Shown: one piece after another, positions 1-64,000 of the stretch | Numbering within the stretch: position 1 is the stretch's first letter | How the letters are laid out: each line of letters begins with the position of its first letter | Assembly: GCA_022803075.1 (NCBI GenBank) | Contig: JAFFTF010000012.1 | Location: 1-64,000, forward strand | Origin: Micrococcales bacterium 31B | GTDB lineage: Bacteria > Actinomycetota > Actinomycetes > Actinomycetales > Dermabacteraceae | Length of the DNA: 64,000 nucleotides | Direction of reading: 5' to 3' | The notes under the pieces: generated by a model | Seen by the model: the letters and a program-made list of their open reading frames with translations, nothing else | Told to the model about the DNA's origin: nothing | Database searches by the model: none | Made by a program: the position numbers and the translations under genes

Positions 1-466
1 GGCTCTCCATCGCCGCGTTGTCACCACTCGACCCGACTCTTCCCATGCTCCCGACCATGTGGTGACGGGCCAGGGCACGCTGGAACTTCTGGCTTCGACT
101 GGCCGTGTTCGTCGACGAGGGCGCAAAGGTCGTCGTGCACGGGTGGCCCGGGCTTGCGGGCCTTGCCGCGCTTGGGCTTGCCGAACACGCTGAACCAGCC
201 ATGGTGCGAGGCGATCCGCCACGCGGTGCGATCCGCCATCACTTCACCCGCATCACGGGCTGCGTCAGCAAGGAGCCGGTGCCCGAACTCGGGATCGACC
301 CGGTGGGCGTCGAACAAGGCGTTCGCGCGATACGCCTCCACGACCTCGCTAGTGGTGATGGGTTCTTTCAGCCACCGGTAGTAGGGCTGGCGGGAGAGCT
401 TCAGGACCCGACACGTCACCGTTACAGGAATGCCTGCTTCGGCGAGCTCTGTCACGAGCGGGTAGA
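1..466 (-). pseudogene. IS3-family transposase OrfB, internal deletion
   Basis: The N-terminal part (455 down to about 105) encodes the HTH_21-type region of OrfB: ELAEAGIPVTVTCRVLKLSR, then DRTAWRIASHHGWFSVFGKP, then LVDEHG. From about 100 downward the reading frame changes. The other frame gives SRSQKFQRALARHHMVGSMG followed by RVGSSGDNAAMES, which is the conserved segment close to the last catalytic glutamate of IS3 OrfB. The intervening stretch, which normally holds the first two acidic residues of the DDE triad, is absent. This is a deletion of several hundred bases with a frame change at the junction. The C-terminal end continues beyond position 1. Confidence 0.85.
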
Positions 467-760
467 ACCTTTTCCCGGCAGGTTTGCCTGCGACAGGTAC
501 GCCGCCGCACGCCGCAGGACCTCGTTCTCCTGCTCCAGGAGTCGGTTGCGTTTCTTTAACTCCCGCATCTCCGCCGAGTCGGATCGTGACAGGCCGGGCT
601 TGACGCCCTCGTCGATGTCAGCGCGGCGCAGCCACTTTTGTAGCGTCATCGGGTGGACACCGAAGTCTTTCGCGATCTGTTCGATCGTGACTCCGGGTTC
701 GCGATTCCTCGCGACGCGCACAACGTCGTCACGGAACTCGTTCGGGTAAGGCTTAGGCAT
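452..760 (-). CDS. IS3-family transposase OrfA (HTH subunit)
   Basis: This 102-residue protein is the DNA-binding first frame of an IS3-type transposase. Residues about 20-50 (VTIEQIAKDFGVHPMTLQKW) form the helix-turn-helix that recognises the element ends. Residues about 65-95 form the leucine-zipper-like segment typical of the family (ELKKRNRLLEQENEVLRRAA). It runs into the OrfB frame through an A-rich slip site near its 3' end. The protein looks intact, but it is useless for transposition without a working OrfB. Confidence 0.88.
   Translation of the reverse strand: MPKPYPNEFRDDVVRVARNREPGVTIEQIAKDFGVHPMTLQKWLRRADIDEGVKPGLSRSDSAEMRELKKRNRLLEQENEVLRRAAAYLSQANLPGKGSTRS
468..474 (-). promoter_or_regulatory. 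Probable programmed -1 frameshift site between OrfA and OrfB
   Basis: On the minus strand the sequence is GAAAAGG. The OrfA frame reads CCG GGA AAA GGT and stops shortly after. Slipping back one base reads GGG AAA AGG TTC TAC and continues as ...GKRFYPLVTELAEAG, the normal start of the OrfB part of an IS3 fusion transposase. An A4G slip site is the classic IS3 arrangement. It is probably a relic here because OrfB is deleted. Confidence 0.6.
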
Positions 761-778
761 AGCAACATCCTTCCAGAC

Positions 779-1129
779 TCACCACCAAGGGCAAGCCAAA
801 TCAGATGTCACCCGCGCGCGCAGCAGTCCCGCTGGTCTCTCCAGCGGTGCGCGCAGATCGCTGCTAGCCCGCAAGTCGGGCAATGCCTGCTTCGCCCACT
901 CGGTCGCGGCGCCGAGGAGATGCTCAGGGGATGAACCGTCGCGTGCCACGGCAGCAGCGCGCAGCGACGACGGGGGCGCGGCGAGGCCAACGGCTGCATC
1001 GTCGGTGTCGAGCCCATCGAGCACGAGTCGAGCGTACGCGGTGCGCGCCCACTCGCAATCGTCATCGAGCCCACGTACCGCGTAGAAGTCTGCTGAGATC
1101 TGGTCTAGATGCAGTGTCATGGCACCCAT
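779..1129 (-). CDS. Small hypothetical protein, probably truncated by the IS element
   Basis: About 116 residues from the ATG at 1127-1129 (a second ATG at 1118-1120 is equally possible). The sequence is alanine- and leucine-rich with native-looking codon use. I recognise no domain. The frame ends (SDLACPWW) within a few bases of the presumed IS terminus, so the real C-terminus was probably lost when the element inserted. It could equally be an intact short orphan or a chance frame in GC-rich DNA. Confidence 0.4.
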   Translation of the reverse strand: MGAMTLHLDQISADFYAVRGLDDDCEWARTAYARLVLDGLDTDDAAVGLAAPPSSLRAAAVARDGSSPEHLLGAATEWAKQALPDLRASSDLRAPLERPAGLLRARVTSDLACPWW

Positions 1130-1160
1130 CTTGAAATGTACCCAGATACGAGAACACCTA

Positions 1161-2432
1161 CTAGGGTCGAGCGCTAGCCCGCCGAACGGCGAGCACCCCC
1201 ACCCAACCCGCGACCCCCAGCACCACGGCGAGCAGGAGCGGAACCAGCCCAACGCCACCGCCCGCGGCGTCCGGCCCAAAAATGCCGCCTAGCCACGATG
1301 GCAACGCCACCTGCTGCGTGCCGAGCAGGCCCGCCGCGACCACCGCGCCCAGCCGACTCGTGTTCATGTAAATCGCAGTCATGAGGCCGAGCCGACCCGC
1401 CGCGAGGTCCTGAAACCACGCCATGCCCACGCCCATCACCGCCGCGATAAACACGGCGTTCAGCACCTGCAACGCGAGCAGAGCGGCCACGCCATCGAAG
1501 ACCGCAAGGCCGAGCGCGTAAAGCGCTCCGGCCCCCGCGCCGATGCCCACCATGGTCGCCTTCGAGAGCCCAAAATTGCGATACCGACCCAGCAGCCAGA
1601 GCGCCACCACCTCCAGGGCCGCGCACAGCCCGAGCGCGACGCCGGGCCACTGTAGGCTTTCGCCGCGCTGCTCCGTGACGAGAATCGGCAGGTACGACAC
1701 CGTCGCGCTGTTCACCGCCTGCAGGCAGACGAAGCTCACCACCACCGCGGCCACGAGGCCAAGGGGGGACGCCGCGGGGCGGGCCACCGGGGCGTCCGAC
1801 CGGGGCGCGGGGGCCGGGCGGCCGGCACCCGGCAGCAGCGCAAGCACCGCCGCGAGTGCCACCGGAGCAATCACCGCCGCGACCACGAACAGCGCCCCAA
1901 AACCGTAGCCGTGCACGAGAAACGCGCCCAGGGCGGGGCCGATCACCCACGAGAGCGAGAACGCCGCGCGCGTGTAGGTGAGCTGGTGGTCGGGCAGTCC
2001 CGCGCCGCGCAGCAGTGCGAACATGTGGCTGATGAATGCCAGCCCGGGCCCGCCGAGCAGCACGAGTGCGAGCGTCACCACCGCGAGCGACGGCGACGCG
2101 GCGAGCACGGCGTAGCAGGCGGCCCCCGTGAGGGCCGTGAGCACGAAGAACTGGCGCAGCAGGTGGTAGCGATCCGCGAGGTAACCGAGGGTCAGGCTCG
2201 CGATCATGCCCGCGATGTTGAACGCCGCGAGCACGCCGCCGAGCTCTCCCGGCGTGGCCCGCGCCTCGCGCACGAGGTAGAGCGCGAGCATCGGGTTAAT
2301 GCTCGCGCTCACCATGCCCGCGAGCAGCACCGCCCCGAGAATCAGGGCAAACTTTGCGGGGGGAACGGGCATGCGGGTTTCGGACGCGCGGGCGGCCGGT
2401 TTGGCCGGCGACGAAGCAGGGGTTGATTTCAC
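1161..2432 (-). CDS. MFS sugar efflux transporter, SetA/SetB-like
   Basis: A 423-residue integral membrane protein with about 12 predicted transmembrane helices. It is the length of the SET (sugar efflux transporter) group of the major facilitator superfamily. The central segment FALLRGAGLPDHQLTYTRAA followed by FSLSWVIGPALGAFLVHGYG resembles the helix-5 region of E. coli SetA, including the SLAWVIGPP-type motif. SetA-type proteins export glucose, lactose or sugar analogues in exchange for protons. The start is GTG at 2432. The gene stands alone and is not obviously part of the Wadjet operon, which ends 94 bp upstream of it. The substrate is not predictable. Confidence 0.75.
   Translation of the reverse strand: MKSTPASSPAKPAARASETRMPVPPAKFALILGAVLLAGMVSASINPMLALYLVREARATPGELGGVLAAFNIAGMIASLTLGYLADRYHLLRQFFVLTALTGAACYAVLAASPSLAVVTLALVLLGGPGLAFISHMFALLRGAGLPDHQLTYTRAAFSLSWVIGPALGAFLVHGYGFGALFVVAAVIAPVALAAVLALLPGAGRPAPAPRSDAPVARPAASPLGLVAAVVVSFVCLQAVNSATVSYLPILVTEQRGESLQWPGVALGLCAALEVVALWLLGRYRNFGLSKATMVGIGAGAGALYALGLAVFDGVAALLALQVLNAVFIAAVMGVGMAWFQDLAAGRLGLMTAIYMNTSRLGAVVAAGLLGTQQVALPSWLGGIFGPDAAGGGVGLVPLLLAVVLGVAGWVGVLAVRRASARP
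1784..1798 (+). repeat. Dispersed 15-mer CCACCGGGGCGTCCG, copy in MFS gene
   Basis: Exact copy of the class A form of the dispersed motif, inside the MFS gene, preceded by GGG and followed by ACC. The same 15 bases recur at 13730 and 15507. Confidence 0.7.
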
Positions 2433-2526
2433 CGTTTCAACCTACCGGGGCGCGGCGACGCGAGGCAGGTACTGTTAGTGCCGGGCTGGCCGGGCCCCGC
2501 CCGCATGGCAGCAGTATGAGCTCAGG

Positions 2527-3681
2527 TCACGGCCACAGCGCGGAGACCACGACGTCATATGGCAGGCGCTCCTGTTCGAGGCGCAACGCAACCCCACCCG
2601 GCGGGGCCAGCGCGGCGAGCGCTTCGAGTTCGCCCTCCGTGAGCGTGTCGAGCGGCGTCGCGGCCTTCGTCGAGTCGGGCACCGCGAGCGCCTGGTAACG
2701 TCGCAGCGTCTCGACATCCATCAGGGTCGACTCCAAACCCGGCACCACGCTGCGGGCTTGCGAGAGCAGGGCAAAACCCGCCCGGTCGAGGTCGCCCCAG
2801 TACCTCACGCGCGGGCCCCGCAGCCATGGCAACTGTGCCAGCAGCGGCAGATTATTGCCGAGCGAATGCACGTAGACGCAACCCGCGCGATCGGGCAGCA
2901 TGAGCGCCGACTCCTTGTTCTCGACGATCACCACCTCGCTCGGCGTCAGCGGCAGCACGGCAAGTTCGGCGGCCGGCGCGCGTAGGTGGCGAAGGCCCGC
3001 AATCGTGAGCCGTATCGCTGGGTCGGCCACTATGAGGTCGGCCGAGACGGGCATTTCGCGCAGGCCCAAAACGTTGAGTTGCGGGTCGTCGTTTCCCGAG
3101 CCCAAGCCGAGGCAGGCCACCACGAGGCGGCGGTGCTGAGCGAGCCACTTGGTGTGCATGCCGAGCACGGGCACCTGGCGACCCATCAGGCCCGAGCGCG
3201 GGTTCACAGCAAACCAGCGCACCGCCGCGCAGAGAATCTCGAAGTCTGCGTCCGCGAGATCCACAATCTCCGCGAGCCGGGGCCGCACAACCTCCGCATC
3301 GTGCCCGGGCAGGTCTCGAACGCTGCGCAGGCGCCGCTCGGCCCGCCGCCAGTGCCGCGCGATCTCGACGTCGAGCCGCACCGAGTTCTCCCAACCCTCG
3401 ACCACCGCGCGGCTCGGCAGTGCCTGCGGCCCGAACCGCGTGCGTCGTGTCACCGTCTCGAGGCTCGCCCCCGCGGTGCGGGCCTCCCACTCAACCCACT
3501 CCGCGCACCACGCGGCCACGCGCTCAAAGTGCTCGCCGAGGGCTTCGGCGCGAGGAGCCCGCAGCGTAAAGGTGAAGCCGCTGGGCACGTCGTCAAGCAG
3601 CCACGACCGCCACGACCGGTTATACGCGGCGACCCACGCCTGCCGCAGATCTCTTGGCGTTCGCAGATCGATAGATGCCAC
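2527..3681 (-). CDS. jetD: Wadjet protein JetD, Toprim-type nuclease subunit
   Basis: A 384-residue protein with the DUF3322 (N-terminal half) plus DUF2220 (C-terminal half) layout of JetD. JetD is the nuclease that cuts plasmid DNA once the JetABC SMC motor has assembled on and extruded a small circle. Toprim-like metal-binding motifs are visible: Glu254 in VIVENKES, and Asp297/Asp299 in YWGDLDRAG. The start is GTG at 3681, directly after the jetC stop (TGA then GTG), so translation is very likely coupled. It is the last gene of the jetABCD operon. Key residues appear intact, so the system should be functional. The family assignment is firm; the mechanism is from published work on Wadjet. 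Confidence 0.93.
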   Translation of the reverse strand: MASIDLRTPRDLRQAWVAAYNRSWRSWLLDDVPSGFTFTLRAPRAEALGEHFERVAAWCAEWVEWEARTAGASLETVTRRTRFGPQALPSRAVVEGWENSVRLDVEIARHWRRAERRLRSVRDLPGHDAEVVRPRLAEIVDLADADFEILCAAVRWFAVNPRSGLMGRQVPVLGMHTKWLAQHRRLVVACLGLGSGNDDPQLNVLGLREMPVSADLIVADPAIRLTIAGLRHLRAPAAELAVLPLTPSEVVIVENKESALMLPDRAGCVYVHSLGNNLPLLAQLPWLRGPRVRYWGDLDRAGFALLSQARSVVPGLESTLMDVETLRRYQALAVPDSTKAATPLDTLTEGELEALAALAPPGGVALRLEQERLPYDVVVSALWP

Positions 3682-6600
3682 TCACAACACCTCCACCGCT
3701 GCCCCCAGTGCCTCGCGCATCGTCATCGGATAGATGCGCACCACCTCGGCGCGGCCGGGATCGGAGTTGATGTAGGCGACACTCTCGACGAACCCTTCGA
3801 AGGCGGTGGCCTTCTCGCGCGGTGCACCCACGATCACCTGAAAACCCAAGGCCTGCAGCGCCGCGAGCGAGCGCCCCGTGTACTCGCTGTCGGACTTCAC
3901 GAACCCCTCGTCCAGAATCACGGACGCATAGAGCGGCGGCTCATTGCGCTCATCGCTCAGCCGAAAGCGCAGCGCGGCGCCGAGAATGAACGCGATGAGC
4001 TCTTGCCCCTCGCCACCACTCATCCCCGAAACCCCATCGTGCACCACCTGCACCCCATCGGCGCGGGTCTCGATCGCCTTGAACTCGGCATGCTCGCGAG
4101 CGTCGAACACGCGTGCGCGCCAGGATTCGCCCCGGCGCGAGGCCTCCGTGAGCGGCGCGAGCCGGGCACGAAGCGCAACGAAACGGCGCTCCACCTCAGC
4201 CTCGTCGGTGCCGAACGCATGGCTCGTGTACTCGGTGACTACGCGGCGAAACTCCACGAGGTCGCCGTTCCCGAGCCCCTGCGCCACGATACCGAGTGTA
4301 GAACTCTGCCGAAACCGCACGTTACGCAGCACGTCGTTAATGGGTGCGAGGCCCCGCTGAATCACCCGCGCGTCCTCGTCTATCTGCGTGAGCAACGCCC
4401 GCAGGTTCTTATTCATATCGTCATTAACTTTGGCGAGCCACGCCGACTTGGCCCGCGGCAGGTCGTCCGTCTCCAGCTGGTCCAGCACAGCCAGCATGTC
4501 GTCAAGCGTCTCCAAGCTGCCGTCGGTTTCGCGCGCCGTTCGTTCGTCGATACCGCGATAGCCCTGCAGTCGGCCGGTGATGGCGCTCGTGAGATTCTCG
4601 ACGGCCTGGGTGTGCTGCCCCACCTGCGCCCCCAGTTGACTGCGTGCTTCAGTGAGAATCGCCGCGCCCTCCGCTACGAGCGCCGGCTGCCTCCAGCGTA
4701 GGGACGCCAGGGCGGCCCGTTCCCCCTGCTCCAGCGGTTGGCTGCGCTCGACGAGCGCGTTCGCGGACTCCAGGCAGGCGCCGAGGGCAGCCACCGTCTG
4801 TTCGGTCGCAGTCAGGTGGTCTTCGAGTTTCGATCGCGCGACGCTGGCCTCCGTGAGTCGGGACTGGGCGGCTTCGAGGTCCAGTGCGAGTTGCTGCGCC
4901 TCGGGCGTGGTGGTCGCGTCGAGTTGCTGCGTCACAGCCTCGACTGCCTCGAGAGCGGGCGCTGGGTCGAGGTCATGCCAGACCAGCGATCGCCGCGTGG
5001 CTTCGAGTTCACGCAGTCGACCGGCCGCCTGGTCGCGTGCCTTTTGCGTTGCTTCGGCGGCAGCGCGCAGAAAGTGCTCCTCGCGGCGACTCGCCTCCAG
5101 GTCACGCTCAAGGTCTGCGATCAGCGCACGATTGTCCCAACCGATCCACGTGAAGCGGGGGTTACTGTCGTCCTTGGTGTAGCGGCCCCTGCGCCCGGTG
5201 CGCAGGCCCGCCGCTGTGATGTAGCCGCGCGTGCCGGCTTCGGGAGCGCGGTCGAGGTCTTCGACCCGCTCGACGCACACATAGTTCAGTTGCTGAGCCA
5301 CCTCGCGTTCCAGCCACGCCGAATAGGGATGCTCGGCGAGTTCTAGCACGGCAGCCAGGTGGGTCTCGGGTACCCGATGCTCCCCGCGCACGGGAGTGAC
5401 GCTGGTGAAGGTGAGTACGCCCCGCATGTCGTGGTCATTCACATGGGTGCGCACGCGCGCAAGATCTCGCTCAGCGACCAGCAGGGTGCTGGCGAGACCC
5501 CTCGCGACACCCGTGACAGCCTTCGACCAGCGCCGTTGCGACGCCTTCACCTGCATCAACTCGCCCGCGTAGGGCAAGTCGTCGACCGATATCTGCAACG
5601 CAGCAGCAATGCGCGCGCGGCGTTCGTGGGCGTCTTCGGGGATCAGGCTGCGCCGCGAGCGGAGTGCCTGCAGCGCCGTATCGCACTCACGCGCTCGCGC
5701 CGTCGCCTGGCCGGCGGCAACCTGCGCGAGGTTGTCGTCGCGCACCGAGGCGTCGTATTTTGCCTGCTCTTCTGTGGCGAGTTCGGCGAGTATCGCGAGC
5801 GTGAGGGTCGCTTCGCCCTCGCTGTCGGGCATCGCGACGCCGTGTGCAGCAAGGGCGCGAGCCACCGTGTCGCGCAGGCCAAGCACGCGCTGCACCTCGC
5901 TCTCGCGGCTCGCCAGCAACTCGCGCAGGGCGACCGCATTGTTGCCACCCGACGCGGCAATCTGGCCCATAATCGTCTTTTGCTTCAGTGCGGCCGAGCG
6001 TTCCACGCCCCGGGCGCGGTCGAGGCCCTCAGTGGTGTGGGCGAGGTCCAGCAGGGCATCCTCACGCGACTCCGCCGCCCATCGCGCCATATTTTCGGCG
6101 TGCCACAGCTCTAGCCGGGCGGAATCCTCGCGCAGTAGGCGTTGTTTGACCCGCAGCAGGTGCGCGGCCTCGCGATAGTCCGCCGCGAGGGAGCGCAGGG
6201 GCCGTAAGTGGTCTCTTCGCTGACGGGCAAACTCGAACTCGTCGTACAGCTTGGTGGCCTCAAGGAACGACTCCAAGGTGATGTCCCAGCGCTTCAAGGC
6301 TTCGGGTTCGGTGAGCACAAACTCTTTGAAGAGATCGTTGATCGAGTAGATGCCCTTCGACGCCTGCGCCCGGCGCAGCAGTTGCATCGCCAGAGCCTGT
6401 GACTTCTCGTTGCTGCCCATGCGCATCACAGCACGGAGTTTGGCGTGAACCGCCGCTTGAGACCGATCGAAGAGGTCACCGCGCTCCGTATTGATATAGC
6501 GTTCGAGAGAACTGCGCGACAGGGGCGAGGTGCCCTCACGGGGAGGCTTCATGCCGTTCAGGGTGGCGAGCGAGAACTCTCCGTGAATGAAGCCGTAAAT

Positions 6601-7110
6601 GGTATTCGCGTTGATCGCTTCATGCGTATCGGTTTCGGGTGAAACCCATACGAGCCTAACGAGCGTCACGGAATCACCCCGAGCGGTTTGCCACGTGATC
6701 GCGGCGCCCGAGGCGAAGGCTTTAGACCCCGGCGGGCGCAGGTAATTCGTCGTCGCCGACGCGCGATTGCGGTCTTGACGCTGGTCGGTTTGGCCGCGCG
6801 CGTACGAATACACTGTGCGCTCGCGCTTTTTTCCGCGATCGTCGCGCGCAGCCTGATTGAATTCTTGCGGGTTCGGTAATATGACGGACGCCATGGCGTC
6901 CAGTAGGGTCGATTTGCCGCGTCCCGAGGGCCCCACGATTGCGATGCCGGTGCGCGACACCTCCATCGCTTGCAGCCCGTCGTAGGCTCCCCAGTTGAGA
7001 ATCTGCACGCGGCTGATGCGGTATTGCTGCGGGCCCTGCCCGTCCTCGATCACGAGATCGAGCACGGCGTCTGCGGGGTTGGCAGTGGTGCTGCCGAGAC
7101 GTCTACGCAT
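3682..7110 (-). CDS. jetC: Wadjet protein JetC, SMC/MukB-like ATPase
   Basis: A protein of about 1142 residues from the ATG at 7110, chosen because it overlaps the jetB stop; longer upstream starts exist. Walker A is at residues 60-68 (GPSGRGKST). There is a long coiled-coil middle, then the ABC signature SGGEGQ near residue 1031 and Walker B VILDE near 1064. This is the architecture of the MukB/MksB-like motor of Wadjet, which loads on DNA, extrudes loops and senses small circular DNA. It works with the kleisin JetA, the small accessory subunit JetB and the nuclease JetD encoded beside it. All ATPase motifs are present. Confidence 0.93.
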   Translation of the reverse strand: MRRRLGSTTANPADAVLDLVIEDGQGPQQYRISRVQILNWGAYDGLQAMEVSRTGIAIVGPSGRGKSTLLDAMASVILPNPQEFNQAARDDRGKKRERTVYSYARGQTDQRQDRNRASATTNYLRPPGSKAFASGAAITWQTARGDSVTLVRLVWVSPETDTHEAINANTIYGFIHGEFSLATLNGMKPPREGTSPLSRSSLERYINTERGDLFDRSQAAVHAKLRAVMRMGSNEKSQALAMQLLRRAQASKGIYSINDLFKEFVLTEPEALKRWDITLESFLEATKLYDEFEFARQRRDHLRPLRSLAADYREAAHLLRVKQRLLREDSARLELWHAENMARWAAESREDALLDLAHTTEGLDRARGVERSAALKQKTIMGQIAASGGNNAVALRELLASRESEVQRVLGLRDTVARALAAHGVAMPDSEGEATLTLAILAELATEEQAKYDASVRDDNLAQVAAGQATARARECDTALQALRSRRSLIPEDAHERRARIAAALQISVDDLPYAGELMQVKASQRRWSKAVTGVARGLASTLLVAERDLARVRTHVNDHDMRGVLTFTSVTPVRGEHRVPETHLAAVLELAEHPYSAWLEREVAQQLNYVCVERVEDLDRAPEAGTRGYITAAGLRTGRRGRYTKDDSNPRFTWIGWDNRALIADLERDLEASRREEHFLRAAAEATQKARDQAAGRLRELEATRRSLVWHDLDPAPALEAVEAVTQQLDATTTPEAQQLALDLEAAQSRLTEASVARSKLEDHLTATEQTVAALGACLESANALVERSQPLEQGERAALASLRWRQPALVAEGAAILTEARSQLGAQVGQHTQAVENLTSAITGRLQGYRGIDERTARETDGSLETLDDMLAVLDQLETDDLPRAKSAWLAKVNDDMNKNLRALLTQIDEDARVIQRGLAPINDVLRNVRFRQSSTLGIVAQGLGNGDLVEFRRVVTEYTSHAFGTDEAEVERRFVALRARLAPLTEASRRGESWRARVFDAREHAEFKAIETRADGVQVVHDGVSGMSGGEGQELIAFILGAALRFRLSDERNEPPLYASVILDEGFVKSDSEYTGRSLAALQALGFQVIVGAPREKATAFEGFVESVAYINSDPGRAEVVRIYPMTMREALGAAVEVL

Positions 7111-7735
7111 GGTTGGTTTCCCTCGCTTGGGGTGCGACCTCGGGGCGCGCCGAGGCGCGGCCCGCGCGGTCAAAGTAAGACTCGAACCGCGTCAGTACGT
7201 CTTCGTTGATCAGCGGCACAATAGCGGGCGACACCGTGTAAAGGTAGGCGGCGTCTGGGCTCTGCGAAAGCAGCCGCACGTCCACCACGGCATTGAGGGC
7301 GGCGTCGGCGCGGCGCTCAAGGCGGGCCTCGTCGCCGTCATCGTCCTCTCGAAACCTGCGCAAAAATTCAATCACCTGGGCGCGCGTGATCATCACCGGT
7401 TCATCCAGGGAATCCGCGTACAGGTGTTCGGTGCGCAGGTGGATGAGCAGGAGCGAGGCGTCCCGAGACAGAGGCTTGTCACGTCGCAGCACGCGGGGGG
7501 CGTTTTCGCTCGGGTCTTGTCGCTTGAACGCGACCTCGTATTCGCGGTCAATGTCGAGCATGAGAAACATGTTGGCCAGGTGCTCCCTGATCTCCGACTC
7601 ATAGGTAAGAATTGCCTGCCAGGCCGGCCCATTCTGCGTCCGAGAAATAAACCTGTTCGTGAGCAGAGCGGCGATGGCGCGCCGCGCGTCGTGGGGTAGC
7701 TGGGCGGGGTCGGCGGATGCTTCTGACATGGTCAT
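7103..7735 (-). CDS. jetB: Wadjet protein JetB (DUF4194)
   Basis: A 210-residue DUF4194 protein, the MukE/MksE-like winged-helix subunit that bridges the JetA kleisin and the JetC ATPase. Visible sequence includes a region typical of the family (DAAYLYTVSPAIVPLINEDV) near residues 160-185. The ATG at 7733-7735 overlaps the jetA stop in an ATGA arrangement, and its own stop overlaps the jetC start. The three genes are therefore probably translated as a coupled unit in near-fixed stoichiometry. Confidence 0.92.
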   Translation of the reverse strand: MTMSEASADPAQLPHDARRAIAALLTNRFISRTQNGPAWQAILTYESEIREHLANMFLMLDIDREYEVAFKRQDPSENAPRVLRRDKPLSRDASLLLIHLRTEHLYADSLDEPVMITRAQVIEFLRRFREDDDGDEARLERRADAALNAVVDVRLLSQSPDAAYLYTVSPAIVPLINEDVLTRFESYFDRAGRASARPEVAPQARETNHA

Positions 7736-9195
7736 CCTTTGAGCTGAATCGTCTCGGTGAACCGCACGCGAGGCAGCGTCGCGGTGAGCGGAAGGTCGGC
7801 CTCTGGCGCGAGCTCGACGCTGTCTAGGTGTTCCGCATCGATCGCACCAAATCGCACCGCCAGATCGAGAATGCTGACCAGCGCACCGAGCCGACGAAAC
7901 TCGGGGTCGGTATGCTCAAGCACCTCGGCGCCGGTCACCTCTGCGCGGTCGACGAGAAGGTCATTCACGGTTTGCGCGAGTGCCCGAGGGCTCGTGCCCG
8001 TGGCGAGGCGAAGCGCGGCGCGGTCGGCGTCGCTCAGTTCAGTGGCGTGTTCGGTCGCCTCGAACACCACCGACGTGTCGCCGGTGTCGTGCCAAAACTG
8101 CACCTGCGAGATGTCAGAGATGTTGAGCGACCCGACACCGAGCACATCGCCCTGCAGATAGCGTTGCTGGGGCTCGCGCTGCACCCATTCGCTGCCCGTG
8201 TGCAGCGCCAGTTCGGCCCGTCGCAGCAGGTGACGATGCCGCTCGTGAGCAGATCTCGTCAAGAAGCGACGCAGTGAAGCCGACCACCTCGTGCGGCTCT
8301 GCTCGACCTCAAGTTCTGCCCGCAATAGCGTTTCAATCATGGTGTCGAGGTCTTCGCACTCTGCGGCCGTCATGTGGGTGCGCGCGAACTCCTGCCGCAC
8401 AATGAGGTCAACATCGGCGCGGATGCGCTCAGCCTGGCCCGAGGTCAACAGCCTCGAAAACGCCGCAAACGCGCGGCCCTCGCTGGATTGCGCGAGGTAA
8501 TCGTGCTGACGCAGGTAGTCTTCCACGAGCTCGGCCTTGGGCGGGCCGTCGGCCATGACGCGACGCGCGATGCCCTGATGACTGTCGTCGACCTTGGCCT
8601 TCAGAGAGCGAAAGTCGGCCGGGAGTCCGCGCGTCATCGCAAGGATCTCGCGCACCTGCTGACGCATCTCGTCGACCGTGGCGAGAGACGCCTCGCCGCT
8701 CGCGATGGCGGCGCGTCGCTGCTGCAGGGCCGCAATCTCTGCGTCGATGCGCTGCACCTGCGCCGCGCGATCGGGGTTAACCATGTCGGCCAGCAGGTGT
8801 ACCGCGTGTGTGATGGATTCGAGCCGGGCGCCGCTGACGGCAGACTCGCCCGCCAGCGTCTCTCGCACGAGGCTGAGCGCCCGCAGCGAATGATGAGAGA
8901 GACGATAGCGCAGGCGACCTCCGCGAGTTTCGGTGCTGAGCCACTTCTTGTCTATCCAGTCGCGGCACAGGTCGGCGGCCTCTTGGGCCACCTCGCCGAC
9001 CGCGGCGGCCCGCGCGGCCGTGACCCGCTCGTGAAACCACTCGGCCGATACCGATTCGTCGGAGTCCTCGAGATGCTCCATGAAGAGCGGGACGATCCAG
9101 GTGCGCGAGTGCGCACGCAGCAGGGCCAGGGCAGGGCTAGATTCGAGCGCTTCTACCAGGGCGTCGGACGCTGGGTTCACTCGTGCTTGCCTCAA
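7732..9195 (-). CDS. jetA: Wadjet protein JetA (DUF3375), kleisin-like subunit
   Basis: About 487 residues with the DUF3375 signature that defines type I Wadjet. The protein starts with LxxxSPALALLRAHSRTWIV-like sequence and includes a helical kleisin-type region (about residues 140-220, MVNPDRAAQVQRIDAEIAAL). JetA corresponds to MukF/MksF and links the ATPase heads. It is the first gene of the operon. The longest frame uses TTG at 9195. A GTG at 9180 with a GAGG about 9 bases upstream is a good alternative start, shortening the protein by five residues. No defect is visible. Confidence 0.92.
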   Translation of the reverse strand: MRQARVNPASDALVEALESSPALALLRAHSRTWIVPLFMEHLEDSDESVSAEWFHERVTAARAAAVGEVAQEAADLCRDWIDKKWLSTETRGGRLRYRLSHHSLRALSLVRETLAGESAVSGARLESITHAVHLLADMVNPDRAAQVQRIDAEIAALQQRRAAIASGEASLATVDEMRQQVREILAMTRGLPADFRSLKAKVDDSHQGIARRVMADGPPKAELVEDYLRQHDYLAQSSEGRAFAAFSRLLTSGQAERIRADVDLIVRQEFARTHMTAAECEDLDTMIETLLRAELEVEQSRTRWSASLRRFLTRSAHERHRHLLRRAELALHTGSEWVQREPQQRYLQGDVLGVGSLNISDISQVQFWHDTGDTSVVFEATEHATELSDADRAALRLATGTSPRALAQTVNDLLVDRAEVTGAEVLEHTDPEFRRLGALVSILDLAVRFGAIDAEHLDSVELAPEADLPLTATLPRVRFTETIQLKG

Positions 9196-9222
9196 GTTCG
9201 GGTAGTGGTGCTGTGCAGGAAC

Positions 9223-9250
9223 ATTCTAGATGCGGTGGCTACCGTCATAA
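9223..9250 (-). promoter_or_regulatory. Candidate sigma-A-type promoter for jetABCD
   Basis: On the minus strand, TTATGA (9245-9250) and TAGAAT (9223-9228) are separated by 16 bases and lie 28-55 bp upstream of the jetA start. The -10 element is good and the -35 weak, which would fit low constitutive expression. This is pattern-based only. Confidence 0.35.
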
Positions 9251-9291
9251 CTGCTTGTGACCAACCCGCGACCAAGTGCCGGGCTGGGCGG

Positions 9292-10782
9292 TTACACCCT
9301 CGCCACCGCAGGCTCGTAGCGCACGAGGCCCGCCGACGCCGCGACCAGCGCCCGCATCTCCGCGAGGCCCCCGGTGACGACCCCCGCCGCTCGCGCCTGC
9401 ACGGCAATGTTGCCGAGGGCCGTGGCCTCCACGGGCCCGGCCAGCACGGGCACACCCACGACGTTCGCGACCTCCTGGCAGAGCAGCGTATTGAGCGAAC
9501 CTCCCCCCACGATGTGCACCGACGTGACCTCCCGACCGCCCAACTCGGCGGCCGCAGCGAGTGCGCGCCGATAGGCCTCGGCGAGCGACGCCACGATGCT
9601 GCGCACGATCTCGGCGCGCGACTCGGGCGCGGCGACGCCGTGCTCGCGGCACCACGACTGAATGCGTGCGGGCATTCCTCTGGGCGCTATGAAGCACGGG
9701 TCGTCGGCATCAAAGATGGGCACTTCCCCCTCCACGCTGGCCGCCTCGGCGAGCAAAACCTGCAGTTCGGAGGCGCGCTGTTCGGGGGTGCCCGCGGCCG
9801 ACCACTCGCGCATGCACTCGCTCAGCAGCCACAGCCCCGAGACGTTCTTCAAGAACCGCACCGTGCCATCGACACCCAACTCATTCGTAAAGTTCGCCTG
9901 CCGAGCGGCCTCCGTCAGCACCGTGCTCTCGCGTTCGACGCCTACGAGCGACCACGTGCCACTCGAAATGTACGCCGCCGTCGGCTCGCCGAGCGGAGTC
10001 GCCGCCACGGCGCTCGCGGTGTCGTGCGAGCCGACCGCCACCACCCGCGCGTCCGGCCCCAGGCCCAGCTCGGCCGCGAGTGCGGGCAGCACGGGCCCAT
10101 AGGCCTCGCCCGGTTCGATGAGCGGGGCGAACAGGTCGCCGGGCAGCCCCAGCCGGCCCATCAGCTCGGCGTCGAAGTCGCCCGTGACGGCGTGCAGCAA
10201 GCCAGTGGTGGAGGCGTTGGTGCGCTCGGAGCGCTGCTCCCCCGTGAGCCAGTACGCGAAGAGGTCGGGCACCAGCAGGGCACGGTCCGCGAGTGTGAGG
10301 GTGCCGCTGGCCGCGTCGCAGGCCAGCTGATACAGGCTGTTGAATGGCAGAAATTGCAGGCCATTGCGCCCGTAGAGTTCGGCATGCGGGGCGATCGCGT
10401 GCACGGCCCGGACGCCGCCGGCGGTGCGGTCGTCGCGATAGTGCCGCGGGTTGCCGAGCAGCTGGCCGTCGCGCAGCAGGGCGTAATCGACCGCCCACGA
10501 ATCGACGCCGATCGAGACGATGCGGCCCCCGCGGCGTCGCGCCTCGGCGGCGGCCAGGGCGAGGCCGCGCTGGGTTTCGCGCCAGAGTTCGAGCATCGAC
10601 CAGTAGAGGTCGGTAGTGCCGTCGGCGCGCGGCACGCGCACGAGGTCGTTGGCGAAGCGATGCACAACCTGGGGGTCAATACCGGCCACGCTGCCCGCCC
10701 GGCCCGAACCGACCGACGCCAGCACGACGCGTCCCGAGGTGGCCCCCAGGTCGACGGCGACGAAAAAATCTACGCTGCTCAC
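9292..10782 (-). CDS. rhaB: L-rhamnulokinase
   Basis: A 496-residue FGGY-family sugar kinase that phosphorylates L-rhamnulose to L-rhamnulose 1-phosphate with ATP. The N-terminal phosphate-binding loop is DLGATSGRVV (about residues 11-20). The FGGY C-terminal region has VAVGSHDTASAVAATPLGEP, then AAYISSGTWSLVG, and a final GGGSLNTLLCQEVANVVGVP, all typical of RhaB. It is the last gene of the rhamnose operon, 9 bp after the aldolase/dehydrogenase gene. The start is GTG at 10782. The length matches characterised rhamnulokinases (about 490 residues). Confidence 0.94.
   Translation of the reverse strand: MSSVDFFVAVDLGATSGRVVLASVGSGRAGSVAGIDPQVVHRFANDLVRVPRADGTTDLYWSMLELWRETQRGLALAAAEARRRGGRIVSIGVDSWAVDYALLRDGQLLGNPRHYRDDRTAGGVRAVHAIAPHAELYGRNGLQFLPFNSLYQLACDAASGTLTLADRALLVPDLFAYWLTGEQRSERTNASTTGLLHAVTGDFDAELMGRLGLPGDLFAPLIEPGEAYGPVLPALAAELGLGPDARVVAVGSHDTASAVAATPLGEPTAAYISSGTWSLVGVERESTVLTEAARQANFTNELGVDGTVRFLKNVSGLWLLSECMREWSAAGTPEQRASELQVLLAEAASVEGEVPIFDADDPCFIAPRGMPARIQSWCREHGVAAPESRAEIVRSIVASLAEAYRRALAAAAELGGREVTSVHIVGGGSLNTLLCQEVANVVGVPVLAGPVEATALGNIAVQARAAGVVTGGLAEMRALVAASAGLVRYEPAVARV
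10041..10055 (+). repeat. Dispersed 15-mer CCACCCGCGCGTCCG, copy in rhaB
   Basis: Exact copy of the class B form of the motif, inside rhaB. Identical 15-mers occur at 39593 (same strand) and at 21416 and 56082 (opposite strand). Confidence 0.7.
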
Positions 10783-10791
10783 GCGGCGCCC

Positions 10792-12849
10792 CTAGCGCAA
10801 GAACGCGGCGGCGACGCCGGCGTCGACGGGAATGTGCAGGCCCGTGGTGTGCGAGAGGTCGGACGTGCACAGCACGAACACCGCGTTCGCCACGTTCTCG
10901 GGCACCACCTCACGCTTCAATATGGTGCGCTGCGCGTAGAACGCGCCGAGGTCTTGCTCGTCAATGCCATACGTCTGGGCGCGGTTCGCGCCCCAGCCCG
11001 AGGCGAAAATGCCCGAACCGCGCACGACCCCGTCGGGGTTGATGCCGTTGACCTTGATGCCATGCTCGCCGAGCTCGGCGGCAAGCAGCCGCACCTGGTG
11101 CGCCTGGTCGGCTTTGGTGGCCGAGTAGGCGATGTTATTGGGGCCCGCGAACACCGAGTTTTTCGACGAAATATAGATGATGTCGCCGCCGAGCTGCTGC
11201 GCGATGAGCACGCGCGCGAAGTTCTTCGAGACGAGAAAGGAGCCCTTCGCCATGACGTTATGCTGCAGGTCCCAGTCGGCCTCGGTGGTGTCGAGCAGCG
11301 ACTTCGACAGGCTCAGCCCCGCGTTGTTGACCACGAGGTCGACGCCGCCGAAGGCGAGCACGGCCTCGGCGAGCGCGGCCTGGATCGCGGCCTCGTTCGA
11401 AACGTCGGCGGCGACGCCCACGGCGACGTCGGGGCCGCCCAGCTCGTCGGCCACGGCCTGCGCCTTCTCGAGCGAGAGGTCTGCGATGACCACGCACGCG
11501 CCCTCGGCGGCGAGGCGCTGCGCGATGGCCTTGCCGATGCCACTCGCGGCGCCGGTCACGAACGCGATGCGCGTCGCGAGCGGTTTGGGCTTTGGCATGC
11601 GTTGCAGCTTGGCTTCTTCGAGAGCCCAGTATTCGATGCGGAACTTCTCGGCGTCGCTGATGGGCGTGTACGTCGAGATCGATTCGGCGCCGCGCATGAC
11701 GTTGATGGCGTTGATGTAGAACTCGCCCGCGACGCGCGCGGTCTGCTTGGTGCGGCCATAGCTGAACATGCCGACGCCCGGCACCAGAATGATGAGCGGG
11801 TCGGCGCCGCGCATCGCGGGCGACTCGGGGCCGGCGTGCGCGGCGTAATAGGCCGCGTAGTCGGCGCGATACGCCTCGTGCAGGGCGGGCAGGGCCGCCA
11901 CGGTCTCATCGAGGGACGCGCCGGCGGGCAGGTCCACGACCAGCGGCTTGACCTTGGTGCGCAAGAAATGGTCGGGGCAGCTGGTGCCGAGCGCGGCGAG
12001 GCGCGGCATGGCCTCGCGGGCCAAAAAGTCCAGCACCTCGGGCGCGTCACTGAAGTGGCCCACCTGGGGGGCGTCGTGGCTCGCGAGGGCACGCAGGTAC
12101 GGGGCGAGGGCGGCGGCCCGGGCCCGACGCGCGTCCGGTTCGAGGGGTTCGTAACCGGCCCTGATCGGCCCCAACGGTTCGGCCTTGCCGTGCGTTTCGA
12201 GGTAGGTGGCGGCGGTTTCGATGATCCACAGGGAGTTGCGTTCGCACTCCTCGCTGGTCTCGCCCCACGCGGTGATGCCGTGGCCGCCGAGGATCACGCC
12301 GCGCAGGGTCGGGTTCGCCTCGTGCAGGGCGGCGATGTCGAGGCCGAGCTGAAAGCCGGGCCGGCGCCACGGCACCCACGCGACGGCCCCGCCGAAGATC
12401 TCGGCGGTGAGTCGCTCGCCGTCGGCGGCGGTCGCTATGGCGATGCCGGAGTCGGGGTGCAGGTGATCGACGTGCGCGGCGCGCACGAGCCCGTGCATGG
12501 CGGTGTCGATCGACGGTGCCGCTCCCCCGCGCCCGTGCAGGCAGTAGTCGAACGCGGCGACCATCTCGTCCTCGCGCTCGACACCGGGGTACACGCCCAC
12601 CAGGGCCCGCAGTCGCTCAACGTTCAGCACGGCAAGGCCGGGCTCGGTGAGGGTGCCGAGGTCGCCGCCGGAGCCCTTGACCCACAGCAGTTCGGTGTCG
12701 GCCCCCGTGACGGGGTCGGTGGCGGTGCCCTGGGCGGACGTGTTGCCGCCCGCGAAGTTGGTGTTGCGCTTGTCGGCGCCGAGTCGGTTGGAGCGCGTCA
12801 GCAGTTCGGCGACGGTCTGGTTCGAAGTGCGGAGGCTGGTCGTGGTCAT
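10792..12849 (-). CDS. rhaD: Bifunctional rhamnulose-1-phosphate aldolase / short-chain dehydrogenase
   Basis: A 685-residue fusion (also called RhaEW). Residues about 1-400 form a class II aldolase: metal-ligand region VDHLHPDSGIA and the motif GGHGITAWGE. This part splits rhamnulose 1-phosphate to DHAP and L-lactaldehyde. Residues about 425-685 form an SDR domain with the Rossmann motif VTGAASGIGKA, NNAGLS, and catalytic YSATK. It should convert L-lactaldehyde (oxidation or reduction, depending on the organism) without releasing it far from the aldolase. The ATG at 12849 overlaps the upstream hydrolase stop by 4 bases. This fusion is the usual rhamnose solution in Actinobacteria, Bacillus and rhizobia that lack E. 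coli-type RhaD/FucO. Confidence 0.94.
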   Translation of the reverse strand: MTTTSLRTSNQTVAELLTRSNRLGADKRNTNFAGGNTSAQGTATDPVTGADTELLWVKGSGGDLGTLTEPGLAVLNVERLRALVGVYPGVEREDEMVAAFDYCLHGRGGAAPSIDTAMHGLVRAAHVDHLHPDSGIAIATAADGERLTAEIFGGAVAWVPWRRPGFQLGLDIAALHEANPTLRGVILGGHGITAWGETSEECERNSLWIIETAATYLETHGKAEPLGPIRAGYEPLEPDARRARAAALAPYLRALASHDAPQVGHFSDAPEVLDFLAREAMPRLAALGTSCPDHFLRTKVKPLVVDLPAGASLDETVAALPALHEAYRADYAAYYAAHAGPESPAMRGADPLIILVPGVGMFSYGRTKQTARVAGEFYINAINVMRGAESISTYTPISDAEKFRIEYWALEEAKLQRMPKPKPLATRIAFVTGAASGIGKAIAQRLAAEGACVVIADLSLEKAQAVADELGGPDVAVGVAADVSNEAAIQAALAEAVLAFGGVDLVVNNAGLSLSKSLLDTTEADWDLQHNVMAKGSFLVSKNFARVLIAQQLGGDIIYISSKNSVFAGPNNIAYSATKADQAHQVRLLAAELGEHGIKVNGINPDGVVRGSGIFASGWGANRAQTYGIDEQDLGAFYAQRTILKREVVPENVANAVFVLCTSDLSHTTGLHIPVDAGVAAAFLR

Positions 12850-13850
12850 GGGTGTGCTTTCTGGGTGGGGGCGAGTGCAAGCAGCGCGGCGGCGAACCGG
12901 TCGAGGGTTTGCGCGGCGCCCGGGTGGTCGGGGGTATTGAGGTGTCCGTGGCCCGTGCCGGGCTCGCAGTACGCGTCGAGGGAGACGCCGGCGGCCCTAA
13001 GCGTCGCGGCGAACGCGTCGGCCGAGGCCCGTAGTCCGTCCGCTTCGCTCGTGACCATGACGACGGGAGGCAGGCCGGCGAGGTCGCTCGGGGCGGCGAG
13101 GCCCGGCACGGCGTCGAGCGGCGCGGCGTCGAGGCTCGCTCGAGTGCCGTCGGCGTACCCGAGGTAGTTCTCGTACATGCCCTGCGCGAGGGTGGGGCTG
13201 AGGTGGTCGAGGTAGCCCTCGCGTTCGAGGGCCGCGCGCAGCTCGGCCGCGAGCGGCGGCTGGCGGGCGTGCAGCGTCGGGTAGGCCAGCACGAGCAGGG
13301 CGGGTGGCGCGGTGGGCGTCTCGGTATACGAGGCGGCCACGCGCGGGGCCGTGCCGCCGTCGGGGGTTTCGGACGCGCCGGCCCCCAGTCGCAGCGCCAC
13401 CCCCGTTGCGAGGTTGCCGCCCGCGCTGGCGCCGCCCAGGGCTACCCTCTCGGGGTCGACGCTGAGTTCGGCGGCGTGCTCCCGCAGCCACCCGAGGGCG
13501 AACTCAACATCGTGACTGGGCACGGGAAACCGCACGTCATCGGGGGTTCCGGCGACGCCGGTGGGCAGGCCCTCGGCGGCGTGGCGAGGCACCAGGTGGT
13601 AGTCGACGCTAAGCACGGTGATGCCGCGGGCCGCGAGCGAGCGAGCCACCCAGTCGCCCTCGGGCATGTCGAGGTCGCCGTGCACGAACGCGCCGCCGTG
13701 GCACCAGACGAGGCCGACGGGGGTACGGGCCACCGGGGCGTCCGACCTGGTCTGTTGCGTAGGCAGGGACTGGTAGAGCCGCACCGGCAGGGGCCCGTGG
13801 GGCCCCGCAAGGGTGAGGTCTCGGGTGGCGACTGGCTCGTGCGGGCTCAC
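12846..13850 (-). CDS. Alpha/beta hydrolase (HSL family) embedded in the rhamnose operon
   Basis: A 334-residue alpha/beta hydrolase of the hormone-sensitive-lipase family. HGGAF (about residue 65) gives the oxyanion hole and GGASAGG (about residue 145) the nucleophile serine. A TSEADGLR segment (candidate acid) and GTGHGH near the C-terminus supply the rest of the triad. The start is GTG at 13850, two bases after the isomerase stop; the frame is open further upstream but would overlap rhaI heavily. It sits between rhaI and rhaD with tight coupling to both, so it is transcribed with rhamnose genes. A plausible role, inferred only, is removing acyl groups from acetylated rhamnose or rhamnosides before catabolism. 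Confidence 0.82.
   Translation of the reverse strand: MSPHEPVATRDLTLAGPHGPLPVRLYQSLPTQQTRSDAPVARTPVGLVWCHGGAFVHGDLDMPEGDWVARSLAARGITVLSVDYHLVPRHAAEGLPTGVAGTPDDVRFPVPSHDVEFALGWLREHAAELSVDPERVALGGASAGGNLATGVALRLGAGASETPDGGTAPRVAASYTETPTAPPALLVLAYPTLHARQPPLAAELRAALEREGYLDHLSPTLAQGMYENYLGYADGTRASLDAAPLDAVPGLAAPSDLAGLPPVVMVTSEADGLRASADAFAATLRAAGVSLDAYCEPGTGHGHLNTPDHPGAAQTLDRFAAALLALAPTQKAHP
13730..13744 (+). repeat. Dispersed 15-mer CCACCGGGGCGTCCG, copy in hydrolase gene
   Basis: Exact class A copy. Together with its flanks it makes a 22-base identity with the copy at 1784. In both genes the minus strand reads RSDAPVAR, although the two proteins are unrelated. Confidence 0.7.
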
Positions 13851-13852
13851 GG

Positions 13853-15019
13853 TTACGCGCCCCAGCCTGCCTGCACGCCGCCCGCGCGCTCCACCTCGAT
13901 CTGCTGCTGGTAGCCGCTCGCGGCGAACGCGGCAAGCGGGTCGGCGGCGAGGCCGCGCTCGGCGCGCCAGGCGGCGAGGTGGGGTCGCACGTCGGTGTAG
14001 AACGCGTCCATGAAAATCTGGTGCGCGCCGAGCACGTCGCCCGCCTCTTGTGCCGTGGTGAGCGCCGCGCGGTCGAGCAGCAGGGCGCGCGCGGTCATTT
14101 CTTGCACGTTGAGAACGCTGCGGATCTGCCCGGGAATCTTGGCCTCGACGTTGTGGCACTGGTCGAGCATGAACGCGACGGGCGAATCGGCGTCGAGGCC
14201 GCCGCCGCGCACCACCTCGGCGACGATGCGAAACAGCTGGAACGGGTCGGCCGCGCCGACGATGAGGTCGTCGTCGGCGTAGAACCGCGAGTTGAAGTCG
14301 AAGCTACCGAGTCGGCCGAGACGCAAGAGCTGCATGACAATGAACTCGATGTTGGTGCCGGGAGCGTGGTGGCCCGTGTCGAGGCACACGAGGGCGCGCT
14401 CGCCGAGGGCTACGACCTGCGCGTAGGAGGTGCCCCAGTCGGGTACGTCGGTGTGGTAGAACGCGGGTTCGAAGAATTTGTACTCGAGCACGAGGCGCTG
14501 GTCGTCGCCGAGGCGCGCATAGATTTTGGCGAGCGAATCGGCGAGATGATCTTGGCGGCTGCGCATGTCTTGCTGCCCGGGGTAATTGGACCCGTCGGCG
14601 AGCCAGATCTTGAGGTCGCGGCTGCCGGTCGCGTGCATGATGTCGATGCACGTGAAGTGGTGGTCGATGGCGCGCTGGCGCACCTTGGCGTCGGGGTGGC
14701 AGAGCGAACCGAACTTGTACTCTTCGTCTTGAAACGTATTGGAGTTGATGGTGCCGAGCGCGACGCCCTGCTCGCTCGCGAAGGAGCGCAGGTCGTCATA
14801 GTCGTCCACCTTGTCCCACGGAATATGCAGGGCCACGCTCGGCGCGAGGCCCGTGTACTTGTGCACCTGTGCGGCGTCGCTGATCTTTTCTTTAACGGTG
14901 CGGGCCGTGCCGGGCGAGCCGAACACGCGAAAGCGGGTTCCGGAGTTGCCGAACGCCCAGCTGGGCAGTTCGATCGCCTGTCGGGCGAGGGTGGCTGTGA
15001 TGTCAGTGAAGGTGGTCAT
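13853..15019 (-). CDS. rhaI: L-rhamnose isomerase, Pseudomonas stutzeri type
   Basis: A 388-residue TIM-barrel metal isomerase that interconverts L-rhamnose and L-rhamnulose. Metal-site residues of the RhaI family are visible: Glu in LVLEYKFFEP, Asp/His in CLDTGHHAPGTN, and the Asp cluster in FDFNSRFYADDDL. It belongs to the broad-specificity RhaI branch, not the E. coli RhaA branch (about 420 residues and different motifs). It lies 37 bp after the mutarotase gene and 2 bp before the hydrolase gene in the operon. Confidence 0.93.
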   Translation of the reverse strand: MTTFTDITATLARQAIELPSWAFGNSGTRFRVFGSPGTARTVKEKISDAAQVHKYTGLAPSVALHIPWDKVDDYDDLRSFASEQGVALGTINSNTFQDEEYKFGSLCHPDAKVRQRAIDHHFTCIDIMHATGSRDLKIWLADGSNYPGQQDMRSRQDHLADSLAKIYARLGDDQRLVLEYKFFEPAFYHTDVPDWGTSYAQVVALGERALVCLDTGHHAPGTNIEFIVMQLLRLGRLGSFDFNSRFYADDDLIVGAADPFQLFRIVAEVVRGGGLDADSPVAFMLDQCHNVEAKIPGQIRSVLNVQEMTARALLLDRAALTTAQEAGDVLGAHQIFMDAFYTDVRPHLAAWRAERGLAADPLAAFAASGYQQQIEVERAGGVQAGWGA

Positions 15020-15056
15020 CGTGATTCCTTGCGTGTTGGGGGTCGGTTGCGGACGC

Positions 15057-15467
15057 CTAGGGCGCCGGGTGGGCAGCGATGCCCTCCCTGGCCGGGGCGC
15101 TGGCTGTGTTATGGGCCTGGTCGAGTTGGGTTTCGAGGTGAAAGATGGGGGCGAGGGCGTTCAGGGAGGCGGCGGGGCCGCGCCCGTCGAAGTAGCGCTC
15201 CATGGCGGCTTGCCAGCGGGTGTTGACGTCGAGCGCGTTCATGGCCCGCTGGGCGTGGTCGGGGTCGTCTGATTCGAAGTAGCCGATGATTTCTCCGTCT
15301 CCGCGAGAAAACAGGGAGTAATTTCGCCAACCGCTTTCGGCGAGTGCCGCGAGCATCTCGGGCCACACGGCCGCGTGGTCGCGTTCGTACTCGTCGAGGA
15401 GGTCGGGTCGCACGCGGAAGCTGAACAGGGTGCGGTGGGTGGGAACCTGCGGAGTGCGGTGGGTCAT
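15057..15467 (-). CDS. rhaM: L-rhamnose mutarotase
   Basis: A 136-residue RhaM/YiiL-family protein (usual length about 104 plus a C-terminal tail here). It speeds the alpha/beta anomer exchange of L-rhamnose, supplying the form used by the isomerase. The family core is present: FRVRPDLLDEYERDHAAVWP, then NYSLFSRGDGEIIGYFE. The ATG at 15465-15467 overlaps the permease stop by ATGA. The extra 25-30 C-terminal residues are low-complexity and may be dispensable. Confidence 0.92.
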   Translation of the reverse strand: MTHRTPQVPTHRTLFSFRVRPDLLDEYERDHAAVWPEMLAALAESGWRNYSLFSRGDGEIIGYFESDDPDHAQRAMNALDVNTRWQAAMERYFDGRGPAASLNALAPIFHLETQLDQAHNTASAPAREGIAAHPAP

Positions 15468-16816
15468 TTCGTGCCCTGTTCCGAGGTGGTGTGCGCTGTC
15501 ACGGCGCCACCGGGGCGTCCGGCTGCGAGGACACCGTTAACGGTGCCGTAGCGTTCGTATTCGATCTCTTCCAGGGTCTTGCCTTCGGTGCGTGGTGCCC
15601 AGATGCCGCCGATGACGAGGGCGGCAAGAAGGAGTGCCACAAGGAGAATGCCAACGTTGCTGAGGCCCCACGAGGTGAGCAGCACGGGGAACACGGACGA
15701 GAGCAAGCCGACGCCGACGCGCGCGATCATGAACAGGAAACCTTGGGCGCTAGCGCGATAGCGGGTGGGGAACAGTTCGGCGGTCCAGAGACCGTAGAAT
15801 GCCTGGGCGCCTAGTCCGGACGATATGCCCCAGAGGATGGCGAATGCCCAGAGTGAGGCGGCGCCGGGCGGTGCCCAGATGAGGATAATCCAGCCGATGA
15901 TGCCGAGGGCGGCGCCGAAGACGTAGAGGGCGCGACGGCTGACGCGGTCCGCGAATCGCATGAAGCCGAAGTAGGTGCCCACGACGGTCATGCCCCAGAC
16001 GAAGACCTGGAGCAGGTTTTGGTGGCTGGGGTTGGTGAGGCCAGCGGCCTCGTAGACGCGAGGCTGGAAGATGCCAGACTGGCCAGCGACGAGGTTCCAG
16101 AGGCCGTAGACGCCGACGAGCAGGAGCAGGGGTCCAACGTTGCGGCGGTCTTTGAGAAGGTGCACGACGCCGTCGAGAAGGCCGCCGCGTTCGATCTCTC
16201 CACGTTGCTGGGCGTCGTGGCGTTCCTTCCAGGGGCCGGATTCTTTCAGCCCGCGGCGCACCCACCAGGTGATGAACGCGATGACGGCGAGGTGGACGAA
16301 GATGAGGCGGCTGCCGAGCAGGCCGAGGGGTTCGACCAGAAAGGCGAGCAGGAATCCGATCATGGGGCCGACTGACCAGGCAAGTTGTGCCATTCCGACG
16401 TGTGCGGCGCGTTCCCGCGAGGGGGCTTGTTCGGCGATGTAGGTCCAGGAGGCGGTGACGCCCGCCCCGACGGCGATGCCCATGGCGACAACGCCGACGA
16501 TAAGCAGCGGCACACCGGGTGTGAGCGCCACAATGAGCGCGCCTGCGATGAAAAGAAGCAGGTCGTAGGTGTAAATGAACTTGCGGCCGTAGCGGTCGCA
16601 GAGGGGGCCACCTACGGCGGCACCGATGGCCGCTCCGAAGGCATTGGCGCTAAGAGCGGCGATGATTCCGGTGGTGCCGTCGGTGAATCCGAACTGGTCC
16701 TGCCAGAGGCTCAGTGAGGTGGCGAGGGCGATAATGGCGCCGGCTTCGATGTAGTTCGACATGGCGACGGCGACTGTGGCCCTCCACGCCGCTTTCGTGC
16801 CCTGTGCGGGGTTCAT
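15464..16816 (-). CDS. MFS permease, probable L-rhamnose importer
   Basis: A 450-residue, 12-TM major facilitator protein of the sugar-porter type. The GGPLCDRYGRK loop between TM2 and TM3 is the MFS signature. It is the first gene of the rhamnose operon, with a good ribosome site (AGGAGAATC before the ATG at 16816). No other rhamnose transporter (RhaT or RhaSTPQ) lies in the operon, so rhamnose uptake is the simplest assignment. A LacI-type operator lies 83 bp upstream. Specificity is inferred from context only. Confidence 0.85.
   Translation of the reverse strand: MNPAQGTKAAWRATVAVAMSNYIEAGAIIALATSLSLWQDQFGFTDGTTGIIAALSANAFGAAIGAAVGGPLCDRYGRKFIYTYDLLLFIAGALIVALTPGVPLLIVGVVAMGIAVGAGVTASWTYIAEQAPSRERAAHVGMAQLAWSVGPMIGFLLAFLVEPLGLLGSRLIFVHLAVIAFITWWVRRGLKESGPWKERHDAQQRGEIERGGLLDGVVHLLKDRRNVGPLLLLVGVYGLWNLVAGQSGIFQPRVYEAAGLTNPSHQNLLQVFVWGMTVVGTYFGFMRFADRVSRRALYVFGAALGIIGWIILIWAPPGAASLWAFAILWGISSGLGAQAFYGLWTAELFPTRYRASAQGFLFMIARVGVGLLSSVFPVLLTSWGLSNVGILLVALLLAALVIGGIWAPRTEGKTLEEIEYERYGTVNGVLAAGRPGGAVTAHTTSEQGTK
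15507..15521 (+). repeat. Dispersed 15-mer CCACCGGGGCGTCCG, copy in MFS gene
   Basis: Exact class A copy within the 3' end of the rhamnose permease gene, in the region encoding the cytoplasmic tail. Confidence 0.7.
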
Positions 16817-16898
16817 GATTCTCCTGCTGTCTTCGTTGACTGCGCGTCTGGTCGTGTGGCGGCGCCTGTGGGCGTCGCGGCAACCTTCGGATCGCGGT

Positions 16899-16914
16899 AT
16901 TGAAACGATTTAAT
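16899..16914. promoter_or_regulatory. LacI-type operator upstream of the rhamnose operon
   Basis: ATTGAAACGATTTAAT is a partial palindrome around a central CG, as in LacI/GalR-family sites. Its complement, TTAAATCGTTTCAAT, matches the site upstream of the ABC importer (TCAAATCGTTTGAAT at 58277) at 13 of 15 positions. It is also close to the perfect palindrome at 26571. It lies 83 bp upstream of the first gene of the rhamnose operon, so a repressor bound here could block transcription. Confidence 0.65.
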
Positions 16915-17068
16915 CACGGGCGCCGCGGCTCGTCAAGCAGGCACCACCGCGCGCGGCCCAGGCCGACGCCGCGCGTCTTAAGTGGAGCAGATTTGCAGCT
17001 GGCCGTTACGATGCTGAGTGAGACGCCGCCGCAAGGCGCGCCCCCATCGCCAGAAAGTTCGCCGAAGC

Positions 17069-17866
17069 ATGTCCTCCCCGATTCGCCGCGCCCGCGTCGC
17101 AACCGTCGCAGCGGCAGCCCTCGTGTCGCTCTCCGTGCTCGCGGCGTGCACGCCCTTGCACGCCCCCGACGAACGACTCCGGCAACCCAGCCTCTCCGGC
17201 GCCGACGCGAAGTCGATCTTGCGCGAGAGTTTCACAGACGTGACCGGCTATCACTGCACCGTCACGACGGCGCCCAAGGCCGCCGGCACCGACTTCGATG
17301 TCACCGTCTCCAACTACTCGAAGTCGAATCCGTCGAGCGGCTCGTATGAGTGGGTCGAAGACTACCTCTCGCACACCGTGACGTCGTATTGGGTAGGGGG
17401 CCGCGCGTACCGAGAGGCTCCCAATGGCGACTTTGGCCTGTACCCGACGAGTTTCGTGGACGACCGCGTCACCAGCGATCGCTTCAACTGGATCGCCAAC
17501 AACCTCACGTTCACGGTCACTCAACTTGAAGGCACAACCACGCTGTCGGCGACCAGCGCCACGCCGATCAACCGCGAAGCCCTCATCGAGGCGGTCTTGA
17601 TTGACGGCAGTCCGCGCGCCTCCACCCCAGAAATACAGCGGGCGCTGAACTCGTCCATCGACGTCACCGCGACGATCAACCTCGACAGCCGCGGCCACCT
17701 CGCGGCACAGAGTTTGACCGTCACGAAGGTGCCCCAAGAACTCGAACAACTGGTGGTGCTCGACCGGCGCGAGACCTGCGACTCCTACAATCGCGTGCAA
17801 CCCATTAGCGCCCCGAGCAACACCCTGCCCGAGACCGTCGTGCCGAGCGGCGACTCGCGCGTCTAG
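17069..17866 (+). CDS. Lipoprotein, paralogous CxxYN family, member 1
   Basis: 265 residues from the ATG at 17069. A lipoprotein signal ends in the lipobox LSVLAAC (Cys near residue 27), so the protein is probably anchored in the outer face of the membrane. The body shares a pattern with four other proteins in this window: an early Cys (TGYHC), a VSNYSKSNPSSG stretch, Trp-rich beta segments, and a late motif CDSYNRVQPISAP. The size and beta-rich pattern recall the LolA/LppX-like lipid-binding fold, but this is only an impression. The function is unknown. It is followed 104 bp later by a close relative on the same strand. Confidence 0.75.
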   Translation: MSSPIRRARVATVAAAALVSLSVLAACTPLHAPDERLRQPSLSGADAKSILRESFTDVTGYHCTVTTAPKAAGTDFDVTVSNYSKSNPSSGSYEWVEDYLSHTVTSYWVGGRAYREAPNGDFGLYPTSFVDDRVTSDRFNWIANNLTFTVTQLEGTTTLSATSATPINREALIEAVLIDGSPRASTPEIQRALNSSIDVTATINLDSRGHLAAQSLTVTKVPQELEQLVVLDRRETCDSYNRVQPISAPSNTLPETVVPSGDSRV

Positions 17867-17970
17867 CCCGCACGGGGCAGTTGTGCCCATCGCGGTTCGC
17901 CTCGGCTCGCGCGTACCCTGATGGCGTCCGGCGAGCACGGGGGCGTCGGACCACATCGTGGGAGAACACA

Positions 17971-18777
17971 ATGGGCACCAAGTTCAGCAGGGCCAGGGCG
18001 GTCGCCATGACGGTCGCAGTAGTCGCCTCGCTCGCGCTCACGGGCTGCACCAGTTTGCGAGAGAACCCGCTCGCGGCGAAGACCACGCTCACGGGCGCAG
18101 AGTTCAAGGGCCTATACCGAGCCAGCGTGGCCGAGGTCTCCGGCTTCACGTGCACCGAGCGCAGCGAACCAGCCGCGGGCGACGTTCGAATCGCGCTTCG
18201 CGTCAGCAACTTTGACATCGCCGACCCCAGCCTCGCCACCTACAAGCGCACGGTGACTCGCAACGGAGAAACCCGCAGTTCGTATTGGGGCAACCAGCAG
18301 CACTTCGTCGAGGGGGCACAGGGTCGGTTCGCGAGCGGCAAGGCCGCGTTCACGCCCGAGGAATGGATCGACACCTCCTTCGCCTGGCTCGACGACTCCG
18401 CGCAATTTAAGGTAACCCCCTCCGGGGACACGAATATCCTGACGGCCGACATGACCAATGCCGCTACCCGCGTGTCATTCGCGAGGCTGCTCCCCTCCGA
18501 GGCCGCGCTCGCCAAGCCCGCTCCCGGCGAGGCGGCGTACCCCTACCCGAACAACCCCACCGCCCTGCTGACGGGCCTCGGGCCACGGCTCACCCTGACC
18601 GGATCGTTCACCTTTACGAGTTCAGGCCACTTCGCAGCGACCCGCGTGACCTCCAATGCCGCGAGCATCTCGACGCTGCCCCTGCGCACGACGTATGCAC
18701 TGTCGTGCGGTAATTACAACCGGATCAAGAGCATCAGCCTGCCCGGCACGGGCGATCTGGAGACCATCTACGGGTAG
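17971..18777 (+). CDS. Lipoprotein, paralogous CxxYN family, member 2
   Basis: 268 residues from the ATG at 17971, preceded by GGGAGA. The lipobox LALTGC is near residue 26. It shares with member 1 the early Cys (SGFTCTERS), VSNFDIADPS, a SSYWGNQQHFVEGAQGRF stretch matching SYWVGGRAYREAPNGDF, and the C-terminal CGNYNRIKSISLPG. The two Cys residues are probably disulfide-bonded outside the cell. It is tandem with member 1 and ends at a strong terminator (18799), so the pair may be one transcription unit. Confidence 0.75.
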   Translation: MGTKFSRARAVAMTVAVVASLALTGCTSLRENPLAAKTTLTGAEFKGLYRASVAEVSGFTCTERSEPAAGDVRIALRVSNFDIADPSLATYKRTVTRNGETRSSYWGNQQHFVEGAQGRFASGKAAFTPEEWIDTSFAWLDDSAQFKVTPSGDTNILTADMTNAATRVSFARLLPSEAALAKPAPGEAAYPYPNNPTALLTGLGPRLTLTGSFTFTSSGHFAATRVTSNAASISTLPLRTTYALSCGNYNRIKSISLPGTGDLETIYG

Positions 18778-18798
18778 GCATTCGCTTGCCCACGAGCC

Positions 18799-18843
18799 GG
18801 GGCGGACGCGCGGAGGAGGGGAACCGCGCATCCGCCCCCTTTA
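18799..18843 (+). terminator. Rho-independent terminator after the lipoprotein pair
   Basis: A 15-bp stem (18799-18813 with 18824-18838, one mismatch) with a 10-base loop is followed by CTTTA. It lies 22 bp after the stop at 18777. Confidence 0.75.
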
Positions 18844-19249
18844 CTGCCCGCCCCCGCGAGCCGCGCACCGCACACGACCACCGCGGCTAGCCGATGGCAT
18901 ATCGTTCGGGCCGCTGCCTAAAACCATTAGTGCGTACCGGCACTTACGATGGGGTGCGCCGAGCACGCGACAACGGGCCACCGGAGCATCCGAAAATTTG
19001 ACAATTCTGCACTCATGGGCACCCCAAAGCCATAGCACTACTTAGCGTCATATTCGACTACTCAGCGCTATTAGTTATGAAGTTTACTCGACTGAGAAAA
19101 CGCTGGTCAGGGTCACATACCAACTCAACCTGGGCTTATTGGCGAGTTTACTTGAAGATTTTGAACATGTGCGCCGCTGGATAGGCCCGTAGGATTGATG
19201 GCAATGGCCATCATTGCGCCAGACTTCACGCGTGCTGAGAGGTCTCAGA
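18844..19249. other. Long AT-richer intergenic region upstream of the acyltransferase
   Basis: About 400 bp without a convincing gene. The stretch from about 18995 to 19180 is much more AT-rich than its surroundings and probably contains the promoter of the acyltransferase gene. A degenerate copy of the dispersed 15-mer (CCACCGGAGCATCCG) is at 18978-18992. I see no RNA gene. Confidence 0.5.
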
Positions 19250-21397
19250 ATGACTACCACTTCTGAAAATCGACTTCGCGCCCCCGCCGCGGACGCGAAG
19301 CGCGGCACCCTGCTCGAAGTGCAGGCACTGCGCACGCTCGCCGTACTCTCAGTCATCGTGTACCACTTCTGGCCCGCGGCTCTGCCCGGCGGCTTCGTCG
19401 GCGTCGATGTCTTCTTTGTGATCAGCGGTTATCTCATTATCGGGCACCTCGTCCGCGAAATGCGCCACGACGCCAGCCCTCGCATGCTGCTGCGCTTCTG
19501 GGCGCGCCGCATCCGCCGCCTGCTGCCGGCGAGCATCTTCGTGCTGCTCACCTCTCTCGCCGCCGCCCTGATCTGGCTCCCCCGCACGGTCGTCACCACG
19601 TGGTACGAACAAATCGCGGCGTCGATGCTGCACGTGCAGAACTGGCTGCTCGCCGCCAACCAGGTCGACTACCTCAAATCACAGGCCGAAGCCTCGATGG
19701 TGCAGCACTACTGGTCGCTTTCCGTCGAAGAACAGCTGTACGTCGTGTTCCCGCTCATCATGGTGCTCGCGCTGGTTTTCGCGCGTGGGCGCGGGGTGGC
19801 GGGGCGGGACGCCGCGCTGCTGACGTTGGTTGCCCTCGTGACGGTGACCTCGTTCATCTACTCGCAAATGCTCGTCAGCCAGGGCATCGCGCGCGCCTAC
19901 TTCGACACCTTCGCCCGCGCCTGGGAGTTCGGCGTCGGCGGCCTCGTCGTCTGGGGCGTCGAGCGCACCCGCAATTCGCCACGCCTCAACGACACCAGCC
20001 GCACCCTCCTTTCGTGGCTGGGCCTCGCGGCCATCGTCACGGCCTGCGTGCTGTGCTCGAAAGCCACCCCGTTCCCCGGAGTCATGGCGCTCGTGCCGGT
20101 GCTCGGCACCGCCTCCGTCATCTGGGCGGGCATGACCGTCGCCCGCTGGTCTGCCGCACCGCTACTGCGCGCACGCCCCGTGCAATGGGTCGGCGACCAC
20201 TCCTACGCCCTCTACCTATGGCACGTGCCCGTGCACATGATTCTTCCCGCGGCCATCGCCCCCCACGTCACCAACCCCGTGCTCGTCTCGCTCGCGGTCA
20301 TTGCCCTTACGGTCGGCCTCAGCGCCTTCTCGCGCCGTTGCATCGAAACCACGACGCTCAAACTGCCCACCTTCGAGAGAATGCGCATGGTTTACGCCCT
20401 GCTACTGTTGCCCTCACTGCTCGCCGCGTGCGGAGTCATGAGCCTCGAAAAGAACGACACGGCACGCCTCGAAACCGCCGTCACCCAGGTGACCGAGGCG
20501 GTCAAGAGCGCCGACCCCTGCATCGGTGCGCGCGCGATGGCGAACGCCAGCGAATGTGCCGAGCCGTTCGCCACCACAGACCAGACCGACCCCCAGCTCG
20601 CGATCCACGACATCGGCACGGGTGTAAAGGAAGACGACCGCTGCAAGCAAATCAGCAGCAAGAGCGAGGTCGTCACGTGCGACTTCGGCTCGACCGCGGC
20701 AGACGCCCCCACGATCGCCCTCGTCGGCGACTCCCACGCGGCCATGTGGCTCGAGGGGCTGATCCCCTACGCCGAAAAACACGACCTGCGCATTCGCACC
20801 TACTTCAAGGCGTTCTGCCCTGGCCTCGGCGCCGACGGACTCGCCCCCACGTTCATGTCGCGGGCCGAGGCCGAAACCTGCGCCGCGTGGGGCAAGGCCG
20901 TCACGAAAGACCTGCTCGCGCAGCCCAGCCTCGCGGGCGTGGTGTACTCCAACTTCACCATCGCGTACGGCGGCACCAACGCCGAGCAGGGCATCAAGCC
21001 CATGACCACCCCTGAGGCCAGCGGCGTGTTGACCGAGCTGAAGGCCGCGGGTCTGGCCGTCGCCGTGCTGCGCGACGCCCCCAACTTCACCGATTCGCTG
21101 CCCGAGTGCGTCGAGAAGTCGGGCGGCGCATACGACCCCTGCTGGGCGCCGCGCGACAAGACCCTGCTCGTCGACTATTTCGACCCCATGGTGCTTGCCG
21201 CCCGAGAGACGGGCGCGCCCGTCATCGACATGACCGACATGCTCTGCACCGACGACGGCCGCTGCCACGCCGTGATCGGCGGCCTCATCACGCGCTTCGA
21301 CTCGCATCACTTCACCTCCGCGTTTTCGCTCACTCTCGGCGAATCGCTCGGTGACCGGATCCGCGAGACATTTGGTATCGCGGCGCGCGGCAACTAG
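19250..21397 (+). CDS. Acyltransferase 3 (OafA/YrhL type) with C-terminal SGNH domain
   Basis: 715 residues from the ATG at 19250. Residues about 15-375 are an acyltransferase-3 membrane domain of about 10-11 helices, with LEVQALRTLAVLSVIVYHFW (the RxxA..V...H start region) and GGFVGVDVFFVISGYLI. Residues about 430-715 are an extracytoplasmic SGNH domain with GDSHAAMW (nucleophile Ser) and the late DSHHFT (Asp/His pair). Such fusions O-acetylate cell-surface polysaccharides or peptidoglycan: the membrane part passes acyl groups outward and the SGNH domain transfers them. The exact acceptor is unknown. Confidence 0.9.
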   Translation: MTTTSENRLRAPAADAKRGTLLEVQALRTLAVLSVIVYHFWPAALPGGFVGVDVFFVISGYLIIGHLVREMRHDASPRMLLRFWARRIRRLLPASIFVLLTSLAAALIWLPRTVVTTWYEQIAASMLHVQNWLLAANQVDYLKSQAEASMVQHYWSLSVEEQLYVVFPLIMVLALVFARGRGVAGRDAALLTLVALVTVTSFIYSQMLVSQGIARAYFDTFARAWEFGVGGLVVWGVERTRNSPRLNDTSRTLLSWLGLAAIVTACVLCSKATPFPGVMALVPVLGTASVIWAGMTVARWSAAPLLRARPVQWVGDHSYALYLWHVPVHMILPAAIAPHVTNPVLVSLAVIALTVGLSAFSRRCIETTTLKLPTFERMRMVYALLLLPSLLAACGVMSLEKNDTARLETAVTQVTEAVKSADPCIGARAMANASECAEPFATTDQTDPQLAIHDIGTGVKEDDRCKQISSKSEVVTCDFGSTAADAPTIALVGDSHAAMWLEGLIPYAEKHDLRIRTYFKAFCPGLGADGLAPTFMSRAEAETCAAWGKAVTKDLLAQPSLAGVVYSNFTIAYGGTNAEQGIKPMTTPEASGVLTELKAAGLAVAVLRDAPNFTDSLPECVEKSGGAYDPCWAPRDKTLLVDYFDPMVLAARETGAPVIDMTDMLCTDDGRCHAVIGGLITRFDSHHFTSAFSLTLGESLGDRIRETFGIAARGN

Positions 21398-21414
21398 CCA
21401 CCAATTCCCTGCGA

Positions 21415-21458
21415 CCGGACGCGCGGGTGGCCCGAATACCCGGCCACCCGGCGTCCGG
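21415..21458. terminator. Hairpin terminator after the acyltransferase gene
   Basis: A 16-17 bp stem (21415-21431 with 21443-21458, one bulged base) with an 11-base loop and no T-tract. The left arm contains an exact copy of the dispersed motif in reverse (21416-21430), and the right arm contains a near copy facing it. The hairpin is therefore built from two inverted copies. Confidence 0.55.
21416..21430 (-). repeat. Dispersed 15-mer CCACCCGCGCGTCCG, intergenic copy
   Basis: Exact class B copy on the minus strand, forming the left arm of the hairpin after the acyltransferase gene. The right arm (21444-21457) is the same motif one base shorter. Confidence 0.7.
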
Positions 21459-21572
21459 CCCCTGCCTAGGTGAAGTTGGGCATGACCATGCGGTCAGGCG
21501 AACCATTGACGTGGTGAGCACGGCGACCTAGCGTGAAAGTCCCAGCCTGCGGGCTCGAGGCCCGTTCGCGGA

Positions 21573-21596
21573 GGGTTGCAATTCGTCACGCAACCC
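21573..21596 (+). other. Leader hairpin upstream of the DoxX-like gene
   Basis: GGGTTGC (21573-21579) pairs perfectly with GCAACCC (21590-21596) across a 10-base loop, 20 bp before the start codon. A second small GC stem lies just before it (21550-21564). It may be a leader structure or nothing; no known riboswitch is recognised. Confidence 0.3.
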
Positions 21597-21616
21597 GAAG
21601 GCGCAGGTGATTCATC

Positions 21617-22054
21617 ATGGTTCCACTCCTGGTGCTCGTCGCGGTCACCCTGCTCGCTCGACTCGTCGGCCTGGCCGTTGCGCCCCTGGCCGACTTGGTT
21701 AACTGCCTAGCCATTGGCGTCGCGGCGATGTTCCTCTTTACCGCTTCTGCGCGGCTGAACCCCGCGCGGAGAACCGCCATGGAATGGATGGTGCCTCCAC
21801 ACTTGCCGCGTCCCGGGCTCCTCGTCGCGATCTCTGGTGTTGCGGAGGCCGCGGGGGCAGTTGGGGTCCTGATTCCGCAGACCCGCACCCTCGCGGGCGT
21901 CGCACTTGCCGTGCTACTGCTCGCGGTGTTTCCCGCGAATGTGTACGCGGCCCGGGCCCCCGCGCGGCCCGGACTCCGTGTGACGCCCTTGTCGCAGCGC
22001 ACTGCGCTGCAGGTCGTCTTTGTCGCGGCCTGCCTCGTGGTGGCCTGGGCTTAG
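21617..22054 (+). CDS. DoxX-like small membrane protein
   Basis: 145 residues with four predicted transmembrane helices and the pattern of the DoxX-like family: MFLFTASARLNPARR in the second helix region, then LVAISGVAEAAGAVGVLIPQ, and a NVYAAR segment before the last helix. Members are inner-membrane proteins of poorly defined role, some linked to redox stress. The start at 21617 lacks a strong ribosome site, and the upstream hairpin may matter for its expression. Confidence 0.75.
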   Translation: MVPLLVLVAVTLLARLVGLAVAPLADLVNCLAIGVAAMFLFTASARLNPARRTAMEWMVPPHLPRPGLLVAISGVAEAAGAVGVLIPQTRTLAGVALAVLLLAVFPANVYAARAPARPGLRVTPLSQRTALQVVFVAACLVVAWA

Positions 22055-22069
22055 GCCGCCCGGCCTCCG

Positions 22070-22672
22070 CTACGGCGTGGAGGTGGGCGTCGGGATGAGG
22101 GGTTGTGGCCCCAGGGTGGCCTCGCCGTCGGGGTGCTGGCTGTGAAGCCACTCGGTGTCGTGCTTTTCGACCGAGACGATCTGCGCCGTGTTCGGGTTGA
22201 TCACGACGCGATGCGTGATGACCTCTCCCGATTCGACCGACTCCGCCGACGTGGCGGCATCGGCCGCGACATAGGTGCGGTCGAACTGCAACTCGATGTC
22301 GGCGACGAGACCCGCCGCCTCGTCGCCTACCTTCTGAAAACCCCGCACCGTCACCGTGGATTCGCTCATGCGCACAGCACTGGAGGCGTTCACCGCGGCG
22401 GCGTCGGCCTCGTACTGCCCGCGCAGGCCCGCGTAGTGGTACGAGGGCGAGGCCGCGGCGCTGGTGCCCGTCGCGGAGATGGCCACCCGCTCGGCGGCCT
22501 GCAAATCGGCGGCGTAATACCCTGCGACCTGGGCGATGCTCACGTCGTCGGCCGCAGTGCCAGGCGATTCGTTTGCCGCGTCGCTGCACCCCGCGAGGCC
22601 CAGGCTCGCCGCCATCACGGTCGCAGCCGCGGCCATGTGCGACCTCGATTTTGCCTTTGAGTGAAAGTTCAT
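22070..22672 (-). CDS. Lipoprotein of unknown function
   Basis: 200 residues from the ATG at 22672. The signal peptide ends in the lipobox LGLAGC (near residue 29). The mature part has no domain I recognise. It carries a central region with a Ser/Thr/Val-rich beta pattern (STVTVRGFQKVGDEAAG) and a Pro/Thr tail (PLIPTPTSTP). It does not carry the CxxYN motif of the other lipoproteins here. It lies downstream of the rhamnosidase gene but is separated from it by a strong hairpin, so it is likely expressed independently. Confidence 0.7.
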   Translation of the reverse strand: MNFHSKAKSRSHMAAAATVMAASLGLAGCSDAANESPGTAADDVSIAQVAGYYAADLQAAERVAISATGTSAAASPSYHYAGLRGQYEADAAAVNASSAVRMSESTVTVRGFQKVGDEAAGLVADIELQFDRTYVAADAATSAESVESGEVITHRVVINPNTAQIVSVEKHDTEWLHSQHPDGEATLGPQPLIPTPTSTP

Positions 22673-22701
22673 GACGCCCGCCCGTCGCTCCTCGTCGGCC
22701 C

Positions 22702-22729
22702 CTGCGCAGCACTGCGCAGCACTGCGCAG
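22702..22729. repeat. Three tandem CTGCGCAGCA repeats
   Basis: A 10-bp unit is repeated 2.8 times between the lipoprotein start and the rhamnosidase terminator. Each unit contains the palindrome CTGCGCAG, so it may be an operator array or a simple repeat. Confidence 0.7.
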
Positions 22730-22762
22730 ATGGGGCGCGTCGCAAACGCGACGCGCCCCATC
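22729..22762 (-). terminator. Strong hairpin after the rhamnosidase gene
   Basis: A perfect 15-bp stem (22729-22743 with 22748-22762) with a 4-base loop lies about 40 bp past the GH78 stop. There is no T-tract on either strand, so it may act by stalling or RNA stabilisation as well as termination. Confidence 0.55.
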
Positions 22763-22801
22763 ATAGTACCAACACATATGCAAATGTGCGCTGTACTGTG
22801 C

Positions 22802-25117
22802 CTATGCCACCGGCACGGGGCTCTCGAATCGGTGCGCTCCGGTGCCCACGGTGCGCGCCGTGGCGTCCGGCAACATCACCTCGGCCGTAACACCCGCGGG
22901 CACGTCGCACGTGAGCGTGAAGCGGTCGCCGTCGAGGTCCCACCGCACCGAAATAACGCCGTGCGCGGTGTCGAGGCTCGTGGCGGCCCACGTCAGCCCC
23001 CCGCCCACCTGCGGGGCGATGCGAACGGACGCGTAGCCGGGCGCGCTGGCACTGAGGCCCCCGACCACCTTGTGCAGCCAGTCGGCGACCGCGCCGAGTG
23101 CGTAGTGGTTAAAGCTGGTCATCTCGCCGGGGTTGATGCTGCCGTCGGGGAGCATCGAATCCCAGCGCTCCCACACCGTGGTCGCGCCCATCGTGACGGG
23201 GTACAGCCACGACGGGCACTCGCGTTCGAGCAGCAGGCGATATGCGGCGTCCACGTGCCCCGTCGCGCTGAGCGCCCATGTGACATAGGGCGTGCCCGCG
23301 AAGCCGGTCGAGACGCGATAGTTGCGCTCGGCAACGATCTCGGCAAGGCGCTGGCCCGCGAAGGCGCGGCGCTGCGGCTCGTGGGCGGAGTCCACGATGT
23401 CGAAATGAATCGCGAGAGCGTACACCGTGGCGCAGTCGGAGCGCACGCGACCCTCGGCGTCGACGTAGTTCGCGAGAAAGTTGGCGCGCGCGACGTCGGC
23501 GATCTCGCTGAACTCGGCGGCCTCGGCCTTCAGGCCCAAAATCTCAGCGGCCTCGGAGACCTCCCGGGCGCTGCGCACGAGGCAGGCCGTCGCGACGACT
23601 CCCTTGTCGGCCTTCGCATCGGCCGGGTTGTGCGGCGAGGCGTCGGGGTCGAGCCAGTCACCGAACTGAAAATCGGCGTCCCACAGCCCGCTCGGCGAGA
23701 GCTTCGAGACGACTCGCCGCACGTGCGCAGCCATCGAGTCGAACTGGCGGGCGAGCAGGGCCGCATCGCCGTAGGTGCGGTAGAGCTCGAGCGTCACCCA
23801 CACGCTCGCGTCAGACCAGATGGCGGTCGTGTCGAGCTCGGGAAAGTCCTCGGGGGTCGGCATGAACTTCAAGACATCGGGCACGACCGCCGCCACGAAG
23901 CCGTCGGCGTCCGCCTGCTCGGCCGCGAGATTTGCGAGCCAGTTCCCGAGGAACCCCCGCACGTCATACAGGTATGCCGCCGTGGGCGCAAACACCGCGA
24001 TGTCGCCCGTCCAGCCGAGGCGCTCGTCGCGCTGCGGGCAGTCGGTGGGCACGTCAAGAAAGTTGCCGCGCAGCCCCCACACGATATTGCGGTGCAGCTG
24101 GTTCACGAGCTCGTCCGAGCATTCAAACGTACCGGTGCGGCGCATGTCGGAGTGCACCACGACCGCCTCAATATCGCCCAGGCCCAACTCTCCGGGCCAC
24201 CCGGTCACCTCGGCGTAGCGGAACCCGTGGAACGTGAGCGTCGGCTCGAAAAAGTCTTCGCCCCCGCTCAGGACGAAGCGATCGGTGCAGTCGGCAGTGC
24301 GCAGGGGCCGCACGCCGAGCTCGCCCGCCTCCAGCACCTCGGCGTGCCGCAGCACAATTTCGTGGCCGGCCGTGGCCGCGCCCGCGGGCACCGTGAAGCG
24401 GCACCAGCCGACGAGGTTCTGGCCGAAGTCGAGCACGGTCTTGCCGCTCGGGGTCGTCATGATCTCTCGGGCGGTCACGGCCTCGATGCGCCGCACGGGC
24501 GGCACCTCGAGTTCTGCCTGCGCGAACAGTTTGGCCTCGTCGAATACTTTCGTGTGGACGCCCGTCCACCCCGTTGACGCGTCGGCCGCCGTGGACCACC
24601 CGGGCAGTCGCCTGCGCGCGTCGATGGTTTGGCCGTCGTAGATCTGGTTGTCGGTGGTGTCGCTCGCGTGGGCCTCCCAGGTTTCATCGGTTTCGACGAT
24701 CTGTTGGGCGCCGTCCGCGAACGTGAGGGTGAGCCGCGCGTAGAAGGCCGGCTCGTCGGTGTAGAACTTGCCGCCGCCCGCCAGGAACCCGAGGCGTCCG
24801 TGCGCCCAGCCGTTGCCGAGGCGAGCCCCGATGCGGTGGCCCGCGCCGGCAGTGGTCTCGGTGCTGGTCTCGGTGCTGAGCAGGTGCGTGACGTCGAACG
24901 ACTGCAACCGCACGCGAAACTCATACGAATCCCAGCCGGGGTTGAACACGGTGTCGGTCGCGGGCCGGCCGTTGACCTCGGGTTCGTACAGGGCGAGGGC
25001 CGTGGCTTCGAGCACGGCGCGGGTGAGGTTTTCGCTCGGCTGATCGAGGGTGAAGACGGGGCTGCGCAGCAGGGGCGCGCCGTCGTGGAAGTCGTCTGCG
25101 GCGATGAGGCGGGTCAT
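22802..25117 (-). CDS. Alpha-L-rhamnosidase, glycoside hydrolase family 78
   Basis: A 771-residue GH78 protein that removes terminal alpha-L-rhamnose from glycosides such as flavonoid rutinosides or from pectic side chains. Domains in order: N-terminal beta-sandwich domains (about 1-320), an (alpha/alpha)6 barrel (about 325-690) with the conserved DCPQRDERLGWTGD and the late VWERWDSM that carries the catalytic base Glu, and a C-terminal beta domain. It has no signal peptide, so it acts inside the cell on imported glycosides. It lies 72 bp after a permease gene, which supports an uptake-then-hydrolysis route feeding the rhamnose operon. It is shorter than many GH78 enzymes (850-1000) because an N-terminal domain is absent. 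Confidence 0.93.
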   Translation of the reverse strand: MTRLIAADDFHDGAPLLRSPVFTLDQPSENLTRAVLEATALALYEPEVNGRPATDTVFNPGWDSYEFRVRLQSFDVTHLLSTETSTETTAGAGHRIGARLGNGWAHGRLGFLAGGGKFYTDEPAFYARLTLTFADGAQQIVETDETWEAHASDTTDNQIYDGQTIDARRRLPGWSTAADASTGWTGVHTKVFDEAKLFAQAELEVPPVRRIEAVTAREIMTTPSGKTVLDFGQNLVGWCRFTVPAGAATAGHEIVLRHAEVLEAGELGVRPLRTADCTDRFVLSGGEDFFEPTLTFHGFRYAEVTGWPGELGLGDIEAVVVHSDMRRTGTFECSDELVNQLHRNIVWGLRGNFLDVPTDCPQRDERLGWTGDIAVFAPTAAYLYDVRGFLGNWLANLAAEQADADGFVAAVVPDVLKFMPTPEDFPELDTTAIWSDASVWVTLELYRTYGDAALLARQFDSMAAHVRRVVSKLSPSGLWDADFQFGDWLDPDASPHNPADAKADKGVVATACLVRSAREVSEAAEILGLKAEAAEFSEIADVARANFLANYVDAEGRVRSDCATVYALAIHFDIVDSAHEPQRRAFAGQRLAEIVAERNYRVSTGFAGTPYVTWALSATGHVDAAYRLLLERECPSWLYPVTMGATTVWERWDSMLPDGSINPGEMTSFNHYALGAVADWLHKVVGGLSASAPGYASVRIAPQVGGGLTWAATSLDTAHGVISVRWDLDGDRFTLTCDVPAGVTAEVMLPDATARTVGTGAHRFESPVPVA

Positions 25118-25189
25118 AGAGGTCTCCTGAAGCGTGCGGGTGGCTGTATGGTTTCGGGGCGGTTTCGGGGGCAGGTACCGGTGCGGTCG

Positions 25190-26524
25190 CTATGCCTTCG
25201 CGGGGGCCGCTGGAACGGGGGCCGCTGGAACGGGGGTTGCGGTGCCGGGGAGGTCCGCGGCGTCCGGCTCATCGGCCCGCGGCACGCGCGCGATCCATAA
25301 GATGCCCAGCAGGCACGAGATCGCAACGGTGGCGATCAAGAACCCGTACATGACCTGCGGGCCGTAGTTCAAGATCTGGGGCGTCACCAGCGCGACTGCC
25401 GCCGCCACGAGCCGGGTGAACGCGATCGTGGTGCCCTGGGCCGTGGTGCGCACCGCGGTCGGGAACAGCTCTTGGCTCCACACCTTGTACATGGGCTCGC
25501 CTGCCATGGCACCGCCGATGGCGCCGATCACGCCGCCGATCGCGAGGGCCGCGACGCTGAAACCGAAGATCAGTGGCAGGGCCGTCGCGACGGTGACGAG
25601 CACCGAGCACGCCGCGAAGGCGACCATGCGGCGGCGCGAATCGACGAACCTGAACATGATGATCATGCCAATAAACGAGGCGCCGAAGCCCAGCAGGCCC
25701 ATCGTGGAGGCCGTGGCGACGTCGGAGCCTGCCACGTTCACGTAGATGTAGGTCGAGAATTGCCCGTTCGTGTTGGCGGCGATATTAGCGATGGCGTAGA
25801 ACAGGCCGGTGGCGAGGAGCGGCTTCGCGTAACGGCCCGTGAAGAGCTGCTTGACGCCGCTCCAGCTGAGGGCCTCGCTCGCGCCGCCCTGGCCCGACGT
25901 CGCCTGGTCTTTCAAGGCCTGCCACTGCGCGGATTCGGGGAGACGGAAGCGCAGCGCCAGCACGATCACGGCGACTATCGCGATATGTGCGTAAAGAATG
26001 CGAGCGCCCGTGGCGCCCTGCCCGCCGACTACGATGCCGAGCACCATGACGACGACGATGGCGATCATCCACAGGCCGTGCGAGATCGAGATCATCTTGC
26101 CGCGGATCTGCTCGGGAGACGACTCGGCGATCATCGCCATCGAGACGGGTAGGTCGGCGCCGCTCGCGAAACCCAGGAGGGCGATGCCCACGTAGAGCAA
26201 CAGGAGGTTCGGGGCGACCGTGAGCAGCGCCGCTCCGAGCAGCAGCAGCAGCACCATCGTGACAGTGAAGACGCGGCGGCGGCCGTAGGCGTCGCCGAGG
26301 CGACCGCCCGTGAACGCGCCCACGGCGATCATGACGGTGAGGAGCGCCGAGAGCTGGCCGATCTGCGCGTCGCTGATGCCCAGTGGCTCCTGAAACAGCA
26401 CGAGCGCGGTGCCCGTCGAGACGATGGCGGCTGCGTCGAGGTAGGAGGCCATGCCGCTGATGAACGCGGTTTTAAGGGCGTTCTTGCGCACGACGAGGTC
26501 GATGGCGGGGGCTTGCGTTGACAT
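25190..26524 (-). CDS. MFS permease, probable rhamnoside/sugar importer
   Basis: 444 residues, 12 transmembrane helices, with GGRLGDAYGRRR in the TM2-3 loop and SPEQIRGKMISISHG-type sequence in the central loop. This is the sugar-porter style of the major facilitator superfamily. It precedes the GH78 gene on the same strand, and a perfect LacI-type palindrome lies 47 bp before its start. The likely cargo is an alpha-rhamnosylated glycoside, inferred from context. The C-terminal tail contains a short Pro/Ala repeat (PVPAAPVPAAPAKA) from a 15-bp DNA duplication. Confidence 0.83.
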   Translation of the reverse strand: MSTQAPAIDLVVRKNALKTAFISGMASYLDAAAIVSTGTALVLFQEPLGISDAQIGQLSALLTVMIAVGAFTGGRLGDAYGRRRVFTVTMVLLLLLGAALLTVAPNLLLLYVGIALLGFASGADLPVSMAMIAESSPEQIRGKMISISHGLWMIAIVVVMVLGIVVGGQGATGARILYAHIAIVAVIVLALRFRLPESAQWQALKDQATSGQGGASEALSWSGVKQLFTGRYAKPLLATGLFYAIANIAANTNGQFSTYIYVNVAGSDVATASTMGLLGFGASFIGMIIMFRFVDSRRRMVAFAACSVLVTVATALPLIFGFSVAALAIGGVIGAIGGAMAGEPMYKVWSQELFPTAVRTTAQGTTIAFTRLVAAAVALVTPQILNYGPQVMYGFLIATVAISCLLGILWIARVPRADEPDAADLPGTATPVPAAPVPAAPAKA

Positions 26525-26570
26525 GATGCGGATTCATCCTTGAATCGGGGCGCGCTTCGATGCACACGAT

Positions 26571-26584
26571 TTGAAAGGTTTCAA
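26571..26584. promoter_or_regulatory. LacI-type operator upstream of the permease-rhamnosidase operon
   Basis: TTGAAAGGTTTCAA is a perfect 6+2+6 palindrome in the usual LacI/GalR form. It lies 47 bp upstream of the permease start, where bound repressor would overlap the promoter. It is one of four similar sites in the window. Confidence 0.7.
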
Positions 26585-26641
26585 TTAGTGTGCACTGCAC
26601 GCCCGCCGAAGTCAACGACGCGAGTGAAAAACTTCGTAGCC

Positions 26642-27049
26642 CTAGCGGGCTAGGTCGCCGCCGGAGCGATCCTCGTGCTGCCCCTCCGCCTGGCTCAGCA
26701 GCAGGTCGATGCGCTGGAATTCGCGACCTACCGACCGCGGCGAGCGCTCGGCGGCGGCCACGAGCACCCCGAATGCCCACAGGTGCAGGCGGTGCGCGAG
26801 GGTCGGACGCTCCGGCGCCCGCGGTGGCAGCGCGCGCTCGGTAGCCGGCGGCGCGTCGTCGAGGGCCTCGATCAGCTGGAGCCGGTCGCCCAGGCGGACC
26901 AGCTGCGCGCCGAGTACGGCGCAACCATGGCGGGCGCTGGCACCGAGGTCCAGGCGGCCAGCGAGGGCTGGGCGGGAGTCGCGGGGCTCAATGAGCGTCA
27001 AGATTCCGTGTGAAACGGCGGAGAGGGGAAGCCTCTTGATGCTGGTCAT
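26642..27049 (-). CDS. Hypothetical protein with an adjacent palindromic operator
   Basis: 135 residues with strong G/C third-position bias, so it is probably a real gene. No family is recognised. It is charged, with a leucine-rich middle (LGAQLVRLGDRLQLIEALDD), a Pro-rich linker and a C-terminal helix (SVGREFQRIDLLLSQAEG). The start ATG at 27049 lies 18 bp from a perfect 8-bp inverted repeat (27068-27089). That would suit a self-regulating DNA-binding protein or control by an unlinked regulator. No transmembrane segment or signal peptide is seen. Confidence 0.6.
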   Translation of the reverse strand: MTSIKRLPLSAVSHGILTLIEPRDSRPALAGRLDLGASARHGCAVLGAQLVRLGDRLQLIEALDDAPPATERALPPRAPERPTLAHRLHLWAFGVLVAAAERSPRSVGREFQRIDLLLSQAEGQHEDRSGGDLAR

Positions 27050-27067
27050 CGCACATCACTACCAATC

Positions 27068-27089
27068 AACTGTTAAATGGGTAACAGTT
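27068..27089. promoter_or_regulatory. Perfect inverted repeat AACTGTTA-N6-TAACAGTT
   Basis: Both 8-bp arms are exact (27068-27075 and 27082-27089). The size and spacing match TetR-type or similar dimer sites. It lies 18 bp upstream of the hypothetical gene, in a locally AT-rich stretch that would hold its promoter. Confidence 0.65.
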
Positions 27090-27194
27090 ATCTGCTAGTA
27101 CAATGGTGCTCCTGCAATTCTCACTTCGCAACTCGAAATGAGGTTCCTCCCCCGGCCACCAGGGCGATGGCTACACGTGGCTGGTAGGGCGGGC

Positions 27195-28463
27195 CTACAG
27201 TCGCTCCAGCGCGCCCCTCAGGAGTGCCGATAGCGTGCGCCAATCCCCCGCCTCGTATGCAATAACGATCGTCACCGGCGAGGCCAGCACCAGCAGCAGA
27301 CACAGCCATAGCGGCAGGTGGGCGGCGGCCGCGCCGATACCGGCAAGCGGTGCCAGGTAGGGCACCAAGTGGATGACAGAGACCGGTACGGCTCCCACCA
27401 ATGTGCGCTGCACGAGGGTCAACCCCACCTTGAACACCAGCACGGGAACCGCAACGGCGGTGGTGATGAGCAGCGTCGAGGCGTGCGCCTCGGCGTCGAA
27501 TGCGTAGCCGATCGTGTGCAGGCCGGCCCCCACCGCGGCGATGGCGGCGAACACCAGCATGTGCAGGTACGACCACTGCACCGCTATCGACCGTCGCCGC
27601 CCCAGCACTGGCGCCGAGGGCAGCATGAAGAACGCCCACCACAGGGCGAATGACATCACGACGCCCACCGCGATCACCGCCACCCCGTTGAAATCCCACC
27701 CGTGACCCGCCGTGATCTGCTGCGCCGCGGCGAGGGTACCGATGACCGTCTCGCCCACCGTAATGATGCCGAGCAGGCTATACCGCTCGGCGATGTGATG
27801 CGGATGCCAGGGAATCTCGCGCCCCGTGCGGCGCACCGAATAGTTCTGTGCGAACGGAGGCCCGCACAGCTCCAGCACGACCAACACGACCAGCAGAGCC
27901 GCCACCACGGGCAGGGCGGCATGCGCCGCCACCACGGGAACGAGGACCCAGAACACCTGCTGAATCACGATGGCCACGGCGCTCGCCCGCGCGAGAACGG
28001 CGTAGCGCGGGTCATGCGCTCCGGCTCGTAACCACTTGCCCACGAGCGCGAGCCGCATCACGACGTAGCCCGCGACCATGACCGCGACGTTCAGCCCACC
28101 GCCCTCGGTGAGCCCAGCGAACATAGGCCCCAGGCCGATCGCGAGAATGATGACGCCCGCCATCTGCACGAGCGTGAGCACGCGAAACAGCCAATCGTCA
28201 TTGTCGAACGCCGAGGCGAACCACGAGTAGTGGGTCCAGGCCCAGATGATCGCGAACATCGCGAGCGCGAAGGCGATCACTCCCTGCACGGCGTGGCCAT
28301 GCACCACGGCGTGAGCGAGTTCGCTGCCCGCCACGCCGAAGGCGGCCACCACGGTGAGGTCGTAGAACAGTTCAAGGGGTGACGAGACGCGGTGCGATTC
28401 TTCGGGGTCGCGCGCGACCAGTCGGCGCAGTCCATGCTGATAAAACTCGTCGTGTGACGACAT
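27195..28463 (-). CDS. Low temperature requirement protein A (LtrA) family membrane protein
   Basis: 422 residues from the ATG at 28463, with about 12 hydrophobic segments. The start region RRLVARDPEESHRVSSPLEL followed by FYDLTVVAAFGVAGSE is the LtrA hallmark (the xxxPLELFYDLxFV motif). A later PHHIAERYSLLGIITVGETV segment is also characteristic. LtrA was first linked to growth at low temperature in Listeria, but its activity is unresolved. The gene appears monocistronic. Confidence 0.88.
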   Translation of the reverse strand: MSSHDEFYQHGLRRLVARDPEESHRVSSPLELFYDLTVVAAFGVAGSELAHAVVHGHAVQGVIAFALAMFAIIWAWTHYSWFASAFDNDDWLFRVLTLVQMAGVIILAIGLGPMFAGLTEGGGLNVAVMVAGYVVMRLALVGKWLRAGAHDPRYAVLARASAVAIVIQQVFWVLVPVVAAHAALPVVAALLVVLVVLELCGPPFAQNYSVRRTGREIPWHPHHIAERYSLLGIITVGETVIGTLAAAQQITAGHGWDFNGVAVIAVGVVMSFALWWAFFMLPSAPVLGRRRSIAVQWSYLHMLVFAAIAAVGAGLHTIGYAFDAEAHASTLLITTAVAVPVLVFKVGLTLVQRTLVGAVPVSVIHLVPYLAPLAGIGAAAAHLPLWLCLLLVLASPVTIVIAYEAGDWRTLSALLRGALERL

Positions 28464-28600
28464 GTGGGGCTCCTCGTTCAGCGAATTGGCGACTGCCATC
28501 CTACGTGGCGCCATAACCGCGAGGCCGCCGCGTCAACCGTTAAAGTGGATGGGCCAATATCGGCAACCGCTCAATTTTCACGTGTCAGGGGTACAAATCA

Positions 28601-29488
28601 ATGTGGAATCAACCAGCGCATGGCCGCGCTGCACTGCTGGGCGCGGCCACCGCGCTTGCTCTCGCGCTCTCCGGGTGCACCTCGCTACCCGGTCCTGGTG
28701 ACAGCCAGAGCACTGCCCAGGGCGGCGACGCCACCGGCGCGCCCGCAACGAGCGAGGCCACCACCGAGGCCGGCCCGAGCGGGGCCACCACCGAGGCCAG
28801 CCCGAGCACAGACGCCAGCGCCACCACCGACGCCAGCGCGAGCGACGCAACCGACCCAGACACCGGGGCGTCCCCCCTTACGACAGGCGCGGAGAGCCCC
28901 GCGGCGACGGCAGACCTGCCCGCGGGCGTGCTCGTGAACGGCAAGATCGACCTCTTCGCCGCGAACCAGAAGGTCATGGCCGCGGTGCAGAACTTTCGCT
29001 GCACGAGTTTCAGCAGCGGTAGGTCCAACGTCACTCTCTATGTCGACCAGTACGCCGTCGCCGCCCCGCAGAGCGCCATCGTGATGTGGCAATACACCGC
29101 TGAAGACGGGCCCGAGGAAGACACGGGCATCGACTTTGGCAATGACATGTACTTCAAATTTGAGAACCATTGGACGAAAATTGAACGCGAGTTCAATTCG
29201 GCGCACTTGTGGGTCAATTACTTAACCGTGTCCACTGACCTCCAAGACACCACTTGGACGGCGACGCAGCGCGACGGGACCATCTTCTATCAAGCCCAGG
29301 GCACAACCTTACCCGTCGAGGGTTCGACCGCGAAGCCCGTCGACTATACGCTCACGCTGAGCCTCGATGACGACTTACGAATCGCCACTATGGACTACCA
29401 ATACGCAAGCAGTTATGCGCTGGTGCGCTGCGGGCACTACAACTCGTCCCTGCCCCTTGCGGTGCCCACCGGCGACCAGCTCAATTAG
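28601..29488 (+). CDS. Lipoprotein, paralogous CxxYN family, member 3
   Basis: 295 residues. The lipobox LALSGC is at about residue 26. A long Thr/Ser/Ala linker (about 30-100) with repeated TTEAxPS/TDASAT units comes next, then the folded part. The early Cys is in NFRCTSFS and the late motif is CGHYNSSLPLAVPTG, aligned with the other family members. The linker would hold the domain away from the membrane. The coding segment from about 29140 is less GC-rich than the linker. Function unknown. Confidence 0.72.
   Translation: MWNQPAHGRAALLGAATALALALSGCTSLPGPGDSQSTAQGGDATGAPATSEATTEAGPSGATTEASPSTDASATTDASASDATDPDTGASPLTTGAESPAATADLPAGVLVNGKIDLFAANQKVMAAVQNFRCTSFSSGRSNVTLYVDQYAVAAPQSAIVMWQYTAEDGPEEDTGIDFGNDMYFKFENHWTKIEREFNSAHLWVNYLTVSTDLQDTTWTATQRDGTIFYQAQGTTLPVEGSTAKPVDYTLTLSLDDDLRIATMDYQYASSYALVRCGHYNSSLPLAVPTGDQLN
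28860..28874 (+). repeat. Degenerate copy of the dispersed 15-mer
   Basis: ACACCGGGGCGTCCC differs at two end positions from the class A motif. It lies in the linker-coding part of the lipoprotein gene. Confidence 0.4.
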
Positions 29489-29509
29489 TTCGACCGCATC
29501 GACCTGACC

Positions 29510-30007
29510 TTGACTCTGCTCACCTTCCCCTCGCGCCTCGCCGTCGGCGACGACCTCGCCTTGCGGCTCGCGACCGCGGCCGACGCGCACCTGATTCGCG
29601 CCTGGACCGATGACCCCGCAGTGCACGAGCACTGGGCGGGCCGCCCGCTCACGCTCGACGAGGTGCGCGCCGACTACACGGGGGCACGCGCCCCCGCCGT
29701 GGCCTCGTACGTGATCGAGGAGCACGGGGTTCCGCGCGGGTACCTGCAGGCCTGGCAGGACGACGACGCGCGCGGCCTCGACATGTTCATGGCCGCCGAG
29801 GCCCAGGGCCGCGGTCTCGGCCCGCGCGTCGCCCGCGCCCTCGCGCGCGACCTCACGGCGCGGGGGTGGCGCCACGTCACCGCGGACCCCGCCGAGCGCA
29901 ACTCCCGGGGCCAGCGCGCGTGGGCGCGGGCCGGGTTCGAGCCGACGGGTGAACGCGGTGAGGACGACGGCCACCCTACCGTGATCCTGTGTTTTCGTGA
30001 CGCCTAG
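29510..30007 (+). CDS. GNAT-family N-acetyltransferase
   Basis: 165 residues. The acetyl-CoA motif is near residues 92-105 (EAQGRGLGPRVARALAR), followed by the TADPAERNSRGQRAWARAGF stretch. This resembles the aminoglycoside 6'-N-acetyltransferase-like branch of GNAT. The substrate is unknown and resistance should not be assumed. The start is a TTG at 29510, 21 bp after the preceding lipoprotein stop. Its TAG stop shares a CTAG palindrome with the stop of the convergent GH3 gene. Confidence 0.8.
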   Translation: MTLLTFPSRLAVGDDLALRLATAADAHLIRAWTDDPAVHEHWAGRPLTLDEVRADYTGARAPAVASYVIEEHGVPRGYLQAWQDDDARGLDMFMAAEAQGRGLGPRVARALARDLTARGWRHVTADPAERNSRGQRAWARAGFEPTGERGEDDGHPTVILCFRDA

Positions 30008-31746
30008 ATGCGCGTGCCGAAGGTATCGCACCACACGTTCTCGTTGAACGTGCCCCGGAACTCGATGGCACCCGTGATCGCGTCGACGGCAGCCTGGACG
30101 CCCGCGGCGGTCGGGTTGTGTGCGTGCACCACCGTTTTCACCATGGGCACGTCGACCAGGTGGTTGGGCTGCGCGAGCGAGACAAACACCGTGGGCACCT
30201 CGGTCTGGTACCAGGGGATCTCGCCGCTCATCGCGCCGGCCCACTTGATGCGGATGGCCCCCTCCTGCGCGAAGCCGACCACGTTTGCGAACACAATGGC
30301 GGCGTCGTAGAGCTCGGGGTAGTTTTCGTTCGCCTCTTCAGTGAGGCGCGAGAGCCCGTCGAAGCCGCGCGGCGCGTCGAAGCGCGACACCTCGAAGCCC
30401 TGCGCCGTGAGCGCCTGCTCGGCCAACTGAATGAATTCGTCGGCCGAGGCGCCGTGAAAGTCCTTGTCGCCCGTGACCGAGTAGAGTCGCACGCGCTTGT
30501 GCGTCTCGGGGCGAAGCGGCAGGCGGTTGGCCGTGTCTTTCACGAGCGTGACCGCCGCTTCGGCGGCGCGGCGGGCGGCCGCCAGGTGCTCGTCGCAGCC
30601 GATGATCTCGAGTGCCTCGGGGCCGGGCACGATCTGCTCGCGGGGCGTGCGGTGCAGGCCGATGCTGGCCTTGAGGCCGAGAATACGCGTGAGCGCGTCG
30701 CGCAGTCGCTGCTCGGTGACCACGCCCGACTCGATGCCCTCGCGCATGTACCTGAGGTCTTCTTCGGCGGTGCGGAAGAACAGGAACATGTCGCAGCCCG
30801 CGGCGATAGCGGCGGGCACGGCGTCGCGGCGGGGCATCGCGCTCGTGAAGCCCACCATGACGGAGGCATCGGTGAGAATCAGTCCGTTGAAGCCGAGCTC
30901 TTCGCGCAGTAGACCCGTCGTGAGTTCCTTCGAGAGCGTCGCGGGCAGCAGGTCGGCGTCGGTGAGGTCGGGATTGATCGAGCGGCTGAGGTGGGGGGCA
31001 CCGATGTGGCCGATCATGATCGACTGCACTCCGCTCGCGATCATCTCGCGGTAGACGCGACCGAACGAGGCATCCCACTCATCGCGGGTCTGCGTGTTCC
31101 AGGTGGTGACCACGTGCTGGTCGCGCTCGTCGAGGCCGTCGCCGGGAAAATGCTTGATGGCGGCGAGCTGGCCCGCCTCGCTGAGCCCCTCGAACATGGC
31201 GTTGGCGCGTTCGATCACGATGTCGGGGGTGTTGCCGAAGGCGCGGGTCGAGATTACCGTGTTGCGCCAGTTGTAGTGGATGTCCACGATCGGCGCGAAG
31301 GCCCAGTTGCAGCCGACCGCGGCGGCCTCGGCGCCACCGATGCGGCCCAGATCGCGGGCCACCGAGGCGTCCGCTGTAGAACCGGCCTGCAGGTGGGTCG
31401 CGACCAGCGTGCCGCCCCAGCAGCTGCCCTGGCCGCCGACCTCGGGGTTGGAGGCCACGAGCAGCGGCACCTTGGCGTGTTCCTGAGCGTGGCGGATGTG
31501 CGCCTGCACGTCGGCGGGTGTGCCATTGTTGTAGCGCAGGCCGCCCACGTGGTACTTGGTGACGACGTTTTGCACGTAATCGAGGTCGAGGCTCGTGTTG
31601 AGGTTGATGAAGAGCTGGCCGATCTTCTCGTCGAGCGTCATGCCGTCGATGGTCTGGTTGACCCACTCGATGTCGGCGGGCTGAAGGTTGAAGGGTGCGG
31701 CCGTGAGGTCTACGGTGCTGGTCGCTTTGGTGGTCTGGGTGCTCAT
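30004..31746 (-). CDS. Glycoside hydrolase family 3 (beta-hexosaminidase/beta-glucosidase type)
   Basis: 580 residues from the ATG at 31746 (ribosome site AGGAGAATC). The GH3 barrel motif KHFPGDGLDERDQH is near residue 205. The nucleophile Asp is in LILTDASVMVGF near residue 300, and a C-terminal alpha/beta sandwich follows. The KHFPGxG form is shared with NagZ-type hexosaminidases, but the His-Asp dyad loop of NagZ is not obvious, so a beta-glucosidase or other exo-activity is possible. There is no signal peptide, so it acts on imported oligosaccharides. It stands opposite the lacI gene with about 1 kb between. Confidence 0.88.
   Translation of the reverse strand: MSTQTTKATSTVDLTAAPFNLQPADIEWVNQTIDGMTLDEKIGQLFINLNTSLDLDYVQNVVTKYHVGGLRYNNGTPADVQAHIRHAQEHAKVPLLVASNPEVGGQGSCWGGTLVATHLQAGSTADASVARDLGRIGGAEAAAVGCNWAFAPIVDIHYNWRNTVISTRAFGNTPDIVIERANAMFEGLSEAGQLAAIKHFPGDGLDERDQHVVTTWNTQTRDEWDASFGRVYREMIASGVQSIMIGHIGAPHLSRSINPDLTDADLLPATLSKELTTGLLREELGFNGLILTDASVMVGFTSAMPRRDAVPAAIAAGCDMFLFFRTAEEDLRYMREGIESGVVTEQRLRDALTRILGLKASIGLHRTPREQIVPGPEALEIIGCDEHLAAARRAAEAAVTLVKDTANRLPLRPETHKRVRLYSVTGDKDFHGASADEFIQLAEQALTAQGFEVSRFDAPRGFDGLSRLTEEANENYPELYDAAIVFANVVGFAQEGAIRIKWAGAMSGEIPWYQTEVPTVFVSLAQPNHLVDVPMVKTVVHAHNPTAAGVQAAVDAITGAIEFRGTFNENVWCDTFGTRI
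31359..31373 (+). repeat. Near copy of the dispersed 15-mer
   Basis: CCACCGAGGCGTCCG, one base different from class A, within the GH3 gene. Confidence 0.5.
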
Positions 31747-31912
31747 GATTCTCCTGATTGCGCGTCGATGCGATAACCCCATTCTGGCATCCGGTTGCCA
31801 TGAATTGCACGCAGTTGCCAATTATTGCCATTGGACGCACGCGACCCTCCTCCCCCCCGCCGCCTCCACCCGCGTGGCACGATGGGGCAGTAAGGACAAA
31901 CCAGGGGGTTCC

Positions 31913-32604
31913 ATGTCACAACTGTCACGCCGTCATGCTTCAATTCTGCTCTCCGCTCTCGCCAGCGCGACGCTCGCCCTGCCGCTCGCGGCCTGCAGCC
32001 CCATCGCTCCCCCGGCGAACTACTACGACGCCTATGTGCGGGGAATGGGGTCATATTCAAGTTACGTTGTCAGGTCACAGGGCACCGCAGCGACGGGAGC
32101 GACGCCGACCCCTCGACCACCCAGACCGCGACGTACGAGGTCTACAACCAGCATGTTGGCCGGGGCCGCGAGGCCATCACGCGATCATTCTCCGCGAGCC
32201 CAGACCACACCCTTGAACGCATCCAAACCGACGACTTCGTCTACCTGCGCCAAGACGACAGGCCCTGGACCGCGACGTACCTCACGACCGCGCGGGATCT
32301 CGACAAGTCCTACGGCCTCGCGCCGAGCTACGCGCAGAAGGCGACCTGGAAGGTGACGCGCGACGGCGACACCGTGACCTACAGCACCTCTGCCATTGAC
32401 CTCCAAAGGCTCAGCCCCGACTACGACGCGCGGCTCTCAGCGAACATCGAGCCAGGCGACGCCACGTACACCCTCGACAGCGAGTTTCGCCTCATCAGCT
32501 ACTCCACCTTCATCCCCGGGGGCCGCGTCGAGGCGACCTGTGGAGACTTCAACGCCGTCGAACCCATCGAAGTGCCCGACGTCGAGCCCGAATCCGCAGA
32601 GTGA
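31913..32604 (+). pseudogene. Lipoprotein, paralogous CxxYN family, member 4, frameshifted
   Basis: The gene starts at ATG 31913 with the lipobox LPLAAC and reads to ...GMGSYSSY near 32062. There the frame is lost. One base back, the correct frame resumes as RCQVTGHRSDGSDADPSTTQ and runs to ...ATCGDFNAVEPIEVPDVEPE, stopping at 32604. Restoring a single C near 32062 gives SSYRCQ, matching SSYQCES in member 5. The late motif CGDFNAVEPIEVP is intact. This is a one-base deletion, either a real inactivation or a sequencing error. The rest of the coding quality is normal, so the event is recent or artefactual. Confidence 0.8.
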
Positions 32605-32712
32605 GCTGAAGCGTAATCCGCGGCACATCCGGCCGGATGGGCCCCCAACCCCGATGACCCTCAGCCAGCCTTGTACACTCAGATAACTCAAAGTAGCGGA
32701 GGAGTACACGAC

Positions 32713-33753
32713 ATGACCCAGGGCCCCGGCGGAGCGAGCGTCAAGGATGTCGCGGCGCTCGCGGGCGTGTCGATAGGCACCGTATCTAACGTGCTGAACC
32801 ACCCCGAGCGCGTCAGCGACTCCACCCGCGAGCGCGTACACATGGCCATTCACGAGCTCGGCTTCATTCGCAACGACGCGGCCCGACAATTACGCAGCGG
32901 CTCGAGCACCACCCTGGGTCTCGTGCTGTTCGACATCTCCAACCCCTTCTTCTCCGAGCTGGCTAGGCAATGCTGCCGCGCCGCCGCCGAGGCCGGCTAC
33001 GACGTGTTCATCGCGAGTTCGGACCACGACGACGCCGTCGAGGCGCGGCAGGTGCAGCAGTTCGAGGCGCAGCGCGTCGCGGGCCTGCTGATCACCCCCC
33101 TCGATGAAACCCTGCCCGAACTGCGCCATGTGCGCGACCGCGGCCTGCCGATCGTGCTGATCGACCGCGACGACAAGCACAACGAGTTCTCGGCCGTGGC
33201 TGTCGACGACGTTCACGGCGGCTACCTCGCCGTTCAACACCTGCTGGGCCTCGGCCTGCGCAATATCGCGTTCGTGGGCGGCCCCATGCGATTGCAGCAG
33301 GTGGCCGACCGCTACCAGGGGGCGGCCCAGGCCGTCTCCGAGGTTCCCGATGCGACCCTCGAGGTCATCGCGACCGATGACCTCACGGTGCTACAGGGGC
33401 GCGCCGCCGGCGAACGCATCGTGGCCCGCGGCGAGGCGCGGCGACCCGACGGCATCTTCGCCACCAACGACCTGCTGAGCGTGGGCCTCCTGCAGTCGTT
33501 TACGATGCTCGGCGCGCTGCGGGTGCCCGAGGACATCGCGATCATCGGCTACGACGACATCGAGTTCGCGAGCGCCACGGTGGTGCCCCTCAGTTCTGTG
33601 CGCCAGCCCGTCGAGAAGATCGCGCAGCACGCCGTCGAGGCGATACTGCGCGAGACCAAGACGGCGCGCGAAGATCGCTCTCCGCAGCGCATCGTGCTCA
33701 AGCCCGAACTCGTGGTGCGCCGCTCGACCGTCGGCGACGCGGCTACGCAGTGA
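32713..33753 (+). CDS. LacI-family transcriptional regulator
   Basis: 346 residues from the ATG at 32713, with GGAGGAG upstream. The N-terminal LacI helix-turn-helix is residues about 9-55 (SVKDVAALAGVSIGTVSNVL, NHPERVSDSTRERV, hinge LGFIRNDAARQLRSG). The rest is the periplasmic-binding-protein-like ligand domain that binds a sugar effector. It is the only classical LacI protein in the window, so it is the best candidate for the four LacI-type sites at 16899, 26571, 38448 and 58277. Rhamnose or a rhamnoside as effector is inference. I see no clear copy of the site before its own gene. Confidence 0.9.
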   Translation: MTQGPGGASVKDVAALAGVSIGTVSNVLNHPERVSDSTRERVHMAIHELGFIRNDAARQLRSGSSTTLGLVLFDISNPFFSELARQCCRAAAEAGYDVFIASSDHDDAVEARQVQQFEAQRVAGLLITPLDETLPELRHVRDRGLPIVLIDRDDKHNEFSAVAVDDVHGGYLAVQHLLGLGLRNIAFVGGPMRLQQVADRYQGAAQAVSEVPDATLEVIATDDLTVLQGRAAGERIVARGEARRPDGIFATNDLLSVGLLQSFTMLGALRVPEDIAIIGYDDIEFASATVVPLSSVRQPVEKIAQHAVEAILRETKTAREDRSPQRIVLKPELVVRRSTVGDAATQ

Positions 33754-33876
33754 CCGCCGACCACCGGGCGGCCCCTCAAAAATCCCAAGTCGAAGCCTCG
33801 GCCCACCTCAGGTAGCGTGGATATATCAGCAGCGCCGCTGCGCGGTGCTCGTCCTCCACAAAGGGTTTGAATCACC

Positions 33877-34722
33877 ATGAAAAAGTACCTGGCACCCCTC
33901 GGGGCGCTCGGCGTCGTGGGCATGACCGTGTCACTGCTCGCGGCGTGCTCCGGCGAAAGCCCCGCCCCCGCCAACCTCGCGGCCACGACCAGCGCGACCA
34001 CGGCCACCGCGACCGACTCGCCTTCCACGTCGGGTGTGGCAACCAGCGCCACCACCACGGCGTCCAGCCCCCAAACCACCGCGAGCACCCCTGCCGCGAC
34101 CCCCGACCCGACCGATTCGACGGGCACGACCGACACGGCCGCGCCCGGACCCCCACCGAGCAGCACCCCCGCGCCCCCTCCGAGCAGCACCACCGCGGCG
34201 CCGCCCGCCGCGGGAGGCGCCGTCAAGGCGTTCCAGGTGTACGCCACGGGAATGGAGGGCGTGTCGAGTTACCAGTGCGAGAGCAGCATCGACGGCCAGT
34301 CCATGATCATGAAGGTGACAAAGTTCGACGTGAACAACCCCTCCGCTGCGATCACGGAGACCACCCTCGGCGAGGCCGTCACCGTGATGGCGAACGGCAA
34401 GATGTACGCCAAGGGCAGTGCCAATGAGCCGTGGAGTGTTACGCAGGTTTCGGCCGAGGAGGCCGCGGGGGCGGGCGTACCCGACTTCTTGAAGTCGGTG
34501 GACTTCAAGGCCACCCCGGGAGCCAACGGCACCACGTACACGGCGGACGCCGACCAACTCGCGGCGGCGGGAGCGAGCGACATGCACATGACGGCCATCG
34601 CCTTCACGCTCGATGCGCAAAATCGCATGACGAGCATGGAGACCACGGCAGGCGGGCAATCGTTCGCCACGAAATGCGGCAACTTTAATCAGGTGGGCGA
34701 CGTGCAGGTGCCCAACGTCTGA
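33877..34722 (+). CDS. Lipoprotein, paralogous CxxYN family, member 5
   Basis: 281 residues. The lipobox VSLLAAC is near residue 24, then a Thr/Ser/Pro-rich linker (about 28-115), then the folded domain. The early Cys (SSYQCES), a VTKFDVNNPSAAITET segment, an ANGKMYAKGSANEPW segment and the late CGNFNQVGDVQVPNV mark it as a member of the family seen at 17069, 17971, 28601 and 31913. It is the best preserved example of linker plus domain. Surface exposure through the cell wall is likely; the function is unknown. Confidence 0.75.
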   Translation: MKKYLAPLGALGVVGMTVSLLAACSGESPAPANLAATTSATTATATDSPSTSGVATSATTTASSPQTTASTPAATPDPTDSTGTTDTAAPGPPPSSTPAPPPSSTTAAPPAAGGAVKAFQVYATGMEGVSSYQCESSIDGQSMIMKVTKFDVNNPSAAITETTLGEAVTVMANGKMYAKGSANEPWSVTQVSAEEAAGAGVPDFLKSVDFKATPGANGTTYTADADQLAAAGASDMHMTAIAFTLDAQNRMTSMETTAGGQSFATKCGNFNQVGDVQVPNV

Positions 34723-34780
34723 CACAAGAGCGCAGGTCAGGGCCCTAGTGGATACTTCTGCCCATCGGCAGGAGGGGTAA

Positions 34781-34987
34781 ATGGCTAGGGCCCTGGTGAC
34801 TGCTGAATTAGAGTATTCACTAGGTGCGGAGTTCGCTTCGGCGGGGCCGCACCCGAGGGCGGAGCGACAGGGGATGACTCGCCCGCCCTCACCTTTTCGC
34901 CGCTTCGAGCCTGCGGCTAGCGGGGAGCCTTCTGCGTCAGCAGGGGAACGCGCCGCCCAGGGGAAATCGCTCGAAGTGAGCGAGTGA
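34781..34987 (+). CDS. Possible 68-residue ORF inside the structured region
   Basis: The ATG at 34781 has a perfect AGGAGG (34770-34775) five bases upstream. The frame ends (TGA at 34985-34987) exactly where the terminator stem begins. Against it, codon third positions are not GC-biased as in neighbours and no family is recognised. The AGGAGG lies within the arm of a local hairpin, so translation would be occluded unless the RNA refolds. Either a regulated small protein or chance within an RNA gene. Confidence 0.3.
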   Translation: MARALVTAELEYSLGAEFASAGPHPRAERQGMTRPPSPFRRFEPAASGEPSASAGERAAQGKSLEVSE

Positions 34988-35032
34988 CGGCAGACGCGCC
35001 GGGGTTTTGGCTCCGGCGCGTTTGCCGTTTAT
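34987..35032 (+). terminator. Intrinsic terminator
   Basis: A 16-bp stem (34987-35002 with 35013-35028, one mismatch) with a 10-base loop is followed by TTATT. It closes the structured RNA region and possibly the lipoprotein transcript. Confidence 0.8.
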
Positions 35033-35114
35033 TGCGGACCTCGCGCCCCACCACGAAAGCGGCCCCCGACTCGCCGAAGCGATGCGGGGGCCGCGTGGTC
35101 GGGCTACCGGTTTC

Positions 35115-36194
35115 TTACGAACCGATGATCTCGCCGCCGATCTTGAGCAGCAGCAGGAACGTGAGGAACAGCCCCACGTACTGGCTGAGGGTGCTGACCA
35201 CCGCGTAGGGCAGCAGCACGGGCTTCGAATACTGCGCGACCCGGTTGATGCCCGCGTAGGTGAGCAGCTCGCTCGCGAGCCAGCCGAAGAGGATCAGCGG
35301 AATGATGACCCACTGCATGGCCTCTACGAAGCCGCCGCCGGGAATCACGGTGAGCACGAAGGAGAGTGCCGTGGCAGCGACCAGTGGCAGCTGGCCGACA
35401 CCCGCGACGGAGGCAGCCGCGATCCACGGCAGCCGGGCTCCGCCGACCTTCATGACCCCGTACACACCGGCCGCCCGAATCGCGAAGTAGAGGGCCCAGA
35501 GCACGATGCCGATGGCGACGATGCCCACGCCCATGCCGAAGCCGAACAAGCCATAGTCGTCATCGCGGAAACTGCGACCCATGTTGATCGCCGCACTGTC
35601 GGGCACGTACTGAACCAGCATCTCCCAAAACGAGGAGTGCGTGCGCGCGAGGGCCATCACGGAGTACAGGCTGGCGACCAGCGAACCGGCCCCGAGGGCG
35701 ATCCACCACACGTGCTTGCGACCCACGATCGCGTCGATCGCGCCGTCGGTGTTGCCCTTGGCGAGGGCCGTGACCGACTTACCGAGGGCGGACGCCGAGA
35801 GGGCAACTTCGCTGGGCGGGGCCGGGGGCGCCGTGGGGTTGGGCATGGCACCCGTGAAGTGCTGCCCCTGCACGGGCATCGCACCGGTGTACTGCTGCGC
35901 GTTCGGGTCATACCCCTGCACGGGCATCGCACCGGTGTACTGCTGCGCGTTCGGGTCATACCCCTGCACGGGCATCGCGCCCGTGTACTGCTGAGCGTCA
36001 TAGGGCTGCTGCCCGAACTGAGCCGGCATGCCCTCGGCGAAGGGCTGGCCGTTGGCGTCGTAGCCCTGCACGGGCATCGCGCCCGTGTACTGCTCGGCGG
36101 GCACCGCGTTAAAGGTATCGCCCTGATACGGCTGTGCGGGCTGACCTTGCTGGGGCACGCCGCCCTGCTGCGGATTGAATTGATTCTCTGACAT
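35115..36194 (-). CDS. Membrane protein with Gln/Pro/Tyr-rich tandem-repeat N-terminus
   Basis: 359 residues from the ATG at 36194. Residues 1-125 are low-complexity, with repeated QQYTGAMPVQGYDPNA units of 16 residues. Residues about 160-355 contain around five hydrophobic helices (WWIALGAGSLVASLYSVMAL, FGFGMGVGIVAIGIVLWALY, then others). No enzymatic motif is seen. This layout (Pro/Gln-rich cytoplasmic tail plus small membrane domain) is common in actinobacterial membrane proteins of unknown role, and the tail may recruit partners. Confidence 0.75.
   Translation of the reverse strand: MSENQFNPQQGGVPQQGQPAQPYQGDTFNAVPAEQYTGAMPVQGYDANGQPFAEGMPAQFGQQPYDAQQYTGAMPVQGYDPNAQQYTGAMPVQGYDPNAQQYTGAMPVQGQHFTGAMPNPTAPPAPPSEVALSASALGKSVTALAKGNTDGAIDAIVGRKHVWWIALGAGSLVASLYSVMALARTHSSFWEMLVQYVPDSAAINMGRSFRDDDYGLFGFGMGVGIVAIGIVLWALYFAIRAAGVYGVMKVGGARLPWIAAASVAGVGQLPLVAATALSFVLTVIPGGGFVEAMQWVIIPLILFGWLASELLTYAGINRVAQYSKPVLLPYAVVSTLSQYVGLFLTFLLLLKIGGEIIGS
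35865..35993. repeat. 48-bp in-frame tandem repeat
   Basis: Two exact 48-bp units (35865-35912, 35913-35960) and a 33-bp partial third with a few changes, all in frame, encode QQYTGAMPVQGYDPNA repeats. A more diverged copy lies near 36062-36100. Copy number may vary between strains by slippage. Confidence 0.85.
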
Positions 36195-36339
36195 ATGGAC
36201 CACCCTGGTGATTGAGGAGTAAACGAGCAGCAAGAAACTCGCATTACGCTTTGCCACCACCCTAACCGCAAAGTAGTGGTAAATTCCTCCCCAGCCCTGT
36301 CCTCGGGTGGGTACCTTTCCCCTGTTTCTGAACCGTTAT

Positions 36340-37236
36340 CTAAGTCTCCGTGCTGGTGGGGGCATCCACGACATCTGCGGCAAACTCATTACGCTGAGTG
36401 GCGGCCCACGACGCGAGCAGGGCGAGTCCGTCGGCCGAGGGGGTGCCCACGGGTGCCGTGTACACGTTCATGACGAGCCCCGGATCACCCGTGAGCGCCA
36501 TCGATTCGTAATTGAGTTCGAGCAACCCCACCACCGGGTGGTTGATGCGCTTGACGCCGCTGAAGTGCCGCTTGACGTCGTGCGAGGCCCAGCGGGTGCG
36601 AAAGGTTTCGCTGTGCGTCGACAGCTCGCCGATCAACGTTATGAGTTCGGGATCATGCGGAGTGTGCACCGTCTGCGAGCGCAGCATGGCAGCGCAGTTG
36701 TGCGTGACCTCGTCGTAGTCGGGCCAGAACGAGCGGGCTGCGGGGTTGAGGTACACGAAGCGCGCCGTGTTGACGGGGCGGCGCGGATCGTCGAAGACGG
36801 GCGCATACAGGGCCCTGCCCAGGGTGTTCGCGGCCACGATGTCGTGGCGGCCATTGCGCACCCACGCGGGCACCGTGTGCATCGCCTCCAGCATCTGGTG
36901 CACCACGGGTCGCACCGTGGTGGGCATGCGCTTCGCGCGCTTCGCGGCGGGGCCAGCCGTGCGCGCGAGGTCGAGCAGATAGTCGTGCTCGGCGGGGTCG
37001 AGGCGCAGGGCGCGTGACAGCGATTCGAGCACCGACTCGGACGCTCCGGCGAGGTTGCCCCGCTCGAGCCGCACGTAATAGTCCACCGAGACGCCCGCCA
37101 GCATGGCCACCTCCTCGCGGCGGAGCCCCTTGACGCGCCGGTTGCCGCCAAAGGCCGGCAGCCCCGCCTGTTCGGGGGTGATGCGGGCTCGACGCGTAGA
37201 GAGGAACTCGCGCACCTCGTCGCTGTGAGTGGCCAT
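36340..37236 (-). CDS. XRE-type regulator with MmyB-like ligand domain
   Basis: 298 residues. The N-terminal HTH is residues about 35-75 (RRVKGLRREEVAMLAGVSVD, YYVRLERGN). A C-terminal domain follows with RFVYLNPAARSFWPDYDEVT, typical of the MmyB/MltR ligand-binding domain found in many actinobacterial repressors. These proteins usually control an adjacent oxidoreductase gene. Here an aldo/keto reductase gene lies 29 bp upstream on the same strand, so the two may be co-transcribed. Confidence 0.88.
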   Translation of the reverse strand: MATHSDEVREFLSTRRARITPEQAGLPAFGGNRRVKGLRREEVAMLAGVSVDYYVRLERGNLAGASESVLESLSRALRLDPAEHDYLLDLARTAGPAAKRAKRMPTTVRPVVHQMLEAMHTVPAWVRNGRHDIVAANTLGRALYAPVFDDPRRPVNTARFVYLNPAARSFWPDYDEVTHNCAAMLRSQTVHTPHDPELITLIGELSTHSETFRTRWASHDVKRHFSGVKRINHPVVGLLELNYESMALTGDPGLVMNVYTAPVGTPSADGLALLASWAATQRNEFAADVVDAPTSTET

Positions 37237-37265
37237 GCTGGTCTCCTTAAAGTCTGGTGAGAATC

Positions 37266-38375
<1,110 letters not shown>

Positions 38376-38447
38376 CTACGAAAAAGGGTGCGCGCGGTGC
38401 TCAAAGGGCGTGCGGGGGCGCCACGGCGGGTGCTATGCTCTATTTAC

Positions 38448-38460
38448 TCAATCGATTTGA
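38448..38460. promoter_or_regulatory. LacI-type operator upstream of the Gfo/Idh pair
   Basis: TCAATCGATTTGA, complement TCAAATCGATTGA, is very close to TCAAATCGTTTGA at 58277. A further inverted element follows: CTCAATC (38447-38453) with GATTGAG (38491-38497). It lies about 155 bp upstream of the first oxidoreductase gene, in the divergent region shared with the aldo/keto reductase. Confidence 0.55.
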
Positions 38461-38613
38461 TTAAGGTTGGCTTCTGGTTTGACTCAGTTTGATTGAGGTG
38501 TGACCGAGGGTTGATCGTGGGATGCCAAGGGTGGCGTCCGCATCGACCAGGTTCCCCGGCAGCACGCGCACCCGCGCGGTCCAGCACGTACCCATCGCAT
38601 TATCGAGGACATC

Positions 38614-39591
38614 ATGACAACTGCCCTGCGCATCGCCACGCTCAGCTTCTGGCACGTCCACGCGGGAGACTACTCGCGCGACACCCTGAACCACCCGGGC
38701 ACCGAACTGGTCGCCGTCTGGGACGACGACCAAGCACGCGGCGAGGCAGGAGCGAAGGAGTTCGGCGCCGAATACACGAACGACCTCGACGGCCTGCTCG
38801 CGCGCGAAGACCTCGACGGCGTCATCATCACGACCGAGACCCGCCTGCACACCGAGGTAATGCTGAAGGCCATCGCCGCGGGCAAGCACGTCTTCACCGA
38901 GAAGATCCTCGCCCCCACCGTCGCCGAATGCGAGCAGATCATCGCCGCTGCCCGCGCAAAGGGCGTCGCCCTGACGGTCTCGCTCCCCCGCCTGTACGAC
39001 GCGTACACGCAGGTCATCAAGGGTATTCTCGAGGCCGGCAGCCTCGGCGACATCTCGTACTCGCGCGTGCGGCTCGCCCACGCCGGCTCCACCTTCGGCT
39101 GGCTGCCCGACCGCTTCTACGACGCCACCGACGCCATCGGCGGCGCCCTCACCGACCTTGGCTGCCACCCCGTCTACCTCACTCAGCTCATTCTCGGCCT
39201 CGAACCACAGCGCGTCAGCGCGACCTACTCCGATTTCAGCGGAGTCGGCGTCGACGACAACTCGGTCGTCACCGCCCAGTACGCGAGCGGCGCGATCGGC
39301 GTGATCGAGGCCGGCTTTGTGCACTCCAACAGCCCGTTCTCCATTGAGGTGTACGGCACGAGCGGCGGCGTGCGCTACAGCGAAGACCAAGACTTCGTGT
39401 GGCTGCAAACCGGCGAAGGCACCCAGCAGTTGCCGCTCGGCGACCGCCTGCCCACCGCCTACGAGCAGTGGGTCACCAGCATCCACGACGGCACGCTCCC
39501 CGAGGACAACCTCGAGCGCGCCACTCACCTCACGCGACTCGTTGTCGCGGCCAACGCGGCCGCAGCCAGCGGCAGCCAGGTCGACTACTAA
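38614..39591 (+). CDS. Gfo/Idh/MocA-family oxidoreductase, atypical N-terminus
   Basis: A 325-residue NAD(P)-dependent sugar/polyol dehydrogenase relative. The usual GxGxxG loop is replaced by SFWHVHAGDY (residues about 11-20), and the EKP motif is EKI. Both changes occur in a known sub-branch. The C-terminal alpha/beta domain has DLGCHPVYLTQLILG with the active-site His. With the second oxidoreductase 57 bp downstream it forms a two-gene operon. Likely substrates are sugars or inositols, not determinable here. Confidence 0.85.
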   Translation: MTTALRIATLSFWHVHAGDYSRDTLNHPGTELVAVWDDDQARGEAGAKEFGAEYTNDLDGLLAREDLDGVIITTETRLHTEVMLKAIAAGKHVFTEKILAPTVAECEQIIAAARAKGVALTVSLPRLYDAYTQVIKGILEAGSLGDISYSRVRLAHAGSTFGWLPDRFYDATDAIGGALTDLGCHPVYLTQLILGLEPQRVSATYSDFSGVGVDDNSVVTAQYASGAIGVIEAGFVHSNSPFSIEVYGTSGGVRYSEDQDFVWLQTGEGTQQLPLGDRLPTAYEQWVTSIHDGTLPEDNLERATHLTRLVVAANAAAASGSQVDY

Positions 39592-39592
39592 A

Positions 39593-39607
39593 CCACCCGC
39601 GCGTCCG
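39593..39607 (+). repeat. Dispersed 15-mer CCACCCGCGCGTCCG, between the two oxidoreductase genes
   Basis: Exact class B copy starting two bases after the stop of the first oxidoreductase gene, in the 57-bp gap before the second. Confidence 0.7.
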
Positions 39608-39648
39608 CAAAAAATGCCGACCGCGCCCCCACTCTCGAAGGAAAACCC

Positions 39649-40695
39649 ATGACCCTCAAAGTTGGCATTATCGGAATCGGCGGCATCTCGGGCACCCACG
39701 TGCCCGGCTGGAACGCCTCGGAGCACGCGGAGATTGCGGGCGCCGCCGACGTGAACCCCGCGGCCCTCGAAAAGTTCGGTGCGGAGCAGGGCATCACGAA
39801 GCTCTACAGCGACGCGAACGACCTCATCAACGATCCCGACATCGACATCATCGACGTGTGCACGCCCAACGGCATGCACGCCAAGTTCTCGATCGCGGCG
39901 CTCAACGCTGGCAAGCATGTGCTGTGCGAGAAGCCGCTCGCACCCACCCCGGGCGAGATCGAGCAGATGATCGAGGCCCGCGATAAGAGCGGCAAGATGC
40001 TCATGACGGCGCAGCACTTTCGCTACACCGACACGGCCATGGCCCTCAAGCAGGAGATCGAGACGGGAGTGCTCGGCGACATCTACCACGCCCGCGCGTG
40101 GATGCTGCGCCGCGCGGCCCTGCCCGCCTGGCCCGGCATCATGTACAAGAAGAACTCGTTCGGCGGCCCGTGCATCGACATCGGCGTGCACATTCTCGAC
40201 CTGACCCTGTGGATGATGGGCAATCCCAAGCCCGTGAGCGTCTCGGGCACCGCCAAGACCGCCCTCGCCCTGCGCGACGGCGCGTGGACGAAGTGGGGCG
40301 GCGATATTCCGAAAGACATGGACAACGAGGACTTCGCCGCGGCGTTCGTGCGCTTCGAAAACGGCGCGACCCTCATGCTCGAGGTCTCGTGGCTGCTGCA
40401 TCACGACACCGACGGCGAAGACATGCGCATGTGGCTGTACGGTGACAAGGGTGGCTCGCTGTGGCCCAAGAACGAGATTCTCTCGGCGTCGGCGACGCAT
40501 CACCAGCTGTACAACACGCAGTTGAAGCACGCGCCGACCGTGATTGAAGCGCACGCCGCCGAGTGCGTCGACTTCGCCGCCGCCATCGCGGAGGGCCGCC
40601 CCTCCCCCGTGCCCGCCGAGCAATCGCTGCAGGTCATGAGCATTCTCGACGGCATCTACCGCTCGCAGGCGGAGGGTCGCGAGATTCAGCTGTAA
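39649..40695 (+). CDS. Gfo/Idh/MocA-family oxidoreductase
   Basis: A 348-residue enzyme with a canonical nucleotide loop GIGGISGTH (residues 9-17), CEKPLAP (the catalytic-lysine EKP motif), and GPCIDIGVHILDLTLWMMG with active-site Asp/His. It is typical of glucose-fructose oxidoreductase/inositol dehydrogenase relatives. The paired arrangement of two such enzymes often means successive oxidation and reduction at neighbouring positions of one sugar derivative. Confidence 0.9.
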   Translation: MTLKVGIIGIGGISGTHVPGWNASEHAEIAGAADVNPAALEKFGAEQGITKLYSDANDLINDPDIDIIDVCTPNGMHAKFSIAALNAGKHVLCEKPLAPTPGEIEQMIEARDKSGKMLMTAQHFRYTDTAMALKQEIETGVLGDIYHARAWMLRRAALPAWPGIMYKKNSFGGPCIDIGVHILDLTLWMMGNPKPVSVSGTAKTALALRDGAWTKWGGDIPKDMDNEDFAAAFVRFENGATLMLEVSWLLHHDTDGEDMRMWLYGDKGGSLWPKNEILSASATHHQLYNTQLKHAPTVIEAHAAECVDFAAAIAEGRPSPVPAEQSLQVMSILDGIYRSQAEGREIQL

Positions 40696-40758
40696 GCATC
40701 GGCGCGGCGTTTGTAGTTCGGCGCGGCGTTCCAGGCGGACGCGCGCGTGGGCAGTGAG

Positions 40759-40785
40759 CCGGCCGGCACCTTTTTTGGGTGTCGG
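40759..40785 (+). terminator. Hairpin with T-rich loop after the oxidoreductase pair
   Basis: GGCCGGCACC pairs with GGTGTCGGCC (one mismatch) around a loop containing six T residues. No T-tract follows, so termination is uncertain. A near copy of the dispersed 15-mer (40736-40750, reverse) lies just before it. Confidence 0.45.
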
Positions 40786-40874
40786 CCTGGTTGCGTGGCG
40801 GGGGGGGAAGCTAGATTTGGAGCTACGGCGCAGCGTGGCGCCGCATCAGCAACTCACCAGAAAGCAGGCCCAGC

Positions 40875-41633
40875 ATGTCCCCCACCCAGCGTACTCACCG
40901 ACGCCGCGCCACCCCCCGCCGCGCCACCCCCAAACCGCTACTCGCCGCGCCCGCCCTGACCGCCGCGGCCGGCCTCACCGCCCTGCTGGCCGTCACGCTG
41001 ACGCCCCAGGCCGCCCACGCGGCGTCCGACCCGAACGACTCCGGCGGCGCGTGCTTCATCAAGCTGCCGTACAACGATGCCCTGTTTGCCCCGGTGCGGT
41101 CTCCGGGTGCGCCCCCCTTAGACCCGAGCACGCATTGGGAGCACTACAACGCCGAGGGCTGGGCGGCCGCGGGCTACCCCGTACCGCGCGTGGTTGACCG
41201 CATCCCCGGCATGACGTACGTCAAACAAAACGGCCTGCCCCACATTTACGGCCGCGGGTTCACCACCGACGTGCAGCTCTCGTTCCTCGACTGGGTCACC
41301 CTCGGCACGCCGCAACCCACGTCGTACGACGTGCAATACGTGAAGTATCCGTGGCAGCCCGAGGTCTATGCCGTCTCGTTCGTGGGCGAGAACCGCGACA
41401 CGTGGCTGTGGCACCAACTCAGCTTCGAGGAGTGGGTGGGCCTGGGCCAGCCCGCGCCGCGCACGGCCGGCTGGATAGAAGGCAGCGAGTACACGCGCGT
41501 CGACGCCACCGCGACCGCGCCCGCCGCGTTTTTCGTGACGCTGAACGGCGTGAAGCATCACCTCACGTTCGCCGAGTGGGTGGCGGCGGGGCAGCCGCTG
41601 GACCCGAACGTCGAGGTGATCGGCACCCCCTGA
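40875..41633 (+). CDS. Secreted protein with four W-G-P repeats
   Basis: 252 residues with an Arg-rich n-region and a signal peptide ending around ALA/AHAA (residue about 50). The exported part is built from about 47-residue repeats, each opening with a [WL]xFxxWxxxGxPxP motif: WEHYNAEGWAAAGYPVP, LSFLDWVTLGTPQP, LSFEEWVGLGQPAP and LTFAEWVAAGQPLD. Repeats 2 and 3 are followed by a Tyr/Val beta stretch and a W/F-H-Q/H end. No catalytic motif is seen. A binding function at the cell surface is plausible but unproven. Confidence 0.75.
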   Translation: MSPTQRTHRRRATPRRATPKPLLAAPALTAAAGLTALLAVTLTPQAAHAASDPNDSGGACFIKLPYNDALFAPVRSPGAPPLDPSTHWEHYNAEGWAAAGYPVPRVVDRIPGMTYVKQNGLPHIYGRGFTTDVQLSFLDWVTLGTPQPTSYDVQYVKYPWQPEVYAVSFVGENRDTWLWHQLSFEEWVGLGQPAPRTAGWIEGSEYTRVDATATAPAAFFVTLNGVKHHLTFAEWVAAGQPLDPNVEVIGTP

Positions 41634-41676
41634 GCCCGTGTGCGGGGGCCGCCCGGGCGCTCGGTAGGCTGGTCGC

Positions 41677-42231
41677 ATGATCGAGATCGTGCGGATCACC
41701 GAAGCCGACTGGGAGCGCTGGGCGGCCCTGCGCCTGCGGGCGCTGCGCGACGCGCCCGAGGCGTTTGGGTCGCGCTATGCAGATTGGGTGGACGCCCCGG
41801 AGGCCCGGTGGCGCGACCGCTTGCGGTTGCCCGGGGGCGTGAATTTTGTCGCGGTGCTGCCATCGGGGGCGACGGGGGCGTCCCTTGACGGGCCAGAGTG
41901 GGTCGGGCCGGAGGGGGCGTCCCTTGACGGGCCAGAGTGGGTCGGAATGGCCAGCGGGGTACCGGGCGTCCGGGAAAATGAGCGCGACCTGATCTCGATG
42001 TGGGTGGCGCCCGAGGTGCGCGGCGCGGGGGTCGCCGACGCACTGATCGAAGCCGTGCGGGAATGGTGCGGGGGCGCCGAGCTGTGGCTCTCGGTGGTCC
42101 GCTCGAACGCGCGGGCGCAGTCGGTGTATGCACGGCACGGGTTCGTCGCGGTGGAGGACTGCGCTGGCGGTTCTGCAGGAGCCGCAGGAGATGACTGTGA
42201 CGACGAGCTGAGAATGCGGCTCGCTCGCTAG
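41677..42231 (+). CDS. GNAT-family N-acetyltransferase with an internal 13-residue duplication
   Basis: 184 residues. The N-terminal ITEADWERWAALRLRALRDA segment and the acetyl-CoA loop VAPEVRGAGVADALIEA (about residue 110) identify a GNAT. The C-terminal SNARAQSVYARHGFV is the family's beta5-alpha4 segment. A GASLDGPEWVG unit is duplicated in tandem at residues about 68-90, in a loop just before the core strand. The substrate is unknown. Confidence 0.82.
   Translation: MIEIVRITEADWERWAALRLRALRDAPEAFGSRYADWVDAPEARWRDRLRLPGGVNFVAVLPSGATGASLDGPEWVGPEGASLDGPEWVGMASGVPGVRENERDLISMWVAPEVRGAGVADALIEAVREWCGGAELWLSVVRSNARAQSVYARHGFVAVEDCAGGSAGAAGDDCDDELRMRLAR
41874..41945 (+). repeat. 39-bp-period tandem duplication inside a GNAT gene
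   Basis: Two identical 33-bp stretches (41874-41906 and 41913-41945) are separated by six bases and in frame. They encode the repeated GASLDGPEWVG segment. Their exact identity points to a recent duplication. Confidence 0.9.
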
Positions 42232-42284
42232 ATTCGGTCGAGCATGGGGCAACGTGGCACTCTCATGCCCCCAGCCACAACGAC

Positions 42285-42294
42285 TGGTTGACCA
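42285..42294. promoter_or_regulatory. FadR/GntR-type operator, distal copy
   Basis: TGGTTGACCA is a TGGT-N2-ACCA palindrome, the pattern of FadR-subfamily GntR sites. An identical 10-mer occurs 87 bp downstream. The cognate regulator is probably the FCD-domain protein at 46744. Confidence 0.6.
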
Positions 42295-42351
42295 CTTTGA
42301 TCTGCATCTATGCGCTGTAAGGAGGAAAAATGGGTCATTTTTGTAACGAAT

Positions 42352-42365
42352 TGATAACGCTTACA
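42352..42365. promoter_or_regulatory. cre/LacI-like site
   Basis: TGATAACGCTTACA fits the general LacI/CcpA-type consensus TGWNANCGNTNWCA at every fixed position. It lies between the two TGGTTGACCA elements, near the presumed promoter of the acid-sugar operon, and may add catabolite or sugar control. Confidence 0.45.
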
Positions 42366-42371
42366 CGACAG

Positions 42372-42381
42372 TGGTTGACCA
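42372..42381. promoter_or_regulatory. FadR/GntR-type operator, proximal copy
   Basis: Second exact TGGTTGACCA, 139 bp before the transporter start. Two sites 87 bp apart would allow looping by a dimeric repressor. Confidence 0.6.
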
Positions 42382-42519
42382 TCTGTCTTGAGGGCGTGCA
42401 TACTAACTGAGTCGAACTCACCGACCACACCTACGGGGGCTCACCTTGGCGCCGCTACTAGCCGCCACGAGATCGAGCAACCGACAACGAAGTCACTCCA
42501 CACAGAGAGGGGTCACGTG

Positions 42520-43905
42520 ATGTCGCAAGCACATCTCACCGAACCCACCGATACCCGCGTCGTGCGCAAGGCCGTTTGGGCCGGCGTCATCGGCAACTAT
42601 GCCGAACAGTACGAATTTGGTGTCTACGCCGCCCTGACCCCCGTGCTCTCGAAAGTATTCTTTCCCGCCGAAGACCAGTTTCTCGGCCAGCTCAGCGTGT
42701 TCGCAGGCCTCGCCCTCGGGTTTCTCATTCGCCCGCTCGGCGGCTTTATCTTCGGCCGCATGGGCGACCGCGTAGGCCGCAAGAAAATCCTCTCGCTCAC
42801 GATCATCATCATGGGCCTATTGACCGCCCTGATTGGCGTGCTCCCGACCTACGCCATGATCGGCTTTGCCGCGCCTATCCTGCTCCTCGCCCTGCGCCTC
42901 GGCCAGGGTCTTGCCGCCGGCGGCGAATACGCCGGCGCAGTCTCGTTCGTCGTGGAATACGGCCCCTCTCACCAGCGCGCCCGCTACACGTCGTTCGTCT
43001 CCATCTCGGTATTCGCCGGCCTCCTCACCGGTACCGGACTCACCTACTTACTCACTACGGCGCTCGGCTCTCAATCGATGTACGAGTGGGGCTGGCGAAT
43101 ACCGTTCCTCATTGCCTTGCCGCTTACCATCGCGGGCTTCTACCTGCGTCGCGCGGTCGAAGACACCCCCGAGTTCCGACGCCAGCAAGAACTCGAAGCC
43201 GCACGCAAGGCCGAATTCTCTGAAGAGATTCCCGCCACCGGCATCCTGGAAACCCTGCGCACGCAATGGAAGCCGATCCTGATCTTCTCGGGCTTTGCCA
43301 TGACCAACGCCGTGCTTTCATACACGTGGACCGCCTACATCCCCACCTACCTGCAAAGCGACGCAGCCGGCGACGGCAAGTTGACGAGCGGACTGTCCGT
43401 GGCCTCCACTTCCATCGCGTTGCTCGTGCTGCTGCCGCTGCTCTACCTCTCGGGCCGCCTCTCCGATGCGCTCGGCCGCAAGAAAATGCTGCTGCTCGGT
43501 TGCGTGACCACGCTCATCGCGGTGCCGCTCGCCTTCACCATCGTGGCGCGGGGCGGGTTCGTAAACGCCGTGCTGGGCCAGCTGCTCTACCTCGTGCCGA
43601 TCTTCTTTATTGCCGTGACCGTCACCGTGAACCTCGCCGAAATGTTCCCCACCAAGATGCGCTACACCGCGGGCTCCATAGCGTTCAACCTGGCCTTTTG
43701 CATCTTCGCCGGCACCGCGCCGCTCGTCGCCACTGCGCTGGTCGGCGCCACCGGCAACATCATGTCGGTCGCGATCTACGTGTGCGCCATCGCCCTCGTG
43801 TCGCTGCTCGTCGTGCTGTTCGCCTACCGAGAGACCTATCGCAAGGACCTCGCCGTCGATGACTACAACGCCGATGCCAACCACCACCTCCACGTAGCGA
43901 ACTAG
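42520..43905 (+). CDS. MFS transporter, metabolite:H+ symporter (MHS) family
   Basis: 461 residues from the ATG at 42520 (a GTG at 42517 is equally placed; AGAGAGG lies upstream). MHS features are present: NYAEQYEFGVYAALTPVLSK in TM1, RPLGGFIFGRMGDRVGRKK in the TM2-3 loop, and QGLAAGGEYAGA in TM4. The family imports organic acids, betaine or alpha-ketoglutarate with protons. As first gene of a six-gene operon it should bring in the acid substrate of that pathway. Confidence 0.9.
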   Translation: MSQAHLTEPTDTRVVRKAVWAGVIGNYAEQYEFGVYAALTPVLSKVFFPAEDQFLGQLSVFAGLALGFLIRPLGGFIFGRMGDRVGRKKILSLTIIIMGLLTALIGVLPTYAMIGFAAPILLLALRLGQGLAAGGEYAGAVSFVVEYGPSHQRARYTSFVSISVFAGLLTGTGLTYLLTTALGSQSMYEWGWRIPFLIALPLTIAGFYLRRAVEDTPEFRRQQELEAARKAEFSEEIPATGILETLRTQWKPILIFSGFAMTNAVLSYTWTAYIPTYLQSDAAGDGKLTSGLSVASTSIALLVLLPLLYLSGRLSDALGRKKMLLLGCVTTLIAVPLAFTIVARGGFVNAVLGQLLYLVPIFFIAVTVTVNLAEMFPTKMRYTAGSIAFNLAFCIFAGTAPLVATALVGATGNIMSVAIYVCAIALVSLLVVLFAYRETYRKDLAVDDYNADANHHLHVAN

Positions 43906-43909
43906 CATC

Positions 43910-44722
43910 ATGACGTTCACCCACCTCATCGCTATTCCGGGCACGCAGTGCACGGGCGAGGTTTTCACCCCTATGCTCAGCGTGGTTCGCGCGGCGTTCC
44001 CAGACCTCAAGGTCACGATTCACGAACTGCGCGAATCGAGCCTGGACGCCGCCGCTGCCGCCGTGGCAGCCTCGGCCCCCGTTCCTTCCGTGCTCCTGGG
44101 CCACTCGCTCGGCGGCACCGTGGCCCTGGCCACGGCGAGGCAATACCCAGGTCGGGTGCAGTCGGTGGCTACCGTGTGCAGTAATCCGCGCGTGCCTACC
44201 AATCGCCAACGGGCACAGTGGTTAAAGAACCTGGGCTATGTGGGTCGCGGCGAATACCTCGACATCATCGCCGGTCTCATGCCGAGCCTGCTGCACCACG
44301 CTCGCCGCGACCGCGCGTCGCTGCGCAACATCGAGAGCGAGTGCCTCGACATGGCCAAGCGGCTGGGCAGCGCGGCCTATGTGCAGCAGACGAAGATTCA
44401 ACTGACGCGCCGCGACGAGCGCTCTGCGGAGTCCCGCTGCGGCATCCCAACTCTCTCTATAGCGTGCGAAGACGACCCGCTGGTAGAGATTGACGCCGCG
44501 GCCGAGATCGTCCATGGGGTGAACTCGGGGCGGTTCGTGGCACTCCCCTTCGGCGGCCACATGGCACCCCTCACCGAGCCCCAACTCGTGGCGGAGACGC
44601 TGATCGCATGGCTGCAGCAACCTGCTGGCCCCATCGTGACCGAGGCGGCGGCGGCCGTCGAGTCCTCGCCACGCGACGTGGCAACCATCCCTTCCCTCCA
44701 ATTAAGTAAAGGACGCTCATGA
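43910..44722 (+). CDS. Alpha/beta hydrolase in the acid-sugar operon
   Basis: 270 residues. The nucleophile elbow GHSLGG is near residue 64, a candidate acid lies in CEDDPLVE, and the catalytic His is in FGGHMAPL near residue 225. It starts 5 bp after the transporter and overlaps the bicupin gene by ATGA, so it is firmly within the operon. A lactonase or ester-opening role would fit a pathway for a sugar acid, but this is inference. Confidence 0.85.
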   Translation: MTFTHLIAIPGTQCTGEVFTPMLSVVRAAFPDLKVTIHELRESSLDAAAAAVAASAPVPSVLLGHSLGGTVALATARQYPGRVQSVATVCSNPRVPTNRQRAQWLKNLGYVGRGEYLDIIAGLMPSLLHHARRDRASLRNIESECLDMAKRLGSAAYVQQTKIQLTRRDERSAESRCGIPTLSIACEDDPLVEIDAAAEIVHGVNSGRFVALPFGGHMAPLTEPQLVAETLIAWLQQPAGPIVTEAAAAVESSPRDVATIPSLQLSKGRS

Positions 44723-45873
44723 ACACTTCAGTCAACGTCAGCGAAGCAGAGTTGACGCGTCGCACTATCCGCCGCGACGCCCTCGTCTCGTGCAATCAGG
44801 CCTTCATCGACTGCCGCACCCCCGGATCGCACCTGAAAGAAAACTATGCGCTGATCGGCAACGGCGTCTCTCAAAGCGACGGCCAATTCATTAACCTGCA
44901 GGAAGACCACGGATACAACATTGGCGCGGCCGCCATGCCCAACGGGGTCACCAACTCCCTGCACATGCACTTCACCGCCGAGGTCTTCTTTAACTTTGGC
45001 GGCGAGTGGAAGTTCCGCTGGGGCCGCGACGGCGCCGACGGTGAATACGTCTCTCACGACGGCGACATCGTCACCGTACCCACGTGGATCTTCCGCGGCT
45101 TCACCAACGTCGGCCCCGATAACGGCTGGCTTTTCACCGCCCTGGGGCAGAGTGACACGGGCGGCATCATCTGGGGCAACAACGTCCTCGAAGAGGCCGA
45201 GGGCCACGGCATGTACCTCACGAGCGAGGGTCGCCTGATAGACACGGTTGCGGGCGACGAGATGCCTCCCGGCGACGACCTGATCCGGCCCCTGCCCGAC
45301 GACATCGTAGACTCCATGCGCGGCTGGACAGTCGAGCAGATGCGCGCCCGCATCACGAGCAATGACGATCTGGAATGGTGCGACGAACCGTTCCTGTGCT
45401 CCCTCCTGCCCGGCGGTGGCGCCCAGCTCGCCACCGTGATCGGCTACGGCATGACCGAAAACCGCGACCAAACCCCGCGCGTGTTCAACCCGCATTCCTT
45501 CAACGTCGCGTGGCTGCGCGCCAGCGTCGGCGAGGGCGTGCTACGCCACTATCACAACGAAACTCAGGTCGTCATCGTGAAATCGGGACGCTGGAAGGTC
45601 ACCCTCAACGAGGGTGCCGAGCAACGAAGTGTCGAACTCAACGCGTCCGACACCCTGTCGATCCCGCCGGGCGCATGGCGCGCCTTTGAAGCCCTCGAAG
45701 CGGGCGACGAGGGAATGGCTCGACTCCTCGTCGTCAACGGCGGCGACGGTCGCGTGCGCCTGCACTGGTCGAGCGACCTGTGGCGCGAGGTCAGCGACAA
45801 GGGAATCTCCCGCGATGCCGACGGATACGTCGCTCCGTCGTTCCTGCTCGCCGTCGCCACTGAAGACGACTAA
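44719..45873 (+). CDS. Bicupin protein of unknown activity
   Basis: 384 residues with two cupin domains. In the first (about 60-165), LHMHFTAEVFFNFGGEW supplies His-x-His...Glu metal ligands. In the second (about 255-345), RHYHNETQVVIVKSGRWKV supplies the equivalent set. This is the overall shape of gentisate-type dioxygenases, oxalate decarboxylases and some sugar isomerases, but the sequence matches none that I can name. It sits between hydrolase and aldolase, 50 bp before the latter, suggesting an isomerase or dioxygenase step. Confidence 0.8.
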   Translation: MNTSVNVSEAELTRRTIRRDALVSCNQAFIDCRTPGSHLKENYALIGNGVSQSDGQFINLQEDHGYNIGAAAMPNGVTNSLHMHFTAEVFFNFGGEWKFRWGRDGADGEYVSHDGDIVTVPTWIFRGFTNVGPDNGWLFTALGQSDTGGIIWGNNVLEEAEGHGMYLTSEGRLIDTVAGDEMPPGDDLIRPLPDDIVDSMRGWTVEQMRARITSNDDLEWCDEPFLCSLLPGGGAQLATVIGYGMTENRDQTPRVFNPHSFNVAWLRASVGEGVLRHYHNETQVVIVKSGRWKVTLNEGAEQRSVELNASDTLSIPPGAWRAFEALEAGDEGMARLLVVNGGDGRVRLHWSSDLWREVSDKGISRDADGYVAPSFLLAVATEDD

Positions 45874-45923
45874 ACCATTCGGGTGCGCCGCATGCCTCGC
45901 GGCGCACCCCACCAAGGAATCTC

Positions 45924-46742
45924 ATGCGCACCCATCACCTCCGTCAACACCTCGAAGCCGGCCGCACCGCCGTCAACGCCTGGCTGTCGCTGGGCAGCCC
46001 CTACGCCGCCGAAATCATCGCCCACTGCGGTTTCGACAGCGTCACCCTCGACCTCCAGCACGGCATGTTCTCACGTGACGCCGTGGTCGCCATGCTGCAG
46101 GCAGTGTCGACGAGCCCCGCCACACCGCTCGTGCGCCCCACGCGGCCTGACCCCGATGAAATTGGCTGGCTCCTCGACGCCGGCGCGTACGGCATCATCG
46201 TCCCCTCCGTGCACGACGCCGCGACGGCCCGCCGCGTCGTCGACGCGTGCTTTTACCCGCCGCATGGAACCCGCTCGTTTGGTCCGTCCCGGGGCATCAC
46301 CTACGGCGGCACCGACTACGTGGCCGCATCTCGTGAAACCCTCACGCCGTGGGTCATGATCGAGTCGCGGGCCGCACTCGACGCGCTCGATGAGATCTGC
46401 GCGGTTCCCGGACTCTTTGGCGTCTACGTCGGACCCAACGACCTCGCACTAGACCTCGGACATCCCGCCGGCGGCCTCATCAGCGACGAAGTCTCTGCCA
46501 TCACGTATCGCATAAACCAGGTCGCGCATCGCCATGGCGTGCGCACCGGCATCTTCTGCGCCAACGCCGACGAGGCCGCCCACTACGCAGAAGTAGGCTT
46601 CGACCTGGTGACCCCCGGCAACGACGCCTCGCTATTGCGTCACGCGGCGAGCCAACGCATTGAGGCGGTTCGAGCAGTAGAATGGGCAGCCAGTGAGGCG
46701 CCACTCGCCGTCAAACCCGAGTCAACCAGCGGAGGCTATTAA
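45924..46742 (+). CDS. HpcH/HpaI-family aldolase
   Basis: A 272-residue class II pyruvate-type aldolase. Family motifs are present: SVTLDLQHGMFSRD, the substrate Arg region PLVRPTR, the metal Glu in WVMIESRAAL and Asp in VYVGPNDLALDLG. Such enzymes cleave 2-keto-3-deoxy or 2-keto-4-hydroxy acids to pyruvate plus an aldehyde. It is followed 1 base later by the FadR regulator, whose ribosome site lies inside the end of this gene. Confidence 0.92.
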   Translation: MRTHHLRQHLEAGRTAVNAWLSLGSPYAAEIIAHCGFDSVTLDLQHGMFSRDAVVAMLQAVSTSPATPLVRPTRPDPDEIGWLLDAGAYGIIVPSVHDAATARRVVDACFYPPHGTRSFGPSRGITYGGTDYVAASRETLTPWVMIESRAALDALDEICAVPGLFGVYVGPNDLALDLGHPAGGLISDEVSAITYRINQVAHRHGVRTGIFCANADEAAHYAEVGFDLVTPGNDASLLRHAASQRIEAVRAVEWAASEAPLAVKPESTSGGY

Positions 46743-46743
46743 C

Positions 46744-47511
46744 GTGTCGAGCGCAACCGCCGTTCCCCCGCCCTCCGGCGGCGCGACACCACTCGGGCCC
46801 GGCGAGACGGGTGCCGACGCAGGGAACGGTGGCGGCGCGGCGTCCACCCTCACCGAACGCCTACTCGACTACGTGGCCTCGCAGGGAACCCGCCCCGGCG
46901 AGAAACTGCCCGGCGAACGCAAACTCGCCGAACATTTGGGCGTCGCACGACACGTGCTGCGCGAATCGCTGCGAACCCTCCACCTCCTCGGGTTCGTGGA
47001 TGTGCGCCAGGGCGATGGCACCTACTGGAAGAATTCCCCCGCGACGGCCATGCCGCGCACCATCGAATGGCAGATGATCACCGAATCCGCCTCGATGACG
47101 CACCTCATTGAGGCGCGCGCCGAGATCGAAGTTCTCGTATGTACCCTGGCTGCGACCCGCGCAAGCGAAACAGACATGGCACAAATACGTCAGCGCTTCG
47201 AATTCATGGTGCTCGCCGCCGACGCGGGAGACGTTGACCTGTACTCGCGCTCCGACATTAGCTTTCACCTTGCGATCGCCAAAGCCGCAGGCAACAGTGT
47301 CCTCGAAGGTGTACTCACGAGCATTAGGAGCCTCTCCGCACGGTGGACCGAGAGCGTCCTCCAGAACATTGAACTTAGTGATTCGCTGGCCGTGCACGAA
47401 CCCATCATGAATGCGCTCTCCTCGCGCGACCCCCTGGCTGCCAGCCTCGCCATGCGCGCCCACATGGACGCCGCGGCCGCCAACCTCCTGGCCGCCACCA
47501 GCGAAGACTAG
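46744..47511 (+). CDS. FadR-subfamily GntR transcriptional regulator
   Basis: 255 residues from GTG 46744, with GGAGG at 46732-46736. After a Pro/Gly-rich N-terminus, the winged helix-turn-helix is residues about 37-100 (LPGERKLAEHLGVARHVLRE, GFVDVRQGDGTYW). An all-helical FCD ligand domain follows, with metal-ligand positions such as DISFHLAIAKAAGN. It is embedded in the operon it most likely represses through TGGTTGACCA at 42285 and 42372. The ligand is probably an intermediate acid of the pathway. Confidence 0.9.
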   Translation: MSSATAVPPPSGGATPLGPGETGADAGNGGGAASTLTERLLDYVASQGTRPGEKLPGERKLAEHLGVARHVLRESLRTLHLLGFVDVRQGDGTYWKNSPATAMPRTIEWQMITESASMTHLIEARAEIEVLVCTLAATRASETDMAQIRQRFEFMVLAADAGDVDLYSRSDISFHLAIAKAAGNSVLEGVLTSIRSLSARWTESVLQNIELSDSLAVHEPIMNALSSRDPLAASLAMRAHMDAAAANLLAATSED

Positions 47512-47562
47512 GCCCTCGCGCCGCACGCCAACCCAGACACCACGCCAACCCCAGGACCAGCC

Positions 47563-48936
47563 ATGCCCACATCACCCCTCCTCGTACTCGACGACGACCC
47601 CACCGGTTCACAATGCGTTGACGATGTCATGATTGCCTTCGACCTCGAACCCGAGGTCATCATCGAACACCTCAACTCACCCGCGCGCGTCAGTTTCGCG
47701 CTCACGAATAGCCGCGCGCTGCGCGAAGACGATGCCCTCGCCGTGCAGCGGGCCGTCGTCGCACCCGTGCTCGCGCACGTCACAGCGCCCCCACCGCTAC
47801 TCGTATCTCGCTCAGATTCGACACTACGGGGGCACGTGATCGCCGAACCCGAAGCCCTACGCGACCAGGCCGAGGCGTCCGGCCGCGCCGTGGGCGGAAT
47901 CCTGTTCGTGCCCGCGATGCTAGAGGCCGGCCGCACCACGCGCGACGACGTTCACTTTTGCACGACGCCGGGGGGCGAAGTGCCCGTCGGCCAGAGCCAC
48001 TTTGCCACCGACGCCACCTTCGGATACCGCTCGTCCAACCTGCGCGAGTTCCTCGAAGAGCGCTCCGGCGGGCGCATTTCGGCCGCCGACGTACTGAGCA
48101 TTACGGCCAACCACATAGCTGGCGGCCCAGACAAGGTGTGCGACGTGCTCAGGTCTGCGCAAGGCGCGTGGGTGATCGTGAACGCCACGACCTACGCGGA
48201 CCTCGAGATTGTCGCCGCCGCACAGTGGCGCCTCGAACGCGAGGGAACCACGTTCATTACCCGGTGCGGCCCCTCCTACGTGCACTCCCTGCGCGGCACA
48301 CCTCGAGCCTCGACACTCAGCGCCGACGCCCTCGCCGCACATGTCACGAACGATCCGCCCCGCGGACAACACGGCTTGATTGTGGTCGGCTCGCATGTCG
48401 ACCTCACGTCAGCTCAACTTCACCATTTGCAGCGGAACGCCGGCCTCATCGAATGCGAACTCGACGCTCACGCTCTCCTCGGCCCCGAGGCGCCCGGGTA
48501 CCTCGCGGAAACGGCGAGGAAAGTGCGCGAGTCGCTCGACTCCAACACCGTAGTCGTGTATACGAGCCGGGCCCTGCTGCGCACCGACGACCCCGACGAG
48601 TCGCTCGCCATCTCCAAGCGCATTTCAGACGGGGTCGTGGCCCTGGTGCAGTCCGTCATGGTTGACCGACCCGCCTGGGTCGTCGCCAAAGGTGGCATCA
48701 CCTCGCATGAAGTGGCGAGGCACGGACTGGGCATCCGGTCGGCGCGCGTCGTGGGCCAGTTCTACCCCGGGCAGATCTCGCTCATGGTCGCCACGGACGC
48801 GGCCGAGCACTCCCTCGGCTGCCCCTACGTTATCTTCCCCGGTAACGTCGGCGACGAGTCGGCGCTGACCTACGTCGTGGGTGTGCTGCGGGCAGCGACA
48901 GAAATCGCGCGCTCGCCGCAGCGTACCCGCGCGTAG
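47563..48936 (+). CDS. Four-carbon acid sugar kinase family (DUF1537, OtnK/DtnK-like)
   Basis: 457 residues. The N-terminal DUF1537 domain has DDDPTGS (residues 9-15) and SRSDSTLRGH (near 84). The C-terminal nucleotide-binding domain has VVAKGGITSHEVA and the late PGNVGDE. Characterised relatives phosphorylate erythronate, threonate or 4-hydroxythreonate-like acids. It closes the operon. Standard OtnK pathways pair it with a dehydrogenase plus OtnC or PdxA2; those are absent here. Confidence 0.92.
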   Translation: MPTSPLLVLDDDPTGSQCVDDVMIAFDLEPEVIIEHLNSPARVSFALTNSRALREDDALAVQRAVVAPVLAHVTAPPPLLVSRSDSTLRGHVIAEPEALRDQAEASGRAVGGILFVPAMLEAGRTTRDDVHFCTTPGGEVPVGQSHFATDATFGYRSSNLREFLEERSGGRISAADVLSITANHIAGGPDKVCDVLRSAQGAWVIVNATTYADLEIVAAAQWRLEREGTTFITRCGPSYVHSLRGTPRASTLSADALAAHVTNDPPRGQHGLIVVGSHVDLTSAQLHHLQRNAGLIECELDAHALLGPEAPGYLAETARKVRESLDSNTVVVYTSRALLRTDDPDESLAISKRISDGVVALVQSVMVDRPAWVVAKGGITSHEVARHGLGIRSARVVGQFYPGQISLMVATDAAEHSLGCPYVIFPGNVGDESALTYVVGVLRAATEIARSPQRTRA

Positions 48937-49121
48937 CGCGTATTGCTCCACGCGACATACAGCAGCACGCTCGATTCTCGGCAACCTCATCGCCGCCACC
49001 TGGCAGCTAGAAAACAACGCCCAGCGCGCTGCCCGCCGACGGCGCCATCAACGAGGGCTTCGCGTACTGGTGGAACTGCGCCTGCCGACTGCTCGAATGC
49101 CTCGACCTGCTGCGACGTTTC

Positions 49122-49433
49122 ATGGGCAGAGGCGCTGACGGCGCGCTGGACGCCTCGCGGGTGCCCTCCCTGTGCGCGACCCTCGCGTTCCCGCGATTCC
49201 TCGGCACCCTCGCCGACGACCGGGTCGTGATCACCCCGCTCGGCGGCGGCCGCACCCTGGAACTCACCTGGGCGACCAACGCACCGGTCACGGCCACCCT
49301 CGAAGAGTGGCGACTCGAGGACGACCTGCTGCAACGCTCCTGGGGCGATACCCTCACGAGGCTCACCGTGATTCTCGGTGCCACCGAGGGCGCCTGCCGC
49401 ACCACGCTCACGTACGCGAAAGGCCAGCGATGA
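49122..49433 (+). CDS. Orphan small protein or remnant upstream of a DeoR/LacI-type regulator
   Basis: 103 residues from the ATG at 49122. The frame stays open upstream to a TAG at about 49005, and that segment (INEGFAYWWNCACRLLECLD) looks like genuine protein, so this may be the C-terminal part of a decayed larger gene. The body (VVITPLGGGRTLELTW, LEEWRLEDDLLQRSWGDTLT) is beta-rich, with no recognised family. Its stop overlaps the regulator start by ATGA. Alternative non-ATG starts upstream are possible. Confidence 0.5.
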   Translation: MGRGADGALDASRVPSLCATLAFPRFLGTLADDRVVITPLGGGRTLELTWATNAPVTATLEEWRLEDDLLQRSWGDTLTRLTVILGATEGACRTTLTYAKGQR

Positions 49434-50677
49434 CCGCCGATTCGACCCCGCGATTTGCCAACCAACGCCAGCAACGGCTGCTCGACGAACTACGCGACAA
49501 CGGTTCGCTGCAGGTGCGCGACATGGCCGAACGGCTAGGGGTGAGCGAGCTGACGGTACGCCGTGACCTCAACACCCTGGCGAGCCAGGGCCTCGTGGAC
49601 CGCGTCCACGGCGGCGCCACGCTCGCGCAGCCCGGCGGGTCGGGTGCGCGGGGTGCGGGCGGTTGGGGTGGGCGGGGTTGGGGCCCGGACGCGCGGTTCC
49701 TCCCTGGCCGCGCCCCCGCCGCGGGCGCGGGCCCGGTTTCAGGCCCGGTGCCGGCCCCGGTGGCCGACCCCGACTCCGACTCGCAGTCGGCGCATGCCCC
49801 CGCGACGCTCACGCTCGGCATGGTGGTGCCCTCGCTCGAGTACTACTGGCCGCATGTCATGAACGGGGCGAAGCAGGCGGCGCAGGCGTTCGGGGTCAGG
49901 CTGGTGGTGCGCGGCTCGACCTACGACGCTGCGCACAACCTCAAACAGGTGCAGGCCCTTTGCGATTCCGGGCGCGTCTCGGGATTGCTCGTGGGCCCCA
50001 CTCTGAACCGGCAGGGCAGTGAGGAGTTGCTGCGCTTTCTCGACCAGGCACCCGTTCCCGTGGTGCTCGCAGAACGCCGGCCGCCCCACGAACTGGGGCT
50101 CGAGAATCTCAGCTCGGTCTCGACCCGGCACGAGTTCGGTGCGGCCCTCGCCGTGCGGCATCTCGCGGCCAGCGGGCGGAGGCGCATCGCGACCATCATG
50201 GCACCGAACTCCCCCACCACGGGCCACGTGATGCACGGGGTGACACAGACGCTGCACCGTCTCGGGCTCGACGCCGGGCCGCACTACCTGGTGGACGGGG
50301 GTCGCATGTCGGGGGCCGAGGTCGAGCGCCGCCACCTCGAGATCATTGCCGAATGTCGCTCCCAGGGGGTCGACGCGCTGCTCATTCACCCCGACCAGCA
50401 GGCCCTCACGTTCACGCAGAACTGCCTTGACCAGGGGCTATCAATACCGGACGACTTCGCCATCGTCGCCTATGACGACGAGGTGGCACACCTCGGCCAG
50501 CCGTCCATCACGGCCGTGCGGCCCCCCAAGGAACACGTGGGCGCGCTCGCGGTGCAGGTGCTGCTGCGACTGCTCGGCGCGGGTGACGCGGAGCCGCGCG
50601 AGCACGTCACGCTGAACCCGACGCTCAACGTGCGCGAGTCGACGGTCCGCGCGGTGGAGGATTTACCCCCCGGCTGA
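49430..50677 (+). CDS. Regulator with DeoR-type HTH and LacI-type sugar-binding domain
   Basis: 415 residues from the ATG at 49430. Residues 8-65 are a DeoR-family HTH (QQRLLDELRDNGSLQVRDMA, ERLGVSELTVRRDLNTL, GLVDRVHGGA). A Gly/Ala/Pro-rich linker of about 55 residues follows. Residues about 125-405 are a periplasmic-binding-protein-like domain as in LacI proteins (TLGMVVPSLEYYWPHVMNGA; FAIVAYDDEVAHLGQPSITA). It probably senses a sugar or sugar-like ligand directly, unlike classical DeoR proteins that sense phosphorylated sugars. Its targets are unknown. Confidence 0.88.
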   Translation: MTADSTPRFANQRQQRLLDELRDNGSLQVRDMAERLGVSELTVRRDLNTLASQGLVDRVHGGATLAQPGGSGARGAGGWGGRGWGPDARFLPGRAPAAGAGPVSGPVPAPVADPDSDSQSAHAPATLTLGMVVPSLEYYWPHVMNGAKQAAQAFGVRLVVRGSTYDAAHNLKQVQALCDSGRVSGLLVGPTLNRQGSEELLRFLDQAPVPVVLAERRPPHELGLENLSSVSTRHEFGAALAVRHLAASGRRRIATIMAPNSPTTGHVMHGVTQTLHRLGLDAGPHYLVDGGRMSGAEVERRHLEIIAECRSQGVDALLIHPDQQALTFTQNCLDQGLSIPDDFAIVAYDDEVAHLGQPSITAVRPPKEHVGALAVQVLLRLLGAGDAEPREHVTLNPTLNVRESTVRAVEDLPPG

Positions 50678-50748
50678 CGATGGCAAGGTGAGGCGCCGAG
50701 ATGGACTACTTGCGACGTCACCGGTTCATCCGGTAACTGAAACTCCTA

Positions 50749-50778
50749 GCGCCCTGCGCCTCGGCACAGGGCGCTTTG
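50749..50778 (+). terminator. Intrinsic terminator after the DeoR/LacI-type regulator
   Basis: GCGCCCTG (50749-50756) pairs with CAGGGCGC (50767-50774) across a 10-base loop and is followed by TTT. It lies 72 bp after the stop at 50677. Confidence 0.65.
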
Positions 50779-50971
50779 GGGCTTCACATCGCGCACGTCA
50801 TACAAGTCCACCGCGATACCTCAAGGTTTAAGAATACAAACGCGTATGCACGAAGGTGAAAAATTTCTCCTTCGGACCAATTCCGGATCCGGACTTCGAA
50901 GCGATGAATGTGCAATTAGGCGTGTCGTGGCCGTAGGCCCAATTGAACTTTTGACTGATCGCGCCAATTGC

Positions 50972-51388
50972 CTATTTTCCGCGCACCCAATCGCTCGGCA
51001 CTTGCCACTGGCCACCCGTGGTTGTTGTGCCTGAGTAACTCGCCGAAATTGTTACTCCAAGGCTTGCCGAAGCTTGAGCAAAGACTAAACCCGCCTCAGC
51101 AGAGGTTGTCCCCGTAACCGAACCCCCGACGGTGTACGCGTGAGCCGTGGATATCGCCAGTGTCACACCGCCTTGCCCTGCGACTGCACCATCATTTCCA
51201 AGCGCTTGCTGAAAGATGGTGCCCGTGTTCGTGATCCGATAGTAATAGTACGAAGAGTTGCAGGCACCCTGCGGGCTAGGGTTCGACGGCGGTGCAACAG
51301 CCGAGGCGGAAGCAGACGACGCCACGGATAGTGACGATAGAATCAGCAGAAAAGTTGCTCCGAATGCACCGAGGCGGAATTTTTTCAC
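50972..51388 (-). CDS. Small secreted protein of unknown function
   Basis: 138 residues with a clear signal peptide (MKKFRLGAFGATFLLILSSL, cleavage after ASASA). The mature part has one Cys, a YYYYRITNTG segment and a Gly/Ser/Thr/Ala-rich body (SAEAGLVFAQASASLGVTIS) ending in WQVPSDWVRGK. Similar small exported proteins occur in Actinobacteria without assigned function. Base composition is clearly lower in GC than neighbours, suggesting transfer. Its ATG overlaps the stop of the broken lipoprotein gene upstream, so the two form one operon. Confidence 0.7.
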   Translation of the reverse strand: MKKFRLGAFGATFLLILSSLSVASSASASAVAPPSNPSPQGACNSSYYYYRITNTGTIFQQALGNDGAVAGQGGVTLAISTAHAYTVGGSVTGTTSAEAGLVFAQASASLGVTISASYSGTTTTGGQWQVPSDWVRGK

Positions 51389-51882
51389 GTTAATGGTAGG
51401 TACTCACTCCTTAAGAAAATAGACTGCTTCCACCATTCAGTCCCCCCAGGCACCTCCACATTGATGACCCGTGATTCACCAAATGGAATTTTAGCAGATG
51501 CTTCAATTTGTCCTATGCACGTGCCTTCGAAGTACTTTCTAAACGTAACTTTGAAATGCACCTCAGCATCGCACGTTATATACACTCGAGCTTGAGTCGT
51601 TCCGTCCGGCACTCTCGGCACAGCGATCTGCTGTGGACCTCGATACTTCTCATGAATTGTCGGCGCGAGCCCTTAAACTTCAACTTTCAGTGGTCCGTCG
51701 ATGCCCTGAAGGTCCCGAACCGGATCAATGAAAACTTGGTTTGATCCAGATGACACGGCAGCAGACACACTTGGTTGAACTTTTGAATCACTTTCTGTGC
51801 ATGCATTTAGGGCCAAAAGTGAAGTGATTGTTGCTGCCCAGAGTACTTTTCGCAAATAACCTGGAATGACGCGACAGTACAC
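51385..51882 (-). pseudogene. Lipoprotein gene interrupted by an in-frame stop
   Basis: The frame begins at 51882 with a signal and lipobox LLALNAC (Cys near residue 28) and reads to GIDGPLKVEV. It then meets TAA at 51673-51675 (codon 70). Without any frame change it continues as GLAPTIHEKYRGPQQIAVPR, then a beta-rich domain (YITCDAEVHFKVTFRKYFEG), ending EYLPLT at 51385. The uninterrupted reading on both sides, and the overlap with the next gene, indicate one gene of 165 codons with a nonsense mutation, or a sequencing error. Function unknown. Confidence 0.7.
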
Positions 51883-52040
51883 CCCGGCAATTAACGAATC
51901 AATAGGCCTGCACGTTGAAGTTTTGATCTCGTAGCCGAAGCCTCGTCTCCGGTACTGCGATCGCTTTCTTCTACGCCGAAGTGTGAAAATGGCGCCCTAT
52001 ATACCGGCCCGAGCCAGACCTAACAAACACCCCCGCACGC
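51883..52040. other. AT-richer intergenic region
   Basis: About 160 bp between the broken lipoprotein and the terminator of the ABC operon. It probably holds the promoter of the minus-strand lipoprotein-secreted protein pair. No other element is recognised. Confidence 0.4.
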
Positions 52041-52077
52041 AAAAAAGCCGGGGCCCACCGAAACGGTGAGCCCCGAC
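52041..52077 (-). terminator. Intrinsic terminator of the ABC importer operon
   Basis: On the minus strand a 12-14 bp stem (52064-52077 with 52047-52060, one mismatch in the core) with a 3-base loop is followed by six T residues (52041-52046). It lies 25 bp after the substrate-binding-protein stop. Confidence 0.88.
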
Positions 52078-52101
52078 CCAAAGACGCGGCGCGCCGCGAA
52101 C

Positions 52102-53814
52102 CTACACGTGCTTCAGCTTCAGCACCGTCTGGTTCGGGTTGTTGAAGTCACCCGGGCGCGGGAAGTAATCCGCCTCGCCGGGCACCGGCCAGCCGGTCCA
52201 GTTCTTCGTCGAGCTCATGATGCCGCCGCCGCCGCTCATGATCGGCACGATCGGCGCCTCGTCCACGAACGCCTGCTGAATGATCAAGATATTCGCCTTG
52301 ATCGTGGCGTCGTCGTCGCGCGGGGTCTTCTGCAGCGTTTGCAGGGCCGCCTCGGCGGGGTCGGGCATGCGCCACAATCCCTGGTTGCCGTAGCCGGCCT
52401 TCTGCTGCTTCTCGCCGAGGTTCGCGTGGCTGTAGCCCTGGTACGCGTTGTACGGCGAACCGTTCAGGCAGCACGTCCAGATCGAGATCGCGTAGTCGTG
52501 AATCGAATCCTGGAACACCTTGTCGGCGACGCCCGTGTAGGGAATCTCGAGGCCCAACTTCTCCTTCCACTGCTGCGCGATCTGCGGGCCCGCCACGACG
52601 TCGACCTGCTGGCTGAGGTTCACCATCAGCTTCAGCGGGTACTCCTTGCCGTCCTTCGAGAGGTTACCCGTCGCCGAGACCGACCAGCCGGCCGCCTCGA
52701 GCTCCGACTTCACGGTGGCGGCGTCGCGCGCCTTCATCGACGTGTTGTAGTCGGGCAGCAAGAATTCCTTGTAGAGCACGGGGTCGAGGCCCGCCGTGTT
52801 CGGAACGTTGTAACCGAGACCCGCGGCCTTCTGAATCGGATCCATGTCGAGCACGTCGCGCAGCGCCTTGCGCACCGCGATGTCGTTGGTCGCGTCCATC
52901 GTGCAGCCGAACAGAATGCCGCGCGCCGAACCGTCGGGCCAGTAGTTGTATTGGTTCGTGTCAGCCGCCGCCACGAACGTGGTTTCGACGCCGGGGGCGC
53001 CGCCCGCCGCCCAGTCGATCTCGCCCTTCGTGAGCTTCGACTGCACGTTGCCCGGGGTGCCCGCGGGGATCACCTTGATCTTCTTCAGGCCCTCGAACGT
53101 GCCGCCCCAGTAATCGTCGCGCAGCTCGAGATCGATCTGCTGCGTCTGGAACTTCACGAGCTTAGCGGGGCCCGTGCCGACGGGCTCCTTGTCGATGTAC
53201 TTGCCGCGCTCGCCCACGCTCTTGTAGATGTGCTCGGGGTAGATCGGGTAGTACAGGCTCATGTTGGTGTCCTGCTGAAAACTGGGCGTGCGGTACTCGA
53301 CCACGACGGTGTAGTCGTCGGTCTTGTACACGGGCTTCGCAATGAACGCCGAGTTGTCGGGGTCAGGCTGATCGAGAGGAATCGGCGTGCCGTACGTCGC
53401 GTTGTACGAGTAGACCACGTCGTCGGCGGTGAAGTCTTCGCCGTCGCTCCACTTCACGCCCTGGCGCAGCTTGTACGTCACCTTCATGCCGTCGGCCGAA
53501 TACTCCATGCTCTCGGCGAGCACGGGCTCGAGCTTGCCGCCGTTGGCCGCCGACACGCGAAACAGCGTCTCGTGGAACAGGCCGCAGATCGGCGCGGCAC
53601 CGATGCCGTTGCCGCCGTTGGCGTTGAAGTTGTAAATGAACTGGTTGGTGGCGCCCGCGTCGGCGCCAATGACGAGGGTGTCACCCGATGCCGCGGCATT
53701 GCCGCCCACCGCGCTGCCCATCGCGTCGCCGCAGGCTGTGAGGCCAAGCGCGGCGATGGCCGAGGCTCCGGCGGCCGAGAAGGCAATAAACCTACGGCGC
53801 GATACTTCCGTCAT
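52102..53814 (-). CDS. ABC transporter substrate-binding lipoprotein, SBP_bac_5 family
   Basis: 570 residues from the ATG at 53814 (AAGGAGAACATC before it). The signal contains both an SRRRFIAF twin-arginine-like stretch and the lipobox LGLTAC (Cys28). The body is an oligopeptide/dipeptide-type binding protein: VTYKLRQGVKWSDGEDFTAD, DDVVYSYNATYG, then a C-terminal lobe with KANILIIQQAFVDEAPIVPI. In Actinobacteria and Thermotogae this family also binds plant oligosaccharides. The operator upstream of the operon favours a glycoside or oligosaccharide, without proof. It is the last gene of its operon. Confidence 0.9.
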   Translation of the reverse strand: MTEVSRRRFIAFSAAGASAIAALGLTACGDAMGSAVGGNAAASGDTLVIGADAGATNQFIYNFNANGGNGIGAAPICGLFHETLFRVSAANGGKLEPVLAESMEYSADGMKVTYKLRQGVKWSDGEDFTADDVVYSYNATYGTPIPLDQPDPDNSAFIAKPVYKTDDYTVVVEYRTPSFQQDTNMSLYYPIYPEHIYKSVGERGKYIDKEPVGTGPAKLVKFQTQQIDLELRDDYWGGTFEGLKKIKVIPAGTPGNVQSKLTKGEIDWAAGGAPGVETTFVAAADTNQYNYWPDGSARGILFGCTMDATNDIAVRKALRDVLDMDPIQKAAGLGYNVPNTAGLDPVLYKEFLLPDYNTSMKARDAATVKSELEAAGWSVSATGNLSKDGKEYPLKLMVNLSQQVDVVAGPQIAQQWKEKLGLEIPYTGVADKVFQDSIHDYAISIWTCCLNGSPYNAYQGYSHANLGEKQQKAGYGNQGLWRMPDPAEAALQTLQKTPRDDDATIKANILIIQQAFVDEAPIVPIMSGGGGIMSSTKNWTGWPVPGEADYFPRPGDFNNPNQTVLKLKHV

Positions 53815-53875
53815 GATGTTCTCCTTGCTTCTGGGGCAACAGCTGTGTCGCCCAGTGGGGGGATCTGCGAGTGAG

Positions 53876-55033
53876 TTAGGGGGCTTGGCGAGCGGACGCT
53901 CCGGTGCTGGCGCTGGCAGCGTCGGCACCCGAGGTAACGTGTGACTGCGCCGTGCCGCGCAGGTCGTCTTCACTGACCAGGAAGCACGCCGCGCTGCGAC
54001 GCCCCACCGTGACCATCGGAGGCGGCGCCGTGTGGCACTTCTCGACGGCGACGGGGCACCGGTCGGCGAACTTGCAGCCCGCGTAGCGACGACCGTTGTC
54101 GACCGGCGCGGCCAGCACCACCTCGCGGCGCTGCGCCCCCGGATGCCCGCGATACTTTGCGGGGTCGGGGGCCGCCGCGATGAGCTGCTGCGTGTAGGGG
54201 TGCAGCGGGTTCGCGATGATGGCCTCGGTGGGGCCGGTCTCGACCGTCGAACCGCCGTACATCACGTGAATGTTGTCGCTCAGGTAACGGGCCGACGCGA
54301 TGTCGTGCGTGATGTAGAGCATCGCGAGGCCGCGGTCGCGGCGCAGGTCAGAGAGCAGATTCAGCACGTCGAGGCGAATCGACGCGTCGAGCATCGAGGT
54401 GGGCTCGTCGGCGAGCAGCACGGCCGGGTCGAGCGCGAGCGACCTCGCGATGGCGATGCGCTGGCGCTGCCCGCCCGAGAAGTCGGCGGGAAACCGATCG
54501 ATGTACCGCTCGGCGGGGGTAAGGTTCACCGTTTCGAGCAGTTCGCGTGTGCGCTTCTCGATCGCGGCGCGGCCCGTCACGATCTTGTGAATCGTGAGGG
54601 CGCGCCCCAGAATGTAGCGCACCTTCTTCAGGCTGTTGAGCGACGCGAACGGGTCTTGAAAGATCAGCTGCACGTGCCGGTAGTACTCGCGCGCGGCCCG
54701 CCCCTTGGGGTTGCCCACGGGCTTGCCGTCGAAGTAGATCTCGCCGCTCGTGGGCGTGTACATGAGCGAAAACATGCGCGCCATCGTGGTTTTGCCGCTG
54801 CCCGACTCGCCCACCAGCGCCGTGATCTCGCCGCGCATGAGCGTGAGCGACACGTCGTCGACCGCGTAGATGGGGTGGCCGCTTTGTTTAAAGTGCATGC
54901 TCACGTTACGGGCCTCGAGCACGGGCACGCCAGCCTGCCCGGCGTCACCCCGGGGCGCAGCCAACGGGCGCGAACGGCCCGACCCGGCCACGGCTGCGTC
55001 CGACCCCTGAGGGCCGCGAGAAAACAGCGCCAT
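53876..55033 (-). CDS. ABC transporter ATP-binding protein, OppF/DppF type
   Basis: 385 residues from the ATG at 55033, overlapping the preceding stop (TAATG). Walker A is GESGSGKTTM, the Q-loop LIFQDPFASLN, the signature FSGGQRQRIAIARSL and Walker B VLLADEPTSMLD. The C-terminal oligopeptide-transporter extension carries a Cys cluster (CKFADRCPVAVEKC) that may bind an iron-sulfur or metal centre. It pairs with the next ATPase to drive import. Confidence 0.93.
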   Translation of the reverse strand: MALFSRGPQGSDAAVAGSGRSRPLAAPRGDAGQAGVPVLEARNVSMHFKQSGHPIYAVDDVSLTLMRGEITALVGESGSGKTTMARMFSLMYTPTSGEIYFDGKPVGNPKGRAAREYYRHVQLIFQDPFASLNSLKKVRYILGRALTIHKIVTGRAAIEKRTRELLETVNLTPAERYIDRFPADFSGGQRQRIAIARSLALDPAVLLADEPTSMLDASIRLDVLNLLSDLRRDRGLAMLYITHDIASARYLSDNIHVMYGGSTVETGPTEAIIANPLHPYTQQLIAAAPDPAKYRGHPGAQRREVVLAAPVDNGRRYAGCKFADRCPVAVEKCHTAPPPMVTVGRRSAACFLVSEDDLRGTAQSHVTSGADAASASTGASARQAP

Positions 55034-56112
55034 TACTTGGCCTCCTTGCGATTCGCCGCGGCGACGTGGCACGCGACCTCGCCGAGTTCGGTCTTCACGA
55101 GCGCGGGGCGTTCGGTCTCGCAGCGGTCGATCTTGACCTTGCAGCGGGGCGCGAACGCGCAGCCCGGCGGCAGGTTTTGCAGATCGGGCGGCGAGCCGGG
55201 GATGCCCGAGAGGCGCCGGGGCTCCTCGTGCAGGGGCGGGAACGCCTCGCGCAAGCCCCGCGTGTACGGGTGCTCCGCATTTTGGTAGAGCTCGGCGGGC
55301 GTGCCGATCTCGACGATGCGGCCGCCGTACATGATCGCGATGCGGTGGCTAATCTCGAGCAGCAGCGACAGGTCGTGCGTGACGAACACGATCGCGAAGC
55401 CGAGCTTTTCTTGCAGCTCGAGCACCTGCGTGAGAATCGAGCGCTGCATGATCACGTCGACGGCGGTGGTGGGCTCGTCCATGAACACGAGGTCGGGCTG
55501 GCACGCCATCGACAGCGCGATCAGGGCGCGCTGCTGCATTCCACCCGAGAGCTCGAACGGGTACGCGTCGACGCGGTGACCCGGGATCCCCACCATGGTG
55601 AGCAGTTCCTTCGCGAACTCGCGCGCGGTCTGCTTCGTGGCGCTCGGCTGGTGCGCGAGAATCGCGTCGACAAACTGCGCTCCCACCTTCATGACCGGGT
55701 TGAGGCACGCCATCGCGGACTGCATCACGATCGAGATTTTGTCCCACCGATACTTCACCAGCTGCGTCTCGCTGAGCCGCGCGAGGTCGACCGTCTCCCC
55801 ATCGGTGGGGGTGAACAGCACCTCGCCGTTGCTCGTGACGGCTGGGGGCCGCTGCAGCCGGGCGAGGGCCGCGAGCAGCGTCGATTTGCCCGAGGCGCTC
55901 TCCCCCGCGACGCCGAGAATCTCGCCCCGGCGCAGCGTGAGGCTGACGTCGCGGCACGCGGGCACGTTGCCGGTCTCGGTGATGTAGTCGACCGAGACGT
56001 TCTTGGCCTCCAACAAAATGGGCCGCTGATCGAGCGGTATGCCCCAGGTTTCGGGGCGGGCCGCGGCGTCGGGGTTCGGGCCGGACGCGCGGGTGGCGCT
56101 TTGGGTTGTCAT
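55033..56112 (-). CDS. ABC transporter ATP-binding protein, OppD/DppD type
   Basis: 359 residues from the ATG at 56112, overlapping the permease stop by ATGA. Walker A is GESASGKSTL, the signature ELSGGMQQRALIALS and Walker B LVFMDEPTTAVD. The C-terminal CAFAPRCKVKIDRC cluster is shared with its partner. The Q-loop reads VMQSAMACLNP. With the OppF-type protein it forms the heterodimeric motor. Confidence 0.93.
   Translation of the reverse strand: MTTQSATRASGPNPDAAARPETWGIPLDQRPILLEAKNVSVDYITETGNVPACRDVSLTLRRGEILGVAGESASGKSTLLAALARLQRPPAVTSNGEVLFTPTDGETVDLARLSETQLVKYRWDKISIVMQSAMACLNPVMKVGAQFVDAILAHQPSATKQTAREFAKELLTMVGIPGHRVDAYPFELSGGMQQRALIALSMACQPDLVFMDEPTTAVDVIMQRSILTQVLELQEKLGFAIVFVTHDLSLLLEISHRIAIMYGGRIVEIGTPAELYQNAEHPYTRGLREAFPPLHEEPRRLSGIPGSPPDLQNLPPGCAFAPRCKVKIDRCETERPALVKTELGEVACHVAAANRKEAK
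56082..56096 (-). repeat. Dispersed 15-mer CCACCCGCGCGTCCG, copy at the start of an ABC ATPase gene
   Basis: Exact class B copy on the minus strand within the first 30 bases of the OppD-type gene, encoding part of ATRASGP. Confidence 0.7.
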
Positions 56113-57029
56113 GCCGAGACCTTCTGCCCTTCGTTTTTGAGCTGCAGTGCGCGCTTGTGCATGAAGATGCGCATGAGTCGCATGCGCTTGCTGGAGAGCG
56201 CGGGGTTGGTGATTTCGTCGAGGCCGAAGTTGACCATCGTGGTGGAGAACCCGATGAGGGCGAGGCAGATGCCGGGGGGCACGATCCACCACCATTGGCC
56301 GTTGAACAGGGCGTTCTGCGAGTCGGCGTAGTTCATCATGAGGCCCCACGACGGCTCGGAGGCGTTGCCGATACCGAGGAACGCGATGGCGGACTGCTGC
56401 ACGACGCCCGCGCCGATGAGCGTCAGGAACATGGGCGAGAGCACGCCGAGCAGGTGAGGCACCACCTCGACGAACACGATGCGCCAGCGGCTCTCGCCGA
56501 TGGTGTGCAGGGCCGCCGTGAAGTCGCGGCCCGAGAGGCTCATGGCCTGGGCGCGGATCAAGCGGGCGCCGCCCGACCATTCGAGCAGGCCGATGATGAG
56601 CGAAACCATGATCCAGTTCGCGTTCTGCAGCAGGCCCGCGACGATGAACAGCACCGCGAACGAGGGCATGTTCTGCACGACGAGGATCACGCCGTTGATG
56701 AAGCGGTCGACGGCGCCACCGATGAAGCCGGCGGCGGTGCCCATGATGACCGCGAGCAGCGTGCCGACGAGCGCCGAGCCGATGCCGACCAGCATGGATT
56801 GGCGCGCACCGTACAGCAGCCAGCTGAAGACGTCTTGGCCGCTCGACGTGGTGCCGAGCCAGTGGGCGGCGCTCGGGCCGGCGCCCATGTGTTCGGTGTC
56901 GAACTCCATGGGGCCCCAGCCGATCACGGAGTCGGTGAACCAGGGGCCGAAGATCGCCATGATGGCGAAGATGCCGAGAATGACGAGGCCGATGAGGACC
57001 TTGGGCGAGGTGAGAAAGCGTTTCCACAT
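56109..57029 (-). CDS. ABC transporter permease, OppC/DppC type
   Basis: 306 residues, six transmembrane helices. The EAA-type coupling loop GGARLIRAQAMSLSGRDFTA is near residue 155. The N-terminal SPKVLIGLVILGIFAIMAIF helix and the conserved VVPHLLGVLSPMFLTLIGAG stretch are characteristic. It is 2 bp downstream of the partner permease gene. Confidence 0.93.
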   Translation of the reverse strand: MWKRFLTSPKVLIGLVILGIFAIMAIFGPWFTDSVIGWGPMEFDTEHMGAGPSAAHWLGTTSSGQDVFSWLLYGARQSMLVGIGSALVGTLLAVIMGTAAGFIGGAVDRFINGVILVVQNMPSFAVLFIVAGLLQNANWIMVSLIIGLLEWSGGARLIRAQAMSLSGRDFTAALHTIGESRWRIVFVEVVPHLLGVLSPMFLTLIGAGVVQQSAIAFLGIGNASEPSWGLMMNYADSQNALFNGQWWWIVPPGICLALIGFSTTMVNFGLDEITNPALSSKRMRLMRIFMHKRALQLKNEGQKVSA

Positions 57030-57031
57030 GA

Positions 57032-58156
57032 TTAGCGCTCCCGGGTGCGGGGGTCGAGGAACACGTACACCGAGTCGGCGATGAAGTTAAACACGAGCAC
57101 CGCGAAGATAATCATGAGCATGACGGCCTGCAGCATGGGATAGTCGCGGGCACCCTGGGCGGCGGTGAGCACGGAGCCGAGGCCGGGGTACGTGAACACG
57201 CCCTCGGCGAGAATAACGGCGGTCAGGCTGCCGCCGATGGCCTGCGCGAGGCCGGTGAAGTTCGGCAGCATGGCGTTGCGCGCGGCGTAGCGGTTGCGCA
57301 CGCGGCGCGTCGAGAGGCCCTTCGCGCGGGCGAGCTGCACGTAGTCTTCGGTCACGGTGGTGATCATCATGTTGCGCATGGTGAACATCCAGCCCGTGAA
57401 GCCCTCGATGATCAGCACGAACAACGGCAGGATCGAGTAGATCAGCACGCTCATGAGGAAGATCGGGTTGGTGAAGCTGATGTCGAGGTCGCCGTTGTAG
57501 GCACCCTGGCTGGGCAGCCACCCGTTGTGGTAGCCGACCCACCACACGAGGATGATGCCGACGTAGAACGAGGGAATCGACCTGAAGAACATGCTGAGCG
57601 GCGTGATCCAGGTGTCGAGTCGGCCGCCAGGCTTCCAGCCGAGCCGGGCTCCCGCGACGGTGCCGATGATCCAGCCGACAATCACCGACGTGAGCGAGAG
57701 GTAGAGGGTCCAGCCGAGCGCGTTGCCGATGATCGTGCTGACCTTCTCGGGGTAGTACTGCACTGAGATACCGAAGTCGCCCTGCAAGATCTGCCACACG
57801 TAGCGGACGAACGCGATCAGCACGTTCTCGTTGGGGTCACCGTAACGGTCGTAGATGGCCTGGCGTTGGATAGGCGAAATGCCGCCCTCCTTGGCGATGA
57901 TCGATTGGATCATCTGCTCGGCCGGGTCGCCCGGGATGAACCGTGGCAGCGCAAAGTTCAAGATCAGCGAGATCACGCCGACGATGATGTACGTGACCAG
58001 GCGCTTGCCGAGATAGCGCAGATTGCGTCGCAGGGCGACGTTCTTGGGCTGCGGCACCTTCTCGGCCTGGCGGCTCAGCACGTCGACCATGCTGCGCTGG
58101 CTTTCGCCTGCGGGCTCGCCGCGCTGGGGTTTCCCCGCTGGGCTTGACGCGCTCAC
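57032..58156 (-). CDS. ABC transporter permease, OppB/DppB type
   Basis: 374 residues with a hydrophilic N-terminal extension of about 50 residues, longer than usual. The first helix region is KRLVTYIIVGVISLILNFAL followed by PRFIPGDPAEQ (the family's PGDP motif). The coupling loop is DYVQLARAKGLSTRRVRNRY near residue 275. It is the first gene of the operon. A LacI-type palindrome lies 121 bp upstream. Confidence 0.93.
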   Translation of the reverse strand: MSASSPAGKPQRGEPAGESQRSMVDVLSRQAEKVPQPKNVALRRNLRYLGKRLVTYIIVGVISLILNFALPRFIPGDPAEQMIQSIIAKEGGISPIQRQAIYDRYGDPNENVLIAFVRYVWQILQGDFGISVQYYPEKVSTIIGNALGWTLYLSLTSVIVGWIIGTVAGARLGWKPGGRLDTWITPLSMFFRSIPSFYVGIILVWWVGYHNGWLPSQGAYNGDLDISFTNPIFLMSVLIYSILPLFVLIIEGFTGWMFTMRNMMITTVTEDYVQLARAKGLSTRRVRNRYAARNAMLPNFTGLAQAIGGSLTAVILAEGVFTYPGLGSVLTAAQGARDYPMLQAVMLMIIFAVLVFNFIADSVYVFLDPRTRER

Positions 58157-58276
58157 GTGACCTCCCTTGGACAGTGGTTGGTGGCCCGTCCCCCGCGCGT
58201 TCGACGGCGAAAGCGCGGGGAATGGGCGGCGGATGACTGGTGGCGATTCGACTCGGCGCGGCCTTGCAGCATTTAG

Positions 58277-58289
58277 TCAAATCGTTTGA
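58277..58289. promoter_or_regulatory. LacI-type operator upstream of the ABC importer operon
   Basis: TCAAATCGTTTGA has perfect 5-bp arms around TCG. It closely matches the complement of the rhamnose-operon site and the site at 38448. It lies 121 bp before the first permease gene, in an AT-rich patch that probably contains the promoter. Confidence 0.65.
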
Positions 58290-58523
58290 ATTATCAGTGT
58301 AGCCCTCCCTCGACGCAAATTGGCCCGACCCGCAGAAAATTCTGGTACGCGTGCGGGGGCGGCCAGGGAGGGCCCGGGCGTCCCCAAAACCGCTGCCAGG
58401 GCGGGTTTGGGGTCAACGGGGACGCAAGCGTCCCCCATGCCAGCGCCCCCACCGACCCGCCGATACTGGTCGGCCTCGCGGCCCGGTCTATTAATTATTG
58501 CAGCGGTACGGGGACGTGCGAAC
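58290..58523. other. Intergenic region between ABC operon and surface-protein gene
   Basis: About 230 bp with no gene I can support. GC-rich, lacking codon bias, no additional operator. The two flanking genes read in the same (minus) direction, so it separates the surface-protein terminator from the ABC promoter. Confidence 0.4.
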
Positions 58524-58551
58524 GGGGCGCCCGGCTGCTGCCGGACGCCCC
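58524..58551. terminator. Terminator hairpin after the surface-protein gene
   Basis: A 12-bp stem (58524-58535 with 58540-58551, one mismatch) with a 4-base loop lies 15 bp past the stop at 58567. There is no clear T-tract. Confidence 0.6.
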
Positions 58552-58566
58552 GTTACTGCGTGATGG

Positions 58567-61500
58567 TTACTTGTTGCGCTTCCTGCGCGAGAAGGCCAGC
58601 AGGCCCACGGCGGCGGCAATCATGCCACCCGCCGCACCGAGCATCCCCTCGACATTGGCACCCGTGCGGGCCAACCGGTCGATCCAGACCTGCGGCTCCT
58701 CGGGCTGCGTGACCACTGGGGTGGGGGCACCAGACACCGTGAGCGTCGGAGCGAGCTGCGTGGGGGCCGTCGTCGTCGGCACCGTCAGCGTCGGTTCTGG
58801 CGTGCCCGTGTAGGGCGGCGTCGGAGTCGACGTGTCGATCGGCGTCGGGTACGTCACCGTGATGGTGCCCGGCTCCGCCACGTGACCCTGCGGGTCGCGG
58901 GCCGTGAACACGACGGGCGTCGGGCTGGTCTTCAGACCGGCCTCCGGCACGAACCGAATCGAACCATCCGGCAGCACCATCCACACACCCTCACCCGGGA
59001 CCGTCAGCACCTTACCGCCCTCGCTGACTACCGCGCCGCTTGGCTGACCCGCAGCCGGGAACTCGACCGTCGCCGGGTCAATGTTCGTGCCGGTCGGAGT
59101 CACGACCACCGTGGCACCTGGCGTCGAATCAACTGCCGCGTCTTCGACATCTGGGTACGTCACGGTCGCGGTGGCGGGTCCGGCGGGCTCGCCGGTCGCA
59201 TCGACCGCCGTGAAGGTCGCCGGGGTGGGAGAACCCTGGAACCCGGGCTCCGGGGTGAACGTGATGCTCCCATCGGGGTTCACCGTCCACGTGCCCTCGT
59301 TCGGCACGGTGAGCGTCTTGCCGTCGGGGCTGAGCGTCGAACCCTCGGGACCGCCCGTGAGCTTCACGGTGGTGGGGTCGGAGGTCGGGTCGAACGTCGG
59401 CTTCAGCACCACCGGCGTACCCTGATCGCCCGAGCCGCTCACTGGGGTGGCGCTCGGGTACAGCACGGTGACGGTGGCCGGCTCGGCCACGCTGCCCTGC
59501 GTATCGGACGCCGTGTACAGCAGTGGCGTGGGGCTCGTCGTGAATCCGGCCGCGGGGAACACGACCGTGCTGAGATCCAGCTGGTCGCCCGCGGGGGCGA
59601 CGCTGACGGGCTGGCCCGGAACGCCCGACTTCGACACGTCGCTCACGTCGGGGTACGTGAGGGTGATCTGCGCGGGGTCGGCGACGTTGCCGTCGGCGTC
59701 CGCCGCCGTGTACGTCACGGGGGTGGGGTCGCCGACGAGGGCCGGGTCGGGAGTGAAGGTGATGGCGCCGTCGGCGGCGATGGTGTAGACGCCCTCGCCC
59801 GGAACGGTGAGGGTCTTACCATCGCTCGAGACGGTGGCGCCCGCGGGCTGGCCGGTGGTGGGGAACACCGCCGTCGTGGGGTCGATCGCGGTGCCCTGGG
59901 GGTTGACCGCGATAGTCGCACCCTGGTCACCGGCGCCGGTGAGGTCAACGACGTCGGGGTAAGTGACCGTGATCGGCGCGGGCTGCGCGAGGTTGCCCGT
60001 GCTGTCGGCCGCGGTGTAGAGAACGGCGCTCGGCGCAGCGAGGAACCCGGCATCGGGGGTGAAGGTCATGTTGCCGTCGGCGGCCACGGTCCAGACGCCC
60101 TCGTTGGGAACGGTGAGGGTCTTGCCATCAGCCGAGACGGACGCTCCGGCGGGCTGACCCTCGGTGGTGGTCATGCTGGTTGGCCCGTTGCTGAACAAGA
60201 AAGTGCTGGTGTTGGGGCGAGACGGCGTGGTGTCGCCGTCGACCGGCACGAAGTTGGCGAACGGGTCGAGGGTGACCGCCGTGTTGAGTGGCGTCGTGGT
60301 CGCTTCGGGCTGGTCGGACGCCAGGGCCCACGTTGCCTGCACATCCTGCGTGGGCAGGTCCACGAAGCTACCCGTCATCTGCGACGGGCCGTTGACGTAG
60401 GTGCCCGCCGTGGAACTCTTGACGGCGACCGTGATCACACACGTCGCCTGGTCGCCGGCGAGGTCGCCGCCCGCGAGGGTGATGAGGTTGCCATTGGTCA
60501 CGGTCACGGTCCCGTTGCCACACGTGGTGGTGGGACTGCCGATGACCTGCAGTCCATCGACGAGATCATCGGTGAGGCCGAAGTCGGACTTAGCAGCTTC
60601 TTCGGCCGAGTTGTGCACCGTGATGGTGAGGTTCACCGTGTCGCCGACCGTATTGTTGGTCGACGCGAAGGCCTTGGTGACGGTCGGGGTGGCGTCGATG
60701 AAGCGCAGGTTGTCGAAGCCACCGTCATTGCCCGCGCCGGTAACCGTGAGGTTGTTGACGCGGAACAGCATGTTCTCGTTGCCGGGGGCGACCTTGACAC
60801 CGTTGGCCGATTGCAGTCGAGCCGTGAAAATGGTGCGAGCGTCTGCCTCGTATGTGCGCTTGACGAGGTTAAACGGCGGGGTCGCCGAGCAGACGTCGAC
60901 GGGTATGGCCGTCACCCAAGAGTTGGTGGTGGTATCTTGTTGGCCCTGCCATTCGAAGCGAATCTGGGGGCAGTTGATCTGACTAACCGTGCCCACGTCA
61001 ATCGAATAGGCGTAGTAGCGGTTGGCGGGGAGTGTTTTGCGGCTCGTGGTCTGCGCCATGATTCCGGACGTCTGGATGCCGTTGTCGGTGTAGGCGGCGA
61101 TGACGCCGTTCGTCGCCGGGTTGGCTCCGACGTCTCCCAGGTCTTGAGCGAGTTGGCCGAGGCCGCGGGCGAGACGCATGAGGCCATACTGCGACGAGGT
61201 ATCACTGGTCTGACCGGCGACATACCTGGCGCACCCTGGCCAGGGGTAGCGCGCGCTGATGTCCATGCCCGTGGTCCACGTGGAGTTGACGGGCGCATCC
61301 GCGCGCACGATGGTGCCGTTGCAGTTGCCTCCATTCACCGTCGAACTCTGCCACGTGGGGTCTGCGGTGAAGCCCGTGCCGTCTTCGGTGTAGTCCTGAA
61401 TCAGCGTGTGGCCGGCCGCTGGAGCATTCTGAAAGTCAATGTCGAGCGCCCTATCGCCCGATGCGCTGACGGCCGCGAGAGTGGTGGTGGCCGCGTGGGC

Positions 61501-61638
61501 GACGTCGATGCGCAGTGCAAAGGGCGCGGCCGAGGCACCCAGCAACGGGGTGAGTGTCGTGGCGACATTTTTTCAGCCCGACGTTGCGCGCTGGCGCTCC
61601 GGTCGGGGTTCGGTGGGTTTCACGGGTGGTGACTCCAT
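58567..61638 (-). pseudogene. Cell-wall-anchored CshA-repeat surface protein; signal region broken by an in-frame TGA
   Basis: The frame from ATG 61638 reads MESPPVKPTEPRPERQRATS, then meets TGA at 61573-61575 (codon 22). It continues in the same frame as [30 protein letters not shown] and on to 58567. The long part (about 990 residues) has an N-terminal adhesin-like region (to about 270), a DUF11-like beta domain (about 275-400), five CshA-type fibril repeats, a Thr/Pro wall-spanning stretch, then LARTG, a hydrophobic helix and RRKRNK. This is a class E sortase signal. If no start downstream of the TGA works, the protein is not exported. A CGA-to-TGA change or sequencing error would explain it. 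Repeat 3 lacks about 36 residues. Confidence 0.7.
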
Positions 61639-62618
61639 GAGATGACGGTCGCGGGCGAGCCCGCAGTTAAGACTGCGGCGGTGAGCCGAGCCTCGGTGAC
61701 ACGTGCCGGTGCCCTTCACGCCTCCAGGTGGGGCGAGTGGGCACAGCGACATGGCGTCGGGAGACGCACATGGTGACGGGGGGAAGTTGCGCAGTCATTT
61801 ATGAAAAGCGATTATCCACGATGTGGATTGGGGTCCTTTCGCGGGCCGCGCTTTCACTTCACAAACTGTTCTCCGCGTGCCATTTCTGACCTGACTCTAT
61901 TCACGCAGCTTGAATCACGGCAAGCCGATCAGCACTCTCAGTGACCGTTCCGCGGCGTCACGACTCCGATGGCGCGAGGAGCGCCGGTAGGTGCTTCTGG
62001 TAACTTGACCCCGGCCGGCCTAACAGGTGCCTCGAGTTCCATAACTGACGACGCGAGCCAGCACGTCAGCGCACTCGAATTTTCATACGCAAGCCAGTCC
62101 GCGCCGTCCGTGCGCGCTCGGCCCACCGTGGCAACCCCCGGTGCCAGGCCGTGCCACAGTGGCCGGACCTGCAGTTGCTTACAGTCGCTACTGAATCCAC
62201 CATCAATCGCCAGGTGAGAGCGGTCACGCCAGCGAGGGCAACGGGCGGGGGGTGGATATTGCGGTCTGCCCGAGTGCTCGCCGCGTGCGGCGCTGCGGCC
62301 GCGCCCAAGCACCGCGAGCGCAAGCGCTGACTACCGCAGCGTCATAAGTGCGCCGCACAGGCTTGAGCGAAGCCAACCGAATCATTACTCCAAGTAACGA
62401 TGTGCAGCAATTGGTAGCCGCCGCTTCCCAAACATACAGTTACCGTACGAACACAGTCTGTTCGTGACTTTATAACGAACGCAGCAGAGTTCATTCATTT
62501 CTTCATGAATGTTTTCAAGGTGTTGCGAGGCAACTCTTGACACCCGCGCCACCCAGCCAGATCCGCCCAGCCCAGGGCGCTCTCACCCTGAATAAGCGCA
62601 ACTCCCGAACCCAGACAT
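61639..62618. other. Long region without a convincing gene
   Basis: Nearly 1 kb upstream of the surface-protein gene. The parts 61790-61930 and 62330-62520 are AT-rich and probably contain promoters. Several overlapping frames around 61940-62320 are open on both strands, but none has consistent codon bias or a recognisable product. This may be a decayed gene. No tRNA or known RNA motif is seen. Confidence 0.45.
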
Positions 62619-62653
62619 AAAAAAGGGGCGCCCAGCAAACTCGCTGGGCGCCC
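62619..62653 (-). terminator. Intrinsic terminator after the GDPD gene
   Basis: On the minus strand an 11-bp perfect stem (62643-62653 with 62626-62636), a 6-base loop and six T residues (62619-62624). It lies 15 bp past the stop at 62668. Confidence 0.9.
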
Positions 62654-62667
62654 GAGAGAGCCGCGTC

Positions 62668-63495
62668 TCAGTCCACGCACCGCTCCCCCGCCAACGGGGC
62701 GCGGGCACCCAGGTGGCCCACCAGGGCGTCCGGCCGATTCGAAATAATGCAGTCCACCCCGGCCGCCGTCATGGTCTCCCACTCGACCGGGTCGTCGACG
62801 GTCCACGTGACGCACCGATACCCGCGCTCGCGCAACCAGCCCGGCAACGCCGGATTCGCGAGGATGTCATTCTTGTCGGGGTTCACGCAGCACACCGTCA
62901 CCTCGTCGAGCAGCCGCTCGAGGCGCCGCAGCGGCTCGCTCCCCCATTCCGCGTGCGACAGTTCAACGAGCAGACCGTGATCGAACTCCGGCGCCGCGGG
63001 CACGAAGTTGCGCACCGTCTGCGGGTGGAAGGACTGCAGCAGCACGCGCTGCTCGAGGCCCCGCTCGCGCACGCTCTCGGCGATGCGCTCGATGTCGTCC
63101 ACGGGCCACTCGTCCTTGAACTCGAGCAGGATGTCGACCCCCGGCTCGCGCACGAGATAGTCGAGCAGGTCGCGCACGTCCCACAACTCCTGGCCCGCGT
63201 ACGCCGGGTCGAACCAGGCCCCGCAGTCCGTGCCCCGCAGCTCGTCGCGAGTCAGCTCACTGATCGTGCCGCTGCGGTCGGTGGTGCGGTCGAGGGTCGG
63301 GTCGTGAATCACCACCGCGTCGCCGTCCCGGGTGCGCTGCACATCCGTCTCGATGTAGCGCAGCCCTGCCTTGACGGCGGCCACGAAGGCGGCGGGCGAG
63401 TTTTCGGGGGCGACCTGCTTATTGCCGCGGTGCGCCATGGGTACGGGCTGCCGGCGGTTCGGGTCGTTGAGTTCGTGAGCGAGTCGGGTAATCAT
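62668..63495 (-). CDS. Glycerophosphodiester phosphodiesterase family protein
   Basis: A 275-residue GDPD TIM barrel. The motif MAHRGNKQVAPENSPAAF gives HRG...PEN. ETDVQRTRDGDAVVIHDPTL gives the metal residues E.D and the second His. Later KDEWP and WTVDDP(V)EW with CIISNRPD complete the site. It hydrolyses glycerophosphodiesters (or, in Actinobacteria, possibly teichoic-acid-like polymers) to glycerol 3-phosphate. No signal peptide, so cytoplasmic. An 11-bp inverted repeat lies 16 bp before its start. Confidence 0.92.
   Translation of the reverse strand: MITRLAHELNDPNRRQPVPMAHRGNKQVAPENSPAAFVAAVKAGLRYIETDVQRTRDGDAVVIHDPTLDRTTDRSGTISELTRDELRGTDCGAWFDPAYAGQELWDVRDLLDYLVREPGVDILLEFKDEWPVDDIERIAESVRERGLEQRVLLQSFHPQTVRNFVPAAPEFDHGLLVELSHAEWGSEPLRRLERLLDEVTVCCVNPDKNDILANPALPGWLRERGYRCVTWTVDDPVEWETMTAAGVDCIISNRPDALVGHLGARAPLAGERCVD
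62718..62732 (+). repeat. Near copy of the dispersed 15-mer
   Basis: CCACCAGGGCGTCCG, followed by GCC, inside the GDPD gene; one base from the consensus CCACC-SGS-GCGTCCG. Confidence 0.55.
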
Positions 63496-63510
63496 GCGTC
63501 CGACACTAGA

Positions 63511-63539
63511 CGCATTTCATGAACGGCGCATGAAATGCG
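63511..63539. promoter_or_regulatory. Perfect inverted repeat before the GDPD gene
   Basis: CGCATTTCATG (63511-63521) and CATGAAATGCG (63529-63539) are exact arms around 7 bases, 16 bp upstream of the GDPD start. This could be an operator (for example phosphate- or glycerol-linked) or an mRNA hairpin at the 5' end. Confidence 0.6.
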
Positions 63540-63605
63540 GGGGCCGAGACGCGCGGATGCCGGTCGGCACGTAACCTTTCACGTGCCGACCGGCGTCCGG
63601 CCCCC
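63539..63605 (-). terminator. Large hairpin between the MFS and GDPD genes
   Basis: A perfect 14-bp inner stem (63559-63572 with 63581-63594) with an 8-base loop is extended by GGGGGCCG (63539-63546) pairing with CGGCCCCC (63598-63605). It lies 12 bp after the stop of the MFS gene and likely terminates it. No T-tract. Confidence 0.65.
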
Positions 63606-63616
63606 CAATTCTGAGC

Positions 63617-64000
63617 TTATTCGACCGCGGAAAGGTCGGTGTTGCGACCCTCGCGCAGGCTGAACACGGCCCACGTGGTGGCCAGGAAGATCGCGGCCCA
63701 GCCGATGGCAACCACCGTCATGCTGCCGGTCGCGGCGATCACGCCGGCGACGATCATGGGCGCGAAGCCCGCGCCGAACGTCGACGCGCTCTGGTAGGTC
63801 AGCGAGGCACCCGAGTAGCGCACGCGAGTGGGGAACAGCTCGGCCACGAGCGCGCCGTAGGCTCCGTACATCGTGCCCTGAATCAGCGACGAGCCCACGA
63901 TCAGGGTGAGCACGAAGCCCCACATCGTATTGGTCTGCAGCGCCTGCAGCAGCGGCCACGCACACACGGCGCCCGCGAGGGCCGCCGTCATGATGACGGG
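63617..64000 (-). CDS. MFS transporter (MHS-like), C-terminal part, cut by window end
   Basis: At least 124 C-terminal residues with four hydrophobic helices. SSLIQGTMYGAYGALVAELF followed by PTRVRYSGASLTYQ is the TM9-10 signature of metabolite:H+ symporters (xxLFPTRVRYSGxSxxYQ). The frame runs off the window at 64000, so start and length are unknown. It resembles, but is not a copy of, the MHS transporter at 42520. Confidence 0.88.
   Translation of the reverse strand, partial: PVIMTAALAGAVCAWPLLQALQTNTMWGFVLTLIVGSSLIQGTMYGAYGALVAELFPTRVRYSGASLTYQSASTFGAGFAPMIVAGVIAATGSMTVVAIGWAAIFLATTWAVFSLREGRNTDLSAVE

Follow-up and report, generated by a model that had tools for sequence, protein, structure and literature searches.

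Genes and putative operators in the window

The window, by which we mean the whole 64-kb stretch of DNA that was analysed, contains a rhamnose operon, an operon of an MFS permease and a GH78 alpha-L-rhamnosidase, a gene for a LacI-family regulator, two genes for Gfo/Idh/MocA oxidoreductases (the first called Gfo1 below) and the genes of an Opp-type importer (Table 1). For the mutarotase of the rhamnose operon, the best NCBIfam match lay below its cut-off. A preliminary description had placed one of four mutually similar LacI-type operators before each of the four transport or catabolic units, and the Pfam assignments of these units, together with the positions and pairwise identities of the sites, bore this out. 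Site 1 lies about 84 bp upstream of the first gene of the rhamnose operon, site 2 lies 47 bp upstream of the permease and GH78 genes, site 3 precedes Gfo1 by 154 bp and is flanked on its other side by a divergent aldo/keto reductase gene, and site 4 precedes the OppB open frame by 121 bp.

The consensus TNAAATCGTTTSAAT fits the sites at 16899 and 58277 without mismatch, the one at 38446 with two mismatches and the one at 26571 with three, and the sites at 16899 and 58277 are identical at 13 of 15 bases. Allowing up to three mismatches, we found eight matches in the window against 1.27 expected, a number reached by none of 100 shuffles, although this enrichment is partly circular because the consensus was derived from these very sites. 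Genome-wide, the same threshold returned 102 matches versus 57 for the reversed control, and the consensus is therefore unselective at this level. AT-rich, CG-centred boxes in this high-GC genome resemble each other across different regulators, so that identity at 12–13 of 15 bases is insufficient for joining operons into one regulon.

Table 1. Coordinates of genes and predicted operators in the window
Feature	Position	Strand	Basis or remark
Rhamnose operon	9292..16816	-	Pfam, NCBIfam
RhaB-like kinase, rhamnose operon	9292-10782	-	Pfam; NCBIfam best match below cut-off
RhaEW, rhamnose operon	10792-12849	-	Pfam; NCBIfam above cut-off
Alpha/beta hydrolase, rhamnose operon	12846-14159	-	Pfam
RhaI, rhamnose operon	13853-15019	-	Pfam; NCBIfam above cut-off
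RhaM, rhamnose operon	15057-15467	-	Pfam
MFS porter (RhaY-like), rhamnose operon	15464-16816	-	Pfam
Site 1, RhaR-type predicted operator TTGAAACGATTTAA	16900..16913	+	RhaR matrix 20.9, rank 1 in window
Permease + GH78 operon	22802..26524	-	Pfam
GH78 alpha-L-rhamnosidase	22802-25117	-	Pfam
MFS permease	25190-26524	-	Pfam
Site 2, RhaR-type predicted operator variant TTGAAAGGTTTCAA	26571..26584	+	RhaR matrix 19.2, rank 2 (20.7 with all 45 boxes)
LacI-family regulator (LacI 32671), predicted RhaR orthologue	32671..33753	+	LacI HTH and periplasmic-binding domains; homologues beside rha genes; recognition helix
Site 3, TCAATCGATTTGA	38448..38460	+	RhaR matrix 0.9, rank 32; not RhaR-type
Two Gfo/Idh/MocA oxidoreductases	38614-39591, 39649-40695	+	Pfam; no NCBIfam cut-off reached
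Opp-type importer	52102..58156	-	Pfam for OppB, D, F, A
SBP_bac_5 solute-binding protein (OppA)	52102-53973	-	Pfam
OppF	53876-55072	-	Pfam
OppD	about 55033-56106	-	Pfam
OppC	56109-57029	-	Homology and order; gene order same in 10/10 fetched relatives' loci
OppB	57032-58156	-	Pfam
Site 4, TCAAACGATTTGA	58277..58289	-	RhaR matrix 3.2, rank 16; not RhaR-type

Sites 1 and 2 and the LacI-family regulator

For the RhaR matrix we used 35 boxes, which came from 20 rha loci in 19 other genomes (training minimum 17.8). The boxes had been selected for differing at no more than two positions from consensus strings whose arms are TTGA/TCAA, a choice that favours such arms; of the 45 boxes listed, ten were set aside manually, following no fixed rule (four of the TTGAAACGTGTAAA type, and those at L298 7460, L306 82, L311 11511, L313 6496 and L314 8227 and 8299). 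Over the window, sites 1 and 2 took the first two ranks and the next position scored 12.9; a matrix of all 45 boxes again put them first and second, with sites 3 and 4 at ranks 48 and 30. When the window was resampled 60 times with a Markov model, a single position in total reached a score of at least 19 (20.6). In place of a genome-wide matrix scan, we used pattern searches together with 287,013 bases from further loci of the same genome, chosen around pattern matches; these loci contained one box (18.6, at C29:1801), without a clear gene.

Both sites have the predicted operator that is conserved before rha and rhamnosidase operons. The exact 14-mer of site 1 was also found upstream of a LacI homologue in another genome's locus (L152). 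Site 2 has a GG/CC rather than a CG centre, and this variant recurs in other actinobacteria: on the opposite strand it reads TTGAAACCTTTCAA, and in this form it precedes homologues of LacI and of an ABC ATPase in four rha loci (L087, L094, L123 and L147). Homologues of the second MFS permease, GH78 and LacI are clustered in relatives, for example in L303–L305.

The protein encoded at 32671–33753 (LacI 32671) matches PF00356, PF13377 and PF00532, that is, it combines a LacI-type HTH with a periplasmic-binding sensor, as RhaR does. It had been described as the only classical LacI protein, which was correct among the window proteins scanned, but with 25 LacI-type DNA-binding domains in the genome, its lone presence in the window says little by itself. 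A homologue of LacI 32671 was located on the same contig, no more than 18 kb away, in 16 of the 18 relatives with a homologue of the rhamnose porter, and the LacI gene in 19 of 20 fetched rha regions, which were partly selected via LacI matches, had LacI 32671 as its best match in our genome. Among 80 named RhaEW loci, 67 carried a LacI homologue of at least 180 bits, and a box scoring at least 17 was present somewhere in the locus in 66 of these and absent from one; it was also present in 7 of the 13 loci without such a homologue. The recognition helix reads SxGTVSNVLN, of which GTVSNVLN is almost invariant across homologues from 86 loci and is found in full in none of the other 24 LacI domains of the genome. 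The gene itself lies 16 kb from the rha operon, and the RhaR matrix gave no strong box before it in its own locus.

Site type, gene linkage and recognition helix thus support the assignment, by sequence, of the rhamnose repressor among 25 LacI proteins: LacI 32671 is the predicted RhaR of this genome, with two candidate operators. We consider it highly probable that RhaR is LacI 32671, most likely repressing the operons that sites 1 and 2 precede, and that sites 3 and 4 are a different box belonging to another regulator. Without rhamnose or a rhamnose catabolite, LacI 32671 would repress the two operons through one operator each, site 1 controlling rhamnose uptake and catabolism and site 2 controlling the permease and the alpha-L-rhamnosidase; binding, repression and inducer are most likely those of the family.

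Sites 3 and 4

Of 13 bases, sites 3 and 4 share 12; they have the arms TCAA-N5-TTGA, those of sites 1 and 2 being TGA-N6-TCA. Their RhaR scores of 0.9 and 3.2 compare with the training minimum of 17.8, and both have C at position 3 of the arm, where every one of the 35 boxes used for training has G and none of the full 45 has C. They are 13 bp long rather than even palindromes with a central CG; when they are centred on CG, a count by eye gives agreement at only 4–5 of 8 half-site positions. In relatives, drawn from 98 genomes that include no other species of the source genus, no RhaR box scoring at least 17 lay upstream of OppB (0/12, the best 12 of 29 relatives' loci returned) or Gfo1 (0/29), nor was there any such position in 379,020 bases of Opp and Gfo loci. 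The four sites therefore look like two classes when judged by their sequence, sites 1 and 2 being RhaR-type and sites 3 and 4 a different box. Of the single four-site regulon proposed for the LacI protein, the part in which LacI 32671 joins the rhamnose and permease–GH78 operons through sites 1 and 2 stands, but sites 3 and 4 fail the RhaR matrix; conservation of the operator in relatives, which had been suggested as a check, likewise extends to the LacI-bearing RhaEW loci but not to the 41 Opp and Gfo promoters. We found no support for connecting the Opp importer and both dehydrogenases with rhamnoside use, as had been proposed, because sites 3 and 4 fail the matrix and the relatives' promoters have no RhaR site.

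An XRE regulator beside the aldo/keto reductase was rejected as the reader of site 3, since the promoters of the reductase in relatives have no such box: at up to three mismatches within 450 bp, it was found upstream of 0 of 29 homologues (the 29 best of 66 relatives with a match). We therefore assigned site 3 to Gfo1.

The chances are about even that sites 3 and 4 resemble each other by coincidence, or serve two different regulators. Among 300 intergenic pairs compared, two shared 12 of 13 bases and 11 shared 11 of 13, so the match lies in the tail of the distribution, not far outside it, and a TCAA-type box at up to two mismatches was found in none of the 41 orthologous promoters. On the other hand, exact TCAAWCGATTTGA occurs only twice in the genome, at sites 3 and 4, both in promoters of one window, and of the one-mismatch places among the matches listed (six, including C2:307910), five fall within unrelated open frames or at their beginning and one falls between two genes of other kinds.

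Alternatively, though this is rather doubtful, Opp and Gfo may make up a small regulon of their own under a different regulator, possibly from among the genome's remaining 24 LacI proteins; relatives would use TTAASCGCTWAA for the same pair, the box having changed and the pairing having been kept. Besides the 12/13 agreement and the uniqueness of the exact TCAAWCGATTTGA pair, this is suggested by the LacI-like TTAASCGCTWAA (up to two mismatches), which precedes 10 of the 12 OppB genes (best 12 of 29) and 6 of the 29 Gfo1 genes. Exact AGCGGTTAAG in 12 relatives lay upstream of OppB or Gfo1 in 11 of 17 cases, but this decamer was derived from the same promoters and its six remaining occurrences are no more than the reversed control gives (12). 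Moreover, of the six relatives with a Gfo1 locus and an OppB among the 12, three have the box before both (G009, G035 and G036) and three before OppB only (G017, G028 and G029), and the six box-bearing Gfo1 promoters are nearly identical and may represent one event. Odd palindromes were reported for 4% of LacI regulators in the survey PMC4052901, and tblastn with the 25 LacI proteins detected no LacI gene in ten fetched Opp loci. Taking autoregulation as a clue to the regulator, we looked for TCAAWCGATTTGA at up to two mismatches in the 3 kb around any of the 25 LacI domains and found none. G029 has a LacI gene at a distance of about 4.7 kb from a AGCGGTTAAG that precedes a binding-protein gene (L432). 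One LacI gene of our genome (L048, C13:233051) is itself accompanied by tandem TTCAACCGGTTTAA boxes, three mismatches from site 4. A protein with a DeoR HTH and a LacI sensor (49439–50677), encoded between the Gfo and Opp genes, is kept only as a candidate reader of sites 3 and 4: its homologues, in 20 of the 98 genomes including our own, do not coincide in place with any of the 12 best OppB homologues, and G003 is the one genome where a Gfo1 homologue is close by (5 kb).

The Opp and Gfo genes may thus be under common control and probably not that of RhaR, because the LacI-like box precedes most of these importers and some of the dehydrogenases in relatives and a RhaR site precedes none. The second box, TCAA-N5-TTGA, read by another regulator, may link the two dehydrogenases with the Opp importer. 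That they form a conserved two-operon regulon for an oligosaccharide or glycoside, with the operator class exchanged (TCAAWCGATTTGA here, TTAASCGCTWAA in relatives) and the pairing kept, seems unlikely. Least credible is a RhaR regulon of all four operons, with weaker RhaR binding at sites 3 and 4 placing Opp and Gfo under rhamnose control: the 13/15 identity of sites 1 and 4, the location of all sites within one 64-kb window and a 12/13 match between the site 1 and site 4 promoters, likewise among the top two of the 300 pairs, leave some room for a shared regulator, but the matrix scores, the C at arm position 3 and the orthologous promoters all speak against it.

Comparison with known LacI-family regulons

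In a literature search judged by titles and the first lines of abstracts, nothing fitting appeared among the papers listed for Opp and LacI regulons in Actinobacteria, and likewise for a rhamnose regulator of Brachybacterium. According to PMC4052901, operators of the LacI family usually lie 140–30 bp from the start codon. Sites 1 and 2 are even palindromes and, at 84 and 47 bp, fall within this span, whereas the odd sites 3 and 4 are unlike most LacI operators of that survey. A RhaR (LacI family) regulon of L-rhamnose use was predicted in Actinomycetales by Rodionova et al. 2013 (PMC3870299), and the window shares with it a LacI-type regulator linked to rhamnose genes that include RhaEW, an RhaY-type MFS porter and alpha-L-rhamnosidases. 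Both have palindromic LacI-type operators, a likeness based on the description rather than on the published logo. Unlike that regulon as described, the regulator gene here is separated by 16 kb from the operon, one operator is centred on GG/CC, and GH78 is accompanied by a second MFS permease. Judged by its sequence, the rhamnose part of the window is a newly added predicted instance of a regulon type already proposed there.

Candidate operators and the genes behind them

The preliminary description had placed four variants of one LacI-type operator before four transport or catabolic units, and both the boxes and the gene neighbourhoods were borne out, the latter by family searches (see the table). 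In the rhamnose operon, RhaI and RhaEW scored over the NCBIfam cut-off and the kinase and mutarotase under it. At ≤3 mismatches the window contains 8 matches to the proposed consensus against 1.27 expected, which 0 of 100 shuffles reached, although this enrichment is partly self-referential because the consensus was drawn from the same four boxes. Over all 31 contigs of the 3.93 Mb genome there were 102 such matches, versus 57 for the reversed pattern. Since the genome has 25 LacI-type HTH domains, the argument from LacI 32671 (handle L033) as the only classical LacI of the window needed an independent test.

Features of the window, with matches to the four-box consensus and to the RhaR matrices
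Feature	Position	Strand	Description	Consensus mismatches	35-box score (rank)	45-box score (rank)
Site 1	16900-16913		before rhamnose operon: MFS porter, RhaM, RhaI, hydrolase, RhaEW, kinase	0	20.9 (1)	20.9
Site 2	26571-26584		before second MFS permease, paired with GH78	3	19.2 (2)	20.7
TCAAATCGTGTGCAT	26560-26574	minus	additional box-like sequence overlapping site 2
LacI 32671	32671-33753	plus	LacI-family protein
Site 3	38448-38460		before two Gfo/Idh oxidoreductases; aldo/keto reductase divergent from them	2	0.9 (32)	(48)
TCAATCAAACTGA	38484-38496		second, weaker TCAA-type box (3 mismatches), ~36 bp from site 3
Gfo1	38614-39591		first Gfo/Idh gene
Gene run	42388-48936	plus	MFS transporter, alpha/beta hydrolase, cupin, HpcH/HpaI aldolase, FCD-type GntR regulator, SBD_N/NBD_C kinase-like protein; probably a sugar-acid catabolic operon
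DeoR-type regulator	49439-50677	plus	between Gfo and Opp genes; winged HTH fused to LacI-type sensor (Pfam HTH_DeoR + Peripla_BP_3)
OppB	57032-58156		Opp importer gene
Site 4	58277-58289		before five-gene Opp importer	0	3.2 (16)	(30)

A predicted RhaR and its probable operators

LacI 32671 is the predicted RhaR, the LacI-type rhamnose regulator of actinobacteria, in this genome. Homologues (E ≤1e-50) occur in 50 of 98 genomes, its own counted. Of the 18 relatives in which the rhamnose porter MFS1 has a homologue, 16 have the LacI homologue ≤18 kb away on the same contig; G038 and G046 have the two on separate contigs. A LacI homologue is present in 19 of 20 fetched rhamnose/LacI regions (from 19 genomes, chosen partly by MFS1/LacI matches), and in each of the 19 regions one LacI gene matches LacI 32671 better than any of the other 24 LacI proteins of the genome. 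A homologue of ≥180 bits was found in 67 of 80 named RhaEW loci. Homologues taken one per locus from 86 fetched loci (E ≤1e-40) have a nearly invariant recognition helix (of 86: G13 85, T14 86, V15 86, S16 86, N17 83, V18 85, N20 86). In LacI 32671 it reads SIGTVSNVLN, and none of the 24 remaining LacI domains of the genome has the complete GTVSNVLN.

By box similarity, sites 1 and 2 are the predicted operators of LacI 32671. Clusters of relatives carry TTGAGTCGTTTCAA- or TTGAAACGACTCAA-type boxes upstream of RhaI, MFS porters, RhaM and GH78. We built a RhaR matrix on 35 of 45 listed boxes, none from the genome itself (training minimum 17.8), and the proposed operators before the rhamnose and permease/GH78 operons took the top two window scores, the next position reaching 12.9 (12.4 with all 45 boxes). 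Markov resampling of the window, repeated 60 times, gave a single position that reached 19 (at 20.6), and the maxima averaged 11.9. The 35-box matrix scored ≥17 at 38 positions across the rha loci (386,028 bases), most of them boxes on which it had been trained, and at none across the Opp/Gfo loci (379,020 bases); other loci of the own genome (287,013 bases) contained one such position (contig place C29:1801, 18.6). A box ≥17 was present anywhere in the locus in 66 of 67 named loci with the LacI homologue and in 7 of 13 without one of ≥180 bits. Site 2 has an unusual GG/CC centre, which is repeated exactly in four loci (L087, L094, L123 and L147), where it precedes LacI and ABC-ATPase homologues. 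L152 contains an exact match to the site 1 box.

Genome-wide, TTGAAWCGWTTCAA at ≤1 mismatch occurs at four places, namely sites 1 and 2, C2:573888, which overlaps a predicted open frame start, and C29:1801, with no clear gene around it. A weaker box near-identical to site 1, TTGAAACGATTTAT (L279 14797, G000:C13:322796 in the own genome), scored 15.2, below the training minimum; ~120 bp upstream of a putative sugar ABC importer operon, it is a candidate further RhaR target. Elsewhere, two facing CCGG-centred boxes TTCAACCGGTTTAA (L294 ~8204-8290, G000:C13:233215-233251) stand directly before the LacI gene L048 and a putative ABC sugar importer, likely an autoregulated LacI unit.

Sites 3 and 4 and the importer and dehydrogenase promoters

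Judged by their bases, sites 3 and 4 are different in kind from the predicted RhaR operators, and the proposal of one regulon for all four sites is improbable. Both scored low with the RhaR matrix, and a RhaR box ≤450 bases upstream was found in 0 of the 12 best relatives' OppB loci (top score 13.8) and 0 of 29 Gfo1 homologues (top score 6.1). The RhaR arms are TGA-N6-TCA, whereas those of sites 3 (TCAATCGATTTGA on the correct strand) and 4 (TCAAACGATTTGA) are TCAA-N5-TTGA. Exact TCAAWCGATTTGA occurs in the genome at sites 3 and 4 only; any exact match has ≤2 mismatches to the searched pattern, and the matches listed include all seven places at ≤2. Among the matches listed, at least six places have one mismatch: three within open frames (C23:252919, C29:117924, C2:307910), two at the start of unrelated open frames (C7:33594, C1:551777) and one between two genes read as unrelated to sugar use (C2:482272). 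Among 300 intergenic pairs of the window, two reach 12/13 (the promoters of sites 3 and 4, and of sites 1 and 4) and 11 reach 11/13; the likeness of sites 3 and 4 is thus in the tail of these pairs, not far beyond. A TCAA-type box (≤2 mismatches) was upstream of OppB or Gfo1 in 0 of 41 cases in relatives, and none was found in the 3 kb loci of the 25 own LacI genes. Site 3 and the neighbouring TCAATCAAACTGA are possibly a tandem operator.

The relatives have a distinct LacI-like box, TTAASCGCTWAA (≤2 mismatches), upstream of OppB in 10 of the best 12 homologues, doubled 18-19 bp apart in 5 of those 10, and upstream of 6 of 29 Gfo1 homologues, whose six promoters are nearly alike. As background, the Opp/Gfo loci (379,020 bases) contain 25 matches to this box and the rha loci (386,028 bases) 5. 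Twelve relatives together have 17 exact copies of the decamer AGCGGTTAAG, and 11 of these precede OppB or Gfo1; the other 6 places are not above the reversed control (12). Six relatives have both genes among these loci, with TTAASCGCTWAA before both in three (G009, G035, G036) and before OppB only in three (G017, G028, G029). This pattern therefore makes a regulator common to importer and dehydrogenase plausible in some relatives, as a prediction from promoter boxes, and possible in the own genome via another box. A tblastn search of ten fetched Opp loci with all 25 LacI proteins of the genome found no LacI gene. Separately, the start of Gfo1 in several relatives (loci L269, L271, L272, L274 and L275) is preceded by a conserved leader, GTAAGTCCTGCGGGCA...CCCTGGATCGTGAGGA, that is not in the window and may represent an RNA element or a short open frame.

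Relation to known regulons

A survey of LacI regulons classed 1251 of its 1303 motifs as even palindromes, most of them with a central CG, and placed >75% of sites 140-30 bp from the start codon (PMC4052901). This pattern holds for sites 1 and 2, save the GG centre of site 2, and not for sites 3 and 4. By analogy with the family, repression by LacI 32671 would be lifted by a rhamnose catabolite. A 2013 study predicted that in Actinomycetales a LacI-type RhaR co-regulates genes for rhamnose and rhamno-oligosaccharides, with RhaY-type porters and rhamnosidases among the members of the regulon (PMC3870299). Because such a regulon had been predicted, the rhamnose half described here (sites 1 and 2 with LacI 32671) belongs to an already predicted RhaR type, of which this instance is new.

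Follow-up and report, generated by a model that had tools for sequence, protein, structure and literature searches.

In the window analyzed here (64,000 nucleotides, the beginning of contig JAFFTF010000012.1 of Micrococcales bacterium 31B), six genes on the + strand (42520-48936) form one operon, probably for the import and degradation of a sugar acid, a lactone, or an ester. Its core, judged from its distribution, is an old conserved module: the genes for a bicupin, an HpaI-type aldolase, and an alpha/beta hydrolase recur as a three-gene set in dozens of other bacteria and sometimes lie beside standard acid-sugar kinase genes, so it looks as if a pathway of known type is served here by an undescribed front end.

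The open reading frames and Pfam/NCBIfam assignments confirm all six genes in the order MHS-hydrolase-bicupin-HpaI-FadR-kinase. The first (42520..43905) encodes an importer of the MHS (metabolite:H+ symporter) family, that is, an MHS/MFS permease (TIGR00883, E 3.6e-106, under the model cut-off); it is followed by the genes for the alpha/beta hydrolase (43910..44722; PF00561), the bicupin (44719..45873; a Cupin_2 match confined to the C-terminal half), and a class II HpcH/HpaI aldolase (45924..46742; PF03328, E 6.9e-29) of the SwHKA (hydroxyketoacid aldolase) group. The last two genes encode a FadR/FCD regulator of the GntR family (46693..47511 as the longest ORF, with the actual start probably downstream; PF00392 and PF07729) and, separated from it by ~50 bp, a DUF1537 kinase (47563..48936; PF07005 and PF17042, E 8e-45). 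All six are read from one strand, and neighboring genes overlap or are spaced by between a few bases and ~50. The initial annotation had described six tightly packed genes without the standard partners of a DUF1537 kinase, and both statements hold: the spacing is short, and by ORFs and Pfam/NCBIfam none of the six operon genes encodes a dehydrogenase, OtnC, OtnI, or PdxA2. For PdxA2 the absence extends to the whole genome, in which PF04166 has no match.

As the initial annotation had proposed, we examined the genome neighborhoods of the bicupin; the survey covered named genomes, plasmids, and related genomes, in total roughly 70 loci. At the 52 named actinobacterial bicupin loci, the bicupin is accompanied by the hydrolase (51/52), HpaI (49/52), a HisD-type dehydrogenase (52/52), an SDR (48/52), SnoaL (47/52), and LacI (51/52), and by DUF1537 at none (0/52). 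The three module genes are adjacent in the window and also at our loci L118, L061, L062, L064, L065, L066, L067, and L121. In most relatives the module is accompanied by a HisD-type dehydrogenase and an SDR, and in a minority by DUF1537 kinases instead; within ±8-9 kb of each locus, ~62 loci have HisD, 8 have a kinase, 2 have neither, and none has both. The module is located beside OtnK and OtnC, without a dehydrogenase, in Vibrio, Salinivibrio, Thioclava, Ensifer, and two actinobacteria; four plasmid-borne clusters have it next to otnK and otnC (three of the four with an OtnI-like gene), and the two actinobacterial genomes have it beside OtnK/OtnC homologues. The module-linked OtnK proteins score 534-561 bits (cut-off 350) and OtnC 287 bits (cut-off 250), and these OtnK-type loci have HpaI as well as OtnC; in two related clusters, RraA occupies the position of HpaI. 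Because the module adjoins otnK/otnC in other bacteria, it looks like a feeder into the known DUF1537 route that takes the place of the dehydrogenase. The earlier proposal that the hydrolase, bicupin, and HpaI imply steps different from that route is, in the form given, not upheld.

The same arrangement is found in another genome of the same taxonomic order (G400, locus L118), in which the MHS, hydrolase, bicupin, HpaI, and FadR genes follow in identical order with a divergent DUF1537 gene adjacent; with this conservation, the gene set in the window is not a chance assembly. The L118 proteins are 72% (bicupin), 69% (MHS), 57% (HpaI), and 43% (FadR) identical to those of the window. This locus likewise is without OtnC, and its kinase belongs to a non-OtnK DUF1537 clade that differs from the clade of the window kinase. 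A Gfo/Idh pair (38614-40692) was considered as the source of the missing dehydrogenases but was rejected as part of the operon: it is 1.8 kb away, a GNAT gene and a gene for a secreted protein with no relation to the pathway lie between, and no Gfo/Idh gene was found in the L118 neighborhood. Membership of the LacI-like regulator at 49250-50674 is unsupported.

The window hydrolase is distant from PcaD, BioH, and RutD, and its sequence makes it probable that it is a lactone/ester or C-C hydrolase. In alignments, the N-terminal barrel of the bicupin has an invariant H82-x-H84...E88, with an invariant R126 in place of the usual fourth histidine, and the ligands of the C-terminal barrel are not conserved. 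The predicted model (mean pLDDT 82) has the bicupin fold (Foldseek/VIA-align), and its nearest folds include quercetinase and oxalate decarboxylase; a phmmer search of the PDB found no sequence relative, and a profile search returned weak C-terminal cupin matches and nothing more. Weak profile matches and a general bicupin fold are not decisive for function.

The reference for the aldolase is SwHKA, the hydroxyketoacid aldolase of Sphingomonas wittichii RW1 (PDB 6R62). According to its description (PMC10099721), SwHKA binds hydroxypyruvate and cleaves oxaloacetate; E145 and D171 are its metal ligands, roles are also given for S116, R69, R120, and F210, and inorganic phosphate is bound in the active site at R69/R120', that is, at the position of the acceptor aldehyde. 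The aldolase of the S. wittichii module (Swit_5035), which sits between the hydrolase and the bicupin, is 100% identical to the crystallized SwHKA, and in our alignment the window HpaI keeps H44, R69, S116, R120, E145, D171, and the aromatic F210.

Against the OtnK equivalog model (NF043035), the window kinase gives no hit at E 0.001; its sole match is to the D-threonate kinase model (NF047819), at 71 of 450 bits. In the kinase tree, it falls in an actinobacterial DUF1537 clade distinct from OtnK and OiaK, and it is on the same side as the DUF1537 genes that have an FBA-family aldolase as partner (L068 and L069), apart from OtnK; this tree took in no characterized 2-OtnK sequence, and the HpaI and kinase trees both contain long branches. 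Several hidden, unlinked partners were sought in the genome and rejected: the Aldolase_II family has two members, one of AraD type and one of RhaD type, rather than OtnC (model NF043034); the single PF00815 protein (C1:584721) is unlinked and is taken to serve histidine biosynthesis; and a RuBisCO-like protein is absent. A stand-alone FBA-family aldolase (279 aa; C23:192264), the only small protein of this family in the genome, has no acid-sugar neighbors; it shares 41-42% identity with the aldolase that accompanies other DUF1537 kinases (L068) and could be an unlinked partner of the window kinase.

The genome encodes a second HpaI-kinase pair (L003) that is 70%/59% identical to the window aldolase/kinase. 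This pair is in an apionate-like locus, adjoining LtnD-, ApnL-, and ApnO-like genes: it directly follows an ApnL homologue (NF049900, E 4.9e-62; 210 of 750 bits, far under the cut-off), and the ApnO-like protein is a PGDH_C protein (PF16896). The window HpaI and kinase are both sisters of their adjacent L003 counterparts in the trees (96/93 and 99/99), so the pair travels together. The initial annotation had named dehydrogenase or OtnC genes co-regulated elsewhere as evidence against its reading; the second pair, with its LtnD-, ApnL-, and ApnO-like neighbors, goes part of the way toward providing it.

Two identical palindromes, TGGTTGACCA, located 139-235 bp 5' of the MHS gene on the + strand, are candidate FadR/GntR-like operators; site 1 is at 42285..42294, and site 2, at 42372..42381, overlaps TTGACC, the -35-like hexamer of the sole promoter-like site. 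The core, TGGTNNACCA, has 4 copies in the window (0.5 expected), and sites of the TGGTTGACCA family also are found in the divergent promoter of L118 and before the FadR gene of L003. In a genome scan for further targets, the strict paired pattern was unmatched and the single 10-mer was no commoner genome-wide than its reversed control (25 vs 30), which left no basis for defining a regulon.

We propose, with about even confidence in the scheme as a whole, that the operon serves the FadR-controlled catabolism of a small carboxylic acid bearing hydroxyl groups, or of the corresponding lactone/ester. The substrate would be imported by the MHS permease, and the hydrolase would open the lactone/ester or cleave a C-C bond; the bicupin, with a metal bound by H82/H84/E88, would then isomerize or oxygenate what the hydrolase forms. 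A 2-oxo acid bound to Mg/Mn would be cleaved or enolized by the SwHKA-type aldolase, with a C4 oxo-acid sugar at the level of 2- or 3-oxo-tetronate, a fragment of the (hydroxy)pyruvate type, or both as products. Most likely, as we read the sequences, the module releases the C4 oxo-acid sugar, which the DUF1537 kinase would phosphorylate at the terminal hydroxyl; the step to a triose phosphate would fall to HpaI itself, working as a decarboxylase, or to the FBA-family (2-OtnC-like) aldolase encoded elsewhere in the genome. The module of other bacteria would pass its product to OtnK/OtnC or, more often, is combined with the HisD-type dehydrogenase and SDR. With both HpaI and OtnC at the OtnK-type loci and no kinase in the region seen of the SwHKA cluster, we can only guess which of HpaI and kinase acts first.

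HpaI might instead act solely after the kinase, as a retro-aldolase that converts a phosphorylated 2-oxo acid to pyruvate/hydroxypyruvate and a phosphorylated aldehyde, and no further partner would be needed. This fits the absence of OtnC and PdxA from the genome, the joint duplication of the HpaI-kinase pair, and the retention in the window HpaI of both arginines (R69/R120') that bind phosphate in SwHKA (PMC10099721); however, HpaI occurs with no DUF1537 kinase beside it both in the SwHKA cluster and in clusters of the HisD type, and we regard this order as unlikely. The L003 locus suggests a side branch of D-apiose/D-apionate catabolism in which HpaI and kinase replace the RuBisCO-like protein by phosphorylating and decarboxylating 3-oxo-isoapionate, with the window copy acting on a close relative: the RuBisCO-like protein is missing from the genome, and the pair that is sister to the window copies directly follows an ApnL homologue in a locus with an ApnO-like PGDH_C protein. 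We doubt this explanation, because the OiaK model is unmatched by either kinase, the ApnL match is far under its cut-off, the window operon is without ApnL/ApnO, and other genomes with the same kinase clade have ApnO and no HpaI.

The kinase, as the last gene, after the regulator, and from a clade other than that of its G400 counterpart, might also be a recent and functionally unrelated hitch-hiker, with the pathway ending at the aldolase and the kinase serving the L003-type locus; this is improbable, given that two different DUF1537 clades as well as OtnK joined the module independently and that only ~50 bp precede the kinase gene. A bolder reading, which we entertain tentatively, is that the module encodes an undescribed pathway for a widespread natural acid, with an unprecedented bicupin step (e.g., skeletal rearrangement, isomerization, or oxygenation), and that SwHKA-type aldolases meet their natural substrate in it; the window would then contain the shortest form, in which HisD and SDR give way to a DUF1537 kinase with a novel specificity.

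The proposed front end, if correct, predicts a new entry route to C4 acid-sugar metabolism that does not require a tetronate dehydrogenase. One module that recurs in Actinomycetota and Pseudomonadota links a well-studied biocatalyst (SwHKA), a DUF1537 kinase clade, and an uncharacterized bicupin family, so both what SwHKA does in nature and which substrates these kinases accept can be tested directly. In the open-access literature searched, we found no description of a bicupin/HpaI/HisD or bicupin/OtnK cluster or of the gene set in the window, in line with the initial annotation, which had named it a candidate for an undescribed pathway.

Among known systems, the DtnK/PdxA2 route differs by PdxA2, which is not in the genome, and the HisD-type version of the module by its dehydrogenase, which is not at the window locus. 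The D-apiose/D-apionate pathways use ApnL, ApnO, OiaK, and RuBisCO-like proteins (Carter et al., 2018, cited in PMC6302742); the paralogous HpaI-kinase pair is in an ApnL/ApnO-like locus, whereas the window operon is without ApnL/ApnO by NCBIfam, its kinase does not match OiaK, and the genome has no RuBisCO-like protein. The three-step L-threonate bypass consists of LtnD, 2-OtnK, and the FBA-family 2-OtnC (Guo et al., 2024, as described in PMC12540250); the window kinase is on the side of the tree with DUF1537 genes that have FBA-family aldolases, but the operon has neither LtnD nor an FBA-family gene, the FBA-family protein being unlinked. The 3-oxo-tetronate route, with LtnD, OtnI, OtnK, and OtnC (Zhang et al., 2016, as summarized in PMC12540250), also uses a DUF1537 kinase on an acid sugar, as proposed for the window, and its otnK/otnC/otnI genes adjoin the module elsewhere; however, the window kinase is not OtnK-type, OtnC, OtnI, and LtnD are not in the operon, and bicupin, HpaI, and hydrolase form the front end where that route has a dehydrogenase. 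Quercetin 2,4-dioxygenase and oxalate decarboxylase share the two-barrel cupin fold with the window bicupin (Z ~21, 11-15% identity), but, compared with bicupin oxygenases/decarboxylases, the window protein keeps ligands in the N-terminal barrel only, as H-x-H...E without the fourth His. The S. wittichii SwHKA cluster has an SDR and, in the region seen, no kinase, whereas the window operon has a kinase; the window HpaI belongs to the same group as SwHKA, keeps all of the listed active-site residues, and is in the same hydrolase-aldolase-bicupin neighborhood.

The initial annotation placed six genes at 42520-48936, encoding an MHS permease, an alpha/beta hydrolase, a bicupin, an HpaI-type aldolase, a FadR-type regulator, and a DUF1537 kinase; ORF calls and family profile matches bear out both positions and families. 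All six are on the + strand, each overlapping the next or separated from it by no more than about 50 bases, and the sole promoter-like site upstream is at 42375-42404. Two identical copies of the palindrome TGGTTGACCA, at 42285 and 42372, lie upstream, one overlapping the promoter-like site; its shape is the general operator form for FadR/LldR-type regulators, and a FadR-type protein is encoded within the operon that carries these candidate operators. The core TGGTNNACCA occurs four times in the 64 kb (0.5 expected). In the homologous cluster of another genome of the same order (G400), the divergent promoter is filled with related sites (GGTTGACCGGTCGACC and GGTCGACCGGTCGACC), and at L003, a second acid-sugar locus in the 31B genome, the FadR gene is preceded by TGGTCGACCA. 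Two neighboring Gfo/Idh/MocA oxidoreductases (38614-40692), about 1.8 kb upstream, probably belong to an unrelated sugar locus. The regulator at 49250-50674 unusually pairs a DeoR-type helix-turn-helix with a LacI-type periplasmic-binding domain (PF08220 + PF13377), and a rhamnose catabolism locus is marked by a bifunctional rhamnulose-1-phosphate aldolase/short-chain dehydrogenase at 12202-12798 (-) (TIGR02632, 995 bits).

Neither PdxA nor a RuBisCO-like protein was found genome-wide in 31B, OtnC is not among its Aldolase_II proteins, and HisD is present in one copy only. A stand-alone protein of the fructose-bisphosphate-aldolase (FBA) family (279 aa; C23:192264-193082) shares 41-42% identity with the aldolase that partners a DUF1537 kinase at locus L068, and could be an unlinked 2-OtnC judged by sequence; no acid-sugar genes lie beside it, and its neighbors give that reading no support.

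Bicupin homologues (53-69% identical) occur in 52 named actinobacterial genomes. Within ±8 kb (tblastn), their neighbors include a HisD-type dehydrogenase (52/52), alpha/beta hydrolase (51/52), LacI (51/52), HpaI (49/52), SDR (48/52), SnoaL-like (47/52), and MHS (25/52) proteins, with DUF1537 in 0/52. The HpaI proteins of this set form a separate group in the tree, and the example aligned (L047) has no aromatic residue at 210. Plasmid searches added Pseudomonadota to the carriers: Salinivibrio kushneri and Vibrio pelagius (both otnK-otnC-otnI-bicupin-HpaI-hydrolase), Thioclava (bicupin-HpaI-hydrolase-otnK-otnC-TIM barrel, the last OtnI-like at 279/325 bits), and Ensifer (SnoaL-HpaI-hydrolase-otnK-otnC, plus bicupin); no dehydrogenase was seen in these four clusters. 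Two actinobacterial genomes (G420, G421) also combine the bicupin with OtnK/OtnC homologues in the tblastn survey. The Klebsiella and Pantoea bicupin clusters carry HisD+SDR, and no inspected locus has HisD together with a DUF1537 kinase (about 62 HisD, 8 kinase, 2 neither). Because HisD+SDR replace the kinase elsewhere, the downstream half appears exchangeable. In two clusters an RraA-family protein (L123 9649-10341; L124 9158-9853) takes the place of HpaI beside a shorter bicupin, amidase, and SnoaL-like genes, possibly as a non-orthologous replacement. RraA and HpaI have different folds, and both split 4-hydroxy-2-oxo acids and decarboxylate oxaloacetate; their exchange between clusters thus supports a C-C lyase step.

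The HpaI protein of Sphingomonas wittichii RW1 (Swit_5034-5036 region), encoded between hydrolase and bicupin, is identical to the crystallized aldolase SwHKA; this context is a lead to the natural substrate of SwHKA. Its gene (Swit_5035, L121 7228-7983) is on pSWIT02 between alpha/beta hydrolase and bicupin, and IS4-type transposases flank the cluster. SwHKA accepts pyruvate, hydroxypyruvate, fluoropyruvate, and 2-oxobutyrate as substrates, with cleavage of oxaloacetate and activation by phosphate also reported (PMC10099721). In the alignment, H44, R69, S116, R120, E145, D171, and F210 of SwHKA are all kept in the window HpaI. For the bicupin, a 26-row alignment has H82, H84, and E88 invariant in the N-terminal barrel, an invariant R126 at the usual cupin fourth-ligand position, and no ligand set kept in the C-terminal barrel. 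The predicted model is an ordinary bicupin (mean pLDDT 82) to which quercetinases, oxalate decarboxylases, and vicilins score equally close (Z about 20-21), and the protein may be an isomerase or an oxygenase.

L003 (C2:82000-99000) encodes an ApnL homologue (NF049900, 210/750 bits), an ApnO-like PGDH_C protein, an LtnD-like protein, two TIM barrels, FadR, and, side by side, an HpaI and a kinase; it looks by gene content like an apionate-type pathway lacking the RuBisCO-like protein; an Nramp-like transporter is also present. Its HpaI and kinase are 70% and 59% identical to their window counterparts, which are their sisters in the tree (HpaI 96/93, kinase 99/99); the HpaI pair nests with that of G400 (100/99), and the tblastn survey shows no HpaI in relatives of L003. 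For these reasons the HpaI-kinase pair was most likely assembled in one locus and then copied into the other; copying as a unit argues that the two enzymes act on linked intermediates.

What the sequences show directly is family membership, the order of the genes, their conservation, and the residues of the active site; on the reading built from this, the substrate would be imported, hydrolyzed, and then acted on by the bicupin; an aldolase step and a phosphorylation would also occur, with HpaI acting before or after the kinase. Since the bicupin-HpaI-hydrolase module occurs beside OtnK/OtnC in clusters that have no dehydrogenase, it would most simply yield a 2- or 3-oxo-tetronate.

The window kinase passes neither the OtnK nor the OiaK model in profile searches and matches only the D-threonate kinase model, weakly (71/450 bits). 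Its nearest relatives within the same taxonomic family adjoin an LtnD-like gene, some with GntP-type permease, TIM-barrel, SDR, and ApnO-like genes as well. In the tree it falls outside OtnK and on the same side as kinases whose partners are FBA-family aldolases (L068, L069), the same pairing as in the recently described 2-OtnK/2-OtnC route (PMC12540250). The initial annotation is thus borne out in part: an undescribed pathway, as it proposed for an operon without the partners of known DUF1537 routes, is likely, but the module is widespread and in some bacteria feeds the OtnK/OtnC route with which the annotation contrasted it.
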